Shown here piece by piece: positions 1 through 58,010 of a stretch of 58,010 bases of DNA. Each line of letters starts with the position of its first letter. Position 1 is the first letter of the stretch. The translations under genes and the position numbers were made by a program. Origin of the DNA: an uncultured bacterium (GTDB taxonomy: Bacteria; Bacillota_I; Bacilli_A; RF39; UBA660); NCBI GenBank assembly GCA_949296705.1, contig CASFOW010000024.1, positions 1 to 58,010 on the forward strand, written 5' to 3'. The notes below the pieces were generated by a model, which worked only from the letters and a program-made list of their open reading frames with translations, was not told where the DNA came from and ran no database searches.

Positions 1-2
1 AT

Positions 3-59
3 GCTAGTCAAAATATATTATTTGAAGGAATAAAGAGATATATGAAAGAGTTTGTGTAA
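3..59 (+). CDS. tnpB: C-terminal tail of an IS200/IS605-family TnpB (partial)
   Basis: This open frame enters from the left edge and ends at TAA 57-59. It reads ASQNILFEGIKRYMKEFV. The segment resembles the end of TnpB/OrfB proteins, which after the last RuvC aspartate carry an 'NAS-NIL-EG' helix. Only 18 residues are visible, so the call rests on this short match and on the structured RNA-like sequence that follows. TnpB is the RNA-guided nuclease of IS200/IS605 and IS1341-type elements and the ancestor of Cas12. It could also be an unrelated Lys-rich C-terminus, and the upstream sequence would settle it. Confidence 0.5.
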   Translation, partial: ASQNILFEGIKRYMKEFV

Positions 60-98
60 TGAAAAAAGAATAGAAAAAAACAAGTATAAAAAAAGAAA

Positions 99-222
99 GA
101 ACAAAATCTACGGCAGCGACTGTCGGATGTTAAGTCTGTGGAGAATAGAGGTTACTCTATCTATGAAGCAGAAAGCCTGGGAGGTAACGACTGGGAGATG
201 AAAATTTATTTTCATTTTGTTC
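99..222 (+). ncRNA. Probable TnpB omega RNA / IS right-end structured RNA
   Basis: A non-coding block directly after the TnpB tail has several complementary segments: GAACAAAAT (99-107) with ATTTTGTTC (214-222), ATGAAAAT (198-205) with ATTTTCAT (208-215), and an ATAGAG/CTCTAT hairpin near 146-161. It also contains a GAAGCAGAAAGCC element around 164-176 like those preceding the right ends of IS1341-type elements, where the TnpB guide-RNA scaffold lies. The 3' boundary and guide position cannot be fixed here. It could instead be an unrelated structured RNA. Confidence 0.45.
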
Positions 223-230
223 TGTACGCA

Positions 231-264
231 ATAAAAAATAGGTAGCTTAGTCTTACTACCTATT
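231..264 (-). terminator. Intrinsic terminator of the HIT gene
   Basis: The 9-bp inverted repeat AATAGGTAG (237-245) / CTACCTATT (256-264) is followed, in the minus direction, by a T-rich run. It lies just after the HIT gene stop. Confidence 0.65.
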
Positions 265-276
265 GTTTGCCTATTT

Positions 277-669
277 TTATTCATTAGTAATTTGTTTAAA
301 TACTTCTATAGGTTCTTTTAAACTTTCTTGGTTATATTGCATTTTCCAATGATCATCTTGATATCTTGGAATCACATGAACATGATAATGTTTGATATCC
401 TGTCCTAATTCATTGTTTTGCGCGATAGTTAATCCTTCGATATGAAGTTTTTCTTTTAGTTTTTGATAAATAATTTTTTCTACTTTGACGATGTGTTTAG
501 CTGTATTCTCATCGATATCGTTTATCGTTACGATATGTTTTTTAGGAACAATTAGTGCATGCCCATTAGTGTTAGGATTAATATCTAGAAATACTTTTAC
601 TTGTTCATCTTCATAGATTGTGAAACTAGGTATTTCTCCTTTAATAATTTTACAAAATAAACAATCCAT
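277..669 (-). CDS. HIT family (histidine triad) nucleotide hydrolase
   Basis: This 130-residue cytoplasmic protein has the full histidine-triad motif HYHVHVIPRY near residues 93-102. The family are dimeric nucleotidyl hydrolases/transferases acting on AMP-lysine-type or dinucleoside polyphosphate substrates. The N-terminal CLFCKII segment, with two cysteines, is typical of bacterial Hit/HinT proteins that bind a structural zinc or keep remnants of that site. The length is normal for the family. The ATG is preceded by an AAGGTG Shine-Dalgarno, and a sigma-A-like promoter lies 21 bases upstream. It stands alone between a terminator and the coat-protein genes. Physiological substrate unknown. 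Confidence 0.9.
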   Translation of the reverse strand: MDCLFCKIIKGEIPSFTIYEDEQVKVFLDINPNTNGHALIVPKKHIVTINDIDENTAKHIVKVEKIIYQKLKEKLHIEGLTIAQNNELGQDIKHYHVHVIPRYQDDHWKMQYNQESLKEPIEVFKQITNE

Positions 670-689
670 TTTTTCACCTTCTTATTTGT

Positions 690-718
690 ATTTTATCAAA
701 AACTTTAGTCGAAGTAAA
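690..718 (-). promoter_or_regulatory. Sigma-A-like promoter of the HIT gene
   Basis: On the minus strand, TTTACT (713-718) and TAAAAT (690-695) are separated by 17 bases, just upstream of the HIT ribosome-binding site. Confidence 0.5.
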
Positions 719-731
719 TTAGGCAAAAAGA

Positions 732-752
732 AAAAATGCTAAACGCATTTTT
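732..752 (-). terminator. Terminator after the coat-protein pair
   Basis: AAAATGC and GCATTTT form a hairpin around a 5-base loop, followed on the minus strand by a T-rich run. It lies about 60 bases past the stop of the CotF-like gene. Confidence 0.5.
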
Positions 753-809
753 GTGAATACAGCGAGTATTCATTAATATTAAGAACGTTTTGGATAGATT
801 TTATTCACA

Positions 810-1127
810 TTAAGCACTTAATTCTGTTATACAAGTTTGATGCTCGGTATAAGCTTCTGTAATTTTTTGTGTTTCTTTCTTTTCTAGGGTGTACCATCCT
901 TTCGCAAACGATAATTCGTAAAGACTTCTTTGAGCATTTCGAATTTGATTTGCACATTCCATTAGTTTTTGACATAAGATTTCATTACTAGCTTCGTTTA
1001 AGGCAATCGCAAAGTTAACATTCATATTTTTTTCAGTCGCTAGTAAATCAGTAATCATATCCTTATCATTTAATTCGATTGTTTTTGGGGTTTCTGTTTT
1101 TGGATTTTGTACTTTTTGATTATTCAT
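810..1127 (-). CDS. CotF-like spore coat protein
   Basis: This 105-residue protein carries a Coat_F-type helical domain. After a Pro/Thr-rich lead it reads NDKDMITDLLATEKNMN, then ALNEAS, and ends in a KGWY segment, the pattern of Bacillus CotF and related ferritin-like coat proteins. The family makes up part of the spore coat or is attached to it. The gene is the second of a two-gene minus-strand operon; its start overlaps the stop of the upstream gene by 4 bases (ATGA), so the two are probably translationally coupled. Coat_F proteins also occur in some non-sporulating lineages, but the sporulation genes elsewhere in the window favour a spore role. Confidence 0.75.
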   Translation of the reverse strand: MNNQKVQNPKTETPKTIELNDKDMITDLLATEKNMNVNFAIALNEASNEILCQKLMECANQIRNAQRSLYELSFAKGWYTLEKKETQKITEAYTEHQTCITELSA

Positions 1128-1336
1128 AGTGATTCACCTTCTTTTAAAATCGTTAAAATGGTATTACAGATCGTTTTATGCATTTGATAAACTTGTTCAA
1201 ATGCGATTTTTAATTGTCCATCGGTTGCTAGTTCATAGTAGTGATAGGCTTTCTTAGAAGCTGTAAGATTCCACTCGAAAATATCTTCTAGATAAGCTAA
1301 ATCTTTAGTGGAAATCATTTGTGGTACTTGATTCAT
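1124..1336 (-). CDS. Small CotF-associated spore coat-like protein
   Basis: This is a 70-residue helical protein. Its ISTKDLAYLEDIFEWNL...KKAYHYY segment resembles the short companion proteins that often precede CotF-type genes in sporulating Bacillota. It is the first gene of the operon, with a GAGGAGG Shine-Dalgarno and a good sigma-A-like promoter upstream. Its stop overlaps the next gene's start by 4 bases. It probably forms a two-helix partner of the downstream CotF-like protein. The assignment is from pattern and context only. Confidence 0.6.
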   Translation of the reverse strand: MNQVPQMISTKDLAYLEDIFEWNLTASKKAYHYYELATDGQLKIAFEQVYQMHKTICNTILTILKEGESL

Positions 1337-1377
1337 TTTTTTCCTCCTCGTTTTATAGCTTGTGTAGGTAAGGAAGA

Positions 1378-1406
1378 ATTATACATTTTCTTTTCTGTTA
1401 GTCTAA
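1378..1406 (-). promoter_or_regulatory. Promoter of the coat-protein operon
   Basis: On the minus strand, TTAGAC (1401-1406) and TATAAT (1378-1383) have a 17-base spacer. This is a vegetative (sigma-A) pattern, which is unusual if the genes are strictly sporulation genes. Confidence 0.55.
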
Positions 1407-1419
1407 TTTTTAGTATAAT
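1391..1419 (+). promoter_or_regulatory. Possible promoter of sufS-sufU
   Basis: TATAAT (1414-1419) is preceded at 17 bases by a weak TTTTCT (1391-1396). It overlaps the divergent coat promoter and leaves a leader of about 95 bases before sufS. Confidence 0.35.
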
Positions 1420-1519
1420 ATTAAGTAGAAATAAATTTTTGGGATAAATGATGTGGGTGATTTATGATTATTGTCATAAGATATTATAGATAAAGTTAAG
1501 AAGGATAAAGGAGGATATT

Positions 1520-2713
1520 ATGCATCGAGAGGATTTTGAAATTTTAAATACGGGGATTATTTATTTAGATAATGGGGCAACTACATTAAAGCCTAAATGT
1601 GTTGTCGATGCGACGGTTGATTATTATACAAAATATACAGCGAATGCTCATCGCGGAGATTACGATAATAGTTTAAAAGTAGATATGTTATATGAGGGTG
1701 TAAGAGATAAAGTTCGGGATTTTATTCATGCTAAGAGTAGTAAAGAAATTATTTTTACTTCAGGAACTACGGATTCTTTAAATCGGATTGTTTTTGGTTT
1801 TATGAAAACGCATTTAAAAAAGGGGGATGAAGTATTATTAACCAAGGCAGAACATGCTTCTAATATTTTACCTTGGCTGGAATTAGAAAAAGATGTTGGT
1901 GTTGTAGTTAAATATATACCGTTAGAGAATCATCAAGTTGTATTAAAAAATGTTTTAGAAAGTATTACGGATAAGACAAAAGTTATTTCTCTTGCCCATG
2001 TGACTAATGTTTTAGGGGATGAGCGGCCTATTCGAGAAATTGGTTGTTTATGTCAAGAAAAGGGAATTTATTTTGTCGTTGATGGTGCACAGAGTGTTCC
2101 TCATCGTCCTGTTGATGTAGAAGATCTTCATCTTGATTTCTTGGCTTTTTCTGCCCATAAAATGTTAGGTCCAACGGGAGTTGGCGTTCTCTATGGAAAA
2201 GAAGAGTTATTAGAAGAATTACACCCTACAATTGTTGGTGGTGGCATGAATGCGACATTTAGTAGTGAAGGCTCTTGGGAATATAAAAGTTTACCTTCTA
2301 GATTAGAAGCAGGTACGCCTAATATTGCGGGAGTAATTGGTTTTGGCGCTGCGCTTGATTATTTAATGAAGATTGGTATGGAAAATATCTATCAGTATGA
2401 GTGTTCATTAAAAAAATATTTTATCTCTCAATTAGAGACGATTGATAATGTTATAGTATATAATAAAGAGGTGGGTGGTAGTACTGTTGCTTTTAATATT
2501 GATGATGTTTTTAGTCAAGATACTGCTATCTATTTGAATCATTATCATATTTGTGTTCGTGCTGGAAATCACTGTGCGAAGATTTTAAAAGAGGATTTAC
2601 AGGTAAAGAATACTTGCCGAGCGAGTCTTTACTTTTATAATACTAAGGAAGAGATCGATAGTGTGATTCGAGTCTTGAGGCAGAGTAAAGATATTTTTAG
2701 AATTGTGTTGTAG
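1520..2713 (+). CDS. sufS: Cysteine desulfurase SufS
   Basis: This is a PLP-dependent group II cysteine desulfurase of 397 residues, the usual SufS length. It releases sulfur from cysteine as a persulfide for Fe-S cluster assembly. The PLP lysine is in the SAHKM motif (K214). The active-site cysteine is in TCRASLYFYNT (C366), matching SufS rather than NifS/IscS. The AEHASN and DGAQS motifs, which hold the cofactor, are present. The start has a clear AAAGGAGG. The gene directly precedes the sulfur acceptor sufU, which is the normal Bacillota SUF arrangement, but sufB, sufC and sufD are not next to it. Confidence 0.93.
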   Translation: MHREDFEILNTGIIYLDNGATTLKPKCVVDATVDYYTKYTANAHRGDYDNSLKVDMLYEGVRDKVRDFIHAKSSKEIIFTSGTTDSLNRIVFGFMKTHLKKGDEVLLTKAEHASNILPWLELEKDVGVVVKYIPLENHQVVLKNVLESITDKTKVISLAHVTNVLGDERPIREIGCLCQEKGIYFVVDGAQSVPHRPVDVEDLHLDFLAFSAHKMLGPTGVGVLYGKEELLEELHPTIVGGGMNATFSSEGSWEYKSLPSRLEAGTPNIAGVIGFGAALDYLMKIGMENIYQYECSLKKYFISQLETIDNVIVYNKEVGGSTVAFNIDDVFSQDTAIYLNHYHICVRAGNHCAKILKEDLQVKNTCRASLYFYNTKEEIDSVIRVLRQSKDIFRIVL

Positions 2714-2728
2714 AAAAGGGTGTTATTT

Positions 2729-3148
2729 ATGGACAGTTTAACTCGTAGAAATATTATGTTAGAGAATTATCAAAATCCTTATCATCGTGGGTTAGTTCAA
2801 GCGGATGATTATTTGTTATTTAATACGAATAATGAAAGTTGTATCGATAATTTAGATATTCAATATCAACTTAAGGATGGAATTATTTCTGATATTCGTT
2901 TTGATGGCGAAGCTTGTGCGGTTAGTACGAGCGCAGCTAGTTTGATGATTAAGACGTTTATCGGAAAAACAAAACCGGAAGTTTTAGAGATTTTAGATAA
3001 TTATGAGAAAATGCTATCTGGTAAAGAATATGATGCTACTAAGTTGGGTGAACTTATTGTCTATGAAGATATCGGTAAGCAACCTAATCGGAAGCGGTGT
3101 GCTTATTTACCGTTCGAATCCTTGCGTAAAGTATTACAAAAAATGTAG
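2729..3148 (+). CDS. sufU: SufU-type sulfur-transfer protein
   Basis: SufU is the zinc-dependent partner that accepts persulfide from SufS. The 139-residue protein keeps three cysteines at family positions: NNESCID, GEACAVSTSAAS and NRKRCAYLPFESL. In typical SufU the first motif is CGD; here it is CID, though the aspartate (a zinc ligand in the family) is kept. The ATG at 2729 is preferred over an in-frame GTG at 2720 because the AAAAGGG Shine-Dalgarno ends at 2720. It sits 15 bases after sufS and is probably co-transcribed. Confidence 0.88.
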   Translation: MDSLTRRNIMLENYQNPYHRGLVQADDYLLFNTNNESCIDNLDIQYQLKDGIISDIRFDGEACAVSTSAASLMIKTFIGKTKPEVLEILDNYEKMLSGKEYDATKLGELIVYEDIGKQPNRKRCAYLPFESLRKVLQKM

Positions 3149-3341
3149 AATTTTATAGAGAATGAAAAAATTTATTAATAGGGTAAACTTATTATTTTTT
3201 CTTTTTTGGAAGGTTAATTTTCAAAATTAGGCTTTTTATTTTGCTTTTTTCTTCTTTGGTTAGGTTTTGTTTTCTATTTTGCTTCGTTTGTCATTTTAGT
3301 TTCTTTCGTTTATGCTTACTTTGGAAAGGAGGGATAGGTAG

Positions 3342-3677
3342 ATGCTTAATCAAATAGTTTTAGTTGGACGGTTAGTAAAAAAACCGGAGTTAAGGGAATT
3401 AGAAAATGGGAAGAAGCTTTCCTTTATTACCTTGGCCGTTCCTCGGAGTTTTAAGAATTTAGCGGGAGAATACGAGACCGATTTTATCGATTGTACGCTT
3501 TGGGATAGTGTCGCTACTTCGACGGTTGAATATTGTGGTAAGGGAGATATTGTTGGAGTTAAAGGAAGAATTCAAAGTCGGGTTGTCGAAAAACCAGAAG
3601 GGAATCGAACACAATTAGATGTGATTGCGGAAAAAGTGACTTTCTTATCTTCTAAATCTAAGGATGCCACTTCCTAG
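3342..3677 (+). CDS. ssb: Single-stranded DNA-binding protein (short, no acidic tail)
   Basis: This 111-residue OB-fold protein begins MLNQIVLVGRLVKKPELRELENGKKLSF and continues with TDFIDCTLWD, the SSB signature. It ends shortly after the OB fold (KVTFLSSKSKDATS) and lacks the flexible linker and acidic C-terminal tip (DDDIPF-like) by which main replicative SSBs recruit partners. It is therefore more like B. subtilis SsbB, which acts in DNA uptake, or a secondary SSB, than the essential SSB encoded between rpsF and rpsR. AAGGAGGG precedes the ATG. Confidence 0.85.
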   Translation: MLNQIVLVGRLVKKPELRELENGKKLSFITLAVPRSFKNLAGEYETDFIDCTLWDSVATSTVEYCGKGDIVGVKGRIQSRVVEKPEGNRTQLDVIAEKVTFLSSKSKDATS

Positions 3678-3756
3678 TTTCTTTTTAGTTAACTTACATC
3701 AATTTACGACACGATTTCCCTATAATGTTCCTATATGATGATATGGGGTGGGCAAC

Positions 3757-4113
3757 ATGTTATTGTTTGATCGTAGATTGAAAGAAGCAAGACTTAAGAA
3801 TCATTTGACACAAGAGCAGTTAGCTAGTATGGTTGGATTAACTAAAACAAGTATTTGTTGCTATGAAAATGGAACAAGAACACCAACTTTAGATACATTA
3901 ATTGATCTAGCTAATGCATTAAATGTCGAACTTACCTATTTTCTAGGTGTTGATTGTTATTTAGTAGCAAGTGATGATGCTACATATGGTATTAATATTG
4001 CCAAAGATGAAATCACTTTAATCAAAGAATTACGAAAACATATTCGCCTTTATGAAAAATTATTGGATGACCCTAAAAGAACAATTGATTTAATTGAAAT
4101 GAAAATGCGTTAA
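3757..4113 (+). CDS. XRE-family helix-turn-helix regulator
   Basis: This 118-residue protein has an N-terminal Cro/CI-type HTH (about residues 5-60): LKEARLKNHLTQEQLASMVG, then SICCYENGTRTP and LANALNV. The rest is a helical tail with no recognised ligand domain. The ATG at 3757 has GGGGTGG immediately upstream; an in-frame GTG inside that Shine-Dalgarno is less likely. A TATAAT at 3721-3726 suggests a short leader. The gene has its own terminator, so it is monocistronic. Target genes unknown. Confidence 0.8.
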   Translation: MLLFDRRLKEARLKNHLTQEQLASMVGLTKTSICCYENGTRTPTLDTLIDLANALNVELTYFLGVDCYLVASDDATYGINIAKDEITLIKELRKHIRLYEKLLDDPKRTIDLIEMKMR

Positions 4114-4147
4114 ACATATAAGCATAAACTTGTATGTTTTTTTCTTT
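4112..4147 (+). terminator. Terminator of the XRE gene, overlapping its stop codon
   Basis: AAACATA (4112-4118) pairs with TATGTTT (4133-4139) and is followed by a T-run. Confidence 0.65.
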
Positions 4148-4184
4148 TTCTCATGCTATAATATAGCTAGTTGAGGAGGATACT

Positions 4185-5159
4185 GTGGAAAGAAGTGAAA
4201 TTTTAGATAAAATCGAGCATATTATAATGTCTAATCATTATTCTAGTGATAATGGGAGAAAACTTGCTAGATTATGGACGGAATATTATAAAACAATTTA
4301 TTCTAAGGTAGTTACTTCTACTCGTGCGGAAATGCTTACTTTACTTAGTGAAAATTTTCTCATTACAGATAATAATATTCAACTAAAGGATATAGATATT
4401 GATTTAGTTAAAACAATTTCTACTGAGTTAAAACAAGTATTAGTGGCTAGGCAAATGGGAATCAATAGGGGAATTTCTTTTGATAAGGTAAAGACTTTAC
4501 TTGATTGGTCATTAACTAATACTTGGCAGGGCATTCGTCAACTTGGTATTGATGTTAAACAGAATTCCTTAAATGGATTATGTGAACTCGTTCAAATTGT
4601 ATCTTTATTGCCATTTGAGCGAGTTGGGCTACCCGTAACGAAGAATTTAGCGGAGGAGTGTTTTCAAACATCATTTACTACGATTTCTAATCATCATGCG
4701 TTTGGTTGTGTTTGTTTTCCGGCAGAAGATGAAAGTACTCATCTAGGAGTGGATACTTGGTTTTTAGTTGATGCGAGTTACAAACAGTTTTTTTCAGCTA
4801 GTCGCTCTCATGAAGGAATGTATTATCATTATGATGATGGAACTTTAGAGTATACTAAACCGGATCCTGGATATTTTTTGACTAGTGAGAAAGAACAAGC
4901 ATTTGTGAAGAAATTGATCGAAGATGGATATATTTTAGCGGATGAAGAAAATATGAAGTGCTATGGAGATGGTTTTCGTTTAGCTAGTTGTCCGTTAGAA
5001 AAATTAGAGGAATTAAAGGAAGAGTTAGCTGGAATGAGTGGAAAGAGAGATGTTGATGCTTTCCTTACTAAAACGACAGCCTATAGTATGGATCAAAGTG
5101 AAGTAGAAGGGTATGCCTTTACACTTGATCTTCCTGTTTACTTAAAAAAGAAAATTTAA
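4185..5159 (+). CDS. Unknown protein with a possible papain-like catalytic triad
   Basis: I do not recognise this 324-residue protein as a named family. The first 100 residues are helical. The middle has NSLNGLCELV, ISNHHAFGCVCF and DTWFLVDASYKQFF in that order. A Cys, then His, then Asp in such surroundings is the pattern of transglutaminase-like or papain-fold cysteine enzymes, in which the Asp follows a Trp/Phe-rich strand. There is no signal peptide or membrane segment, so it would act in the cytoplasm. The start is a GTG with GAGGAGGA four bases upstream. A CATGCTATAAT element lies at 4152-4162. The catalytic reading is inference. Confidence 0.55.
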   Translation: MERSEILDKIEHIIMSNHYSSDNGRKLARLWTEYYKTIYSKVVTSTRAEMLTLLSENFLITDNNIQLKDIDIDLVKTISTELKQVLVARQMGINRGISFDKVKTLLDWSLTNTWQGIRQLGIDVKQNSLNGLCELVQIVSLLPFERVGLPVTKNLAEECFQTSFTTISNHHAFGCVCFPAEDESTHLGVDTWFLVDASYKQFFSASRSHEGMYYHYDDGTLEYTKPDPGYFLTSEKEQAFVKKLIEDGYILADEENMKCYGDGFRLASCPLEKLEELKEELAGMSGKRDVDAFLTKTTAYSMDQSEVEGYAFTLDLPVYLKKKI

Positions 5160-5164
5160 CATTC

Positions 5165-5193
5165 TGTACAAATGGGTTGGTTTTCGATATAAT
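5165..5193 (+). promoter_or_regulatory. Promoter of the nucleoside phosphorylase gene
   Basis: TATAAT (5188-5193) is preceded at 17 bases by TGTACA (5165-5170). The -10 is perfect and the -35 weak. Confidence 0.5.
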
Positions 5194-5220
5194 GGTTATA
5201 TAAAATAGAGGTGATATAGT

Positions 5221-6498
5221 ATGAGTATGATCGATACGATCAATAAGAAGAGATTAGGGAAAGTACTATCACGAGAGGAATTGGAAGAAGCTTTCCAAGG
5301 ATATTTTCAAGGAAGTATTCCGGATTATCAGATGAGTAGTTTATTAATGGCTATTTGTCTTAGAGGAATGACTGATCAAGAGACACTTGATTTAACAGAT
5401 ATTTTTATTCGTAGTGGCGAAGTTTTAGATTTGAGTGGAGTAGATGGGATAACTGTCGATAAGCATTCTACTGGTGGGGTTGGAGATAAAACAACTTTGA
5501 TTGTTGCTTCCATTGTTGCTTCCCTCGGATTAAAAGTGCCGAAAATGAGTGGTCGAGGATTAGGCCATACTGGTGGTACAATTGATAAATTAGAAAGTAT
5601 TCCAGGATTTCGAGTTGATTTGAGTAAGGAAGAATTTATTCACCAATTAAATACGATCGGAGTAGCGATTATTAGTCAGACAGCTCATCTTGCACCATTA
5701 GATAAGAAAGTTTACGCCCTTCGTGATGTGACTGGTACTGTTGAGTCAATTCCTTTAATTGCTTCTAGTATTATGAGTAAAAAAATCGCATCTGGTGCGG
5801 ATAAGATTGTTTTAGATATCAAGGTTGGTAAAGGTGCATTATTAAAAACCCAAGAAGAAGCGATTGAAATATCTAGATTAATGAAAAAAATTGGTCATTA
5901 TTATCAAAAAGATGTGGATACGATGATTACTTATATGGATATTCCGCTTGGGACTTCAATTGGAAATGCGTTAGAGATTTTGGAAGTGATGCGGATTTTA
6001 TCGAATGAAGAGAATAATTATTTAGTGGCTTTATCGAAAGCCCTTGCTACCAAGATGGTCCAATTAGGTTTAGGTATTTCTATTCAAGATGCTACTGTTC
6101 GGGTAGAAGATAGTTTAACATCTGGTAAAGCATATAAAAAGTTTATGGAGTTAATAAAAGCTCAAGGTGGGGATATTAGTGGTCTTAGAGTAAGTGCTAA
6201 TACGCAAGATATTCTTTCTACTAAGAGTGGTCATGTTATTGATATGGATGCATATCGGTTTGGAAAACTTTCCCTTGATTTGGGTGGGGGAAGAAAAACT
6301 AAGGAAGATTCTATTGATCCTAAAGTTGGTATCGTGTTGAAAAAGAAAATCGGTGATGATGTCAAAGTAGGAGATGTTTTATGTACCCTTTATTTACGCG
6401 ATGGGGATTCTTTTATTCAAGAGGATTTAACGAGTTATTATACTTTTCAAGAAGATGAAGAAAAAGCAAATCCTGTAGTATCAGAAGAAATCGTTTAA
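5221..6498 (+). CDS. pdp: Pyrimidine-nucleoside phosphorylase
   Basis: This 425-residue enzyme splits uridine, thymidine or deoxyuridine with phosphate into base and (deoxy)ribose-1-phosphate (nucleoside salvage). The signature DKHSTGGVGDKTTL is at about residues 80-93, followed by the KMSGRGLGHTGGT segment. C-terminal DLGGGRKTKED matches the Pdp/DeoA alpha/beta domain. Length and motif content are normal for Bacillus-type Pdp, which is broader in substrate than DeoA; the two cannot be separated by eye. It is not next to other deo genes here. It overlaps the convergent vanY-like gene by 4 bases. Confidence 0.92.
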   Translation: MSMIDTINKKRLGKVLSREELEEAFQGYFQGSIPDYQMSSLLMAICLRGMTDQETLDLTDIFIRSGEVLDLSGVDGITVDKHSTGGVGDKTTLIVASIVASLGLKVPKMSGRGLGHTGGTIDKLESIPGFRVDLSKEEFIHQLNTIGVAIISQTAHLAPLDKKVYALRDVTGTVESIPLIASSIMSKKIASGADKIVLDIKVGKGALLKTQEEAIEISRLMKKIGHYYQKDVDTMITYMDIPLGTSIGNALEILEVMRILSNEENNYLVALSKALATKMVQLGLGISIQDATVRVEDSLTSGKAYKKFMELIKAQGGDISGLRVSANTQDILSTKSGHVIDMDAYRFGKLSLDLGGGRKTKEDSIDPKVGIVLKKKIGDDVKVGDVLCTLYLRDGDSFIQEDLTSYYTFQEDEEKANPVVSEEIV

Positions 6499-7295
6499 TT
6501 GTTTTCTAAATATTTTACGTAATATTCGTCTAAGGTGATGTCTTGATTTGATATCTCTTGGGCGATTTTTTTTCCTACATAACGATAGTGCCATGCTTCA
6601 TAACTGTAGCTAGTCCAATACTCTTTTCCTTTGGGGTATCTGAGAATAAAACCATAATATTTGGCGTTTTCTTGCATCCATTTGAATTCTTCGGTTTCTG
6701 CAAAATGATTGAAATCTTGTTTACCGTTATCAATGTCGACTACTAATCCGGTTTGATGTTCTGAGTAACCAGGACGAGCGGAGTAAGTATCGGCATTTTT
6801 TTTGCCATCTTGAAGAACATAATTTTGATAGAGCGCTTGTTGATAGGAATAGGAACGATAAGCAGAGACTGCGCGGATTGTATAACCATTATTTTCAGCT
6901 TTGCTAGCCATTTGTTCAAAAGCTAGTTTAGCTTCTTGGACTAATTGTTTGTTGCCATTTGTATATTTGGGGTTGATTCTTTCTAAATTTTTTGGAATAT
7001 AATCAGCTGGTAGATAGCGATATTTATTGACTAGTAGATATGTTGTATTGAGATAAGGGGTTTCTTCGGTATTCGTATAAGGATCTTGGTCTAGTCCTAT
7101 ATTGACTTCTGTAACTATTTCTTCGATACTAAGATTATTATGTTGTTGTTGATAACGAATGTAGCGTTCTTGTTTTTGTTCTTGATAATAAGATATTTCG
7201 CTAAATGGATTTTGGTTTAGGCTTTCTCTATTTTGATGACAGCTAGTTATTAGTAGTAAAATAGCTAGGAGAAAAAGTATTTTTTTTCTTTTCAT
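6495..7295 (-). CDS. VanY-type D-alanyl-D-alanine carboxypeptidase lipoprotein (M15B)
   Basis: This 266-residue secreted enzyme has a lipoprotein signal: a Lys-rich start, a hydrophobic run and the lipobox LITSC (Cys at residue 19). It would be anchored outside the membrane. The M15B zinc-peptidase motifs are present: SEHQTGLVVDI (zinc His and Asp) and EAWHYRYVG (catalytic Glu and zinc His), preceded by SAYRSYSYQ. It trims the terminal D-Ala from peptidoglycan stems. No vancomycin-resistance genes are nearby, so a housekeeping wall role is likely. It overlaps the upstream pdp gene tail to tail. Confidence 0.9.
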   Translation of the reverse strand: MKRKKILFLLAILLLITSCHQNRESLNQNPFSEISYYQEQKQERYIRYQQQHNNLSIEEIVTEVNIGLDQDPYTNTEETPYLNTTYLLVNKYRYLPADYIPKNLERINPKYTNGNKQLVQEAKLAFEQMASKAENNGYTIRAVSAYRSYSYQQALYQNYVLQDGKKNADTYSARPGYSEHQTGLVVDIDNGKQDFNHFAETEEFKWMQENAKYYGFILRYPKGKEYWTSYSYEAWHYRYVGKKIAQEISNQDITLDEYYVKYLENN

Positions 7296-7397
7296 CTTAC
7301 TTCACCTATTAAACTGTATGGATTTTTTTTTAAAGTATGTAATTTTAAAAGCAAGTTCTTTTATTTTTCTCATATCTTTTACTAGGTGGTGTGTTTC

Positions 7398-8561
7398 ATG
7401 AAAAAGTTATTCATATGGTTATTTATTGGATTATCTTTATTTCCGCTTAGTGTTTATGCGGAAGAGCTAACAGATACATCGTTAGCAGCCAATAGTAGAA
7501 GTGCGATTTTGATTGAGAATACAACGGGTAAGGTATTGTTTGAAAAAAATGCGGATGAGAAAGTGGCGATTGCTTCTCTTACTAAGATGATGTCTCAAAT
7601 TATTATTTTGGAACAGATCGAAGCTGGAAAGCTAACTTGGGATGAGATGGTAAAAGTGAGTGCTAATGCGGCAGGCTATGGTGGTACGCAGATTTATTTA
7701 CAGCCCGGTGAAGAGATGAGTGTTGAGGATTTGTTTAAGGGAGTCAGTATGGCGAGTGCGAACGATGCGGTAGTTGCTCTTGCTGAAAGGGTTGCGGGAA
7801 GCGAAGATGAGTTTGTTAAAATGATGATGGCAAAAGCAAATGAATTAGGCTTAAAAAATACTAATTTTGTTAATCCTACCGGCTTAGATGAAGAAAATCA
7901 TTATTCTACTGCTCGTGATCTAGCTTTGATTGCCCAAGAATTATTAACTCACGAAAAGATTTTAGAATTTTCTTCTCTTTATGAAGATTATTTACGGGAA
8001 GATACAGCTAATAAATTTTGGTTAGTCAATACGAATAAATTAATTCGTACTTATCAGGGGGCGGATGGCTTGAAAACCGGCTTTACTGATGCGGCAATGT
8101 ATTGTATGGCCGTTACTGCTAAACGAGATGGTATGCGATTAATCGCTATTGTTTTGGGGGAAGAGGTTAGTAAGACGAGAAATTCAGAAACGACGGCACT
8201 TCTTGATTATGGGTTTAATACTTATCAAGTAGATATTATCAAGACAAAAGATCAAGTGGTAGATGAGTTAGAAATCGAACAAGGAAATATCGATAAAGTT
8301 GATGTCGTAGTGAAAGAAGAAATTAGTATTTTACGGAAAAAAAGTGAACAAGCGAAAGAATATCAAGAGAAAATAGTTTTATCTTCGGTTAAACTTCCTA
8401 TAAAAAAGGGAAGTGTTGTTGGTAAACTTGAACTTTTTGATCAAGAACAACTAGTTGGTAGTTATGATTTAACGGTTAATCAAGAGGTTAAAAAGAAAAA
8501 CTTCTTATCTATGTTTTGGGATAGTTTAAAAGATATTGTTGTTGGGCAGTTAGTATTTTAA
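7398..8561 (+). CDS. D-alanyl-D-alanine carboxypeptidase, PBP5/DacA type (S11)
   Basis: This is a low-molecular-weight penicillin-binding protein of 387 residues. After a Sec signal peptide ending near VYAEE it carries the three serine-enzyme motifs: SLTK (nucleophile Ser), SAN and KTG. The C-terminal third is the beta-rich PBP5 domain and ends in an amphipathic helix (FLSMFWDSLKDIVVGQLVF) that would hold it on the outer membrane face. ATG 7398 is preferred to the in-frame GTG 7386, which lies inside the AGGTGG Shine-Dalgarno. Paired with the divergent VanY-like enzyme, it gives two D,D-carboxypeptidases side by side. It may be DacA or sporulation-type DacF. Confidence 0.9.
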   Translation: MKKLFIWLFIGLSLFPLSVYAEELTDTSLAANSRSAILIENTTGKVLFEKNADEKVAIASLTKMMSQIIILEQIEAGKLTWDEMVKVSANAAGYGGTQIYLQPGEEMSVEDLFKGVSMASANDAVVALAERVAGSEDEFVKMMMAKANELGLKNTNFVNPTGLDEENHYSTARDLALIAQELLTHEKILEFSSLYEDYLREDTANKFWLVNTNKLIRTYQGADGLKTGFTDAAMYCMAVTAKRDGMRLIAIVLGEEVSKTRNSETTALLDYGFNTYQVDIIKTKDQVVDELEIEQGNIDKVDVVVKEEISILRKKSEQAKEYQEKIVLSSVKLPIKKGSVVGKLELFDQEQLVGSYDLTVNQEVKKKNFLSMFWDSLKDIVVGQLVF

Positions 8562-8576
8562 CTTTACGGATGGATT

Positions 8577-8810
8577 TTATCCTTTTTTGGTTTCTTTAAT
8601 CTCTTCAGTTGGTTGGATGAGAATTAATTCTCCTGGCGTACAATTTAAAAACTTACAGAAATCTTCTATATATTTAAAAGAAATAGATGTGGTTTGATTA
8701 TGAATAATACGATTTAAATTTCTAGATGTTAAATTCATTTGTGTCCTAAGCCAATATTTACTTTTTCCTTGTTGACGTAAGAGCTCTTCAATGTTGATTT
8801 TGATCATCAT
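8577..8810 (-). CDS. Small XRE-type HTH regulator
   Basis: This 77-residue protein is almost entirely one Cro/CI HTH of the YozG/HTH_26 type: IEELLRQQGKSKYWLRTQMN, then NLNRIIHNQTTSIS and FCKFLNCTPGELI. It resembles the short autoregulators common in Bacillota. It is divergent from the F1-like machine operon, with the 312-base promoter and leader region between them, so it is a candidate regulator of that operon. That link is inference from position only. Confidence 0.78.
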   Translation of the reverse strand: MMIKINIEELLRQQGKSKYWLRTQMNLTSRNLNRIIHNQTTSISFKYIEDFCKFLNCTPGELILIQPTEEIKETKKG

Positions 8811-8863
8811 TCCACCTCCATTATCGTTTATTGTATAATAGTTTGATTTCTAAAATAAGATAC

Positions 8864-8892
8864 TTGCATTACCCCTATTTTTGCGCTATAAT
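8864..8892 (+). promoter_or_regulatory. Strong sigma-A promoter upstream of the machine operon
   Basis: TTGCAT (8864-8869), 17-base spacer, TATAAT (8887-8892). It is the only strong promoter seen before the 21-kb gene run. Confidence 0.7.
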
Positions 8893-8983
8893 GTTTATGA
8901 AAATATGAAAATAGGATAAGCAGTAAACGGATAATCGAGTGAGTTTAAAAATATAGGCGTTATGGAATAAAATAAGTGAAGGA

Positions 8984-9032
8984 TGGTGCTTGTTCTAATT
9001 TGGATAGAACGGGTGCCATTTTTGTTGCTTTT
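8984..9032 (+). terminator. Terminator-like hairpin in the leader of the machine operon
   Basis: TGGTGCTTGTTCTA (8984-8997) and TAGAACGGGTGCCA (9005-9018) form an unbroken 14-bp stem counting G-U pairs, with a 7-base loop and a T-rich run behind it. It lies between the promoter and the first gene. It is either an attenuator or the end of a small RNA of about 130 bases. Confidence 0.6.
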
Positions 9033-9122
9033 ATCGATAAAACGGCCTATTTTTTCAAAGATACGCATAAAAACTATAGGTAATTATCCAAAATAAACAT
9101 AGAGATATCTAGGAGTGATGAA

Positions 9123-12100
9123 ATGAAAAAGGTAATTTTTATTATCGTTTCTGTTTTAGCTATGCTTGGGTTATTGTTTTGGTATGGTTTTCGGGTTAAT
9201 GAATCTAAGTATAAAGAGTTTTCTGGTGATGGTTATATTTTGGCTCGGGTAGAAAGAAATGGTACAGAAAGTAGTACAAAGTATTATTTTTCCTCAGGAA
9301 CAAAGTATAGAGAAAATTATGAAGAACATTATCTATTTCAAAATACGGATCAGGAAGAAGTAGAAGTGGTAAAAACCTCTTTTGTTCATTATCTAGATAA
9401 TGGAATTTCTACGTTAAGTAAGACCGCTATTTTAGATTTAGATAATTTAAATACTGAGGTGATTCGTTATTATAGTTTTTACGAAGGTAGTAAATTAGCT
9501 TATCAAGATAATGGTCGTTATCAAATTAGAAACTTAGATAAAGTATTATCTTTTAGTAATTTTTTAATGAAAATTTCAGAGAATAAGTATATGATTGTTG
9601 CGCCTAAAATTCATTTAGTTATCGACGGAGAAACCAAGATAATTGAAAATAGTTATTTGGAATTTGCCTTTTTAGATGGCAATATTATTCGGTTAGAGAA
9701 TCAAGAAGCTAGTTTTCAAAGTATCGCATCGGATATTTATATCGAACTAGAAAATGGCGTAAAAATAAATTTAGCGGATAAGAATATCTTCTTAGGGTCT
9801 GAGAAAAAACTAAATTTAACTCAAATAACGATTGATTCTGATGATAATATTGAAATTACTCCTGATGAGGAAGAGAATGAAGAGTTAGAACCAACACCTA
9901 CGGAGAGTAGTAATCCATTAGAAGGTTTGACGGATGGTTCTTTAAATGGTAATCAAGGGGATAATGAAGAAGAAGTAGATGAAGAGGAAAAAGTAAGTGA
10001 TCCACTATTTTCGGTTATCGATATGACGGTATCTTCTAATAAGGTGGATGCGACGATCGAGTATGAAGATCAAGATGGTTTACTTACTGGTGATTTATTG
10101 GTTAAGATTATTCAAACCTCTAATAATAAGGTAGTTTATCAGACAAGAGAGGGTAGTGGATTAAGTAATTTCCATATTGAAGTAGAAAATTTAATGCCAA
10201 ATACTAATTATATTTTAGTAGTTAATTCTGATTATACTAAGAATGGTAAACAATATAACCGTGATTTTATTCAAAAAACTTTTGTGACTGAGTCCCTTGG
10301 CATTGAGCTTGTTAAGAATTATTTTACAACAGATGTACTTTCTTTCTACTTAGAAGTCGATGACTCTTCAAGAGTAAAGAGTGCGGAAGTTATGTTAATG
10401 AATGCTAATGGCGAAGAAATTGAAACCCAAGAAGTTTCGTTAGAAGCTTTAGAAAATAAACGTCAAGAAGTTACTTTTGATGATTTGACTTCAAATACTG
10501 AGTATCAAGTACGCGTTTATAATTTCTTATATGACAATTCTATTATCAGTGATAATTTTACGATTGAAAATACCTATAAAACTCTAAAACAAAAACCATT
10601 CTTAGGTAAAACGAGTTTTACCGTAAATAAGAAGGATTCTCTCTTTTCATTAAAAGTGAATAATATTAGTGATAGCGATAATGGAATTGTATCTTATCGA
10701 TATGAAATCTATGATGCAAGAAGTTTGGCCGATAATCCTGCTAGTGTAGAAGTGATTGAAAAGAATAATAAATCATCAGTTGATTTACAAGTAGATAATG
10801 TGACGATTTTACGTGGTGTTCCTTATGTATTTAAGATGATCGCAACATTTAATGATAACGAAAAAGAATATGAATATGAAACAGAATTTAGTAATGTTAT
10901 GCAACTGGATGGTGTCGAGTTTCCTTCTATTCGTTTTGAAAGTAAGGAAGTCACTTTTGAGCGAATTGTTGGAAATATTATCATTACGGATAATGGAAAT
11001 ACAATTAGTTTAGATGATAATAGTGTAATGACGATTACCTATACTGATTCGGTTGGTAATTCTAATTCTTATACGACGAGTGGTAGTTATAATATTCCAT
11101 TCTCTGTCAATAATTTACGGGCTAATGAAAGTTATACGATTTCTGTTTATGCGACTGTCAATTTACAAGATGGTAATGAAGTAATTGACAACTGTTATAT
11201 TGGTAGTGTCGTTATTCAGACGGAGCCAACTAAGCCTTTCCTATTAGATTACTCTGTTGATAGTAGTGATATTGATCGTGCCTTTTCTGTTACTTCACGA
11301 TTAGGTGCAGAAGACGGAGTCGATAATACCCTAGAAGCAAATACGCTTGAAGGATTGATGTTTAATCTTTATTCTGGTACTTCTACGAATGGTAATTTAG
11401 TAAAATCTGTTCGTAAAGTCGATCATAATCTCAATGATTACGAAAGTGAGTTAAAGGAAGAGTATTATGATCAGTCTTTCTTATTAGATCCTAGTTTCTT
11501 TGGTTTAAAGAATCAGGATATGACTTCTGAATATTATACGATTGAAGTTACTAATGCTTATGACTATACTACTTATCAAAATGATATTCCAATTAAGAAC
11601 AATGTGATTACCGTTAAGACTAATGGTTATATTCCAGATTTACCAACGGATGTCAATAATGCGATTGAAGTTAATGTTATTCGTAATAATAGTGATCCTG
11701 CACGTTATCGTGAGGAATTAGATCCAGAAACGATTATTGGTTATCGTATTCGAGCTGGTTATGATAATTCTAAAAAATACGCAAAACGAATCGAATATCA
11801 AATAATCGATAGTGTAACAGGGAAAGTAATCGATACGATTAGTTACGACATCCCATCAGATGGTAGTATTGGGTATGTTGAATTCTATTTAGAAGATGGT
11901 ACACCATATGATGAACAAGATGATACATTACGTCGTGGAAATCGTTATTACTTTACTTATAAAGCCTATCTAGATCTAAACTTTGACGGTACGACAGAAA
12001 CAGTTTATCCGAAGGCAGAAACCGGAGTAGTATTGCGTTCTAGTGAAGTAGCGCCTGAAAAACAATCAGCATACTTTTATACATATCCTTCAACTTATAA

Positions 12101-14330
12101 GAACTCTAAATTGGTTTGGTCATATCGTTATAGTGATATCGATCATGTATTAGTAGATGATGTGATGCATTATAGGATAGATAGTAGTGAACTTGGTAAT
12201 TTACCTATTACTCCTTCTGATACTTTCTCTAAATTAGAGTTTCCACTAACTAGAGCTGGTAATTTAACTTTATATGTTCAAGAAGCTAAGATTAAAGCCG
12301 ATGATCAAATCACAGAGCGAACTCTCGTTTATCAAAAGTTTGAATTACCGTATAAAGCTAGTACTAGTACTTATAATGTTACTTTAGAAACTAACCGATT
12401 GATTATTACTCTTCTCGATTATGCGGATAATACTCTCTTTTATGATCGAGTAGCGGGTGCTAAATTAATTTTTACTGGTGATAAAACCGTAACTTTAGAT
12501 AATTTAGTAATCGATAGTGGCGTAATCGTTGTCGATTTAGCGGATCTTGAAGAATTGATTAATCAAGAAGTAACGACGGAACTATATTTGTATTATGATA
12601 ATGGTGTATTAGGATACGATACAGTTTATGATTCAAACGATTCTAGTCAAACCGATAAGTTCGCGTTACAAATGATTGAAAATAGTGTCTATGATGGTAG
12701 TTATTATTCTTTAGATAGTAGATTAAATTTACGGACTAATGTTCAAGCAAATGGATCTTTATTTCAATTTAAATTGAATCAAGGTAAACAAAATACACTA
12801 ACTTTAACAGATTTAAATAAACAACAAAATGTCGATGTTGATTTGATTTCTGATGAGGGTGGTTACAGTTATAATTATGAATATTTATTCCCTAAACAAT
12901 TAGGTCAAGTAAAAGCCACTAGTGATGGTAGTGAGAATTTTGAATTTAATATGATTATTCCTGGTATTAGTATTATGGATAAGAATGGGAATACGAATAT
13001 TGCGGCAGCGTTAGTTTATGCTGATGTTAATATTGATCTTTATGGAGATAGTGGTAGTCAAATATTAGATAATAAGATTTATATTGAGGTCTATCAAACT
13101 GATGAATCTGGATTAGAGAGTAATTTAATTCAGACTTTGGAAGTATCGATTAGTGACTTAGATCATTCTATTCGGATTGAAGATTTAATCCCTAAGACGA
13201 ATTATTTTATCCGGGTATTTGCCGATGTCGATAACGGTGGCACTTATGAACGTACTCAGTTATATGATGTCGATTATCAAAATAATAATCGTAACTATTA
13301 TTTTAGAACGTTAGGTAGTGTTGGTGCATCAAATATTCAAATTGAATACACAGCGGATAGTTATGATGAAAAATACTTAAAGGTTACTTATCAACTACAA
13401 GAAATAACTGGTTTTGATCGTTTGATTTACGAAGTTTATAAAGTTGGTCAAAATGAAGCTGGAGAAGAAGAATTAACTAAGGTAGATTTAGCTATTGATC
13501 CAGATTATGTATTTAGTCGTGAGATGACTAAATATATCAAAATTTCTCCAGGTAGTGGTGTTACTACGGAACAACGTTATGCGGTTGTTATTCGGGCATT
13601 TACGATGATCGATAATAACGATGAAAGTTACGAGATTGAGTTACAACCGGCTAGTAGTTATTATTATACATTCAATCAGTTAAGACAACCATACATCGGT
13701 ATTAGTTCCGCAAGAGATAATTCTGATGGTTTAAGTTTAACGTTTAGAGTAAGTGTCTACGATTATCAAAAGGTTATTTATAATGATAACTATCGAGTTC
13801 AAATTTTAGACCAAGAAGGTAATGATATTACGCCTGATGAATATAAAGGTAAGGAATATCATACGGATCAATACAATCAGAAATTTACAATTAATCAAGT
13901 CGAACCAGATAAGCAGTATACGTTAAAAATCTTATATACGATGAATGTCGTTAACGATGCTGATACTTTGGTCGAAGAAGAAAAAACTTATGTTTCTTCA
14001 TCATTAAATGATGCGGGTGTGGATGTTGGTAAGATTTATGCTGTTACGAATTTAACTGATCAAACGAAAGTAAATTTAGCTTTCTATGATAGTTATCGTT
14101 TAACTTCGATTAATCAGATTCGTTATTCTATCTATAGTAATAATGGATACGCAATTGATAATCAAGCAGCGTTTGTTCCTATTTTGAGTACAGCTAGTGG
14201 CGTTACTTATTATACTTATACTTTACCAGATTCGATTACTGAACCAGGTGTGTATTATATTCAGTTACAGTTTTTAACTGATGATCGAGTGATTGCCGAA
14301 GAGTCTATTCAATATAACTTTGTCGATTAG
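9123..14330 (+). CDS. Giant membrane-anchored FN3-like surface protein
   Basis: This 1735-residue protein is the first gene of the F1-like operon. Residues 3-25 form a membrane anchor (VIFIIVSVLAMLGLLFWYGF) with a short Lys-containing cytoplasmic tip, so nearly the whole chain should be outside. Residues about 30-245 form a beta-rich domain also seen, loosely, in three other proteins of the cluster. An acidic Glu/Pro/Thr linker follows (about 247-293). From about 295 to the end are roughly a dozen FN3-like beta-sandwich modules, marked by recurring 'L-PNT-Y-I-V' and 'L--NTEYQVRVY' strands. There is no C-terminal anchor, LPXTG motif or enzyme motif. It likely acts as an adhesin or mechanical arm. 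Function is not established. Confidence 0.75.
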   Translation: MKKVIFIIVSVLAMLGLLFWYGFRVNESKYKEFSGDGYILARVERNGTESSTKYYFSSGTKYRENYEEHYLFQNTDQEEVEVVKTSFVHYLDNGISTLSKTAILDLDNLNTEVIRYYSFYEGSKLAYQDNGRYQIRNLDKVLSFSNFLMKISENKYMIVAPKIHLVIDGETKIIENSYLEFAFLDGNIIRLENQEASFQSIASDIYIELENGVKINLADKNIFLGSEKKLNLTQITIDSDDNIEITPDEEENEELEPTPTESSNPLEGLTDGSLNGNQGDNEEEVDEEEKVSDPLFSVIDMTVSSNKVDATIEYEDQDGLLTGDLLVKIIQTSNNKVVYQTREGSGLSNFHIEVENLMPNTNYILVVNSDYTKNGKQYNRDFIQKTFVTESLGIELVKNYFTTDVLSFYLEVDDSSRVKSAEVMLMNANGEEIETQEVSLEALENKRQEVTFDDLTSNTEYQVRVYNFLYDNSIISDNFTIENTYKTLKQKPFLGKTSFTVNKKDSLFSLKVNNISDSDNGIVSYRYEIYDARSLADNPASVEVIEKNNKSSVDLQVDNVTILRGVPYVFKMIATFNDNEKEYEYETEFSNVMQLDGVEFPSIRFESKEVTFERIVGNIIITDNGNTISLDDNSVMTITYTDSVGNSNSYTTSGSYNIPFSVNNLRANESYTISVYATVNLQDGNEVIDNCYIGSVVIQTEPTKPFLLDYSVDSSDIDRAFSVTSRLGAEDGVDNTLEANTLEGLMFNLYSGTSTNGNLVKSVRKVDHNLNDYESELKEEYYDQSFLLDPSFFGLKNQDMTSEYYTIEVTNAYDYTTYQNDIPIKNNVITVKTNGYIPDLPTDVNNAIEVNVIRNNSDPARYREELDPETIIGYRIRAGYDNSKKYAKRIEYQIIDSVTGKVIDTISYDIPSDGSIGYVEFYLEDGTPYDEQDDTLRRGNRYYFTYKAYLDLNFDGTTETVYPKAETGVVLRSSEVAPEKQSAYFYTYPSTYKNSKLVWSYRYSDIDHVLVDDVMHYRIDSSELGNLPITPSDTFSKLEFPLTRAGNLTLYVQEAKIKADDQITERTLVYQKFELPYKASTSTYNVTLETNRLIITLLDYADNTLFYDRVAGAKLIFTGDKTVTLDNLVIDSGVIVVDLADLEELINQEVTTELYLYYDNGVLGYDTVYDSNDSSQTDKFALQMIENSVYDGSYYSLDSRLNLRTNVQANGSLFQFKLNQGKQNTLTLTDLNKQQNVDVDLISDEGGYSYNYEYLFPKQLGQVKATSDGSENFEFNMIIPGISIMDKNGNTNIAAALVYADVNIDLYGDSGSQILDNKIYIEVYQTDESGLESNLIQTLEVSISDLDHSIRIEDLIPKTNYFIRVFADVDNGGTYERTQLYDVDYQNNNRNYYFRTLGSVGASNIQIEYTADSYDEKYLKVTYQLQEITGFDRLIYEVYKVGQNEAGEEELTKVDLAIDPDYVFSREMTKYIKISPGSGVTTEQRYAVVIRAFTMIDNNDESYEIELQPASSYYYTFNQLRQPYIGISSARDNSDGLSLTFRVSVYDYQKVIYNDNYRVQILDQEGNDITPDEYKGKEYHTDQYNQKFTINQVEPDKQYTLKILYTMNVVNDADTLVEEEKTYVSSSLNDAGVDVGKIYAVTNLTDQTKVNLAFYDSYRLTSINQIRYSIYSNNGYAIDNQAAFVPILSTASGVTYYTYTLPDSITEPGVYYIQLQFLTDDRVIAEESIQYNFVD

Positions 14331-14345
14331 AAAGGAGAAGATCAG

Positions 14346-15752
14346 ATGCGTAAATTAGGAATCAAAAACATTCGTTTATTTGTATTACTTGCCATATTGG
14401 TTTTTGTCATTTTATTGATCTTCTTCTTTGGCATTCGCTATGTCTTAAATCTAGATACTTCTACTTATACTTTACAAAAGGGTAGTTTCTTATATGATGA
14501 TGATTTTCATTATATTGAAGTTGAAGATGATGCCATCTTAAAGAAAAGTTTCGATAATGCCTTTTATCTAACGATGTTAACGGGTGGAATTAGTCAGAAG
14601 TATAAGATTGGTTCAAGTACCGTAGTTTATCATGATGGTGATTATAAGATGTATTTATATGGTACTTTCTATCAAGTTTCTACCACCGGTGAAGTTACCA
14701 AATTAACAAAAATGACGGAAGTAGTGAAAGCGAATGTGCCACAGTTTTATAAGATTTCTGATCGTAAATATTTATGGATCGATAGTAGTTTTACTTCTAC
14801 TAATGGCTTAAATACCGATGAATATTTGATTATCGAGTTAGATAAGCAAGGAAATGCGACCCTCGCTAATCATGAAATGTATGAAAAGACGATTAACCCG
14901 ATGGTGATTAAGGGTAGTTTATATGACTTTGATGTTGTTCATGAGAAATTGATTTTAACTGATCGGGAAATTGATTTAAAGAATATTATTGGTAGTAGTA
15001 ATGAATACCAAGATCCAGTTGTCGAGGAAGAAGAGGAAGATACAACACCTGATAATAGTTATTATGATGATTATTTTGAACAACTTGTGAATAGCTTTAA
15101 CAATTTAACGGGAAATATTAATGATTATAACGAGCAACAACAAGAAGACGATGAAGAAGAGATTCATTTAGATTTAACACGGTGGGTTTCTTTGAAATCG
15201 GTTACAGCTAGTGTAAATAGTTTAACGGTTGATTATCAAGTTTTTGATCCAAATAATGAATATAATGCGATTTTTCTCATCTTCCAAAATGAAGGAATGG
15301 ATGAAAAGAAGATTTACTTAAATAAGGAAAATACTTCTTATACTATTCGCGATCTTGTTCCTAATACAGAATATACGATAACGTTTGGTTATCAGTTAGC
15401 GAAGTCGGTTGATGAGGCAGAAACAGAAGTAACTGATGATGTGGTGAAAATTAAAACGAGTAAACCGAATTATCAACTTGCTTTTACGAAAATTACTTCT
15501 AGTAAATTATATTATTCACTAAAAGTTGATCCTCTTTATCAATTAGAAAGTGGTACGATTCGCCTATATTCAGATAATCAAGTATTAGCTGAACAGATAA
15601 TTGATGCTTCTAAGATCACAAATGGTGTTTATACAGGAAGTTTTGATAATCAAAATCTTGGTTATTTCATAGAAATTAGAGTGGAGGATTTTGTATATAA
15701 TGGACAACTTGTCAACAATTTTCCTATCACTAGTAAATATATCAATCAATAA
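14346..15752 (+). CDS. Membrane-anchored surface protein with acidic linker and FN3-like domain
   Basis: This 468-residue protein is the small-scale version of its upstream neighbour. It has an N-terminal transmembrane helix (about 10-34), a beta-rich domain (about 36-220) closing with LILTDREIDLKNIIG, an acidic low-complexity linker (about 225-275), then one clear FN3-like domain with 'IRDLVPNTEYTITF' and a short beta C-terminus. GAAAGGAGAAG precedes the ATG, 15 bases after the giant gene. It is followed directly by the c-like gene, in the place where subunit a would stand in an atp operon. It is probably an extracellular partner of the ATPase core. I do not recognise a named family. Confidence 0.7.
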   Translation: MRKLGIKNIRLFVLLAILVFVILLIFFFGIRYVLNLDTSTYTLQKGSFLYDDDFHYIEVEDDAILKKSFDNAFYLTMLTGGISQKYKIGSSTVVYHDGDYKMYLYGTFYQVSTTGEVTKLTKMTEVVKANVPQFYKISDRKYLWIDSSFTSTNGLNTDEYLIIELDKQGNATLANHEMYEKTINPMVIKGSLYDFDVVHEKLILTDREIDLKNIIGSSNEYQDPVVEEEEEDTTPDNSYYDDYFEQLVNSFNNLTGNINDYNEQQQEDDEEEIHLDLTRWVSLKSVTASVNSLTVDYQVFDPNNEYNAIFLIFQNEGMDEKKIYLNKENTSYTIRDLVPNTEYTITFGYQLAKSVDEAETEVTDDVVKIKTSKPNYQLAFTKITSSKLYYSLKVDPLYQLESGTIRLYSDNQVLAEQIIDASKITNGVYTGSFDNQNLGYFIEIRVEDFVYNGQLVNNFPITSKYINQ

Positions 15753-16010
<258 letters not shown>

Positions 16011-16026
16011 GAATAGGGTAAAAAAT

Positions 16027-16761
16027 ATGATAGAAGTAATTGCTGGCGTTATTATCGTATTATTCGTATTAACATTAGTTATGTTTCTTCTATTAAAAAA
16101 AATTGTTCAAGAGATTAACCATCAATCCAAAGAGTATTTTGCTTTAAAGCTTCAAGATTATGATGACTTAGTCGAAGAACGAGAAAAAAGATTAATTGAA
16201 TTAGAGAAGAATAAGGAAAGAATAAGGTTGGAAGAAGAAGGGGATAATGATAAAGAGGCTTCTGTTGTTTGTGTTTCTGATAAATTACCAGAATATCAAG
16301 TAGAAGGGTTACTTCAGAAAATGAAAATAATTGATGAAGAGTTTGACTTAGATAGTGATAGGATTGTTAAATTATTTTTACAAGAAAATCAACTTAGAGA
16401 AAATGAAGAGATTCATCAAGAACTCTTAGCCCTTAAAAAGTATCTTGGTCAATACGAAGTTTATCGGAAAATTTCTGCAGATAAGCAGTTATTATTCGAT
16501 ATCATAAAAAAATTATCTCCGGCTTCTTTGAAAAGGATAAATCAATATCCTTTAGCTAGTCGTTTTACGATCAATGATTTTTTGGAATACTTGGAAGTAG
16601 AAATTAGAAAAAGTGATCCTGTTATTTATATTGAAGTAGGGGATAAAGATTTGAATTATGATCAGTGGGATACGAGAATTAAGACTGTATATAACGATAA
16701 GATATATAAAGGTATTCGTATTCGCTATCAAGATAAGTTATATGATTATAGTCTTACGTAA
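16027..16761 (+). CDS. b-delta fusion-like stator protein of the F1-like ATPase
   Basis: This 244-residue protein has one N-terminal membrane helix (about 4-27) and then a charged helix likely to form a coiled coil (about 28-75), as in subunit b. It continues into a soluble helical region and ends with DPVIYIEVGDKDLNYDQWDTR, then YKGIRIRYQDKLYDYSL. That ending resembles the C-terminal strand-turn of subunit delta/OSCP, whose usual form is 'GG-R---GDK--D-S'. Gene order supports this, since delta normally sits between b and alpha. b-delta fusions exist in actinobacterial ATP synthases. Here it would tie the alpha-beta head to the membrane. The delta reading is moderately supported. Confidence 0.65.
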   Translation: MIEVIAGVIIVLFVLTLVMFLLLKKIVQEINHQSKEYFALKLQDYDDLVEEREKRLIELEKNKERIRLEEEGDNDKEASVVCVSDKLPEYQVEGLLQKMKIIDEEFDLDSDRIVKLFLQENQLRENEEIHQELLALKKYLGQYEVYRKISADKQLLFDIIKKLSPASLKRINQYPLASRFTINDFLEYLEVEIRKSDPVIYIEVGDKDLNYDQWDTRIKTVYNDKIYKGIRIRYQDKLYDYSLT

Positions 16762-16772
16762 GGAGTGGTACT

Positions 16773-18102
16773 ATGGCGGATAGGCCGGATGAATTAACGA
16801 AGATTGTTAACGATCAGATGCAAAAAATCGAAAGTAATAATAATCGTTTTGGGGTTGGAAAAATTACAAATATGAAAGAGTTTATTGTCGAAGTGGTTGG
16901 CTTAGACGATGTCTTTTTCTACGAGAAGATCAATTTAGCGAATAAAGCGTTAGGATATGTGACAAAGATTGAAACCAATCGGGTTTTTGTCGCTATTTTA
17001 CATAAGGATGAGGAATTAACGATTGGAGATTTGGCTTATCAAACGAACGAAGAATACATGGGTGAGTTTTCGGAAGATGCCTTAGGGAGAATGATTAATA
17101 TTTTTGGTATTGATCAGTTGATTGGTAAGAAATTTCAAAATCAAGAGAAGCTAAGAATCGAAGAAGAACCTATTCCGATTATGGATCGTACAGCGGTTAA
17201 AAGACCTCTTCAAACGGGAATTACTGGTATTGATTTGATTTATCCGATTGGTAGAGGACAAAGACAGTTGATTATCGGAGATAAGAAAACGGGGAAAAGT
17301 CAGATTTGTTTAGATACGATTGTTAATCAGAGAGGAAAAAATGTCATTTGTATCTATTGTGCGATTGGTAAGACCAAAAAAGAAGTCAAAGAAATCTATT
17401 ATGATTTATTGAAGAAAAACGCCATGAGTTATACGATTATCATTACTGCGTTTAATGATGAAATGCCACCAGTCTTAGTATTAACTCCTTATTATGCTTT
17501 ATCGATTGCGGAAAAGTATATGAAAAAAGGGTATGATGTCTTAGTTGTTTTAGATGATTTAAAACGTCATGCTGATGCTTATCGTGAGATTAGTTTAATT
17601 TCTGGAAAAAGTCCCGGAAGAGATGCTTATCCATCAGATATCTTTTATTTACATTCTAGGTTATTAGAAAAAGGTTGTCAGTATAAAAATGGCGCTAGTA
17701 TTACTATTTTACCAGTTGTTGAAACTAAGGGTGGTGATATTACCGATTATATTTCTACCAATATTATTTCTATTACAGATGGGCAAATTGTGTTATCTTC
17801 TAAAAATTTTCAAAAAGGCGAGAAACCAGCTATCGATTATGGTCTTTCCGTTTCCCGTTTAGGTGGATCAGTACAGACCCAGGATATGAAGAAATTAGGT
17901 GCGTCTGTTAGAAGAAAACTACTTAGTTATCTAGAAACTAGAGAGATTTACGAATTAGCGAATATCGATGAAATGAGTAAAGAACTACAGGAGAAAATCT
18001 TTGAAGGAAAGAAAATACTTGATCAGTTGATTCAACCAAAATATTCTCCTTGTAGTGAAAGTGAAATTAGTAAAAAGTTTGCTTTTTTAGAGGATAAAAA
18101 GA

Positions 18103-18110
<8 letters not shown>
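16773..18110 (+). CDS. F1-like ATPase alpha subunit
   Basis: This 445-residue alpha chain is shorter than the usual 500 or so. The P-loop is GDKKTGKS (169-176), matching the alpha form GDRQTGKT. The YDD-type Walker B is VVLDD (D261-D262), followed by KRHADAYREISL and [21 protein letters not shown], which is diagnostic for alpha rather than beta or flagellar/type III ATPases. The arginine finger is kept in SVSRLGG (R362). The N-terminal beta barrel is present but the extreme N-terminus that binds delta is reduced. AAGGAG precedes the ATG. The stop overlaps gamma by 8 bases. It would build the hexameric head with beta. Confidence 0.9.
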
Positions 18111-20475
<2,365 letters not shown>

Positions 20476-20492
<17 letters not shown>

Positions 20493-21024
20493 AATAGCGA
20501 ATCTCTTTCCTTTTATCGTTTCTTTTTCACTCGCGATATTTCTAGTACTGGTAATTACCTATTTTCTATTTAAAAAATTTAATCCCAAAGGAAAAAAACT
20601 AAAGATATATGGTATTTTCTTAGGACTTTCTAATTTAAATACAATTTCTATTTCTTTACTAGGAGTACGTTATATATTCTTTATTTATTGTTTATTTCAA
20701 AATCATTATGTTTCTATTTTTGAAGATGTTCATTTCTATTTTTTACTTATTCCAGGTATTTTATATAATATTTTAAATAGACGATATTTTAATATATTAT
20801 TAGATAGTTTAAATTCTATTATCTTATATTTTATTTTATTTTCTAAGATGATCTTTCATGATTATATTTTTCAAGTACAAAGTGTTTGGTATGTGGTACT
20901 AATTTATGTTTTATTACTGATTTTTACTTTTATCTATGGTACTTATTTTATGGTTAAGGATGTCGATTATGTGTTAAAGAAAAATAAATATATCCAAAGA
21001 AAATTAAAAAAAGGAGAAAAATAA
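20476..21024 (+). CDS. Multi-pass membrane protein of the F1-like operon
   Basis: This 182-residue protein has about five hydrophobic helices (near 10-32, 43-70, 82-95, 108-125 and 140-160) and a Lys-rich cytoplasmic tail ending in KKGEK. No subunit a signature (the RLFGN-type helix with its essential Arg) is visible. One Arg in a hydrophobic stretch, LLGVRYIFF, is the only membrane Arg that catches the eye. Its start lies inside epsilon, so it is expressed with the ATPase. It could be an extremely diverged subunit a, an AtpI-like assembly factor, or a new membrane part linking the ring to the outer proteins. Unassigned. Confidence 0.6.
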
Positions 21025-21025
21025 T

Positions 21026-21763
21026 ATGAAAAAAGGAATAAAAAAATTAAGATTATTTTTTAAGAAGCATTTTATTAAGATTTTAATTGGTTTAGCGGTA
21101 TTATTAATCGGCATTGGGGTTATCTTTATGTTACGGCAAGTAGAGAAGGAACTTGAAACTTATACGGTAGAAGATGCTTCTATGTATCAGTATTTTGGTA
21201 CTCAGAAGTTTATGTATGATACTTCGTTAACGATTAGTAATGAAAATGAAATAACGGAGTTAAAGGTGAATGATGAAGTAGTAGAACTTGATTCTGATCC
21301 ATTTTATTATCAGAAAGAAAAGAAGGTAATATTTCCAAAAGATATGTCAGTAGTTTTTCCTAAATCGAATGGGCAACAGCGTAAGATTCCTTATTTTACG
21401 GTTTTGGATGGTACTGGTATTGATAATTATTTAACGAATAGAGGACTTAATTATTTAATTGAGAATGCTTTTCTTTATGATGGAAATGATTTATATTTTT
21501 TTATCGAAGAAGTAACTATTCAATTACCAGATGGTAGAACAATACCACTTTCTCCTTATTCTTATCTAGTTCTTAATTATAATGGAGAGCTTATGGCTTA
21601 TGATTATAAGAATGATAGTGCCTTTCTTGAGGAGAATATTACTGGTGATGTGTTTGTTTTAGGTGATGGATATCAGTTAAATGTCAGTATTGATGGTATT
21701 ATCTATGGAGAAAATACTAGGCTGTTGATGAAGAATTTAAACTATTTAGATAATCTTTCATAA
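21026..21763 (+). CDS. Membrane-anchored protein with the cluster's shared N-terminal domain
   Basis: This 245-residue protein has a Lys/Arg-rich tip, one transmembrane helix (about 17-36, ILIGLAVLLIGIGVIFML) and an external beta-rich domain of about 200 residues. That domain, which ends with LGDGYQLNVSIDGIIYGEN, is laid out like the N-terminal domains of the 1735-, 468- and 2923-residue proteins, but here there is no acidic linker or FN3 region after it. It is therefore the minimal member of the set. It starts one base after the previous gene's stop with AAAGGAG upstream. A role as a short external scaffold is inference. Confidence 0.65.
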   Translation: MKKGIKKLRLFFKKHFIKILIGLAVLLIGIGVIFMLRQVEKELETYTVEDASMYQYFGTQKFMYDTSLTISNENEITELKVNDEVVELDSDPFYYQKEKKVIFPKDMSVVFPKSNGQQRKIPYFTVLDGTGIDNYLTNRGLNYLIENAFLYDGNDLYFFIEEVTIQLPDGRTIPLSPYSYLVLNYNGELMAYDYKNDSAFLEENITGDVFVLGDGYQLNVSIDGIIYGENTRLLMKNLNYLDNLS

Positions 21764-21776
21764 TGGATGTGATAAA

Positions 21777-24700
21777 GTGAAGAAGATAATTGGAGTTTTG
21801 GTAATTGGTTTGGTGATAGCTTTTTATATTACCTTTTTAAGATTTAAAGAAGTAGGTTTTATTGAGATGGATGGTTATTTGTTAACGAATAACCAGATTA
21901 CGACTAACTTATATCAAGAAAATAACGAGGATAGAGAAAAAATTGAGATTGCCCAAGTAAAAGAAATGGATAAAGTTTACCAACAAGGCAACAAGCTTTA
22001 TGTAGGGGAGAATAAAAAGAAGGAGATTTCGTTTAGTTATCCACTAATCTCAAAAGATGGGAGTAGGATTCTAAATCTTTCTTCAACGAGTAAATTGATT
22101 CAATTAGATTATGAACAAGTAGAGAACTTTCCGAATACGATTATCGCATCAGGAAACTTATATCATACTTCTGACTATTTAAAGGTAGATGAAGAGAAAT
22201 ATAGTTTTGTTCTTTTAGAAGAAAATCTACTCATGAATACACTGCCAGTAAAAGTGATTACTGAAACAGAAGAGAAAACTATCCCCATTTATAGTATTAT
22301 CTATTTTCAAGAAGAAGAAATTAGATATTATGAATTTAAAGAGGAATCGTGGAACTACCAAGAAATTACAGGAATAGATGGGGAAACGATTATTGAGATA
22401 GAAAACAATCAAACGAGTTATGAAGACTTTTTAGATTTAATCCAAATAAAGGAAAAACAAGAAATAATGGAAGAAGAGGAAGAAATCGAAGAAGAGGATG
22501 AAGAACAAGAAGAAGTAACTCCTCCAAGTGAGGAAGAAGAAGTAGAAGAAGGTTTTGTGAGACCAGATGTAAGTCTAACGAAGCTTAATACCAATGTTTA
22601 TTCACTACAAGCTCATCTAGAAATTACCGATAAAAATAATCGCATCACGAAAAGTCCAACGATAGAAATCTATCAAAATGGAAGTTTATTTTTAAGAAAG
22701 ACGTATTATGGAAGTGGTGATATTGAAATCGTGGGTTTACTTCCTGATAGTGAATTTACAATAGTAGGAACATATGACTATTTAAATGAAGAAGATAAAC
22801 AAATTAGAAGAACCTTTATAGAAGAGACGATTCATACTAAAGATATGTCTACTTTGGATTCTATTCAGTTAACCTATCAAAACGGAGAAGTTTATGCGAA
22901 AAAGATTATCCTAGAAGAATTTGGCTTTTTAAGCGAGGAAGAAAGTGAAGCTTTAAAAGGAATCAAGAAGATTACGGTAAAAGTAGGAGATAAAGAATTC
23001 CAAGTATCTAGTAGTTCTATTACTAAGATGAAACGCTTAGAAAGAGTTACTTATGAAACCGGAGAAAGTTTAGAAAGTAATCAAACTTATCAAGGAACGA
23101 TTACGATTTATGACTTAGCTGGAAATGAGATGAAGGTAGAAAATAATACCTTTAATACAAGGACATCTAAACAAGCACCTACAGTTAATGTGAAAGTAGA
23201 AGAAACAGATATCACTAGATTTACTTTAGGAGTAGAAGTAGAGAATAAAGATGAGATTGTATTAAATAGATTTAGATATGAGATTTATGATGAAAATAGT
23301 AAACTAGTTCAAGAAGGAGAAATCAAAGATAAGAAAATTAACGGTAATAACTTAAATACAAATATTATCTATACCGTAAAAATTTATGCCGACTATGATT
23401 TAGAAGATGGAAGAGGAACAAGGGAAAATGAACTTTTAAAAGAAACTAAAGTGAGTACTAATCCACTAAGTTCTTTAGGTTTTATTCGAGTGACTTTTGA
23501 AGAAGCGAGTGTTCGTGAAGATTCTGCTAATTACAGGTTATATTTAAATATTGATAATACCGATAAGAGATTAGTAGAGTTATTAGATCAAGTAACGATA
23601 ATTACGAAAAAACAAGAAACAGGAGAAGAAGTAAGTAGAATTACTTTAACTACAAATGAAGTTAATAAGTTAAAAACTGGAACTTTTCAAGATATAATTA
23701 TCGAGAACTTAGAATCAAAAACTAGTTATGAAGTAGAAGTAACTTCCCAGATAAAACAAGGGGATATTCGTTATGATATTACGACTCTTTCTAATTTAAA
23801 AGAATTCATGACCAAGAAGAAGGAAGCTAAAGTAGAGATTATTAATCAATTTACGATGGAAGATTTTATTGATTTTGATGTTCGAATTGAAGATAGTGAT
23901 CTTTCGATTGAAAGTGATCGCGTGATTTTAGAAGTAAGAAACAAAAATACTGAAGCCTTAGTTTTAATGAGAGATCTTAAAATCAATAGTGATTATGAAA
24001 GAATTACGTTAGAAAAACTAGAGAAAGGAACTCCATATGTATTTCGCTACATCGCAGAAGAATATAATACTGGATATACTAACTCTAGTTATGAAGAAAG
24101 TAAGGTACTATTAGAAAAAGAAATCATCACCGAAGTGGGTATACATGGCGAAGTTATTTTAGATAGTTTACTTCCACAGATTACTAGTAGAAATTTAATT
24201 GATATCGGAAATGAAGATAAGTGGAGAAGGTATGGTAGTAGTGAGGAAGATTCTATAGAAATTGATGAGGATGATAATTTGATTTATATGTCTTATAAAG
24301 CGACTGTTGTAGGAAATGCCTGGATATATTCTTATTATTTACCAGAATACAGAAATCAAGAAGTAACAATTTCATTTCAAGCGAAATATCAAGATAATTC
24401 TAAATTGGGAATAGTTAAGCTAGTAAATGATTATTCTTTTGAATTGGCCAATTATATTTTTGATATCCCTATTGAAACTGGGGGTAACTGGGTAACTTTT
24501 AGTAAAACAGTTACCTTGAATGATATTGGTTATATCGGTTTCTATTTACAAAATCAGACAAACGATAATACACCAATTTCGATCGTGATTAAAGATTTTC
24601 AAGTAGAATTAGGGAATAAACAAACTGAATATCAAAAGTATTCAGAGGAAGAGGATTATCAAGCTACTTTTCAAATGGATTTATCTGATACAAAACAAGA

Positions 24701-27700
24701 AATAGTGACTAATGATTTTTATGTTCGACTATATGAAAACAATCAGAAAATTAGTGATACTAAATATGATTTAGAAAATCATCAAATAGAAGATTTTGAA
24801 ATACTAAAAGAATTATCTAGAAATAAAGAATATAGAATAGAACTAGCCATAAAAATTAGAGATCGTTTCTATACATTAGATACTTTAGAATTTAATTCTA
24901 ACGAAGAAATTCGAAGTATTCATAATTCAGACGATTTTTTTAGAATGCATACTCGAGGTGCTTATTTAGTTGTAGCAGATTTAGATTTGCGAAGAAGTAA
25001 GATTTTTTCTTGGTTAAACAAAGATGATTTTAATATGACTTTAGACTTTCAAGGGCATCGTATGTTACTTAATAACTCTCGTAATGAAACAATTCCTATT
25101 TTTGGTTCTAGTGGAAAACTGTTAAATTTAGATTTGCATTATTATTTGGATGATCCTAATAAAACGCTTTATTCAAATGGTATTTTTGGTGAAAATAAAG
25201 GGCTAATTTCTAATATTAAAATTACTATAGAAACAGCTATTGAAACTCCTGTTGTTCAGTTTTCACCACTTTGTAATGTGAATAACGGAACGATTGAAAA
25301 TTTTATTGTTTATACTAAAGACAATATTCATGTAGGTGATGATTTTGGTTTACTTGCAAGAAGAAGTAATAATGGGGTAATTAGAAATGGTTATTTGTAT
25401 GGAGAAAAAATAATTGCTTCTTATCCTAATATTGATAGCGGTGAAAAAAAAGTTGGAGCTGTAGTAGGAACACTTTATATTGGCTCAGTATTAGAAAATG
25501 TGTATTCACTAATTGATATTGACACTCTTCCTTTAGAACAGTTAAATTCTAACGATCGAGTGGGAAATTTAGTTGGACTTTCATACTATAGTATAGTCAA
25601 AAATATTTACAGTGTAGCAGGAGGAGATAATCGTGATTTAAATACAGATCCTAATTTAGGAATTATTAATACTATGCAGGTATCTAACTCTTTTTATATT
25701 AATAATTCTATTTATAATACATCTTATTCTTTGAAAACTTCTAAAACAGCTTTGTGGAATACTACTTTTCAAGAACGAGTATTAAATAGTAGTACAACTC
25801 AGTTTAATGTTAATGATTTTGTTTCGTATGGTTATTACCCACATCTTATCATGAATGAAAGTATGCCAGTACAAGAATATATTCCGTTACCGGAGTTAAA
25901 AGATGAAGATTTAGTGGATATTATTTCGGTAAATAATGTTGATCAACAAGGAAGTAAAGCTATGGTAACATTAACGGTTCATAATCCAGCTAATGAAAAG
26001 ATCACAGATATTTCGATTAAAGATTTAACGACAACAATTATTAGTCAACAGGATGATAATGGAACAACAACTTTAGTTATTGAAGTAAGTAATCCCATTC
26101 GTTATGTATCACAGTATTTTATTAAATCGATTACTTCTAGAAATAGTTTTAATCTACCATATACTAGAGAATTTGAAGAAGGAGAAAGAGTACTTCAAAT
26201 AGAACTATTTAAAGAAGTGTCTACAGTTGATGAATGGTTAGAAATTAAGAATAGTTTAAGCGAAAATTATATGTTAACTGCTGACTTAGACTTTCAGAAT
26301 AAAATTAATCCTAACTTAGGCAATTTTTCAGGAATATTAGATGGAAATAATCATACAATTTCTAATATTACTTCAACTAGTGGTAATGGAGTGATTATCT
26401 CGCAGTTAGCAGGAACAGTAAGAAATTTATATGTTGAGCATATTTCTAAGACTAATTCAACTAATCATAGTGGTTTGATAGGAATGACAGACCCTAATTT
26501 TGGTTCAACTATAGAAAATGTACATGTATCAGACGTTAAATTAGCTATATCAGAAGCCGTAGGTGGGCTTGTGGGACAACTTTATTTTGCTTCTCAAATT
26601 ATGAATTCGTCAGTTACAGATATAAGTTTATTTGATATTTCAAACTTTAGTACGGAGGTGGTTATAGGTGGGATAGCTGGTTTTATTGATAATGCAATTA
26701 TTGAAAATTGTTATGTACAGGGATTGGATTTAGAAACTGATTTTTCTTTTGTTTCTGGTATGGGTAGTATAGTTGGTCGTGCAGATAATTCTACAATTCA
26801 AAATGTATATGCAACCGGAACAATTAGGGCAAATAATCATAATATTGGTGGAATTATCGGAAACAGTAGTGGAAGTAGCATTAACTTTAAGAATGTTTAC
26901 AGTAATGTTAATATTTATACTACTCAAGGAAATGTCGGTGGAATAGTTGGGCAATTAGTTAATAAAACTTCATCGGTAAACAATACCTTAGTTTTGGGAG
27001 ATATCTATTCAAAGACAAGTAATGAAAATGTCCGAAGAACAGTAGGAAATAGAGATATTAATCAAAATAATTATGTTTGGAGTAATCAACATATGAATGG
27101 GATGATAACTACTGAAACTAATGGAGAAACACTACTTTCTACTGAACAGTTAAATGATCCTTTTACTTATCAAAACTTTGTTCAATTAGGAAGTGCTTTT
27201 AGTTATCAGAATTTAGATATCAATCAATTACCATACCTTTATTATAAAGATACAACAAAATTACTTCCTAATCAGAAAGCAAATTATTTAAATGAACACG
27301 AATTTGAAGTAACAGAGATAGAAGTGTCTTCATCTATTGATAGTGCTTATATTATGATACGACTTCAAAATGAAGATAATTTTCCAATTAATAGTGTTAA
27401 AATTGATGGATTAACAATAACAGGAATTAGAAAAAATGTAACAGAAAATGGAGTAACGACATTAGAAATATCTGTAAAGCCAAGCAAGGCTTATGATAGT
27501 TATGAGTTACAAGAAATTGTTTATCAAAAGAATGGAGTAGAACAGATTTATAATACTTCTGTAAAGATTAATCTACAGTTTTATAAAGATATTGAGTCAT
27601 TTGAAGACTGGCAAAAGATTAGTACAATTGATCCAGAAAACTATCGGTTGATAGCGGATATTGATTTTAGTGATAAGGTTAATGTAAATACAGAAGTTGT

Positions 27701-30548
27701 TTTCAATCGATTAGAAGGTACAGATGGAGGACATACATTAAAGAATTTAGAAATTGTTTCTACTAAAAATAATCTTTCTTTGATTAAACAAATTAATACT
27801 AGTATTTCTAATGTTACTTTTGATAATATTAAGCTATCCACTACTGCTTCTGGTAATTATGCTGGTATTATTCAATATACTTATGGTAGTATGGAAAATC
27901 TAACTTTTCAAAATATCACTGTGGACGCATCAAGAATGACTTATGTTGCTAGTGTATCTTATAGTTATAGTACTACTATTCAGAATATTCAGTTGAGTAA
28001 TATTACAGTAAGTGGGAATAATCAAGTTGCGGGCTTTATTGGTCTAATGACGGAGGCAGATGTAAAAAATATTACTTTAAAGACGGTAAATGTTACAGGC
28101 AAGTCATATTATGTTGGGGGACTAATTGGACTTATTTCTAATAATCTGTCTAGCCAAGCTAAACAATTTTATATTGAAGCAGATGATGTTCATGTTATCT
28201 CGACTGGTGGAACTTATCATGGGATTTTATATGGTTCTGGTGGTTGTTCGAATTCGACCATAAAAAATTCTAGTGTTGCTGGATATAATCAAGTTGGAGG
28301 TATGGCAGGTAGTAATCATGTGTATGAAGTTTCTAAAGTAATTGTTGAAAATTGTAACGTTTCTGGCAATCAATATGTTGGAGGGATTTCTGGAAATAGT
28401 GGTCGGGTGATTGATAGTAGTACGGTATCTAATTCTACGATTTCCGGAAATAGTTCAACTTCTCTTTATGTTGGCGGCTTATCTGGTTATTATTATAACG
28501 AAATGCGTAATTCTGGCATATATCACAGTACAATTACTAATCTGGGGGATTATACTGGTGGCTTAGCTGGACGGGTTAATGTTGCTGAGATACTTAGAAA
28601 TGCTGTTCAAGATTGTGTTATATCTGGTAATAATTATGTAGGTGGTGTGATTGGCGGTAATACTGAAACTTCTCATCCACGTACAATTCGTCATAATACT
28701 ATACAAGCAACGATAAATGCCTCAGGTAGTGGAGCTGGTGGTATAATGGGATATTATCAGAATAATAATATTGACACTACATTAGGACTATATTATACCT
28801 ATTATAATTTGATCGAAAACTCTACCATTTCAGCTTCCTACAATGCAGGAGGATTAATTGGTCAGGTTGATGCAATGAAAACAGCTGATGCAATTTATAA
28901 TAATATTATTGTTGCGAATGTCGAAGCAGTGAATGATCCTTCGACAGCGGGTATTGTAATAGGTAATGGGGATGCTTTAACGACGACAATGCAAAATACT
29001 TTGATTTATGATCAATCTCAATTAAATGGTGAAATTGTTTCTGGTTTAGATATTATTGGTATTGAAGAGAAAAATTATGGGACAGCTTTGGATTTAGCTA
29101 CGCAGTCTACTTATACGAATCGGGGTATAACTACTGCCGAATTTGATTTTTCACCACTTTCGTCTGGCTATTACCCAATTTTAATCAATACACCAGGTCA
29201 AGAATTGATTCCTCTTCCAACATCGACTTTCTTATTATCGACAATGTCTCTTGCTTATCAGATGAATGTTATGAAGAGTTTACCTCAGGTAATAGCTTAT
29301 GCATCAGGAATTAATACGATTAATCTAGAATTTAGTGATTTAAATGAATATGTTAGCATTTACATCAATGATACTCCATATTCCCTAACCGATAAGACAA
29401 TGACGTTCTATTATGACTATCAAACAGATTTAAGAGTTGTTGTGACGGATGGATTAAATGCCAAAGAATATGTTTTTACTCCTGATGATTTAAGAAAAAC
29501 TATTCTTACTATTGGTAATAACTATTATTATTTAGATAATGGCAAGTTAATTAGTAATCAAGGTAAGGAATATACAGATAGTTTTATTCATCTTTATGAT
29601 CATTATGCTTTAACGAATAATGGCAAGATTCTTGATTTAGAATCCGGAGTTTATCAAGAAAATAATATTACTAATCTTTCTCAAAAACAGAATACTACAC
29701 CTTTATATACTTTCACATATCAGAATGAATTAATAGATACTTATTATAGTTACAGTTTAATTAACCAAGAAAAAGAAGTAGAGAATCAAGTATTTATTAA
29801 GAACGGTAAAGTAACGATGTTAAAAGCTGACTCAATGTATACTGGAGATAGTTTAATTATCGATTCTTATAATAATAAGGATTACTTATTCGTCTTAGGC
29901 TCAGATGGAAAGTTATATTCCTTAAAGAGTGAGATTAAGTATCCAAATGATTTTAAGAACAAAGAAATCATTGAGATGAGTAGTAACATTCTAGGAAATA
30001 GTAGTTTTGTGTTAGTTCGATATCAAGATGGAAGTATTTATGGCTTTGATTATCGAACAGGAGTAAGAATTGTATCTACTGTAGATAATGATATTTCTAT
30101 TGTCGATTATTTTGTAGACAAAGTTAGAAGTACTTATCAAGAAACCTTTGATAGTAGTTATTCGGATGCTTATCAGGAAGCACAAAAATTAGTTACCAAA
30201 TTAGAAGAGAAATCATTAGAACAAGTAGTAGGTACTAAAGAACAAGAGTCTTATGAATATGTAGAAGTTTATAATCCAGTTAAGAATAGCTATGAACTCT
30301 ATGAAGCTAATAGTTATTTAAATGGAACTAGTAAAGTAGAAGCTATGACAATTGATTATAATCAATCCATTACTGATAACATCTATCAAGACTATGCCCT
30401 ATATTCTTACTATCAAACTTCGTTACCAGGCAAAGTGGTAGGTGCTAAAGTAAATGGTTTATATATCTTTATTGGTATTTGTACGTTGATTGGTAGTTTG
30501 TTCATTTTATTACTTACTTATAAACAAAAAGAAAATACGGCTAAATAG
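21777..30548 (+). CDS. Giant double-anchored surface protein with FN3-like and GLUG beta-helix modules
   Basis: This 2923-residue protein starts at a GTG with GGATGTG upstream. Layout: N-terminal membrane helix (about 5-22); shared beta domain; acidic Glu-rich linker (about 223-262); FN3-like domains (about 262-790); a carbohydrate-binding-like beta sandwich (about 795-955); then three modules that each open with a 'W--I...ENY-L-ADIDF' element like the N-terminal domain of M26 IgA proteases, near 1043, 1480 and 1935. GLUG-type repeats follow these openings (YVGGLIGL, QVGGMAGS, YVGGISGN, YVGGLSGY). A propeller-like C-terminal part and a last membrane helix (about 2893-2913) finish the chain. 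No HExxH protease motif is seen. It should be a loop-like external fibre, anchored at both ends, linked to the ATPase. Confidence 0.75.
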   Translation: MKKIIGVLVIGLVIAFYITFLRFKEVGFIEMDGYLLTNNQITTNLYQENNEDREKIEIAQVKEMDKVYQQGNKLYVGENKKKEISFSYPLISKDGSRILNLSSTSKLIQLDYEQVENFPNTIIASGNLYHTSDYLKVDEEKYSFVLLEENLLMNTLPVKVITETEEKTIPIYSIIYFQEEEIRYYEFKEESWNYQEITGIDGETIIEIENNQTSYEDFLDLIQIKEKQEIMEEEEEIEEEDEEQEEVTPPSEEEEVEEGFVRPDVSLTKLNTNVYSLQAHLEITDKNNRITKSPTIEIYQNGSLFLRKTYYGSGDIEIVGLLPDSEFTIVGTYDYLNEEDKQIRRTFIEETIHTKDMSTLDSIQLTYQNGEVYAKKIILEEFGFLSEEESEALKGIKKITVKVGDKEFQVSSSSITKMKRLERVTYETGESLESNQTYQGTITIYDLAGNEMKVENNTFNTRTSKQAPTVNVKVEETDITRFTLGVEVENKDEIVLNRFRYEIYDENSKLVQEGEIKDKKINGNNLNTNIIYTVKIYADYDLEDGRGTRENELLKETKVSTNPLSSLGFIRVTFEEASVREDSANYRLYLNIDNTDKRLVELLDQVTIITKKQETGEEVSRITLTTNEVNKLKTGTFQDIIIENLESKTSYEVEVTSQIKQGDIRYDITTLSNLKEFMTKKKEAKVEIINQFTMEDFIDFDVRIEDSDLSIESDRVILEVRNKNTEALVLMRDLKINSDYERITLEKLEKGTPYVFRYIAEEYNTGYTNSSYEESKVLLEKEIITEVGIHGEVILDSLLPQITSRNLIDIGNEDKWRRYGSSEEDSIEIDEDDNLIYMSYKATVVGNAWIYSYYLPEYRNQEVTISFQAKYQDNSKLGIVKLVNDYSFELANYIFDIPIETGGNWVTFSKTVTLNDIGYIGFYLQNQTNDNTPISIVIKDFQVELGNKQTEYQKYSEEEDYQATFQMDLSDTKQEIVTNDFYVRLYENNQKISDTKYDLENHQIEDFEILKELSRNKEYRIELAIKIRDRFYTLDTLEFNSNEEIRSIHNSDDFFRMHTRGAYLVVADLDLRRSKIFSWLNKDDFNMTLDFQGHRMLLNNSRNETIPIFGSSGKLLNLDLHYYLDDPNKTLYSNGIFGENKGLISNIKITIETAIETPVVQFSPLCNVNNGTIENFIVYTKDNIHVGDDFGLLARRSNNGVIRNGYLYGEKIIASYPNIDSGEKKVGAVVGTLYIGSVLENVYSLIDIDTLPLEQLNSNDRVGNLVGLSYYSIVKNIYSVAGGDNRDLNTDPNLGIINTMQVSNSFYINNSIYNTSYSLKTSKTALWNTTFQERVLNSSTTQFNVNDFVSYGYYPHLIMNESMPVQEYIPLPELKDEDLVDIISVNNVDQQGSKAMVTLTVHNPANEKITDISIKDLTTTIISQQDDNGTTTLVIEVSNPIRYVSQYFIKSITSRNSFNLPYTREFEEGERVLQIELFKEVSTVDEWLEIKNSLSENYMLTADLDFQNKINPNLGNFSGILDGNNHTISNITSTSGNGVIISQLAGTVRNLYVEHISKTNSTNHSGLIGMTDPNFGSTIENVHVSDVKLAISEAVGGLVGQLYFASQIMNSSVTDISLFDISNFSTEVVIGGIAGFIDNAIIENCYVQGLDLETDFSFVSGMGSIVGRADNSTIQNVYATGTIRANNHNIGGIIGNSSGSSINFKNVYSNVNIYTTQGNVGGIVGQLVNKTSSVNNTLVLGDIYSKTSNENVRRTVGNRDINQNNYVWSNQHMNGMITTETNGETLLSTEQLNDPFTYQNFVQLGSAFSYQNLDINQLPYLYYKDTTKLLPNQKANYLNEHEFEVTEIEVSSSIDSAYIMIRLQNEDNFPINSVKIDGLTITGIRKNVTENGVTTLEISVKPSKAYDSYELQEIVYQKNGVEQIYNTSVKINLQFYKDIESFEDWQKISTIDPENYRLIADIDFSDKVNVNTEVVFNRLEGTDGGHTLKNLEIVSTKNNLSLIKQINTSISNVTFDNIKLSTTASGNYAGIIQYTYGSMENLTFQNITVDASRMTYVASVSYSYSTTIQNIQLSNITVSGNNQVAGFIGLMTEADVKNITLKTVNVTGKSYYVGGLIGLISNNLSSQAKQFYIEADDVHVISTGGTYHGILYGSGGCSNSTIKNSSVAGYNQVGGMAGSNHVYEVSKVIVENCNVSGNQYVGGISGNSGRVIDSSTVSNSTISGNSSTSLYVGGLSGYYYNEMRNSGIYHSTITNLGDYTGGLAGRVNVAEILRNAVQDCVISGNNYVGGVIGGNTETSHPRTIRHNTIQATINASGSGAGGIMGYYQNNNIDTTLGLYYTYYNLIENSTISASYNAGGLIGQVDAMKTADAIYNNIIVANVEAVNDPSTAGIVIGNGDALTTTMQNTLIYDQSQLNGEIVSGLDIIGIEEKNYGTALDLATQSTYTNRGITTAEFDFSPLSSGYYPILINTPGQELIPLPTSTFLLSTMSLAYQMNVMKSLPQVIAYASGINTINLEFSDLNEYVSIYINDTPYSLTDKTMTFYYDYQTDLRVVVTDGLNAKEYVFTPDDLRKTILTIGNNYYYLDNGKLISNQGKEYTDSFIHLYDHYALTNNGKILDLESGVYQENNITNLSQKQNTTPLYTFTYQNELIDTYYSYSLINQEKEVENQVFIKNGKVTMLKADSMYTGDSLIIDSYNNKDYLFVLGSDGKLYSLKSEIKYPNDFKNKEIIEMSSNILGNSSFVLVRYQDGSIYGFDYRTGVRIVSTVDNDISIVDYFVDKVRSTYQETFDSSYSDAYQEAQKLVTKLEEKSLEQVVGTKEQESYEYVEVYNPVKNSYELYEANSYLNGTSKVEAMTIDYNQSITDNIYQDYALYSYYQTSLPGKVVGAKVNGLYIFIGICTLIGSLFILLLTYKQKENTAK

Positions 30549-30562
30549 GGTCGTATTTTTTT
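30532..30562 (+). terminator. Terminator of the machine operon, overlapping the stop codon
   Basis: AAAATACG (30532-30539) pairs with CGTATTTT (30552-30559) and a T-run follows. This closes the 9.1-30.5 kb operon. Confidence 0.75.
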
Positions 30563-30624
30563 AATAGAAAATTTTGTAATTGTGAAGACTTTTTCGTGTT
30601 TGCTTACTATAATACTAATAACTA
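30563..30624 (+). repeat. Duplicated promoter region, copy 1
   Basis: This 62-base segment before the first YhcG-like gene starts AATAGAAAATTTTGTAAT and ends with a TTACTATAATACTAATAACT block. The same ends recur at the same spacing before the second gene. It contains a TATAAT -10 at 30608-30613. Confidence 0.75.
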
Positions 30625-30648
30625 CCGGTAATAGTATGGGAGGTAAGA

Positions 30649-31653
30649 ATGGATAATCAAATTGATCAAATATTTGATAATATTAAAGAGTTAGTTATTA
30701 GTAGTAGAAATCGGGTTTATTCTGTTGTAAATACCGAAATGCTCAATTTATATTGGCATATTGGGAAAATTATTATGGATATTCAACAAGGGGAGAAAAA
30801 AGCACATTATGGCGATTATGTTTTGGAAAGATTATCAGAAAAGTTAACCGCTGAATTTGGTAAGGGATTTTCTAAAAGAAATTTAGAGAGAATGAGAAAA
30901 TTTTATCTTTACTTCCCGATTGCGACAACAGTGTCGTCGCAATTGAGTTGGTCTCACTATTTAGAGTTATTAAGAATAGAGGAAGAGCCCAAGAGAAAGT
31001 TTTATATGAATGAATGTATTAATTCGAGGTGGAGTGTAAGAGAACTACAAAGACAAAGAGATTCATTGTTATATGAACGTTTGTTATTATCTAGGAATAA
31101 GGAAAAAGTATTAGAATTATCTGAAAAAGGACAGGTGTTAAGAGAAAGTAAAGATTTAGTAAAAGATCCATTTGTATTAGAATTTTTAGATATCAAAGAA
31201 AATACCGAGTATTTAGAAAGTGATTTAGAGAAAAATATATTAGCCCATTTAAAAGAATTTTTATTGGAACTTGGTAAGGGATTTACTTATATTGGCAATC
31301 AAGTAAGGTTAACCTTAGAAGAAGATCATTTTTATCCTGATTTAGTTTTCTATAATCGTTTGTTAAAATGTTTTGTCATTATTGATTTAAAAATGGGTAA
31401 AGTAACTCCTCAGGATATTGGACAAATGCAAATGTATGTTCATTATTATGATAGAGAAATTAAACAGGAGGAGGAGAATTCAACCGTAGGAATATTACTA
31501 TCTACAACTAAAAATGAAACTGTTGTCAAATATACACTTCCAGAAGATAACAAGAATATTTTTTCTACTACTTATCAACTACATTTACCCACTGAACAAG
31601 AATTAATCACTGCCGTCGAGGAAGAAAAGAAAAATTTTGAATTAAGTCAATAA
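30649..31653 (+). CDS. YhcG-type PD-(D/E)XK nuclease family protein (DUF1016)
   Basis: This 334-residue protein matches the YhcG family: an N-terminal winged-helix-like domain with YGDYVLERLSEKLTAEFGKG and LSWSHYLELLRIEEE, then ECINSRWSVRELQRQ and a C-terminal PD-(D/E)XK core with FYPDLVFYN and FVIIDLKMGK (Asp...Asp-x-Lys) and GQMQMYVHYYDRE. The family is widespread in accessory and defence-rich regions and its exact function is unsettled. It is monocistronic with its own promoter and has a paralogue 140 bases downstream. The nuclease residues are intact. Confidence 0.88.
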   Translation: MDNQIDQIFDNIKELVISSRNRVYSVVNTEMLNLYWHIGKIIMDIQQGEKKAHYGDYVLERLSEKLTAEFGKGFSKRNLERMRKFYLYFPIATTVSSQLSWSHYLELLRIEEEPKRKFYMNECINSRWSVRELQRQRDSLLYERLLLSRNKEKVLELSEKGQVLRESKDLVKDPFVLEFLDIKENTEYLESDLEKNILAHLKEFLLELGKGFTYIGNQVRLTLEEDHFYPDLVFYNRLLKCFVIIDLKMGKVTPQDIGQMQMYVHYYDREIKQEEENSTVGILLSTTKNETVVKYTLPEDNKNIFSTTYQLHLPTEQELITAVEEEKKNFELSQ

Positions 31654-31709
31654 TAGGTGGGTTTGTTGGATAGTTAAAAAAATTTACTTTTAAATAGCCT
31701 ATATTGTCG

Positions 31710-31771
31710 AATAGAAAATTTTGTAATATGGAAGATATTTATTGTTTTTCTTACTATAATACTAATAACTA
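31710..31771 (+). repeat. Duplicated promoter region, copy 2
   Basis: This is the second copy of the 62-base segment. The first 18 and last 21 bases match copy 1 and the middle 23 bases have diverged. TATAAT is at 31755-31760. Confidence 0.75.
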
Positions 31772-31790
31772 AATTATAGGAGGAATTTAT

Positions 31791-32858
31791 ATGAATACTA
31801 ATAAAACAGAAAAACCAATGTTTGATGAGAAGATTGTAGACGGTTTATTTAATCAGATTGAAAAAATTATTGTAGAAAATAAAACTAAGATGACCTATCA
31901 GATTAATCATACTTTAGTGAATACTTATTTTACTATTGGTAAAATTATTGTGGAAAATGAACAAAATGGTAATATTCGGGCGGAATATGGTAAAGATGTA
32001 TTAAAAAATTTATCTAAGAAGTTAACAAATAAATATGGGACAGGGTTTAGTAGAAGCGGATTGCAAAATATGAGGCTATTTTATATTCGTTATAAGAATT
32101 GCCACCCACTGGCTGGCAAATTGAGTTGGTCCCATTATTGTTATTTGATTTACATCGAAGATGATAGGGAAAGAAACTTTTATGAAAAAGAATGCATTAA
32201 TTCTGGGTGGTCAAAAAGAGAATTGAAAAGACAGATAGATTCTTTATTGTTTCAAAGATTATTACTGTCTAATGGCAGAAAGAATATTGAAAAAGTTTAT
32301 GAATTATCGAAAAAAGGTAATGAAATTAGTAGTCCTAGTGATATATTGAAAGAGCCTTATGTCTTTGAATTTTTAGGTATTAAAGAAGAAAAACCTGTTC
32401 GAGAGAGTGAATTAGAAAAAAATTTACTTCATCATTTATCTTCATTTCTATTAGAGTTAGGAAAAGGTTTTATGTATGTTGGTCATCAAATGAGAATTAC
32501 TTTAGATAATAATACTCATTATTATGTTGATTTAGTATTCTATAATAAAATTTTAAGATCCTATGTTTTGATTGATTTAAAAAGCGAAAAAATGAAACCG
32601 GAATATGTTGGTCAAATGAATATGTATATTAATTATTATAATAGTGAAGTAAAAGATGAATTTGATCAAGAGACAATTGGAATTATTTTGTGTGCAGGTA
32701 AGAAAGATGTTACGATGGAATATGTTTTAGGTGGCTTATCCAATAAAGTGTTTGCTTCTACTTATACCTATTATATTCCCAATCGAGAGGAATTAATTAA
32801 CGAGGTAGAAAGAATATTGAGTGAACATTTGTTTAATCAAGATAATTTAACGGATTGA
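31791..32858 (+). CDS. Second YhcG-type PD-(D/E)XK nuclease family protein
   Basis: This 355-residue paralogue of the preceding gene has the same motif order: YGKDVLKNLSKKLTNKYGTG, LSWSHYCYLIYIEDD, ECINSGWSKRELKRQ, then YYVDLVFYN and YVLIDLKSEK and GQMNMYINYYNSE. The catalytic Asp and Asp-x-Lys are kept. The two are clearly diverged, so the duplication is not recent, or one copy came from outside. AGGAGG precedes the ATG. Each copy has its own version of the same promoter region, suggesting a duplication that included regulation or a shared regulator. Confidence 0.87.
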   Translation: MNTNKTEKPMFDEKIVDGLFNQIEKIIVENKTKMTYQINHTLVNTYFTIGKIIVENEQNGNIRAEYGKDVLKNLSKKLTNKYGTGFSRSGLQNMRLFYIRYKNCHPLAGKLSWSHYCYLIYIEDDRERNFYEKECINSGWSKRELKRQIDSLLFQRLLLSNGRKNIEKVYELSKKGNEISSPSDILKEPYVFEFLGIKEEKPVRESELEKNLLHHLSSFLLELGKGFMYVGHQMRITLDNNTHYYVDLVFYNKILRSYVLIDLKSEKMKPEYVGQMNMYINYYNSEVKDEFDQETIGIILCAGKKDVTMEYVLGGLSNKVFASTYTYYIPNREELINEVERILSEHLFNQDNLTD

Positions 32859-32922
32859 GGGTAAAAAGTATTCACCTTTCTTTTTTTCTGATATAATGGT
32901 TTTATAGTAGGAGAATAGGGTT

Positions 32923-33645
32923 ATGAAAGTCTTAGAAGCGGTAGGGGTTAGGAAAAAATTTCATCGGAAAGAAGTATTACATGGTATTGATATTACTTTA
33001 GAAGAAGGGGAGATTGTAGGCTTTGTTGGTCCGAATGGGGCGGGGAAATCTACTTTTATTAAATCAGTGTTAGGACTATATCATCTAGATGGTGGTAGTA
33101 TTCAAATTTGTGATTATGATGTTAAAAAGGATTTTGAAAAAGCATTAAGAAATGTTGGATGTATTGTAGAAAATCCGGATATGTATCAGAATATTTCTGG
33201 GTGGAAAAATCTTCAAATTTGTGCGTTAATGAATGGAATTTCTCATCCTAAGAATTTAGAAGTATTAGTAAAACTAGTTCATTTAGAAGAAGCTATTCAT
33301 CATAAAGTAAAAACATATTCATTAGGAATGAAACAGCGACTAGGCTTGGCACAAGCTTTACTCAATCATCCTAAGTTACTTATTTTGGATGAACCAACGA
33401 ACGGTTTAGATCCTTTAGGTATTAAAGAACTTAGGGAAATACTAAAACGGATTAACCAAGAATACAAGATGACGATTTTTATTTCCAGTCATATTCTATC
33501 AGAAATAGAAAATGTCTGTGATCGGGTGATTTTGATTCAAGAGGGAAAAATTATTGAAAATATTGTGGTATCGGAAATCAAAGATAAGAACATTAGTTTA
33601 GAAGATGAATTTTTGACTAAGACTCTTAAGCAGGATGGTGAGTAA
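32923..33645 (+). CDS. ABC transporter ATP-binding protein
   Basis: This 240-residue ATPase is of the BcrA/CcmA-like class. Walker A is GPNGAGKST, the signature is YSLGMKQRL and Walker B is LLILDEPTNGLDP, with the H-loop in ISSHIL. Together with the downstream permease it forms a two-component exporter of the ABC-2 type, as used for bacteriocin resistance or lipid and peptide export. A TATAAT lies about 30 bases upstream. The stop overlaps the region of the permease start, so the two are coupled. Substrate cannot be inferred. Confidence 0.92.
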   Translation: MKVLEAVGVRKKFHRKEVLHGIDITLEEGEIVGFVGPNGAGKSTFIKSVLGLYHLDGGSIQICDYDVKKDFEKALRNVGCIVENPDMYQNISGWKNLQICALMNGISHPKNLEVLVKLVHLEEAIHHKVKTYSLGMKQRLGLAQALLNHPKLLILDEPTNGLDPLGIKELREILKRINQEYKMTIFISSHILSEIENVCDRVILIQEGKIIENIVVSEIKDKNISLEDEFLTKTLKQDGE

Positions 33646-33646
33646 G

Positions 33647-35290
33647 ATGCAGTTATTACGATTAATTCGTTGTGAATTTATTAAACATTTTTCTTGGAGA
33701 AAAACGATTGTTATTTTTCTTGTTTTGATTTTATCTTGTTTTGGTTTGATGAAAATGGAATCGTTCTTTGGTTCTAACCGTTCTTATACTTCACCCATTT
33801 ATATCGAAGAATTTGATGAAGCTTATCAAAAAGCAAATAAAACATTAGAAGAAGATGCTAATTTTGTGAATGTTGGAGTAGCAGAAGTTTTTTCTAGGTT
33901 AGAAAAAGCTTACCAAGATACCATTCAGTTACTGGGAAATGGTAGTGATAAATCTTGTTGGCAACACGATGCTTTATCTAGTTTAAATTCTGCTCTTATT
34001 CATTTAGTTGTTTTAGAACAAATACAAGCTAATTGGGATAATTCTCTTTTTATGGAAGAAGTTTCTTCTTTAGCTCAAGAAAAAGATCATTATGAACTGT
34101 ATTATGGAAAAGTAGCGAGTTATACGAATCAGTTGAAAGAAGCTATTTCCTTATCACCAACCGAGTTTTCTCGTGACTTTACTTATTACCGTGAGTATGT
34201 TGATTTAGTGACTAGAGCCTTAGAGGAGAATGCCTATTATCTTTATATCGAAGCCGTTTATCAGACCAATTTATATTATGCTACTGTTTTTGATAGAGAA
34301 ATTGATAAGGATACTCTAGCCATTTATCAGATGATTATCGATGAAAAAATCATGGATGATAGTGATTACCGAGTAGTTAATGCCCAACAATATTTAGAGG
34401 TAATTAATCGTGAGATTATAGCTCCAACTTTAGAAGAATATCATCAATCTCCTAGTCAGGCTAGCTATGAAAATGTTAAGACGTATTATAGAAAGTTAAA
34501 TGAAGATTTTGATGCGAAAGAACAAATTCTTTATTATGCTATAGAACATGATTTAAAACATGATTTATATTATCCATCAAACTATGATTCTCTTTATTCT
34601 TATCAAACAGCTAAGAATTTTTTGAATCAGGGACTTCATTTAATTGTGATTGTGATTTTTATTGTCGCCATTACCCATGCGGGCATTACTTCTCGTGAGC
34701 ATGATAGTGGAACGGTAAAATTATTACTTTCTAAGCCAGTTAAAAGATCAAAAATTTTACTTTCTAAATTTTTATATTTAATTATAGAAACCTTTATTCT
34801 ATGGTTGATTGCTTCATTTATCTTATTTGTTTTAGTGGGAATTTCCTATGGATTTGGCGAACTCTTTACCCTTAAACTTATCTTTTTTGGCGGTGAGGTT
34901 AGAGAAATTCCTTACTTTTTATGGTATTTAGGTAATATGATTGTTGGGATGATTCCGGCCACATTCTTCTTAAGTTTAATCTTATTTTTGTCTAGTATTA
35001 CGTTAAGTACCGCTTTAACGGCTAGTGTTAGTTCTATTTTAACTTTATTCTCGATGATGATTTGGATTTTAGTTTCTAATTTTGGCTTTACTTTCTTAAA
35101 AATTTTCTGTTATACACCAATAGCTTATTTAGATTATTGGTTGGTTACTTATCACAGTGAGTATTATTTAGACTCTTGTATGCTTACTGGAGTTTATGAA
35201 CCGTTTGGTTTAATAATCAGTTTGGTTCTTAGTTTGTTTATTTATTTTTTAACAGTCTTTATTTATACGAAGCGAGATATTAAGAATTAA
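33647..35290 (+). CDS. ABC-2 type transporter permease
   Basis: This is a 547-residue membrane partner of the preceding ATPase. One N-terminal membrane helix (about 19-34) is followed by an unusually long external domain of about 300 residues. A block of about five helices then begins at LNQGLHLIVIVIFIVAITHAGI. The motif TSREHDSGTVKLLLSKPVKRSKILLSK between helices is the ABC-2 permease signature. The ATG at 33647, after GGTGAG, is preferred to one 12 bases earlier. The large ectodomain resembles permeases that sense or bind extracellular ligands. No histidine kinase or response regulator is beside it. Confidence 0.85.
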   Translation: MQLLRLIRCEFIKHFSWRKTIVIFLVLILSCFGLMKMESFFGSNRSYTSPIYIEEFDEAYQKANKTLEEDANFVNVGVAEVFSRLEKAYQDTIQLLGNGSDKSCWQHDALSSLNSALIHLVVLEQIQANWDNSLFMEEVSSLAQEKDHYELYYGKVASYTNQLKEAISLSPTEFSRDFTYYREYVDLVTRALEENAYYLYIEAVYQTNLYYATVFDREIDKDTLAIYQMIIDEKIMDDSDYRVVNAQQYLEVINREIIAPTLEEYHQSPSQASYENVKTYYRKLNEDFDAKEQILYYAIEHDLKHDLYYPSNYDSLYSYQTAKNFLNQGLHLIVIVIFIVAITHAGITSREHDSGTVKLLLSKPVKRSKILLSKFLYLIIETFILWLIASFILFVLVGISYGFGELFTLKLIFFGGEVREIPYFLWYLGNMIVGMIPATFFLSLILFLSSITLSTALTASVSSILTLFSMMIWILVSNFGFTFLKIFCYTPIAYLDYWLVTYHSEYYLDSCMLTGVYEPFGLIISLVLSLFIYFLTVFIYTKRDIKN

Positions 35291-35301
35291 CTTTATAGGA
35301 A

Positions 35302-35330
35302 GTAAGAAATTTTCTTCTTACAGTTTTGTT
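35302..35330 (+). terminator. Terminator of the ABC operon
   Basis: GTAAGAA (35302-35308) pairs with TTCTTAC (35315-35321), followed by AGTTTTGTT. Confidence 0.5.
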
Positions 35331-35391
35331 ATATTTACTCCTTGTTTTTTTAATTGTGTTATACTAATTAGTAATGAAAAGAGTGGTGTTG

Positions 35392-37764
35392 ATGGGAAGT
35401 AGAATAAAACGTTATTCCCCTCTTCCAACAGAGGGTTTAAATCAAAAACAAGTAGAAGAAAGAATAAATAATGGCTTAGTTAATTATGATAATCAACCGG
35501 CAACTAAATCAATTCCTCAAATTATTCGGGATAATGTATTTACGTATTTCAATTTTTTAAATTTTGCTTTAGGTCTTGCGATTCTAGTTGCTGGTTCTTT
35601 TCAAGGGGAAATGATTGAAGCGGTTAAAAACTGTTTGTTTTTAGGTGTTGCGATTTGTAATACAATAATTAGTATCATTCAAGAAGTGATTTCTAAACGG
35701 ATTATTGATCGCCTATCGGTACTAGCTTCAAATAAAGCGACTGTGATTCGTGATAGTAAATTAGTTGAAGTAGGAATTGAAGAGATTGTTTTAGATGATG
35801 TGTTATCGCTTAAACTAGGAAATCAAGTGGTAACGGATGCGATCGTTTTAGAAGGTGAAGTAGAAGTTAATGAGGCTTTTTTGACAGGAGAAGTAGATCC
35901 AATTGTGAAAAAGGCAGGAGATATGCTATTATCTGGTAGTTTTATTGTAAGTGGTGAATGTGTAGCTAGAGTAGAACATATTGGTGGAGAAAATTATATT
36001 TCTGTTATTTCTAGTGAAGCCAAATATAAGAAAAAAGTAAACTCAATGATTATGCATTCTTTTGAGAAGTTATTGAAAATATTATCGATTTTGATTGTAC
36101 CAATTGGAATTTTGTTTTTCTTTAATCAATATTCGATTATGGAAAACATGGTAGATGCGACTTTTTCTACTGTTGCGGCAGTTATTGGCATGATTCCAGA
36201 AGGGTTAGTGTTACTTACTAGTTCAGTAATGGCAGTTAGTGTTATTCGTCTTTCTAAATATAAAGTTTTGGTTCAACAGTTATATTGTATTGAAATTTTG
36301 GCACGTGTCAATGTGATTTGTTTAGATAAAACAGGAACAATTACCGAGGGAAAGATGGATGTTGTAGATGTTATTCCCTATAAAAACCAAGATAGAAAAG
36401 AGTTATTCACTTATTTGAAGGAGTTAGGAAACTCTTTTGGTAAAGATACACCAACGATGCGAGCGATTATCGATTTTTTTGGTAAGCAAGATAAGTATGT
36501 AGAAACTGGAAAAATTCCTTTTTCATCAGTGCGAAAATTTTCAGCCGTTTCTTACACAGAGCAAGGCTCATTTTATATTGGTGCGCCCGAGTTTGTTTTA
36601 GGTGAAGATATTCAACAAGTTCAAGAACTTTTAGATCAATATGTTGGAGATTATCGAGTACTTGTTGTAGCTAGAAATTTTAAACCACTAACAGAACATC
36701 CAGAAAATTTAAAAGTATTGGGTTTTCTTTTAATTCAAGATCGAATTCGATCTGATGCGAAAGAGACTTTGTCTTATTTTAAGGAACAAGGAGTTTTATT
36801 GAAGATTATTTCTGGAGATAATTATCAGACCGTAGAAAGTATCGCTCGTCGGGCGGGAATGGATAACGTAAAAGGAATTGATATGACTACGGTAAGAGAT
36901 GAAGATTTTGAAGATATTGTTACACAGTATAATGTTTTTGGAAGAGTTACCCCGATACAAAAGAAAAAGTTAATTCAAGCATTGAAGAAGAAAAAGTATA
37001 CAGTAGGTATGGTAGGGGATGGGGTAAATGATGTCCTTGCTTTAAAAGAATCCGATTGTAGTATTGCGATGGCTAGTGGAAGTGATGCTGCTCGTAATGT
37101 TAGTGAACTTGTTCTTTTGGATTCTAACTTTGCTTCGATGCCTAAGATTGTTGCCGAGGGAAGAAGAATTATTAATAATATTGAACGAAGTAGTTCTCTT
37201 CTTTTATCTAAGACAATATTTACCCTACTTTTAATCGCCATTTGTGTTTTTATTTCTTCTGAATACTTTTTTATTCCTATTCAACTTACGTTAATTACCA
37301 TGTTTACAATTGGAATTCCCTCTTTTATCTTAGCATTAGAACCAAATCATGATTTAGTAGAAGGAAACTTTTTATTAAAAGTAGTCAGTCGAAGTTTACC
37401 GGCAGCTTTAACAGTAGCTTTTAATGTCATTATGGTATTACTATTTCAATATGTTTTCCATTTATCTGAGAAAATCGTTTCTAGTTTAGTTATTTTTTTA
37501 ACAGCAATGACTGGCTTTATTTTACTTTATCGAATTTGTCAGCCATTTAATCGCTTGCGTCGTATTTTGTTTGTTCTTTTAGTTTTAGGTTTTGTTTATG
37601 GTTCAATATTTCAATCTGATTTCTTTAATATTCATGGCGTTACAGTAGAGATTGCTCTTATTTTTCTAGTGTTGTTACTTTCTTCTTTGTATGTATTTAA
37701 TAAACTTAGTTTAACGGTAGGAGCTTGGTTAGAGAAAAAAGGGTGGTTACATACGAAAGAATGA
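35392..37764 (+). CDS. CtpE/Exp7-like cation-transporting P-type ATPase
   Basis: This 790-residue P-type ATPase has the phosphorylated Asp in DKTGTITEG (D312), the actuator loop LTGEVDP (replacing TGES) and the hinge GDGVNDVLALKESD. The membrane motif is GMIPEGLVLLTS, as in the CtpE and CaxP/Exp7 group (PEGL), which are calcium-linked transporters. No N-terminal heavy-metal domain or CPC motif is present. An ATG lies 18 bases further upstream, but it falls where transcription from TATACT (35360-35365) should begin. The ATG at 35392 has AGTGGTG in front. Ion choice is from family resemblance. Confidence 0.85.
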   Translation: MGSRIKRYSPLPTEGLNQKQVEERINNGLVNYDNQPATKSIPQIIRDNVFTYFNFLNFALGLAILVAGSFQGEMIEAVKNCLFLGVAICNTIISIIQEVISKRIIDRLSVLASNKATVIRDSKLVEVGIEEIVLDDVLSLKLGNQVVTDAIVLEGEVEVNEAFLTGEVDPIVKKAGDMLLSGSFIVSGECVARVEHIGGENYISVISSEAKYKKKVNSMIMHSFEKLLKILSILIVPIGILFFFNQYSIMENMVDATFSTVAAVIGMIPEGLVLLTSSVMAVSVIRLSKYKVLVQQLYCIEILARVNVICLDKTGTITEGKMDVVDVIPYKNQDRKELFTYLKELGNSFGKDTPTMRAIIDFFGKQDKYVETGKIPFSSVRKFSAVSYTEQGSFYIGAPEFVLGEDIQQVQELLDQYVGDYRVLVVARNFKPLTEHPENLKVLGFLLIQDRIRSDAKETLSYFKEQGVLLKIISGDNYQTVESIARRAGMDNVKGIDMTTVRDEDFEDIVTQYNVFGRVTPIQKKKLIQALKKKKYTVGMVGDGVNDVLALKESDCSIAMASGSDAARNVSELVLLDSNFASMPKIVAEGRRIINNIERSSSLLLSKTIFTLLLIAICVFISSEYFFIPIQLTLITMFTIGIPSFILALEPNHDLVEGNFLLKVVSRSLPAALTVAFNVIMVLLFQYVFHLSEKIVSSLVIFLTAMTGFILLYRICQPFNRLRRILFVLLVLGFVYGSIFQSDFFNIHGVTVEIALIFLVLLLSSLYVFNKLSLTVGAWLEKKGWLHTKE

Positions 37765-37793
37765 TTGCTTTTTCTTTATATTTTCGTTATAGT
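37765..37793 (+). promoter_or_regulatory. Sigma-A promoter of the 447-residue protein gene
   Basis: TTGCTT (37765-37770), 17-base spacer, TATAGT (37788-37793). Confidence 0.6.
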
Positions 37794-37813
37794 ATTAATA
37801 GGGGGAAATAGGT

Positions 37814-39157
37814 ATGGTAGTAGAGAAAAAAGAAAATACCAAGGATATGGATATACAGAAAAAGGAACTCGAGAAAAAAATAGAAATATTTAAGAAAAAT
37901 GAAGATGCAGTTTATGATTTACTTGCTCTTTATGAGCATTTAATTTCTACTAAGAAACCACTAAAAGATTCTTTTCTTTTATGTTTGTTAGTAGATAAAT
38001 TAATCCACGATTGGATGGATCCTGATGTGGTCTTTATCCCACTTGAGAAGGGTGGACCTTCTTGGCATCTCGAACATTTACGTAATGAATATTTGAAAGT
38101 GAAAGAAGAAATAGAACAGTGTCCTAGTTTAGAGTTAAAAGAGGAATTTTCTCTTTCTGAAAGAAGGGAACAGGCTTTAGATATGTTAAGATCATTATCT
38201 TGGCGAGTAAAGGGTACTGGGGAGAAAGACGATATTAGTGAAATTAGTTTTTCTGATTTATGTTTAGATGCTTCTTTTTTTCATGTAGTTGTTGAGGTGT
38301 TGCTTTCTGATATTTCTTTTGAGCGGCGATTGATGTTATTTGAGTTATTGTGTCAAAAAGGAGTAGAAAAGAGGAATCTTGAATTTTTAGAATACTTTTT
38401 TGATCAAGATAGCCAAGGGTTAAGAAGAAGAAACAAAGACGAAGTTATAGAAAAGAAAAAATCTTTATTTGGTGCCTTTGTTAACAGTAAAGGAAGTTAC
38501 TCTTTTTTAGAGTTTATCAATGAACTAAAGAAACAGAAAATGTATGGTTGGTTTGTTCATTTTCAAAAGATGGGAATCGACGTTAATAGGTATTGTTGGG
38601 ATAGTTCTTCTCTTAAATTAAATCGAGAATGTGGTGAAGTTTCTATCGTTAGCTTCATTGCCAAAGAAAAGTATTTTTATCCTTTTCGCTATTTATATGA
38701 AGATCCTAGTTATCAAAAGTTACCAGATAGGATAAGAAAGAATAATGATTTAGCAATTGTTCAACAATTACAGTTTTTTGATTTATTAAATTTTATTAAT
38801 CTATCTAGTTTTCAAATGACTATAGATTTAGTTCCGGCAATTATGGATAGAATTTTTGAACAAGAGAGAATTGTTCTACGACCTGATTTTAAAATTTCTA
38901 TTATGGAATGTTTAATGGCACGAAGAGAAAAAGCTTCTAATCCCAAAGAATATCGACGTTTGTCGCAGGTGTTAACTGCCATTAATGACGCGCCTGATTA
39001 TTTCGATGAGATGAAAAAGCTAGAACAGGAAAAACAAAAATTGATTCAGAAAAGACAGGAAGTAGTAAGTAAATTAAGCAATTTAAACGAGATTTTACAA
39101 GATCAGGTACCGGGAAAGAGAATAATTAAAAATTTAGAGTTTCATAAGAAGTTTTAA
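37814..39157 (+). CDS. Unknown 447-residue soluble protein with coiled-coil ends
   Basis: I do not recognise this protein. It is highly charged and mostly helical. The first 35 residues (KKENTKDMDIQKKELEKKIEIFKK) and the last 50 (KKLEQEKQKLIQKRQEVVSKLSNL) are likely coiled coils. The middle has short helical pairs with an ankyrin-like look, for example MYGWFVHFQKMGIDVN, but too irregular for a firm call. There is no signal peptide or membrane helix. AGGGGG precedes the ATG and a terminator overlaps its stop, so it is monocistronic. It lies just upstream of the spoIIAA-sigF pair, with no evident functional tie. Confidence 0.65.
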   Translation: MVVEKKENTKDMDIQKKELEKKIEIFKKNEDAVYDLLALYEHLISTKKPLKDSFLLCLLVDKLIHDWMDPDVVFIPLEKGGPSWHLEHLRNEYLKVKEEIEQCPSLELKEEFSLSERREQALDMLRSLSWRVKGTGEKDDISEISFSDLCLDASFFHVVVEVLLSDISFERRLMLFELLCQKGVEKRNLEFLEYFFDQDSQGLRRRNKDEVIEKKKSLFGAFVNSKGSYSFLEFINELKKQKMYGWFVHFQKMGIDVNRYCWDSSSLKLNRECGEVSIVSFIAKEKYFYPFRYLYEDPSYQKLPDRIRKNNDLAIVQQLQFFDLLNFINLSSFQMTIDLVPAIMDRIFEQERIVLRPDFKISIMECLMARREKASNPKEYRRLSQVLTAINDAPDYFDEMKKLEQEKQKLIQKRQEVVSKLSNLNEILQDQVPGKRIIKNLEFHKKF

Positions 39158-39171
39158 TGACTTCTTTTTTT
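39146..39171 (+). terminator. Terminator overlapping the stop of the 447-residue protein gene
   Basis: AAGAAGT (39146-39152) pairs with ACTTCTT (39160-39166), followed by a T-run. It argues against any coding start of the next gene inside this hairpin. Confidence 0.65.
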
Positions 39172-39255
39172 AAAACTTTTAAGAAGTTTTGTCGAAGTTG
39201 TATAATTTTTTTGAAAAGTGGTCTATATTTAATATACAAGAATAAGAGGTGGATT

Positions 39256-39606
39256 ATGTTCCAAATCGATATGGAGTTTGTGCACGGAATGTTGTTTGTA
39301 CGATTAGAAGGAGTTCTTAGTAAACGGACATCAAAAGAGTTAAATGAAGTATTAGATCGGATGATTCACGTTCATGGAGTACGTTATTTTGTGATTAATT
39401 TAGAAAATTTATCTTTTCTCGATGAAGAAGGGGTTAAAGTGATTATGAGTCACTACCATGATATTGTTTTACATGATGGTAGATTAATTGTCTGTGGGGA
39501 TAAGTCACATTTAAATCAAAAAGTAGCGGATGAATTAGATCAAGCATTGCCGGATGTGGAGAGGAGTAGTGATGAATTAAGTGCCTTTCGTTTAATCCAT
39601 ATTTAG
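39256..39606 (+). CDS. spoIIAA: SpoIIAA-like STAS protein with altered phosphosite
   Basis: This 116-residue STAS-domain protein resembles the anti-anti-sigma factor SpoIIAA along its whole length: VRLEGVLSKRTSKELNEVLDRM, then FVINLENLSFLDEEGVKVIM and GRLIVCG. In SpoIIAA the loop is D-S-S-G and the first Ser is phosphorylated by the kinase SpoIIAB. Here it is D-E-E-G (56-59), so it cannot be phosphorylated there and may mimic the phosphorylated form. The ATG at 39256 has AAGAGGTGG; an upstream extension overlaps a terminator. It lies 55 bases before the sigma factor, with no spoIIAB between. Its role in this species is uncertain. Confidence 0.8.
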   Translation: MFQIDMEFVHGMLFVRLEGVLSKRTSKELNEVLDRMIHVHGVRYFVINLENLSFLDEEGVKVIMSHYHDIVLHDGRLIVCGDKSHLNQKVADELDQALPDVERSSDELSAFRLIHI

Positions 39607-39661
39607 TTTGTAGGTAGTTGTAGGTCGCAGTCCTTAAATAAAATAGGATAAGGGTGAAAAT

Positions 39662-40324
39662 ATGGCTATCGATTTACAAGAATATGAAGGAAGAATAGTG
39701 GCGTATGCGAGTAAGTTTCGTTATTACTACGATATGGATGATTTAATTCAAGTAGGTAGAATTGGCCTATTAAATGCTTTGGATCATTATGATTCAAGTC
39801 AGAATACGAAGTTTTCTTCTTATGCTTTTCTTTATATTAAAGGAGAAATTTTAAAATATGTACGAGAAAATAAAAATATTAAGATCAGTAAAGAACTATC
39901 GTCGTTAGTAAAACCAATCGAACGGGCTAAGGAGATACTTAGACAACGTTTACAAAAAGAGCCAACGATTGATGAAGTTAGTCATTTTTTAGAGCTTGAT
40001 CGTAGCGTGATTGAAGAAGTGATGTTGTCACAGGAGTTTGTTCGTAGTTTAGATTATGCTTTAAATGAAGATGATGAAGGAAAGGAAATGAATCTTTATC
40101 ATACTCTCTCTTATGAAGAAGTTGGCTATAATGCGGATGTACTTGATTTAAAACAGGCGGTAGAAGATTTAGAGGAAGAAGAGAGACGTTTAATTTCCTG
40201 TCGTTACTTTGAAGATATGACACAAAGTGAAACGAGTAAAGTATTAGGAGTTAACCAAGTAAAAGTTTCTCGAGAAGAGGCAAAGATTTTAAAAAAATTG
40301 CGGGGTGTATTAACAGATAGCTAA
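39662..40324 (+). CDS. sigF: Sporulation sigma factor, SigF-like
   Basis: This 220-residue sigma-70 family protein lacks region 1. Region 2 reads DDLIQVGRIGLLNALDHYD and KFSSYAFLYIKGEILKYVREN. Region 3 holds KEPTIDEVSHFLELD and region 4 holds LEEEERRLISCRYFEDMTQSETSKVLGVNQVKVSREE. This is closest in style to SigF/SigB/SigG. Its place after spoIIAA and before spoVA favours SigF, the first forespore sigma factor, although SigG is possible. It is about 35 residues shorter than B. subtilis SigF. GGTGAAAAT precedes the ATG. Its stop lies within a terminator. Confidence 0.85.
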   Translation: MAIDLQEYEGRIVAYASKFRYYYDMDDLIQVGRIGLLNALDHYDSSQNTKFSSYAFLYIKGEILKYVRENKNIKISKELSSLVKPIERAKEILRQRLQKEPTIDEVSHFLELDRSVIEEVMLSQEFVRSLDYALNEDDEGKEMNLYHTLSYEEVGYNADVLDLKQAVEDLEEEERRLISCRYFEDMTQSETSKVLGVNQVKVSREEAKILKKLRGVLTDS

Positions 40325-40345
40325 AGAATTATAGCTATCTTTTTG
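40315..40345 (+). terminator. Terminator overlapping the sigF stop codon
   Basis: AGATAGCT (40315-40322) pairs with AGCTATCT (40333-40340), followed by a T-run. It separates sigF from spoVA. Confidence 0.7.
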
Positions 40346-40374
40346 TATAGAATTTTTTTCTTTTTCTCATACTA
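40345..40374 (+). promoter_or_regulatory. Possible forespore (SigG/SigF-type) promoter of spoVA
   Basis: GTATA (40345-40349) and CATACTA (40368-40374) are 18 bases apart. This is the pattern of B. subtilis forespore promoters, and spoVA is SigG-dependent there. The leader would be very short, which weakens the call. Confidence 0.4.
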
Positions 40375-40392
40375 TTAATGGGTGATATATGG

Positions 40393-40833
40393 ATGGAAAA
40401 GACAAGATATAAAGAATTGGTAAAAAAACATCAACCAACCGAGACAAGAAGTCAGAATGCGTTTATTGCCTTTGTGACAGGTGGAATTGTTGGGGTGATT
40501 GGTCAGTTGTTAACGGAGTTTTATGCCGGCTTTTTTGAAATTTCTACTAAGGATGCTTCTACTTTTATGCTAGTGACGTTAATTTTTCTAGCTAGTTTGT
40601 TTACTGCACTAGGTTTTTTTGACAAATGGGTAAATTTCTGTAAGTGTGGATTAATTATTCCCATTACTGGTTTTGCTCATTCGATGACGAGTGCTGGTAT
40701 TGAATATCGAAAGGAAGGACCTGTTTTTGGATTAGGTAGTAATATTTTTAAATTAGCAGGCAGTGTAATTTTATATGGTGTAGTTTCGGCATGGTTTTTT
40801 GGAATGCTCAGACTACTGATTATGGGAGGATAG
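40393..40833 (+). CDS. spoVAC: Stage V sporulation protein AC
   Basis: This 146-residue membrane protein has about four helices with the family's signatures FVTGGIVGVIGQLLTEFY and IIPITGFAHSMTSAGIEYRKEGPVFGLG. SpoVAC is a mechanosensitive-channel-like part of the SpoVA complex that moves dipicolinic acid across the inner spore membrane during sporulation and germination. The ATG at 40393 has GGGTGAT in front and fits the proposed promoter; one 15 bases earlier does not. It heads a spoVAC-spoVAD-spoVAE operon, the minimal clostridial form rather than the seven-gene Bacillus form. Confidence 0.93.
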   Translation: MEKTRYKELVKKHQPTETRSQNAFIAFVTGGIVGVIGQLLTEFYAGFFEISTKDASTFMLVTLIFLASLFTALGFFDKWVNFCKCGLIIPITGFAHSMTSAGIEYRKEGPVFGLGSNIFKLAGSVILYGVVSAWFFGMLRLLIMGG

Positions 40834-40836
40834 AAG

Positions 40837-41832
40837 ATGACATTTAAATATAATCAGGTATTTGTTGAAGATGCTGCAACGATTGCGGGACCTTATGAAG
40901 CTATGGGACCGTTAAAGAAATATTTTGATCAGACTTTTGATAATTTGTATCATGGAGAAAAGTCGTGGGAAACAGCGGAAGCAAAAATTTTAGAAGATAG
41001 TATTCGTACTTTATTGAAAAAGACAAAAAAGAAAAAAGAAGATATTGATGTCATTATTTCGGGAGATTTGATGAATCAAATTACTTCTTCTTGTTATTCT
41101 TCTGAAAAATTTAATTTTCCTTTTTTAGGTATTTACAGTGCTTGTGCGACTAGTGTTGAGGGAATGATTTTAGGTAGTAGTTTAATTGATGGTGGTAAAG
41201 TAAATAGAGCGATTGCTTCTACTTCATCGCATAATATGTCTAGTGAAAAGCAATTCCGTAATCCTACTGAGTATGGAGCACCGAAACCAAAAACCGCAAC
41301 TTTTACCGCAACAGGTGGAGCTAGTATTTTACTAACCAATGAAAATACGGGAATTAAAGTTGAAAGTTCTACGATTGGAAAAATTATTGATTATGAACAG
41401 AATGATCCTTTTAATATGGGAGCGGTTATGGCTCCAGCTGCGGCGGATACGATTCATCGTCACTTAATGGATTTAAATCGTACTTTAGATTACTATGATT
41501 TGATCTTAACTGGTGATTTAGGCACTTATGGTAAAGAGATTTTGATTGACTTCATGAAAACAGAATACGGATTAGATATCAGTAGAAATTATAATGACTG
41601 TGGAACGATGCTTTATGACTTAGAAAAACAAAAAGAGGTCCAAGCAGGTGGCTCTGGACCGGTATGTAGTGCATTAGTAAATTATAGTGTTGTGTTAGAA
41701 CTGTTGAAGAAAAAGAAAATTAAAAAAGTATTGTTGGTCGCAACGGGAGCGTTATTTTCTCCTACTTTTGTCTATCAACATGAAAATATTTTAAGTATTG
41801 CGCATGCAATCAGTTTGGAGGTTATCAAATGA
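40837..41832 (+). CDS. spoVAD: Stage V sporulation protein AD
   Basis: This 331-residue soluble protein has a thiolase/KAS-III-like fold. YSACATSVEGM holds the thiolase-type Cys region and TATGGASILLTNENTG follows. In B. subtilis SpoVAD binds dipicolinic acid directly and is essential for its uptake into spores. Length is normal. It starts 3 bases after spoVAC and overlaps spoVAE by 4 bases (ATGA), so all three are coupled. Confidence 0.95.
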   Translation: MTFKYNQVFVEDAATIAGPYEAMGPLKKYFDQTFDNLYHGEKSWETAEAKILEDSIRTLLKKTKKKKEDIDVIISGDLMNQITSSCYSSEKFNFPFLGIYSACATSVEGMILGSSLIDGGKVNRAIASTSSHNMSSEKQFRNPTEYGAPKPKTATFTATGGASILLTNENTGIKVESSTIGKIIDYEQNDPFNMGAVMAPAAADTIHRHLMDLNRTLDYYDLILTGDLGTYGKEILIDFMKTEYGLDISRNYNDCGTMLYDLEKQKEVQAGGSGPVCSALVNYSVVLELLKKKKIKKVLLVATGALFSPTFVYQHENILSIAHAISLEVIK

Positions 41833-42179
41833 TCTATTTAACTTCTTTCTTGTTCTGTGGATTTATCTGTCTTTTGGGGCAAGTGATTTTGGATAATACT
41901 AAGTTAACTGCCGGTCATATTACTAGTATTTTTGTAGTAACCGGTGCTTTTTTAGATACCTTTAGTATTTATGATCAAATTATTAATCGAGTAGGAGCTG
42001 GTGCGTTAGTTCCTATTACTAGTTTTGGTCATTCTCTTATTCATGGTGCTTTAGATAAGGCTAGTGACATGGGAATTATGGGACTTTTGATGGGTATGTT
42101 TGATCTTACGGCTTCTGGTATTACGGCAGCTATTGTCTTTACTTTTATTTTTAGTTTATTCTTTAGACCACAAAATTAA
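41829..42179 (+). CDS. spoVAE: Stage V sporulation protein AE
   Basis: This 116-residue membrane protein with about three helices carries the family segment GAGALVPITSFGHSLIHGALDKA, and resembles SpoVAC in its 'PIT-FGHS' element. It is the third part of the SpoVA dipicolinate channel. It corresponds to SpoVAEB of Bacillus. Its stop overlaps that of the convergent RNHCP gene by 4 bases. No spoVAF or gerA genes follow. Confidence 0.93.
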   Translation: MIYLTSFLFCGFICLLGQVILDNTKLTAGHITSIFVVTGAFLDTFSIYDQIINRVGAGALVPITSFGHSLIHGALDKASDMGIMGLLMGMFDLTASGITAAIVFTFIFSLFFRPQN

Positions 42180-42481
42180 TTGCTGTTTTTCGATAATTCG
42201 ATAATGATATTCATATCATCGTCATTGGCGATGATATTTTTATGCAGTTGATGACATTTTTCACAACGATAGATAATTTTATAGCTATCTTTAAATTTTT
42301 CTATTCCGATTGGTTTTAATAATCCTTGACATGAGTTTTCTCTATCTCCCGGAAAGATATCAACATGTTTAGAGTATAGGCAAAAGGGACAGTGATCTCT
42401 AGCCGTATAATTTAGTTTAGATACTCGTTTATGGCAATGTTCACAAATAAATTCTTCATCACGCATGGTAAATCTTTTCAT
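42176..42481 (-). CDS. RNHCP-domain zinc-ribbon protein
   Basis: This 101-residue protein belongs to the RNHCP family, named for its motif, which here reads RDHCPFCLYSKHVD. Flanking CEHCHKRV and a C-terminal YRCEKCHQLH make two probable zinc-binding knuckles. PGDRENSCQGLLKPIGIE is the second family block. The function of the family is unknown. It has no neighbour in its own operon and overlaps the stop of spoVAE. The first ATG is used. Confidence 0.85.
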   Translation of the reverse strand: MKRFTMRDEEFICEHCHKRVSKLNYTARDHCPFCLYSKHVDIFPGDRENSCQGLLKPIGIEKFKDSYKIIYRCEKCHQLHKNIIANDDDMNIIIELSKNSN

Positions 42482-42541
42482 AATAACCTCATTCTAGTGT
42501 ATGAAAAAATACTAGACTTTCTAGTATTTAGTCTTTATTGA

Positions 42542-42632
42542 TGGCGGAGAGTCAGGGATTCGAACCCTGGGAACGACTTAGCCGTTCATAGCATTTCGAG
42601 TGCTACACTTTCGACCACTCAGACAACTCTCC
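42542..42632 (-). tRNA. tRNA-Ser (anticodon CGA)
   Basis: On the minus strand a 7-bp acceptor stem GGAGAGT/ACTCTCC, an anticodon loop CTCGAAA in a TAGCA/TGCTA stem, a long class II variable arm, a GGTTCGAATCC T-arm and an encoded CCA are all seen. It reads UCG codons. Confidence 0.95.
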
Positions 42633-42733
42633 ATTTCGTATGTAATTATATCATAAATCTTTATTTCTAGTACTTTCTTTTTTAGTTTTTTTGGTATTAT
42701 GATATAATGTTTAGTAGTTAATAGGTGATAAAC

Positions 42734-43453
42734 ATGGAGTATGAAGTAAAAATAGATAATTTTGAAGGCCCTTTGGATTTGTTGTTACATTTGATTAAGG
42801 AATCAAAAGTAGATATATGGGAGATCAGTATAGCGGATATTGCGGAAGAGTATTTGGCTTATATTCAGAGAATGGAAAAGTTAAATTTAGATATTGCGAG
42901 TGAATATTTGGTAATGGCTAGCGAATTAATCGAGATGAAAAGTAGAATGTTACTTCCTCGCTCAGAAAAAGAAGTAGGGATAGAAGAGGAAGAAGATCCC
43001 AAAGAACGTTTAATTAGACGTCTGGTTGAGTATCAGAAATATAAAGAAGTAACTAAGAATTTTAAAGAATTGGAATCTTTACGCCAAGAATTTTATACTA
43101 AGGCTCCTGATAATTTAAAAGAATATGTAGAAGAAGGAGTTGTTCCTAGTAGTGATGTTACTTTGGAAGATTTGATGCTTGCTTTTCAGAAGTTTTTAAA
43201 TCGTAAAGAATTAGAAAAGCCTCTTCAAACCACAGTAACCAAAAAGGAAATTACGGTAGAAGAAAGAAGGAAGAGGATTCGTGATATTTTATCTAAGAAA
43301 AAACGAGTAGATTTTTTTGAACTTTTTGAAGTGATTACTAGAGAATATATCGTCGTTACTTTTTTGGCTATTTTAGAAATGGCTAAGAAGCAAGAATTAT
43401 TGATTAAACAAGAAAATGATTTTTCACAAATTATGATTGAGGTGGTTGCATGA
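42734..43453 (+). CDS. scpA: Segregation and condensation protein A
   Basis: This 239-residue kleisin bridges the SMC dimer in the bacterial condensin complex. The N-terminal signature EGPLDLLLHLIKE and the MASELIEMKSRMLLP helix are present, and the C-terminal winged helix ends with the ILEMAKKQEL segment that binds the SMC cap. The ATG at 42734 with AGGTGAT is preferred to an in-frame GTG 9 bases earlier. A TATAAT lies about 25 bases upstream. It overlaps scpB by 4 bases. Confidence 0.95.
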   Translation: MEYEVKIDNFEGPLDLLLHLIKESKVDIWEISIADIAEEYLAYIQRMEKLNLDIASEYLVMASELIEMKSRMLLPRSEKEVGIEEEEDPKERLIRRLVEYQKYKEVTKNFKELESLRQEFYTKAPDNLKEYVEEGVVPSSDVTLEDLMLAFQKFLNRKELEKPLQTTVTKKEITVEERRKRIRDILSKKKRVDFFELFEVITREYIVVTFLAILEMAKKQELLIKQENDFSQIMIEVVA

Positions 43454-44055
43454 AGTTAGAAGCAGTAGTAGAGGGCTTATTGTTTGTTGTTGGCGAAGAA
43501 GGATTAACCCTTAACCAATTAGTAGATATTTTAGAAGTGGATTTAGACCAAGTAAAAGAAATTTTAAATAATTTAAGAGAGCGTTACGAAAAGGAGGATA
43601 GTGGTATTCGGATTCACTTTTTAGGAGATCGATTTAAATTGACAACTAAACCTGAGCATAAAAAGTATTTTCAAAAATTAATTGAAAATCCGGAAAATAA
43701 TACTTTTAGTCAAGCTGCTTTGGAAACACTAGCAATTATTGCTTACAATGAGCCTATTACTAGGTTAGAAGTCGATGAAATTAGGGGAGTTAGTAGTAGC
43801 CAGATGATTCGAAAATTAGTGGCTAAAGGTTTGATTAAGGAAGTAGGAAGAAGCGATGCGGTAGGAAGACCTATTCTTTATCGGACAACTAGTGAATTTT
43901 TAGATTATTTTGGTTTGTCATCAAAAGAAGATTTACCTAAACTAGAGGATTTTGCCCATATCGATATTTCTCGAAATGAAGATATTGATTTGTATCATTC
44001 TAAATATACGGAAATAGATGAAGAAGAAAAAATTGAAGAACTAGAAGAACTGTAA
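43450..44055 (+). CDS. scpB: Segregation and condensation protein B
   Basis: This 201-residue protein is the kite subunit of the SMC-ScpAB complex. It has two winged-helix domains; the second contains QAALETLAIIAYNEPITRLEVDEIRGV and GLIKEVGRSDAVGRPILYRTT, which are diagnostic. It ends in an acidic tail. Translation is coupled to scpA by ATGA. Confidence 0.95.
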   Translation: MKLEAVVEGLLFVVGEEGLTLNQLVDILEVDLDQVKEILNNLRERYEKEDSGIRIHFLGDRFKLTTKPEHKKYFQKLIENPENNTFSQAALETLAIIAYNEPITRLEVDEIRGVSSSQMIRKLVAKGLIKEVGRSDAVGRPILYRTTSEFLDYFGLSSKEDLPKLEDFAHIDISRNEDIDLYHSKYTEIDEEEKIEELEEL

Positions 44056-44114
44056 TTTACTTTTTATTTATCTTGTGATATATTTTTAATATAGGATAAG
44101 GTAGGAGGTTTCGT

Positions 44115-44642
44115 ATGAAAAAGAAGATAGTTAGGAAAAAGAAAAGTGATTCTGATTTACAAAAAGGTGGAAAAGTAAATGCTCGACAAGTTTATTATTT
44201 TGTGATGATTTTTGTTTATTTATATTTGATTGTTGCTTGTATGTATAAGTATCACGTTCGCGAATCTTTACAAGATTGTATGCTAGAAATTATTTGTTTA
44301 CTTGTTTTATCTGGGGTAATTTATTTTGTTCATGTGTTGGATTTGCGAGCATCTAAAGGAAAACGAATTTTTCGTCAAAAACTAGCAAAAAAGAAGAAAA
44401 GGAAAGAGCGTGTTAAAGTTTATTTAAGTGAAGCTATTTTATGTTCTTTGTTGATAACTACTATTTTTGCTTTATTAGTTGCATTTAATAATATATTTAT
44501 AGATTTTTACCGTATTGTTCCTAATAATGTACTTTTATCTGTGTTATTGGTGGTTATTGCTTGTTTTGTTGCCTTTGGAGTAATTATTTTCTTAGGTGAT
44601 TATTGGTTTAGTGAAAAGTATGTCAAAAAGTATGAGAGTTAA
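44115..44642 (+). CDS. Lys-rich multi-pass membrane protein, unknown
   Basis: This 175-residue protein has about four membrane helices (near 28-45, 58-78, 108-130 and 140-162). The cytoplasmic N-terminus (KKKIVRKKKSDSDLQKGGK) and the middle loop (RQKLAKKKKRKERVK) are very basic. No family is recognised. AGGAGG precedes the ATG. It follows scpAB by 59 bases and may share their transcript. The basic loops suggest contact with nucleic acid or phospholipid, but that is only a guess. Confidence 0.6.
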   Translation: MKKKIVRKKKSDSDLQKGGKVNARQVYYFVMIFVYLYLIVACMYKYHVRESLQDCMLEIICLLVLSGVIYFVHVLDLRASKGKRIFRQKLAKKKKRKERVKVYLSEAILCSLLITTIFALLVAFNNIFIDFYRIVPNNVLLSVLLVVIACFVAFGVIIFLGDYWFSEKYVKKYES

Positions 44643-44826
44643 TCTTATACTTTTTTATTTTTCTTATTTTGTAAAATGGTATTTTGTTTCATAAATAGAG
44701 CGATTAACTCTTTGATGATATTGTATATTTAATTTTTTGATCATTCATTTTATGATACAATGTAATTGTTCGGTAGTGAATAATTTTTTCGCTTTTGATT
44801 GTAGTTTTAGTAAGGAATGATGACAG

Positions 44827-46062
44827 GTGCAAAAAGAAAATTTAAATAATTATTTTGAACAATTATTGGCTTATAAATGGTTAAAGGAATATCATACGAG
44901 AAAAAATTATATGAAACTATTAGGGGTTAGTCGTTGGGAACTAGCGCATAGTAATTTTTTAAAATGGTTATTTTTAAATGCGGATCTTTTGGCATTAAAG
45001 AAGTTACTCGGTTTATTTCAAAAAAAGATTTTGGAGAATACTATTTATGCTAAGCATTATCATTCATTTATGTCTATTCAAATAGATTATGCTAATCTCT
45101 CTCGAATCAATGTTATTCGTGAAAAAATGTATCATATTGATTTGTTTATTCCTCTACAGATTAATGATGAAAATTTTGTAATTGTTTTAGAAAATAAAGT
45201 AGAATCTTTTGTTCATGGAAATCAGTTACAAGAATATTTGAGAAATGTTGAAAAGTTGAATATTCCTACTGAGCATATTTTACCGATTTATTTGTGTGTT
45301 AGTGATGAACAAGTTACTAAAGAAGTAGAAGAAAATTTATATGTTTCTATGACTTATCAGGATTTATATGATGGTGTATTAAAGGAAGTTTTGCGGGATA
45401 GTCAAGATGATGAGGTTGATTTTATCATCAAAGAATATATTCATAGTCTTTCTTGTTATACTTCTGGTGTTTCTTATAGTACGATGATTATTACGGATGA
45501 AGAAAAATATTATTTAAAAGAATTATTCAGTGATGAAAAAATGAAAAAGTTAGTAGAAGAAGTTTCTTTACTATATCGTAATGATTATTCCTTTTTCTAT
45601 TATGGGGAAAATAAGATGCTTTTGGATATTTTTTTCGCTAAATATAAAAAGATCCTCGAGTTAGAGAATAATCAATTTCTTATTCAAGACCAATTAAAAA
45701 AGATATTGGCTTTTAAGAGTAGAAGGTATTATTTGACAATTAACAGCCAACCTATAGAGTGTAGTAGTATTAAACAGTTGTTGGTGAAAATAATTGGGTA
45801 TTTATATTTTGAACAGAATTGTTCGTTAGATAAACTAGACGATTATTTTAATCGTTTATATGTAAATCCCATATTGATCACGGAAGAAAATTGGCAAAAT
45901 ATTTCTTCTGAGCAACGAAAGTGGTATGATCAGGTTAATTTTTCTAATGGGATGAAATTGTATATTTTTGCTTCTTGGTTATCTTCTGATTATCCGGAAT
46001 TGAAAGAGAATATTGAACGCTCAATTTTAGAGTTAGCAGATTATGGAATCTCTTTATATTGA
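44827..46062 (+). CDS. PD-(D/E)XK nuclease superfamily protein
   Basis: This 411-residue protein has the PDDEXK_4 pattern in its N-terminal half: a conserved WELAHSNFLKWLF helix (Glu and His-Ser), then HIDLFIPL (Asp), VIVLENKVES (Glu-x-Lys) and QLQEYLRNV. All nuclease residues are present. The C-terminal half is helical with no family recognised. The GTG start has AAGGAATGATG upstream at normal distance. Such proteins occur as orphan nucleases in accessory regions and in restriction-like systems. It has no methylase or helicase beside it. It lies just upstream of the tRNA-Leu island. Confidence 0.75.
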   Translation: MQKENLNNYFEQLLAYKWLKEYHTRKNYMKLLGVSRWELAHSNFLKWLFLNADLLALKKLLGLFQKKILENTIYAKHYHSFMSIQIDYANLSRINVIREKMYHIDLFIPLQINDENFVIVLENKVESFVHGNQLQEYLRNVEKLNIPTEHILPIYLCVSDEQVTKEVEENLYVSMTYQDLYDGVLKEVLRDSQDDEVDFIIKEYIHSLSCYTSGVSYSTMIITDEEKYYLKELFSDEKMKKLVEEVSLLYRNDYSFFYYGENKMLLDIFFAKYKKILELENNQFLIQDQLKKILAFKSRRYYLTINSQPIECSSIKQLLVKIIGYLYFEQNCSLDKLDDYFNRLYVNPILITEENWQNISSEQRKWYDQVNFSNGMKLYIFASWLSSDYPELKENIERSILELADYGISLY

Positions 46063-46214
46063 TCTATCAATTTGTATAAAATGGCACTTTTATTGAATAG
46101 TTAATAAGGATTAAGGGTGTCTTTTATTTTCCTTTTAATTTTTAGTGGTGTAAGTGGAAAATAGGGTTAAACTACTTTACTTTCTGATTTTTTCTTGCTA
46201 TAATTAACTTACTT

Positions 46215-46300
46215 GCCCGAGTGGTGGAATGGTAGACGCGATGGACTCAAAATCCATTGGTAGCAATACCGTGTCGGTTCAAGTCCGACCTCGGGCACCA
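46215..46300 (+). tRNA. tRNA-Leu (anticodon CAA)
   Basis: GCCCGAG/CTCGGGC acceptor stem, CTCAAAA anticodon loop in an ATGGA/TCCAT stem, class II variable arm, GGTTCAAGTCC T-arm and encoded CCA. It reads UUG. Its 3' end is the first member of a series of repeated sequences downstream. Confidence 0.95.
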
Positions 46301-46333
46301 GATTAATAATTACTCAAAATTACGAGTTAATAT
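46294..46333 (+). repeat. att-like repeat, copy A (tRNA-Leu 3' end and flank)
   Basis: GGCACCAGATTAATAATTAC continues to CGAGTTAATAT at 46323-46333. Copy B matches it with few changes, including the last five bases of the tRNA acceptor. Confidence 0.7.
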
Positions 46334-46377
46334 ACTAAAATGCACTTAGTTTGTGCATAAATTGTCTAAAAAACAGA

Positions 46378-46414
46378 AAAACGCACAATATTTTTGAAAT
46401 GTTGTGCGTTTTTT
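46378..46414 (+). terminator. Strong intrinsic terminator downstream of tRNA-Leu
   Basis: An 11-bp stem, AAAACGCACAA (46378-46388) / TTGTGCGTTTT (46402-46412), with a T-run. Confidence 0.8.
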
Positions 46415-46462
46415 GTTTACTTTTGCAATTTAATATGATAAAGTTTTATTGAGGTGAAACAA

Positions 46463-47542
46463 TTGAAACCATTTAAAGTTGAAAAGTTACCAATTCAATA
46501 CAATCTTGATAAAGAATTAATAGTTTTGATTTCGGAAGCTAATTTAAAATATGGAGAATATAAATCGAATTTAAAAAATAGTCAGTTTGATTCAAGATTT
46601 TTTTTAGATTCTATAATTTTAAGCGAGAGTTTAAAATCAACCCAAATCGAAGGAACACAAATATCTCAGGATGACATGTATTATTTAAAATACATGCCTA
46701 AAACAGATGATAATTTAGAAATTCAAAATTTAAAAAAAGTGATTGATTATGCTAAGAATTATTTGAAAGAAAATGATAAAATAAATATTAAGTTTATAAA
46801 TAATATTCATAAAATATTACTTGATAGTGTTAGAGGAAACGAAAAAGAACCAGGAAAAATTAGAAATATACAAAACTGGATAGGTCCTAAGGGATGTACT
46901 ATAGAAGAAGCTATTTTTGTGCCTCCTGCACCAGAAGATGTCCCTATTCTATTAGAAAACTTATTTGATTATATGAACAATGCATATATTGATCCTTTGT
47001 TTATAAATTTAGCAATTTCTCATTCACAATTTGAAACGATACACGCATATAGAGATGGAAATGGAAGATTAGGTAGAGCATTGATTCCTATTCAGTTGGC
47101 TTTATTAACGGAAGAAGAACCTATTTTATTTTTATCAGAAATAATAGAATTATATAAACCTAGCTATCATAAATTTTTAAATGAAAGTAGAAAGGGAAAT
47201 ATGATTGGTTTTATTAAATTCTTTTTACAGTGTATAATAGAGCAGTGTAATAATTATATTGCAAAAATAAATAGAATAAAACAGATATACACAAAGGATA
47301 TGGAAAAATTAAAAATTTTAAATAGTAATGCTGTTTACAGAATTATGCCCGCAATAATGCGACAAATAGTTTTTACCAAAAAAGAAATAGAAGAAGAATC
47401 AGGAGTATCAAGAAATACCGTCTCAACATTAATTGATAAATTAGTAGAACTTGATATATTAGTGCCAGACTCTAATTATGCAAAATTAGCTTATAGATAT
47501 AATGAAATTTATAACGTTTTTATTGGTAAAGATATGACATAA
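46463..47542 (+). CDS. Fic-domain AMP-transferase family protein
   Basis: Fic proteins attach AMP or related groups to target proteins. The core HAYRDGNGRLGR is complete, with the catalytic His and the anion-binding DGNGR. The N-terminal STQIEG is the autoinhibitory (S/T)xxxE(G/N) helix, so the enzyme is probably held inactive in cis. The C-terminal 70 residues form a winged helix (KEIEEESGVSRNTVSTLIDKL), the common stand-alone Fic-wHTH design. The TTG at 46463 has GAGGTG at the right distance; a GTG start would lie inside that Shine-Dalgarno. Codon use (many ATA and AAA) differs from neighbouring core genes, fitting acquisition next to the tRNA. Confidence 0.85.
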   Translation: MKPFKVEKLPIQYNLDKELIVLISEANLKYGEYKSNLKNSQFDSRFFLDSIILSESLKSTQIEGTQISQDDMYYLKYMPKTDDNLEIQNLKKVIDYAKNYLKENDKINIKFINNIHKILLDSVRGNEKEPGKIRNIQNWIGPKGCTIEEAIFVPPAPEDVPILLENLFDYMNNAYIDPLFINLAISHSQFETIHAYRDGNGRLGRALIPIQLALLTEEEPILFLSEIIELYKPSYHKFLNESRKGNMIGFIKFFLQCIIEQCNNYIAKINRIKQIYTKDMEKLKILNSNAVYRIMPAIMRQIVFTKKEIEEESGVSRNTVSTLIDKLVELDILVPDSNYAKLAYRYNEIYNVFIGKDMT

Positions 47543-47586
47543 ATTTTAATTATATAAAATGAAAATAAAGGTATTACACTATTAAT

Positions 47587-47683
47587 AGTGATTGATTTAT
47601 ATATCAATTATCTCGGTAAAAGTTGTAGATAACTTCTTCAACGGCACCAGATTGATCGTTACTCGAACTTTTCGAGTTAATAT
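47587..47683 (+). repeat. att-like repeat, copy B
   Basis: The first 63 bases (47587-47649) match copy C, with 30 bases identical at 47620-47649. The remainder (47643-47683) matches the tRNA-Leu end and flank of copy A. The segment therefore joins both repeat halves. Confidence 0.8.
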
Positions 47684-47720
47684 AAAAACTACTCTCAGAA
47701 TTAAATTGAAAGTAGTTTTT
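47684..47720 (+). terminator. Terminator after repeat B
   Basis: AAAAACTAC (47684-47692) pairs with GTAGTTTTT (47712-47720). It is the first clear terminator after the Fic gene. Confidence 0.55.
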
Positions 47721-47830
47721 ATTTTGATAATTTAGAAAACACACTTGTACATTGACGAATGTGTGAATTTGACAAATTACTATATTTAGCTATTATAATA
47801 TAGACTATTAAAAAGAGGTGATTGATTTAT

Positions 47831-48388
47831 ATGTATATTATTAAGATTAAAAAACAGAACCATTTTTTTAATCTTTTAGAAGATATTGAATTCGCTCAAG
47901 GATACTTTTTAGACAAAGATGTTGAAAATTTTAACAATAGTAAATTAAATAAACTTCAAGATGATTTAAGAAAAACAAAAAGAAGATATAGTAGAATGTC
48001 TTCGGTTTTATCGATTACACAATTTTTAAAATTAGAAAATAGAGTTAATATTGCATCAAAATTAGGCATAAGACTTCAAGAATTAGAAGATAGTGTTCAT
48101 GATTTAGAAATTTTTGAGTCTAATTTAGCATATCTAATTATTTCTGAATCAATTAGTGTAGATGATTGTTGTAAAAAAAATAATCTAGATCCAGTTTATT
48201 TAAGAAATTTATTGGAAAAATATAAAAAACAGGCTTATGTTGTAAAGAATGAAATCGATGAAAAGAGGGAAAAACAAAATCAGCAAGATGACAGTTTAGA
48301 TGATGAAATATTAAACCGAATTGATGAGAAAATTCAAAGCTTTGAATCGGATAATAGAGTGCAAGTTAAAAGGTTGATACTAAAATAA
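47831..48388 (+). CDS. Unknown 185-residue helical protein of the tRNA-Leu island
   Basis: No family is recognised. The protein is charged and helical throughout. A segment near the centre (ISESISVDDCCKKNNLDPVYLRNLLEKY) has the spacing of a helix-turn-helix, and the C-terminus (NEIDEKREKQNQQDD...LNRIDEKIQSFES) is coiled-coil-like. No signal or membrane segment is present. The ATG at 47831 is 10 bases after GAGGTG; an in-frame TTG at 47822 is too close. It lies between repeats B and C as a single-gene cassette. It may be a regulator, but that is a weak inference. Confidence 0.6.
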   Translation: MYIIKIKKQNHFFNLLEDIEFAQGYFLDKDVENFNNSKLNKLQDDLRKTKRRYSRMSSVLSITQFLKLENRVNIASKLGIRLQELEDSVHDLEIFESNLAYLIISESISVDDCCKKNNLDPVYLRNLLEKYKKQAYVVKNEIDEKREKQNQQDDSLDDEILNRIDEKIQSFESDNRVQVKRLILK

Positions 48389-48435
48389 TACTATATATAG
48401 TGCTATTTTTTTCTTGTTTTGTTAGAATATAATTC

Positions 48436-48540
48436 AGTGATTGATTCTAATATCATTTCTCATTGGTAAAGTTGTAGATAACTTCTTCAACGGCACCATT
48501 GGTAAATCTGTTCGAACTATTTGAACTTTTGATATGTTAA
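48436..48540 (+). repeat. att-like repeat, copy C
   Basis: 48436-48498 is a 63-base match to 47587-47649 and ends in CGGCACCA. Downstream a diverged TTCGAACTATTTGAA hairpin replaces the ACTCGAA...TTCGAGT element of copy B. Confidence 0.75.
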
Positions 48541-48551
48541 CAAACTAGGAT

Positions 48552-48620
48552 ATGGTTGCTTCTTTATTAAAGAAAAAGATACAAGGTTTTAAAAAATTCT
48601 CAGGGGGAGGTAGCAAATAA
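48552..48620 (+). CDS. Small cationic 22-residue ORF
   Basis: The peptide MVASLLKKKIQGFKKFSGGGSK starts 54 bases after repeat C. It has no clear Shine-Dalgarno of its own. Its last codons form the AGGGGGAGG Shine-Dalgarno-like run of the next ORF, and its stop overlaps that ORF by four bases. It could be a leader peptide, or the displaced N-terminus of a frameshifted gene. Confidence 0.3.
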   Translation: MVASLLKKKIQGFKKFSGGGSK

Positions 48621-48946
48621 ATATTTATGGATTTGAACAAGAGCTAGGAGCATCTTATGGAGCAAAAAGATTATGCGATAATGAAGATGTTTATGGTATT
48701 GGAATTATAAAAGTAGATGATGAAAAGAGTTATTTAATTCAATGTTTTTCAACAGATGATTTTACAGATGGAGCACCTGCACGAGCATATTATGTTGTTG
48801 TAAAAACAGATTCTATATTCCTTTTAGATAAGTTAGAAGATACCAGTTTTGATGAAAATAACCTAGATAATGGTTCTGTTAAAAAATTAAAGATGGAAGG
48901 GTTTAACTTGGGTCAAAGGATAATGTCTCCAATTGTAGAAGATTAG
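48617..48946 (+). CDS. ORF of 109 codons without a normal start codon
   Basis: This open frame follows a strong GGGGGAGG (48603-48610) but begins at ATA 48617 or ATT 48623; no ATG, GTG or TTG is available near the Shine-Dalgarno. It encodes NIYGFEQELGASYGAKRLCD, then DVYGIGIIKVDDEKSYLIQC and a Tyr/Val strand region. The composition is that of a folded alpha/beta protein and the codon pattern looks coding throughout. I do not recognise a family. It may use a rare start, be translated by re-initiation or frameshift from the upstream 22-residue ORF, or be a broken gene. Confidence 0.45.
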   Translation: MNIYGFEQELGASYGAKRLCDNEDVYGIGIIKVDDEKSYLIQCFSTDDFTDGAPARAYYVVVKTDSIFLLDKLEDTSFDENNLDNGSVKKLKMEGFNLGQRIMSPIVED

Positions 48947-49284
48947 CACAACCAATAAATAGAGAATTCAAAAAAATATTAGATTCTAAATAACTATATT
49001 ACTAAGATCAGATTGATAGGAAACTCGAACTTTTGAATTTTTCGATAGTTCGAGTTTTAATATGTTTTAAAATTATGTTATACTTTTTATAGAAACTAAA
49101 TTCATTTTGACAATATATTTAATAGAAGTTATTTAATGAAACATAGATATTGTAGAAATTGTTATGTGTATTATGTGGGAATTGTAGGTAATATTCGATA
49201 TGGTGGATAGAAAAACAGTTTTAAAATTGATGAATAGGTGTGTTTAAATCGATAAATTGATAGTCATAAGGAGAAAAATTTAAG
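48947..49284. other. Non-coding stretch with a perfect 10-bp inverted repeat (repeat copy D)
   Basis: No gene is seen in these 338 bases. AAACTCGAAC (49021-49030) and GTTCGAGTTT (49048-49057) form a perfect hairpin. With the preceding CAGATTGATAGGAAACTCGAAC it resembles the right half of copy B, so it may be a degenerate fourth copy. The rest is AT-rich and holds AAGGAG just before 49285. Confidence 0.5.
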
Positions 49285-50150
49285 ATGGAAGTAATAGACG
49301 AAAGAAAAAAATTAGAATTATTAAAAGAAGATGTTTTAAGAAAGGAACAAGCGAGACAAAAATATTCTAGCGGTTATTATCGATTATCTTTGGTTTCTGT
49401 AGAAGAAAATATTAGCTTATGGAAGAAAAGGTATTTTAATGATGATAAAGAAGATTATTTTTATACGTATTTAGAGGGAAATCTATTATTTGATGGTAGA
49501 AATTTTCAGTATGCCACGCCGTTTTATCATTCTCTAGCTTGTGTAAATGATCGAATAGATGGATGGTATTTAATGGATATTGAAAAAAACAATTAGTTTC
49601 TCTACCTAATGAGATATCTTTTGATAATATTAATGGATTCCGACAAGAAAATTTGGCTTTATTTGATAAGGAAAAGAGACATTGGGAAAGTTATTGCTAT
49701 ATTCCTGAAAGTGCAGAATTTCGAGAAGAGATTCCCTTTATTTGGGATAACTTAGAGTTTTCGCGGGATAATGGTTTTGTCTATACTGGACTTGTCGATC
49801 GTAGTCCTATTTGTTTTGGTGCTGATAAGAGAAGAGTTTTTCAAATTAATGCGGTTAAGCTCCCTATTGATAAAGCTTATGATTTATCTTATTATTAGTA
49901 TTTGATGGAGACTTATCGAGTAGCGATTAATCAGAATACCATTCGTTATATTACGGAAGAGTTAGAAGAGTTATATAGTCAAGCTCAAGAAGAATGTTTA
50001 ATTCAAGCTTATATTGGTAGTGCCTATTCGCTTAGTGATTATTATTTTGAGGAGCGAGATAAGAAAGAATATCAGCGAAATGATGGGGCTAAGGTTGAGT
50101 TAGGAACTCTTGGTGATTATCAAAAAGTATTGGCTAAAGTGGTTAAATAG
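49285..50150 (+). pseudogene. Decayed gene: one frameshift and one in-frame stop
   Basis: Three open segments read as one protein of about 288 residues. The first (49285-49596) breaks in a run of seven A's near 49585. With one extra A the frame continues as NQLVSLPNEISFDNINGFRQ into the second segment, which runs to TAG at 49896-49898. The third segment, in the same frame, continues LMETYRVAINQN to 50150. Only the first segment has a Shine-Dalgarno. The protein is rich in Tyr, Phe and Trp (DGWYLMDIEK, HWESYCYIPE) and I recognise no family. The A-run break could be a sequencing error, but the extra stop supports decay. Confidence 0.65.
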
Positions 50151-50195
50151 TATGATAATGTGAATTTTCGATAGAAGGGATAAAGGAAAATTATA

Positions 50196-50813
50196 ATGAA
50201 TATTAAAGAAGATAATATTTTAGAGGAAATTCGGAATTTAAGTGTATCGGAACGAAGAAAACTTTCTTATGAAGAATTAAAAGAAATGTTATCTAAGCTT
50301 TCTTGTGATGAGATTATCGAGATGAGTGGATTGATCGGATACCCAGTATTTACTAGACTTTGTATGGGAGAAATTGGTCATCAATTTGTTTTACTACAGG
50401 ATGGAGCGACTGCGATTATTGTGAATGCTGAGGGACAACTTTTACTACAAAAACGACGGGATAATGATGAGTGGGGATTACCTGGAGGTTGTCAAGAAGT
50501 AGGAGAAAGTTTTTCGGAGGTAATTATTCGAGAAGTAAAAGAAGAGACTAATCTTGAAATTGATCATCTTCAATTGATTGATGTTGTTTCAGGAATGAGT
50601 AGAAAAAATGCTTATCCAAATGGTGATGTGGTGATAAACAATACGGTTTTATATTATATCGACCAATATCATGGGGAGTTGAAATGGGATGAAGAGTCAA
50701 AAGAACTTCGCTTCTTTGATTTAGAACAATTACCAGAAGAGGATAAGCAAAATGATCCGGATTTAATTAAAGTGTATAAGAAATGGAGAGAAAACAATGA
50801 AACTAAAAGATAA
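50196..50813 (+). CDS. Nudix hydrolase
   Basis: This 205-residue protein has a helical N-terminal extension of about 65 residues and a Nudix fold with the box starting at G98: GCQEVGES, then REVKEET (R112-E117). The usual Gly after the EE pair is Asn here, which is tolerated in the family. It would hydrolyse a nucleoside diphosphate linked to another group; substrate unknown. The extension is like that of ADP-ribose or mutator-type relatives in Bacillota that carry an N-terminal helical domain. It overlaps the SDR gene by 17 bases. Confidence 0.88.
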   Translation: MNIKEDNILEEIRNLSVSERRKLSYEELKEMLSKLSCDEIIEMSGLIGYPVFTRLCMGEIGHQFVLLQDGATAIIVNAEGQLLLQKRRDNDEWGLPGGCQEVGESFSEVIIREVKEETNLEIDHLQLIDVVSGMSRKNAYPNGDVVINNTVLYYIDQYHGELKWDEESKELRFFDLEQLPEEDKQNDPDLIKVYKKWRENNETKR

Positions 50814-51549
50814 AATTGCGTTTGTGACAGGAAGCACTAGAGGAATTGGTTACCAGATTGCTCGTTTGTTTTTACAAGAGGGGGCTAAAGTTGTTGTTTG
50901 TGGTAGTAGAGAAGAAACTGTTCAGCAAGCTGCTAGACAACTTGAAGAAGAGCTTTCTTTACCTGAGGATAAAATTTATCCCATCGCTTTAAATATGAAG
51001 AATAAAGAAGAAATTAGAAGTAGAGTAAAAGAAGTGATTGCTAAATGGGGAAGAATCGATATCTTAGTGAATAATGCAGGAATTACTTCTCAGAAAAATT
51101 TAGTGGATTCTACAGATGAAGAATTTCAAGAGATGTTTGATGTCAATTTTTTTGGCCCGGTTTGTCTAACAAGAGAAGTTGTTTCTTATATGAAGCAATA
51201 TGGTGGTAGTATTATTAATACCAGTTCAATGGTTGGAGTTAACGGTGGACGCGGACAGGCAGCTTATGCGACAAGTAAAGCGGCAATAAATGGTCTTACT
51301 AAGTCATTAGCCAAAGAACTTGGTGAGTATAAAATTCGTGTGAATGCCGTAGCACCTGGTGTTGTTGGAACTGAAATGGTAGAAGAACACGTCACTGCTG
51401 AAATGAAACAAATATTGATTGGCATGACACCGTTAAAACGAATGGCAACACCTAACGATCTTGCCCCTATTTATTTATATTTAGCGAGTGATGATTCTTC
51501 ATTTACGACAGGAACGATTATTCAAGTAGATGGCGGTTTAATTATGTAA
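50797..51549 (+). CDS. fabG: SDR-family 3-oxoacyl-ACP reductase-like enzyme
   Basis: This 250-residue classical short-chain dehydrogenase has the cofactor loop TGSTRGIG, the NNAG motif, and the catalytic Ser (INTSSMVG), Tyr and Lys (YATSK). Its C-terminus (TTGTIIQVDGGLIM) is the FabG pattern. FabG reduces 3-oxoacyl-ACP with NADPH in fatty acid synthesis, but many FabG-like SDRs act on other substrates and no fab genes are adjacent. Its Shine-Dalgarno lies inside the Nudix gene, so the two are coupled. A terminator follows the stop immediately. Confidence 0.85.
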   Translation: MKLKDKIAFVTGSTRGIGYQIARLFLQEGAKVVVCGSREETVQQAARQLEEELSLPEDKIYPIALNMKNKEEIRSRVKEVIAKWGRIDILVNNAGITSQKNLVDSTDEEFQEMFDVNFFGPVCLTREVVSYMKQYGGSIINTSSMVGVNGGRGQAAYATSKAAINGLTKSLAKELGEYKIRVNAVAPGVVGTEMVEEHVTAEMKQILIGMTPLKRMATPNDLAPIYLYLASDDSSFTTGTIIQVDGGLIM

Positions 51550-51550
51550 G

Positions 51551-51577
51551 GTGCGGAAAAATATTTCGCACTTTTTT
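51551..51577 (+). terminator. Terminator of the Nudix-SDR operon
   Basis: GTGCG (51551-51555) pairs with CGCAC (51567-51571), extended by AAA/TTT around a bulge, then TTTTTT. The presence of this hairpin excludes the in-frame GTG at 51551 as a start of the next gene. Confidence 0.75.
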
Positions 51578-51601
51578 CTTTGTTCTACATATAAAAATAC
51601 T

Positions 51602-52939
51602 ATGAAAAGAAAATTGAAGAAGAAAAAAGTTTCTATTATCATTCTAACGTATAATCAGCTTGCATTTACCAAAGACTGTATTGAAAGTATTCGGAAGTAT
51701 ACTAAACCGGGTAGTTATGAACTGATTATAGTGGATAATGCTTCTACAGACGGGACGAGAGAATGGTTAATTGAACAACAAAAAAACAACACGGATATTC
51801 AAGTTGTGTTGAACGAAGAGAACCTTGGCTTTCCTAAAGGATGTAATATTGGGATTAGTCAGAGTCAAAAATCTAATGATATTTTATTACTAAATAACGA
51901 TACTATTGTTACTATCCATTGGTTAGACAATCTCGTTACTTGTTTAGAAAGTGATGAAAAAATTGGGGCAGTAGGAGCGGTATCTAATCATCAAGAAAAC
52001 TTACAGGGATGCGATTTTGTTTATCAAACAACTGAAGAAATGCACCAAAAAGCTTGTCAAAATAATTGTTTAGATCCTACTCGTTGGGAAGACAAATTAT
52101 TTTTAATTGGTTTTTGTCTCTTAATTAAACGTGAAGTATTCGATCAACTGAAGTGTCTAGATGAAGAATATTCCCCAGGATATATTGAAGATAATGATTT
52201 ATCTCTTTCTATTATTCGTTTAGGATATCGTTTAGTTCTTTGTCATGATGTCTTTATTCATCATTATTTGGGTACTTGTTTTCGAAAAGACAATACTGAA
52301 TTTCAAAAACTATTAGCGAAGAATCGAGCTTATTTTTTTCATAAATGGGGCTTTTCTCCTTTTGCCTTTGATGCAGTAAAAACCGCTTCTTTAGAAGTGT
52401 TACCATCTAATCTTCATAAAATATTAGAATTTGATTGCGGAATAGGAACTACCTTTTTAAAACTCAAGTATCAACATCCGGATTTAGTGATTCATGGAAT
52501 AGAAAAAGATTCTCATCAAGCTGCTTTTTCTTCTTTCTATGGTACGGTCTATTCTTCTTTAGAAGAAGTAATAGATACTGATTATGATTGTATTTTTATT
52601 GGTAGAGAGTTAGAAAGCGTTAGTGATCCTAGAACTTTTCTTTCTACTCTTAAGTCTTATCTTAAGAAAGATGGGTATATCATTGGCGAGTTTCGTAATA
52701 TTGCTTCGTTAACCTCTGTTTTATCTCTTGTCGATGGAAATTGGATTAATACGAATCAATTCAGTAATTATTTGACGATAACCAATATTTGGACTTTATT
52801 TCAAGAGTTATCCTATCAAAATGGTTTTGTCTTTTCTTGGTGTCGAAATTTGGAATCAAAAGAAGAAAAAGAATTAGCTAATTTTCTCTATCATCGAGAT
52901 TATGATATTACTTATTATTCTTTTCGTTTTCAAAAATAG
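51602..52939 (+). CDS. Family 2 glycosyltransferase with a methyltransferase-like C-terminal domain
   Basis: This 445-residue protein has a GT-A domain in the first 225 residues: VSIIILTYNQLAFTKDCIESI, IIVDNASTDGT and the nucleotide-sugar DxD-type LLNNDT, followed by GYIEDNDLSLSIIRLGY (the catalytic ED region). The C-terminal part (about 270-440) looks like a SAM-binding Rossmann fold: ILEFDCGIGTTFLKLK, then IHGIEKD. This GT2-methyltransferase pairing is found in surface-glycan loci. No Shine-Dalgarno precedes the ATG at 51602. A TATAAA-like element lies only about 8-15 bases upstream, so the message may be leaderless. Confidence 0.75.
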   Translation: MKRKLKKKKVSIIILTYNQLAFTKDCIESIRKYTKPGSYELIIVDNASTDGTREWLIEQQKNNTDIQVVLNEENLGFPKGCNIGISQSQKSNDILLLNNDTIVTIHWLDNLVTCLESDEKIGAVGAVSNHQENLQGCDFVYQTTEEMHQKACQNNCLDPTRWEDKLFLIGFCLLIKREVFDQLKCLDEEYSPGYIEDNDLSLSIIRLGYRLVLCHDVFIHHYLGTCFRKDNTEFQKLLAKNRAYFFHKWGFSPFAFDAVKTASLEVLPSNLHKILEFDCGIGTTFLKLKYQHPDLVIHGIEKDSHQAAFSSFYGTVYSSLEEVIDTDYDCIFIGRELESVSDPRTFLSTLKSYLKKDGYIIGEFRNIASLTSVLSLVDGNWINTNQFSNYLTITNIWTLFQELSYQNGFVFSWCRNLESKEEKELANFLYHRDYDITYYSFRFQK

Positions 52940-52971
52940 TAGAATAGGGTATAATTCTATTAGGTGGTAAC

Positions 52972-53268
52972 ATGCATATTTCTTTAATTGAACAGTTTAA
53001 AATATTAGTGTCTGGTTATTATGGGATAACGGAAATGGATGAGTATGATTTAAAAGTATATCTTTTAAAGGATATAGAAAATTATATTCGTGATTTTTTG
53101 GAAGCTAATCCGATAGAAAATTTTGATTATAAGAAGAATGCGGAAGATATATTGGATCATGTTTCTTTAAAAAGAAAATTACAGGATAGTTTACTTGTTC
53201 TTCATTGGATTAATGCCCCAATTGAAATTGTGTTGTTGGTAAAGGCCAGATTAAAGAGCTTGTCCTAA
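52972..53268 (+). CDS. Small helical protein, unknown
   Basis: This 98-residue protein is helical and acidic in its first half (DEYDLKVYLLKDIENYIRDFLEANP) with a basic C-terminus (LVKARLKSLS). It has no signal, membrane helix or recognised domain. AGGTGGT precedes the ATG, 32 bases after the glycosyltransferase stop, so it is probably co-transcribed with it. A perfect bidirectional terminator follows. Confidence 0.6.
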   Translation: MHISLIEQFKILVSGYYGITEMDEYDLKVYLLKDIENYIRDFLEANPIENFDYKKNAEDILDHVSLKRKLQDSLLVLHWINAPIEIVLLVKARLKSLS

Positions 53269-53281
53269 ATGATAGATAGGT

Positions 53282-53317
53282 AAAAGAAGTGGTTATGAAT
53301 TTTTTTCCACTTCTTTT
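53282..53317. terminator. Bidirectional terminator between convergent genes
   Basis: A perfect 11-bp stem, AAAAGAAGTGG (53282-53292) / CCACTTCTTTT (53307-53317), has T-rich flanks. It includes the last codons of the minus-strand glycosyltransferase. Confidence 0.75.
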
Positions 53318-54396
53318 AGTTTGCTTTCGATTAGTTTTTTGTTTTCTAATAATCGCTTGTCTTGGGGCGATTTTTCTATGGCTTTATTTACGTATATGAG
53401 AGATTTCTGATATTGTTGTTGATAATATGTGCTGATAGAGAGTAAATCATATATGGTATGATCCCAGCTGAATGGTTCGTTGATATATGTCTTTTGATGA
53501 GTAGTAATCTTTAAGGCGTTTAGACAATCTTCTTCTACTTTAGGCCAATTTTGTTGTTGATATTCAAGTAACGCACTTTCTACATAAGGATCTCTTAGAT
53601 AAGGAGTTTCTTGAACTGCTTTTTGTAGCCACATTCTAGCTTCTTCTATTCTGTTTAGATGAGTGTAACATCTTGCGATAAAACGCATTGATGCTGAACG
53701 TTCATCTTTCCAAGTTGCTTTTTCTAAGCTAAGGTGTCTAATTAAGGTATCAATTGCTTGATTCCATTTTCCGTAATACATGTATTCTCGCCCTAAATAA
53801 TGCATATTTCTGTCGTCGGTTGGGTCTTCTTCAACAGATAATTCCAGTAATGGTAGATAAGAACTACGAGATTTTTTTGAGTCAGGATAATGGTTTAAAG
53901 TCATTGTCGGAATGATAATTTTGTTTTCTTGTTGTTTTCCAATATAAGAAAGTACTTCATGGACAGGGTGTGTCCATTTGTAGTCGTTTCTTGTGTGTAT
54001 TTTTTCAATATAGAAGTTGACAATTGGTTTGTTGTTTTCATCTAGGCTCCAATTGTAGTTATAAAGAGCGCGAGTAGTTTCTTTTTGCCAAGCTTTTTCT
54101 AATTCCTCTCTCCAACCTGGTCCAAAGACTTCGTCTAAATCGGTACAGATACAGATATCGGCGTCTTTTGGTACCATTTCTAAAGATTGATTTCGTGCCT
54201 CGTCAAAGCGCCAAGGAGTAATCGTTTTGCTTTTGACGGTTACATGATGTTTCTTTAGCTTTTTTACCGTGTTATCATGAGAGCCAGTATCTAGTACGTA
54301 TATACCATCTGCTTCTTGCATAGAGTTTACCCATCTATCGACAAATTTTTCTTCATTTTTAGAAATCGCATAGACATATACTTTATATTTTCCCAT
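53293..54396 (-). CDS. Family 2 glycosyltransferase with TPR-like C-terminus
   Basis: This 367-residue protein opens with YAISKNEEKFVDRWVNSM, then DTGSHDNTV and the DxD motif in ICTDLDEVF, which marks a GT2 sugar transferase of the SunS/TPR-linked type. From about residue 195 it has helical repeats of TPR character (YYGKWNQAIDTLIRHLS, RIEEARMWLQKAVQ, YQKSLIYVNKAIEKSP). It lies 18 bases downstream of the collagen-like gene on the same strand. That pairing, as in Bacillus exosporium loci, suggests that it glycosylates Thr-rich collagen-like repeats. AGAGGT precedes the ATG. Confidence 0.82.
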   Translation of the reverse strand: MGKYKVYVYAISKNEEKFVDRWVNSMQEADGIYVLDTGSHDNTVKKLKKHHVTVKSKTITPWRFDEARNQSLEMVPKDADICICTDLDEVFGPGWREELEKAWQKETTRALYNYNWSLDENNKPIVNFYIEKIHTRNDYKWTHPVHEVLSYIGKQQENKIIIPTMTLNHYPDSKKSRSSYLPLLELSVEEDPTDDRNMHYLGREYMYYGKWNQAIDTLIRHLSLEKATWKDERSASMRFIARCYTHLNRIEEARMWLQKAVQETPYLRDPYVESALLEYQQQNWPKVEEDCLNALKITTHQKTYINEPFSWDHTIYDLLSISTYYQQQYQKSLIYVNKAIEKSPQDKRLLENKKLIESKLKEVEKNS

Positions 54397-54414
54397 ATTA
54401 TGGACCTCTTTCTA

Positions 54415-55089
54415 TTAGTTTTGAGCATTTCTGATGATAGATATGGAAGCTGAATAAGTTCCATTTTTTACTAGATCAAATGGAATTACAGAACTGTTGA
54501 TTAATCGGAAAGTACTGTTTGCTGCTGCTGTAAATACGGCGTTTCCGTTTACGGTAGCGGTAGCGTTTTGTGCTAGTGAATTGTGTGAAGATGATGAAGA
54601 GATCAATATTGCGGCTGGTGTTACTTGATTAAGTGTAATGATGACTGGAGCAGTAGTTGGGGTAGTGCTTGCTTTATGTCCACTGCTGTTTTTAACGTTA
54701 GCCCACCAATGGATGATGTATTGACCGGCTTGTAAAATAGTAAATACGCCATTTACGGGATTATAGTTAACATTACTGTTTAAGTTTGTTGTTGTAAATA
54801 GGATTGGGTTATCGGTATTTACAGTACTAGTTGTTTCATCATGAGCCATTAGGGCAGCTGTAGTTATTGCTGGAGTAGCACCCGTTGCCCCTGTTGCGCC
54901 CGTTGCGCCACTTGGTCCCGTTGGCCCAGTTGGTCCGGTCAAGCCTGTAGCACCCGTTGGCCCAGTAGGTCCAGTAGGTCCTGTTGGTCCAGTCAAACCC
55001 GTTGGCCCAGTAGGTCCTGTTGGTCCAGTCAAACCTGTAGCTCCACTAGCACCAGTTGGTACGTATCGGAATTTCTTCTTAGGCGTCAA
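54415..55089 (-). CDS. Collagen-like exosporium-type surface protein (BclA-like)
   Basis: This 224-residue protein has a short basic lead ([12 protein letters not shown]), about 20 Gly-x-Thr/Gly-Pro-Thr triplets (residues about 13-74), and a C-terminal beta domain of about 150 residues. That domain ([17 protein letters not shown], then FRLINSS) looks like the TNF-like head of BclA and related spore filaments. Thr in the third position of triplets is the usual site for sugar attachment. The start shown is a TTG without a clear Shine-Dalgarno and no other start exists before the repeats, so the N-terminus is uncertain. The base composition is much more GC-rich than its surroundings. It probably decorates the spore or cell surface. 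Confidence 0.8.
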
Positions 55090-55113
55090 GTAAAAAAATT
55101 GTTTAGAATGTCC

Positions 55114-55169
55114 TTGACAATTGAGCGATTACTCAACTATAATTTAAATAGTTGAATAACTTTTCAACT
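55114..55169 (+). promoter_or_regulatory. cad promoter with three overlapping inverted repeats (CadC operator)
   Basis: TTGACA (55114-55119) and TATAAT (55138-55143) have an 18-base spacer. Inverted repeats overlie it: TTGAG/CTCAA (55121-55136), TCAACTAT/ATAGTTGA (55133-55155) and AGTTGAA/TTCAACT (55150-55169). The central one matches the TCAA-N-TTGA form of CadC/SmtB operators. Binding would block RNA polymerase. Confidence 0.7.
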
Positions 55170-55201
55170 GATAACGTAGACTAAAAAGGAGAAATGAATA
55201 T

Positions 55202-55564
55202 ATGACAAGAAATGAATTTATCTGTGATTGTAATGTGATTCATCAAGAAGCAGTAGACAAAGTATTATCGAAGTTACCTAATGAAGATACTTTTAATCGG
55301 CTAGCTGATTTATATAAATTAATTGGTGATACGACAAGATGTCGAATCTTATTTGCTCTTGATCAGGATGAAATGTGTGTTTGTGATTTAGCTAATGTTT
55401 TAAACATGACTAAATCTTCCATATCTCATCAATTGGCTGTATTAAGGAGAAGTGGTATTGTTAAATGTCGAAGAAATGGTAAGGAAGTTTACTATACTTT
55501 AGATGATGATCATATTGTAAAATTATTTGAGATTGGCTTAGAACATATTAATCATAAAGGGTAA
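55202..55564 (+). CDS. cadC: CadC-like ArsR-family metal-sensing repressor
   Basis: This 120-residue winged-helix repressor has the Cd/Pb sensor cysteines of CadC: CDC near the N-terminus (C8, C10) and CVC in the ELCVCDLA-type helix (C59, C61). A second possible zinc site is seen in the last helix (D102, H104, H115, H118), as in SmtB and CadC alpha-5 sites. DNA-recognition helix: KSSISHQLAVLRRSGIV. Metal binding should release it from the operator 33 bases upstream. It leads the operon with the HMA protein and the export ATPase. AAAGGAG precedes the ATG. Confidence 0.9.
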   Translation: MTRNEFICDCNVIHQEAVDKVLSKLPNEDTFNRLADLYKLIGDTTRCRILFALDQDEMCVCDLANVLNMTKSSISHQLAVLRRSGIVKCRRNGKEVYYTLDDDHIVKLFEIGLEHINHKG

Positions 55565-55575
55565 GGTGGGGTATT

Positions 55576-55800
55576 ATGAAGAAATATAAATTTAAAATGA
55601 CTGGATTAGATTGTGCTGCTTGTGCGAGTCATTTAGAGGATAAGTTACAGAAAATAGATGGTGTAGAGGATGTTAGTATTTCTTTTATGACAGAAAAATT
55701 TTCCTTTTCTTGTCAAGAAGATCGTAAAGAGGAAATCCTAAAGATAATAAAAAAGGTGATTCATAAGGAAGAACCTGATGTAGAAATCGAGGAAGTATGA
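55576..55800 (+). CDS. Stand-alone heavy-metal-associated (HMA) domain protein
   Basis: This 74-residue protein is one HMA domain: MTGLDCAACASHLEDKLQKIDGVEDVSISFMTEKFSF, with the metal-binding Cys pair (DCAAC). In most CadA/ZntA pumps this domain is the N-terminus of the ATPase. Here it is a separate gene, overlapping the pump gene by 4 bases (ATGA) in another frame. It could deliver metal to the pump as a chaperone, or represent a split of the ancestral N-terminus. Confidence 0.88.
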   Translation: MKKYKFKMTGLDCAACASHLEDKLQKIDGVEDVSISFMTEKFSFSCQEDRKEEILKIIKKVIHKEEPDVEIEEV

Positions 55801-57653
55801 TGAATAAAAAAATGAAAAAGAAACTAGGATTAATTATTAGTGCGTCAATATTTTTTGTGGTTGCTTTTTGTTGCCCACTAGATTGGATTATACTAAAAAA
55901 TAGTTTATTTGTTGTTTCTTATTTATTGGTGGGCTTTGAAATTTTAAGAAAAGCTACTCGTAATATTGTAAATGGTCATGTATTTGATGAAAACTTTTTA
56001 ATGACCGTTGCTACTCTTGGTGCTTTTGGAATTGGGGAGATAGAAGAGGCAGTAGCTGTTATGTTGTTTTATCAAGTTGGTGAATTTTTCCAGAGCTATG
56101 CTGTTGATAAGTCTAGAAAGTCCATTACTGCTTTGATGGATATTCGTCCAGATTACGCCAATGTGTATCGTAATAAGGAAATTCTTAAAGTGGATCCTGA
56201 TGAAGTGAATGTAGGGGAAATTATTTTAATTAAGCCTGGTGAAAAGGTACCTTTGGATGGAAATGTAGTAGAAGGTGAAGGAATGCTTAATACTCTTGCG
56301 CTTACAGGAGAAGCCATGCCTAGACATGTTAAAAAGGATGATTCAGTATTAAGTGGATGTATCAGTATGGATGCTACATTAAAATTGAAGGTGGAAAAAG
56401 AGTTTTCAGAGTCCACTGTGAGTAAAATTTTAGAATTGGTAGAAAATGCTAGTAGTAGGAAATCAAAATCAGAAAATTTTATCAGTAAGTTTGCGAAATT
56501 TTATACGCCAATTGTCGTTGGTATAGCGGTATTACTTGCTCTTCTTCCGCCTATGTTTTTGGGCTGGGATACATTTTCTACTTGGCTTTATCGTGCTTTG
56601 TCTTTCTTAGTGGTTTCGTGTCCGTGTGCATTAGTGATTTCCATTCCTCTTTCTTTTTTTGGCGGAATTGGTGCTGTTGCTAAGCGGGGGATTTTAGTAA
56701 AGGGAAGTAATTATCTTGAAGCATTATCGAAAACAGAGTTAGTTATTTGTGATAAAACGGGAACATTAACCGAAGGTGTATTCAAGGTTCAAGAAATTGA
56801 CGGAGTAGGCTATTCTGATCAAGAAGTTTTAAAGTATGCTGCTTACGCAGAGTATTATTCTCTTCATCCAATTTCTCTTTCTTTAAAGGAAGCTTATGGG
56901 AAGGAAATTGAAGATAAGCTGATTACTAAAAATAAAGAGTTGTCTGGAAAAGGCGTTTATTCTGTGGTAGACGGGAAAAAAATTTTAGTTGGTAACGATA
57001 AGTTGATGGAAGAGTATCATATTTCTTATACGAAAAATCATAAAATGGGAACAATCATTTATGTTGCTATCGATTCTCAATTTGCTGGTTCTATTGTGAT
57101 TAGTGATAAAATTAAAGAAGATGCTTATTTAGCTATGGAACAGTTTAGAAAAAATCAAGTTCAAAAAATCGTAATGTTGACAGGGGATAAAGAAAATATC
57201 AGTAAAAGTGTTGCTAAAAAATTAGGAATTGATGAATATCATGCTGAACTTTTACCTCAAGAAAAGGTGAAGTTAGTAGAAAAATATATGTCAGAAAAAA
57301 GTGCGTATGGGAAACTAGTGTTTGTAGGGGATGGCATTAATGATGCGCCGGTGTTGGCTTATGCAGACATTGGAATTTCGATGGGCGGTTTAGGAAGTGA
57401 TGCGGCAATCGAAGCCTCTGACGTGGTTATCATGACCGATCAACCTTCTTTAATTAGTGAAGCCATTCAAATTTCTCATCAAACGATGCGAATCGTGAAG
57501 GAAAATATTATTTTTGCGATTACCGTTAAGATCGTTGTCTTACTTTTAAGTGCTTTTGGTTTAGTAACGATGTGGGCTGCAGTATTTGCAGATGTTGGCG
57601 TTTCCGTTATTGCGATTTTAAATGCTCTTCGTATTTTAAGAATAAAGAAGTAA
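55797..57653 (+). CDS. cadA: P1B-type Cd/Zn/Pb-exporting ATPase CadA
   Basis: This 618-residue heavy-metal pump lacks the N-terminal HMA domain. Membrane CPC motif SCPCALVISIP (C275, C277), the phosphorylated Asp in DKTGTLTEG (D319), HPIS histidine, and GDGINDAPVLAYADIGISMG are all present. TGEAMP is the actuator motif. CPC followed by the 'ALVIS' form is typical of Zn/Cd/Pb exporters rather than copper pumps. Regulation by CadC and the adjacent HMA protein agree. A second ATG three bases on is an alternative start. Confidence 0.92.
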   Translation: MMNKKMKKKLGLIISASIFFVVAFCCPLDWIILKNSLFVVSYLLVGFEILRKATRNIVNGHVFDENFLMTVATLGAFGIGEIEEAVAVMLFYQVGEFFQSYAVDKSRKSITALMDIRPDYANVYRNKEILKVDPDEVNVGEIILIKPGEKVPLDGNVVEGEGMLNTLALTGEAMPRHVKKDDSVLSGCISMDATLKLKVEKEFSESTVSKILELVENASSRKSKSENFISKFAKFYTPIVVGIAVLLALLPPMFLGWDTFSTWLYRALSFLVVSCPCALVISIPLSFFGGIGAVAKRGILVKGSNYLEALSKTELVICDKTGTLTEGVFKVQEIDGVGYSDQEVLKYAAYAEYYSLHPISLSLKEAYGKEIEDKLITKNKELSGKGVYSVVDGKKILVGNDKLMEEYHISYTKNHKMGTIIYVAIDSQFAGSIVISDKIKEDAYLAMEQFRKNQVQKIVMLTGDKENISKSVAKKLGIDEYHAELLPQEKVKLVEKYMSEKSAYGKLVFVGDGINDAPVLAYADIGISMGGLGSDAAIEASDVVIMTDQPSLISEAIQISHQTMRIVKENIIFAITVKIVVLLLSAFGLVTMWAAVFADVGVSVIAILNALRILRIKK

Positions 57654-57704
57654 GTTAGGTAAATAGTAAAATGTGCATTTTATAAAGTCTAACTTTTTCT
57701 TTTT
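57652..57704 (+). terminator. Terminator of the cad operon, overlapping the cadA stop
   Basis: AAGTTAG (57652-57658) pairs with CTAACTT (57689-57695), enclosing a smaller AAAATG/CATTTT hairpin, and a long T-run follows. Confidence 0.65.
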
Positions 57705-57758
57705 TTTTTATTTATGGTATAATAAGCCCGCATTAGGTGAACTAGGTGGTGAATAAAA

Positions 57759-58010
57759 ATGAAGGTGACTGAAGAAGAATACCGTGAGGCTTTAGAAATA
57801 TGGAAGAAGGAAAATCCCGATAAGGAATATAGAGATATTCTTCAAAGAGTGGTAGTAGAAGTAAATGGGAAACAAATAAAGCTTGGTGAGAGAATAAACA
57901 CTATGAAACGTAATCTAGATAAATTAGATGAAGATGTTCTTGAGTACTGGGAATCAAAAGGCGTACTAGAACGGAAAAGAAATAGTGTTACTGAAGAAGA
58001 ATACCGTGAA
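57759..58010 (+). CDS. Repeat protein, N-terminal part (runs off the window)
   Basis: The visible 84 residues begin MKVTEEEYREALEIWKKENP, continue through LGERINTMKRNLDKLDEDVLEYWESKGVLE, and begin again with VTEEEYRE at the right edge. The repeat unit is 74 residues (222 bases). The unit, with its conserved Trp and 'LGERI...L---E---WESKGVL' pattern, resembles helicase-associated (HA) domains, which are small DNA-binding helical modules. AGGTGG lies upstream, and a TATAAT at 57718-57723. The rest of the gene is outside the window, so length and other domains are unknown. Confidence 0.6.
   Translation, partial: MKVTEEEYREALEIWKKENPDKEYRDILQRVVVEVNGKQIKLGERINTMKRNLDKLDEDVLEYWESKGVLERKRNSVTEEEYRE

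Follow-up and report, generated by a model that had tools for sequence, protein, structure and literature searches.

The window analysed here, a 58,010-nucleotide stretch of DNA from an uncultured bacterium, is one contig of an 83-contig, 1.58 Mb genome with a completeness estimate of 95%. Between positions 9123 and 30548, the ORF list places eleven co-directional ORFs on the + strand, in which an F1-type ATPase lies among giant membrane-anchored surface proteins:

9123..14330, + strand: g1, a 1735-aa surface protein with an N-terminal membrane anchor, a shared N-terminal domain and FN3-like repeats (Pfam FN3 5e-9; shared domain against g10 4.9e-8)
14346..15752, + strand: g2, a 468-aa surface protein with an anchor, the shared domain and an FN3-like part (fn3 0.0046, below cut-off; profile comparison)
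15765..16010, + strand: c-like proteolipid without the ion-binding acid (Pfam ATP-synt_C 1.3e-7; c alignment)
16027..16761, + strand: putative fused b/delta peripheral stalk with an N-terminal helix, a coiled coil and a delta-like C-terminal hairpin (delta C-terminus profile 6.5e-4)
16773..18110, + strand: alpha subunit, P-loop and arginine finger retained (Pfam ATP-synt_ab 9.4e-74)
18103..18891, + strand: gamma subunit (Pfam ATP-synt 1.8e-22)
18866..20230, + strand: beta subunit, 454 aa, P-loop, catalytic Glu and DELSEED-like loop retained (ATP-synt_ab 2.8e-69; above the atpD cut-off)
20223..20492, + strand: epsilon-like protein, 89 aa (85 columns against canonical epsilon, E 3.8e-3)
20476..21024, + strand: tm182, 182 aa, probable degenerate subunit a (fold of a predicted model; without sequence support)
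21026..21763, + strand: g10, 245 aa, a stand-alone copy of the membrane-anchored, beta-rich domain (AlphaFold2 pLDDT 92.5; profile comparison)
21777..30548, + strand: g11, a 2923-aa surface protein with GLUG and FN3-like repeats and N- and C-terminal hydrophobic helices (GLUG 2.2e-7; FN3 sub-threshold; weaker shared-domain match)

Successive ORFs are separated by gaps of 15, 3, 16 and 11 bp, followed by four overlaps and by gaps of 1 and 13 bp. The original prediction of eleven co-directional genes therefore stands, although its statement that neighbours overlap or lie within 15 bp of each other fails at the one gap of 16 bp. The c gene probably starts at ATG 15765 and not at GTG 15756, because the c proteins of relatives begin with M-E. 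No Rfam family was found in the operon leader when it was searched for regulatory RNA. Every gene measured is under purifying selection (dN/dS, NG86; several dS values near saturation).

Chance does not account for this arrangement, because the motor block recurs in at least 33 loci of other species. These were retrieved by scanning 84,980 species genomes using the c alignment and two c patterns, one containing GRNPE. The best 80 loci were kept, 33 of which (L054-L086) were taken as this type, the other 47 providing the canonical comparison where the genes were present; the carrier count is therefore a minimum, and c occurs in 33/33 by construction. A b/delta gene and alpha are likewise present in 33/33 loci, and gamma, beta and epsilon in the 32 whose contig extends to them, with gamma located after tm182 in some. 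tm182 is a separate gene in 30 of the 33 loci and is fused to a neighbour in L078 and probably L058. Split ORFs affect alpha in L070 and L082 and beta in L067 and L070, and reflect assembly errors or broken copies; loci L134-L198, L215-L249, L251 and L252 are without annotation.

As originally predicted, alpha and beta keep their P-loops, catalytic Glu, arginine finger and DELSEED-like lever, and the catalytic residues are conserved across the relatives. In alignments of the window and its relatives, the alpha P-loop Lys is present in 34/34 sequences and the arginine finger in 33/34, with one gap, while the beta P-loop Lys and catalytic Glu are both present in 32/32. By this comparison, all catalytic residues examined in the two subunits are intact. 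With 473 bits, beta passes the NCBIfam atpD cut-off of 463; alpha, at best 416 bits where 554 are needed, falls under the cut-off of all 25 NCBIfam models listed.

No Pfam family scores above cut-off for the b/delta or the epsilon gene. Among five canonical partners, the b/delta profile matched the delta C-terminus best (E 6.5e-4; next 0.04) and the epsilon-like profile matched epsilon best, over 85 columns (E 3.8e-3; next 0.21); these E-values come from pairwise comparison of small profiles and are hence suggestive. The b portion gave no profile match, and searching the PDB with the b/delta profile retrieves neither a b nor a delta chain. Together with its helical layout, the delta match suggests that the product of 16027..16761 is a b/delta fusion preserving a stator.

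The original prediction held that the ion-handling part of the enzyme is lost or changed, and the c-like protein shows that it is changed, more sharply than could be told from the sequence of the window by itself. Ion-pumping c subunits require an acid in helix 2. This acid, which lies 13-26 residues past the loop, is present in 50/50 canonical c rows (reduced from 51 by dropping one row of 323 residues), whereas helix 2 carries no charged residue in any of the 36 c-like sequences, namely those of the window, the 33 loci of the genome scan, G058 and G007. At the place of E. coli Asp61 these have A (18), S (10), T (5), M (2) or V (1). The RNP loop, which meets gamma and epsilon, is present in 36/36. 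These c counts are partly built in, since c patterns holding this loop retrieved 25 of the 33 loci; the eight of the 36 sequences that were found via alpha instead of c have the same features in 8/8 cases. In the aligned sequences, the ion site of c is thus lost and the rotor loop retained. In addition, all 36 c-like sequences end in [FY]NP, compared to 0/50 canonical rows. The C-terminal end of canonical c points outward, and the invariant NP is the obvious candidate for a contact to the surface proteins.

Selection on c is strong: six locus pairs gave dN/dS of 0.008-0.075, and dN is 0 for the window versus G214. The value for c is below that of every other gene in four pairs (L054/L055, L076/L079, L081/L083 and L064/L065); lower values than c were found for alpha and beta in L066/L074, and for alpha, beta and epsilon in L080/L086. 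For surface genes, values of 0.13-0.39 were obtained in those of the six pairs that allowed measurement, and the parts compared for the window and G214 gave 0.03-0.08. These values indicate that c is conserved about as strictly as the catalytic subunits.

An AlphaFold2 model of tm182 built from 31 sequences (pLDDT 86.7) contains two long C-terminal helices. When this model was compared with 350,542 PDB chains using Foldseek, the top two hits came from an ATP synthase Fo entry, with E above 1. In a VIA realignment, ATP synthases made up 15 of the 50 entries listed, at Z 7.8-9.8, scores that chance matches between helical bundles can also reach. The ATP synthase rows align from residues 1-6 to residues 169-177 of tm182, whereas the other 35 rows begin at residues 43-60; as VIA gives entry titles only, subunit a in the 15 rows was read from the chain label and residue range. 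tm182 gave no profile match to canonical subunits, and a PDB sequence search returned nothing relevant. Canonical subunit a has an arginine in its long helix. If tm182 is subunit a, none is conserved there: residues 107-134, within helix 104-134, contain no conserved K/R column (threshold 12 or more of 31 rows). From its modelled fold, tm182 is probably a degenerate subunit a that would serve as a scaffold without a stator arginine. The ion-handling part is therefore not lost outright as proteins, since c and probably a persist without their ion chemistry.

Each of the surface proteins g1, g2, g10 and g11 carries an N-terminal hydrophobic signal anchor. The first three have a common N-terminal anchored domain, which links g1 to g10 over 211 columns (E 4.9e-8) and g2 to g10 (E 1.9e-5); g11 matches the shared domain more weakly (E 4e-4 to 9e-3), and canonical a, b and delta, used as controls, gave E 0.06-0.8. 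The lowest E, 1.7e-11, was that between g1 and g2, but it covers just 91 columns, further in. The model of g10, from an alignment of 21 sequences that excluded the long copies in L058, L059 and L078, combines one long helix at the N-terminus with some 24 short strands (pLDDT 92.5), so that g10 is little beyond the shared domain. Its fold has no useful match in the PDB (Foldseek best E 0.019, TM 0.14; VIA hits with Z > 4 were single-helix overlaps), and a sequence search of the PDB found nothing. Two of these observations go beyond the original prediction, namely the probable identity of tm182 as a subunit a and the membrane-anchored N-terminal domain common to three or more of the surface proteins.

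Two Lachnospiraceae-titled loci, L078 and L058, seemed to lack tm182 and had a g10 ORF of about 400 residues. Residues 1-167 of this ORF in L078 match the profile of tm182, at E 1.3e-10 and, by hhalign, at 9e-10 (controls 0.05 or higher), after which the same reading frame continues into the g10 domain. The match in L058 is weaker (hhalign 2.8e-5; HMM domain E 0.057). When the fused ORF was compared with a single tm182 by BLASTP, no match appeared, and the fusion is thus seen at the level of profiles, by which tm182 and g10 are clearly fused in L078 and probably in L058. Such a natural fusion of a membrane subunit of the motor with a surface domain is direct evidence for a working link between the motor and the surface half of the system, and would place g10 on the stator side.

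We next consider how the motor and its surface proteins are distributed. Record titles assign carriers to Bacilli, Clostridia, Lachnospiraceae, Erysipelotrichaceae, Clostridiales Family XIII, Peptococcaceae and Coriobacteriales MAGs, and the isolate Bifidobacterium colobi LC6 also carries the locus. Within the window's own family, the motor block occurs in seven other genera, with g1 and g2 adjacent in G095, G061, G058 and G052 and not adjacent in G007, G018 and G081. The original prediction of conserved synteny with the giant proteins accordingly applies to most relatives and not to all loci: across the 33 loci, g1 is present in 23 and g2 is adjacent in 25. Co-occurrence of the motor with g2 is nearly perfect. 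In a 385-genome sample of the order, g2 was found in 28 genomes, comprising 27/27 motor carriers as opposed to 1/358 non-carriers (G180); judged from the genome handles, the motor and g2 counts come from the same sample, and the carriers are related and not independent. Since g2 has no detectable relation to F1, we regard it as the best genomic marker of the system.

The system is rare. A g2 match was found in 3/392 genomes across the phylum, one of them weak, and in 1/112 genomes of the B. colobi genus. Among 395 genomes sampled from the class, the five with an alpha reaching 55% identity all belong to the window's family, the next best alpha being at 45%. Locus GC ranges from 24% to 60%; B. 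colobi has 60% in the locus and 58% around the canonical genes, and in the window GC is even inside and outside the operon, which indicates that the locus is no fresh arrival in either genome.

Given that no canonical subunit a was found in the host genome or the family carriers, and that g2 co-occurs with the motor, an ATP-driven surface machine remains the best reading of these sequences, and the original interpretation is supported in part. Both refuting conditions set out in the original prediction were checked and left it standing. We consider it likely that an F1Fo ATP synthase has here been rebuilt as an ion-independent, one-way rotary motor for a surface machine. Our results support a motor that works with the four membrane-anchored surface proteins g1, g2, g10 and g11, and a stator formed by b/delta and an a-like scaffold bearing g10; the motor and the surface proteins are inherited together. 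In such a machine, gamma, the epsilon-like and the c-like proteins would be rotor parts and b/delta would belong to the stator, while g10 would be mounted on the a-like subunit of the stator and appears fused to that subunit in some genomes. Powered by ATP hydrolysis, gamma and epsilon would turn together with the membrane ring without ion flow, the ring might pass torque outward to the surface proteins via its conserved outer end [FY]NP, and the giant FN3/GLUG proteins could then be turned, pulled or cycled against the g10 stator. Possible effects of such action by the giants would be movement of the cell, holding or releasing of a ligand, or shearing of the surroundings.

A different use of the same parts would be an ATP-driven cycle that resets or releases a surface receptor, as proposed for the MIB-MIP ATPase, with the ring acting as a coupling plate and no fibre rotating continuously. 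The closest system with a tested role, the mycoplasma type 3 F1-like X0 ATPase, is indeed required for the MIB-MIP antibody system, a surface antibody-cleaving pair, according to the sections of PMC12994834 consulted, and several carrier records here are labelled as samples from animal guts (roe deer rectum, sheep colon, chicken). However, no protease domain was detected by Pfam in the window's surface proteins, and, unlike in mycoplasmas, the ring, the stalk and probably subunit a are kept, an arrangement that suits rotation. We regard such a cycle as unlikely, if a serious contender.

F1 homologues act in export by type III systems, and the co-occurrence of the motor with the giants would also be expected if the motor exported or assembled them in the manner of the F1-related ATPases of flagellar export. 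Each surface protein, however, has a hydrophobic signal anchor of its own, alpha and beta score far under the FliI/SctN cut-offs, and a c ring and stalk are unneeded for export, which makes this role very improbable.

We also asked whether the locus encodes the real ATP synthase of the lineage, with an unusual ion path. The host genome contains two PF00006 matches, both in the operon, and no other F1 alpha/beta or PF00119 subunit a was found in this 95%-complete genome; in the single-contig relative G160, the sole F1 alpha/beta pair is also of this type. Eight Clostridia-titled carriers (G755-G762) likewise have a single full-scoring alpha/beta pair. Against this stand the missing helix 2 acid of c and the absence of PF00119 subunit a from 28/28 family carriers, namely all 27 in the order sample and G095, whereas it is present in 5/5 family relatives with a canonical-type alpha, including G067, which has a canonical-looking operon. 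Alpha matched at 55% identity or more in 27 genomes of the order sample (n=385), at 39-42% in 5 and not at all at E 1e-3 in 353, which indicates that the lineage lives without F1. In carriers of other groups, ten of which were chosen by record title, subunit a is present in 10/10 and always off the locus contig, in addition to further full-scoring alpha/beta pairs, and B. colobi LC6 has the locus alongside a canonical subunit a and alpha/beta pair. Most of the family thus has no F-type ATPase and some members have only this type; carriers of other groups have both types or, by alpha/beta pairs, only this one. In agreement with the original prediction, we reject a housekeeping ATP synthase, on the missing c acid, the absent subunit a and the canonical set held elsewhere by other-group carriers, and leave this reading a negligible probability.

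Equally remote is the idea that motor and surface genes are neighbours through common inheritance only and do no joint work. The locus is passed on as a block among species that are not independent, and 8/33 loci lack an adjacent g1 or g2; yet seven of these eight genomes hold g2 elsewhere (at least three of the seven appear to belong to the order sample; none was detected in G764), g2 is kept on a different contig from alpha in 9/27 carriers (some splits may be assembly breaks, and G114, with g2 split over two contigs, was not counted), and the fusion of tm182 to g10 is clear in L078 and probable in L058.

Three further candidates were set aside: a pseudogene or decaying operon, by the purifying selection on every gene measured, though a few loci have split ORFs; a defence system, as 0/9 proteins match PADLOC (gamma and epsilon not among the nine); and a plasmid- or phage-borne element, as a search of 72,556 plasmid records gave no g2 match. 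Alpha has matches in 579 plasmid and 48 phage records, all below 60% identity, the 12 listed being at 39-40%.

Our search of open-licence PMC papers found none on this system, and did find the mycoplasma work, on which, as far as we found, the redirection of F1 from ion transport to surface work otherwise rests. In mycoplasmas the membrane part is unrecognisable, whereas here it can be recognised as the same rotor ring with its ion site gone, so that ion-free torque transfer across the membrane becomes directly testable by structure and mutation. Since B. colobi LC6 has a canonical set too, removal of the genes there need not touch energy metabolism.

Finally, we compared the locus with known systems. 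With canonical F1Fo it has in common alpha, beta, gamma, epsilon-like, c-like and b/delta proteins, probably a, and a near-housekeeping gene order. It differs in a c without the ion-binding acid, the lack of a conserved stator arginine, the fusion of b and delta, the move of a to the end, the surface proteins within the operon, and a separate clade in both trees. In trees of alpha (82 rows) and beta (73 rows), this type forms one clade apart from housekeeping F1 and mycoplasma type 3 with SH-aLRT 100, in a quick search with long stem branches, a value of 87 for housekeeping beta itself and no N-ATPase rows; alpha rows under 380 residues (L070, L082), beta rows under 400 (L067, L070) and loci L210-L213 were left out. 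Mutual rooting of alpha by beta and of beta by alpha placed this type with mycoplasma types 2/3, with support of 71 for alpha and 51 for beta on long branches; the rooted tree joins it to type 3 beta with support 97, and the alternative, this type with housekeeping alpha, was not rejected (p 0.81).

N-ATPases are similar in that they add to the housekeeping enzyme a second F-type ATPase that has spread horizontally, and differ in retaining sodium-binding residues in c and in being without delta, as described in the sections of PMC4154653 consulted. Against TIGR03324/TIGR03305, alpha reached 367 bits of the 750.5 needed and beta 414 of 752.

Mycoplasma type 2, the G1-ATPase proposed to drive gliding in M. 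mobile (PMC11864180, in part), is likewise an F1-like motor linked to giant surface proteins, and its GliD is thought there to derive from a b-delta fusion. It has a beta N-terminal extension and a twin motor, whereas beta of the window is just 454 aa, and the window scored 405 bits where 600 are needed and 392 where 850 are needed against the MMOB1660/MMOB1670 cut-offs.

Mycoplasma type 3, the MIB-MIP-linked F1-like X0 ATPase, shares with our locus an extra F1 with ATPase residues that is tied to surface proteins (PMC12994834, PMC3369863, each in part). The consulted sections of PMC3369863 describe a type 3 cluster of seven genes and report no b/delta or Fo homologue in it, nor any recognised b, delta or other Fo homologue in type 2. 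Against the type 3 models NF045936 and NF045934 of NCBIfam, alpha and beta scored 308 bits of 520 needed and 415 of 570. Type 3 proteins 1, 2 and 5 had no detectable match to c, b/delta, tm182 or g10 in comparisons of small profiles; the possibility that protein 5 is a fused c hairpin was rejected, as the best profile E was 0.009 and the alignment unconvincing.

Taken together, the principle is shared with the mycoplasma motors as far as sequence can tell, and we do not class the locus with them because alpha and beta fall below the family cut-offs, no X0 counterpart was detected, and ring and stalk are kept. Our judgement is evenly balanced on the wider proposal that this is an undescribed class of rotary ATPase, found in two phyla, in which a ring, a stalk and an a scaffold without ion transport would be coupled across the membrane to giant surface proteins, with g10 borne on the stator as a domain for the ring to push against, giving an ATP-powered rotary or cycling device on the cell exterior, and which is possibly intermediate to the mycoplasma gliding and antibody-release motors.

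An F1 alpha match was absent from 353 of the 385 sampled genomes of the window's order, indicating that the ATP synthase has been lost across most of this order. An alpha of canonical type was found in only five of the 385, each of which also had subunit a. In G752 and G754, two genomes outside the family that carry a window-type alpha, two places each matched PF00119, the Pfam family used to recognise subunit a, and the second may belong to a further F-type ATPase. A housekeeping-like atpA with approximately 40% identity to the window's alpha also appeared in four phage-named records (OR850002, OR845006, OR847114 and PQ520020), which are probably bacterial DNA deposited under phage names.

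The surface protein gene g2 was present without an alpha match in a single genome of the 385, G180 (C2:21336-22946, locus L251), reflecting either a missing contig or a motorless surface half. At locus L058, a second g10-like protein of 476 residues (16223-17653) directly follows the probably fused tm182-g10 ORF, indicating duplication of the anchor domain. Long, repetitive and mostly acidic C-terminal tails extend alpha at three loci (L030:4888-9138, L062:11011-13500 and L026:2-1945), giving total lengths of 829 residues in L062 and 1416 in L030; the window's alpha has no such tail.

Around the window operon, we noted the following features:

8979-9023, terminator-like hairpin of 19 pairs, within the 561-bp stretch preceding the operon
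30649-32858, two tandem YhcG/DUF1016 PDDEXK nuclease genes, immediately 3' of the operon
39662-41832, sigma factor and SpoVAD genes, fitting a spore-forming ancestry

The hairpin could be an attenuator; the leader folded only slightly better than its shuffles (z -1.65), and no Rfam family matched in it.

Finally, three reduced loci lack adjacent g1/g2 and carry an extra ORF and genes for small proteins downstream:

L080:9247-19239, reduced locus
L086:8849-16422, reduced locus
L063:15249-17003, reduced locus

Besides the extra ORF, the downstream stretch of each encodes between one and four small proteins whose signal segment resembles that of TasA/camelysin (for example, VVAIIGATFAYFSA). Searched against Pfam, these proteins gave camelysin matches below threshold only, and in L063 only. 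They may be subunits of a fibre, or else simply proteins that these genomes often contain.

Follow-up and report, generated by a model that had tools for sequence, protein, structure and literature searches.

An orphan SpoIIAA-like STAS gene beside sigF in a Bacilli order in which no SpoIIAB was found

The SpoIIAA–SpoIIAB–SpoIIE system is the textbook route by which the two daughter cells of a sporulating bacterium acquire different fates. A STAS regulator that does without this serine switch is the mycobacterial RsfA, which is redox-controlled. The canonical mechanism of sigma-F activation has been summarized (PMC10990147), and spoIIAA, spoIIAB, sigF and spoIIE were reported in 2012 to be present in all the spore-forming bacilli and clostridia examined (PMC3533761). 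Regarding the order RF39, a study of 2024 describes spoIIAB and spoIIE as reduced or absent and spoIIGA, spoIIM, spoIIP and spoIIQ as present, and predicts that these bacteria form spores under a markedly different regulation (PMC10868615); its main text mentions neither spoIIAA nor sigF, and its section on sporulation-gene loss holds nothing on the phosphosite, the adjacency of the two genes, their selection or a Spo0A box. One year later, SpoMAG assigned a sporulation probability of 0% to RF39 metagenome-assembled genomes (MAGs) in a work that gives spoIIAB as one of nine genes found in all predicted spore-formers (PMC12536801). RF39 sequences were also among those passed to chicks through sprayed eggs in a study whose title speaks of spore-forming microbiota (PMC7028958), a transfer that hints, indirectly, at RF39 spores.

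The locus analyzed here belongs to an uncultured gut bacterium of this order (family UBA660) and lies in a window of 58,010 nucleotides, the whole stretch of DNA that was analyzed, which corresponds to one entire contig of G000, a draft genome of 1.58 Mb in 83 contigs with a completeness of 95%. Compared with SpoIIAA of Bacillus and Geobacillus, the anti-sigma-F antagonist (1TH8, 1THN), its STAS protein is alike in fold and in the position of its gene upstream of sigF, but it lacks the serine of the DSSG motif, is accompanied by neither SpoIIAB nor SpoIIE and remains under the curated SpoIIAA cut-off. With the Spo0A-dependent spoIIA operon (spoIIAA-spoIIAB-sigF), the locus shares the order of spoIIAA and sigF, a Spo0A box and the spoVA genes that come next, whereas spoIIAB was found in none of the 385 genomes of the order and, in this window, spoVAC is preceded by a hairpin and then by a sigma-G-type promoter of its own. 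As for RsfA, the likeness would consist in a STAS protein regulating a sigma factor without serine phosphorylation; the RsfA type, however, acts on an anti-sigma factor, and none was found here. The loss of spoIIAB and spoIIE in RF39 was already reported in the 2024 study; no report of an orphan, drifting and selected SpoIIAA with a Spo0A box was found in the literature searched, most subscription journals lying outside its coverage.

The STAS-sigF locus and its conservation

The five genes of the locus lie on the forward strand in the order STAS, sigF, spoVAC, spoVAD and spoVAE (Table 1). The first-pass annotation had described a spoIIAA next to sigF without spoIIAB and with DEEG in place of DSSG, and this description is exact: 55 bases separate the STAS gene from sigF, with no spoIIAB in between, and the residues of the protein include LSFLDEEGVKVIM where DSSG is expected. 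We place the start of the STAS gene at the ATG at 39256 (the stop codon ends at 39606) and not at 39157, as in the mechanical list of open reading frames, because the ribosome-binding-like sequence AAGAGGTGGA precedes this ATG and the alignment of the relatives agrees with it.

Table 1. Features of the STAS-sigF-spoVA locus (positions in the window)
Feature	Position	Strand	Remarks
Putative Spo0A box TGTCGAA	39190..39196	+	Within TTTTGTCGAA (39187-39196), upstream of the STAS gene
spoIIAA-like STAS gene	39256..39606	+	116 aa; DEEG at residues 56-59 in place of the DSSG phosphosite
sigF	39662..40324	+	220 aa; N-terminally short
Terminator-like hairpin	40315..40340	+	At the end of sigF; consensus scan, 4 such sites in the region against a shuffle mean of 1.6
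Sigma-G-type promoter GTATA-N18-CATACTA	40345..40374	+	Ahead of spoVAC; consensus match
spoVAC	40378..40833	+	Profile match
spoVAD	40837..41832	+	Profile match
spoVAE (spoVAEB type)	41829..42179	+	Profile match

The upstream neighbor (37814-39157) encodes a fast-evolving protein of 447 aa (dN/dS 0.16-0.23) with no convincing family match. Elsewhere in the window, a cluster at 9123-30548 contains two F1-ATPase-like subunits of the alpha/beta family (16773 and 18866), together with one gamma-like (18103) and one c-like subunit (15756), and is flanked by two very large predicted surface proteins, one of 1735 aa with fn3 matches and one of 2923 aa; this cluster is reminiscent of the additional F1-like ATPase clusters found in mollicutes. 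A collagen-repeat protein that matches C1q and, weakly, BclA_C, and that resembles exosporium glycoproteins, is encoded at 54415-55089 on the reverse strand, and genes that look by eye like glycosyltransferase genes lie near it.

Regarding the identity of the two proteins, the top NCBIfam model for the STAS protein is spore_II_AA (52.6 bits, the TIGR02886 cut-off of 114.75 not being reached). SpoIIAA was also the best match of its profile in the PDB (1TH8, 7.5e-22; RsbS, 1e-4) and of a fold search with its predicted model (pLDDT 81; E 1.2e-9, TM 0.86). The protein has a STAS fold and is nearest to SpoIIAA among STAS proteins. The sigma protein scored 154.3 bits with the SigF model TIGR02885, below its cut-off of 321.45, and SigF came first among the single-sigma sporulation models (154 bits against 106-116 bits for SigG). 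A tree of 56 sigma proteins placed the SigF rows of the family in one group (98/96) apart from the SigG group, and those of other class members were scattered on long branches without a single SigF clade. In the sigma trees, the SigF branches of the family also appear several times longer than the SigG branches of the same genomes.

The same arrangement occurs in the relatives, so that neither chance nor an assembly artefact accounts for it. A STAS protein was found in 299 of the 385 order genomes and sigF lies directly behind its gene at 185 of 187 loci (27 relatives, 80 of 222 matching collection stretches and 80 of about 155 listed places in the order, sets that partly overlap), with no SpoIIAB found at any of the 187. 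At the other two loci, which represent a single contig of G017 in two copies (L154 and L098), metK stands between the two genes. Among the matches listed, with frames of up to 164 aa, there is no natural fusion of a STAS and a sigma protein. Three pairwise comparisons inside the genus gave dN/dS values of 0.049, 0.029 and 0.056 for the STAS gene and 0.060, 0.054 and 0.054 for sigF; with values of 0.03-0.06, equal to those of sigF, the STAS gene is therefore no decaying relic in this genus. It nevertheless appears dispensable somewhere, since three genomes (G024, G029 and G031) have sigF with no detectable STAS protein.

The first-pass annotation had also envisaged that a second SpoIIAA keeping DSSG, together with intact spoIIAB and spoIIE, might lie elsewhere and reduce this protein to a side paralogue. 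The genome yielded a single STAS match and neither SpoIIAB nor SpoIIE, and a side paralogue is ruled out.

Absence of SpoIIAB and SpoIIE and variation of the phosphosite

Among 58 genomes searched with profiles, SpoIIAB exceeded the cut-off in 0 of the 35 family genomes versus 8 of the 23 other genomes of the class; the order-wide search, which returned none, detected the Bacillus subtilis positive control. A PP2C domain, present in all eight class genomes bearing SpoIIAB, was found in none of the 35 family genomes. In G000 itself, the genome search suggested by the first-pass annotation found neither spoIIAB nor spoIIE, nor any PP2C domain, and two of the four members of the partner-switch set (SpoIIAA, SpoIIAB, SpoIIE and sigma-F) are present. 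That both genes sit in missing parts of draft genomes, as the fragmented and incomplete assembly of G000 might suggest, is scarcely credible: SpoIIAB was found in none of the 385 genomes, of which 306 have a completeness of 90% or more and a contamination of 5% or less, and there is no space for spoIIAB between the STAS gene and sigF.

In the order as a whole, PP2C matches occur in 11 of the 385 genomes, six of them strong and in frames of 539-674 aa. Retention of SpoIIE elsewhere in the order was considered, and of the six strong proteins the two that were examined are not SpoIIE (one reached 36.6 of the 490.8 bits required, and the other gave no SpoIIE match at E 0.001). These two proteins, near-alike and from two genera of the order (L181, 1063-2937, and L183, 1063-2961, both on the reverse strand), combine PP2C with an RsbW-like C-terminal part and, judged by eye, membrane helices.

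Such rare PP2C-RsbW fusions, together with weak HATPase matches in G000 (the best at 31.8 bits in a 397-aa frame), would suit a scenario in which a diverged GHKL ATPase, for example a protein of histidine-kinase size, replaces SpoIIAB as antagonist of sigma-F and partner of the STAS protein. We judge it improbable. Of the four weak G000 matches, the three listed are in frames as long as sensor kinases or gyrase-type proteins (347, 397 and 536 aa), and the HATPase_c_2 matches listed for the 35 family genomes fall in frames of at least 333 aa, with a few weak shorter ones (e.g., 103 aa in G008); both the rarity of PP2C matches in the order and the unconserved phosphosite further argue against it.

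This phosphosite is variable. At the position of Ser58, 63 of 157 unique STAS-SigF pairs have Glu or Asp, 12 have Ser or Thr (several as DSSG), one has a gap and the remainder have mostly Ile, Met, Leu, Cys, Gln or Asn, while the motif is DSSG in all eight SpoIIAB-bearing genomes of the class. Among the 116 columns, those of the two phosphosite residues come 12th and 13th in variability, and the flanking D and G are nearly invariant and among the ten most conserved columns. As the two variable columns sit between near-invariant residues, the site looks like one that drifts after having been freed, rather than a phosphate mimic, and release from the kinase appears to fit this variation better than selection for such a mimic, for which, without SpoIIAB, there is nothing known to act on.

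The first-pass annotation had proposed that the partner switch was lost or rewired, with SpoIIAA locked in a phosphorylated-like state. The former proposal is supported, since the genome lacks both SpoIIAB and SpoIIE, as does nearly or wholly the entire order, along with the phosphosite. The latter fails as a general account: once the motif is compared among relatives, DEEG-like acidity is not the rule, most of the other pairs being neither acidic nor Ser/Thr, and a phosphomimic is ruled out in this general form. With the phosphorylation-based switch apparently gone, sigma-F would have to be controlled in some other way.

Spo0A boxes and the surrounding cascade

The heptamer TGTCGAA, a putative Spo0A box by its consensus, occurs within 150 nt upstream at 71 of 81 loci, against a mean of 0.41 and a maximum of 3 after shuffling, and mostly about 57-69 bases ahead of the start. 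In G017, where metK splits the pair, STAS and sigF each have their own box, and in the three STAS-less genomes the box stands directly ahead of sigF. This conservation may reflect control of both genes by Spo0A. Downstream, 66 of the 85 unique stretches preceding spoVAC had a sigma-G-type promoter (shuffle mean 0.58, maximum 3), by the sigma-G consensus with the spacing set to 17-19. Upstream of spoIIR, the textbook form of the sigma-F promoter was found in 0 of 20 stretches, and a sigma-F/G-type promoter of the form G(A/T)ATA-N17/18-CA in 16 of 20 versus 1 of 80 control stretches (shuffle mean 0.85), a count that is partly circular since the pattern was partly drawn from these same sequences.

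Spo0A was found in 31, SpoIIR in 33 and SpoIIGA in 33 of the 35 family genomes, and all three are present in G000. A second frame of SigF/SigG type (262-283 aa), read as SigG, occurs in 26 of the 35; none was found in G000, probably owing to an assembly gap, because close relatives carry SigG. With SpoIIAB and SpoIIE gone and Spo0A, SpoIIR, SpoIIGA and the boxes kept, the switch is lost and the cascade around it is left standing.

It is very unlikely, in our opinion, that the STAS-sigF pair is a relic in bacteria that are losing sporulation, with a decaying STAS protein. Some members could be seen in this light, such as G028, G034 and G033, whose sigF is accompanied only by very diverged STAS frames, or G021, which has neither STAS, sigF, SpoIIR nor SpoIIGA, and the SpoMAG prediction would agree (PMC12536801). 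Against this stand the low dN/dS within the genus, the conserved Spo0A box and sigma-F/G-type promoters and the retention of SpoIIR, SpoIIGA and Spo0A.

Possible control of sigma-F

Covariation was analyzed for signs of a contact between the STAS protein and sigma-F. In a mirror-tree analysis (38 non-redundant of 51 complete sets), the partial correlation of STAS and SigF was 0.33, no higher than that of SigF and SpoVAD (0.39). Mean-field coupling on the 157 unique pairs beat a neighbor-swap null; on the 84 pairs also having SpoVAC, though, the SigF-SpoVAC control reached the STAS-SigF level and STAS-SpoVAC had a nearly equal share of high scores. As these controls score alike, shared ancestry is the best reading of the signal.

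The lack of specific covariation would fit a purely transcriptional control of sigma-F through Spo0A, perhaps aided by proteolysis, in which the STAS protein has taken on an unrelated task and stands beside sigF only through their shared need for induction by Spo0A. The box kept right before sigF in the STAS-less genomes and the separation of the two genes in G017 point in the same direction; the nearly constant adjacency of the pair, the wide occurrence of the STAS protein in the order and the equally strong constraint on both genes do not, and we hold this explanation to be rather unlikely.

We lean, with some reserve, toward a dismantled sigma-F partner switch, in which an orphan SpoIIAA under selection acts with sigma-F independently of a kinase and is induced by Spo0A. 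This order of Bacilli would have lost both SpoIIAB, the anti-sigma kinase, and SpoIIE, the phosphatase, and SpoIIAA would persist as an orphan STAS protein, independent of phosphorylation. Spo0A, whose putative box is observed, would switch on the STAS gene and sigF together, and the strongly selected STAS protein would serve sigma-F without a kinase. Sigma-F may then drive spoIIR and sigG, and signaling from SpoIIR through SpoIIGA to the mother cell may proceed as usual, the parts being present. The likeliest version, in which the STAS protein binds sigma-F or its polymerase directly and holds or stabilizes it, is put forward only tentatively, given that no specific covariation was seen. Against this reading also count the three genomes with sigF and no detectable STAS protein, the 12 of the 157 pairs that keep Ser or Thr at the phosphosite, the fact that no observation of sporulation in these uncultured bacteria was found in the literature consulted, and the chance that a kinase has diverged beyond the reach of the models.

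An order that has sigma-F and its downstream signaling but not the switch suggests that the switch is replaceable. The finding also bears on the conflict between the sporulation predicted for RF39 in 2024 (PMC10868615) and the 0% assigned to its MAGs in 2025 (PMC12536801). It is a more speculative and somewhat doubtful step that the whole spore-forming order activates sigma-F in one compartment without a phosphorylation switch, SpoIIAA being a direct regulator of sigma-F, as an anti-sigma factor or a chaperone. If this were true, the first cell-fate decision of sporulation would run, in these bacteria, on a different principle.
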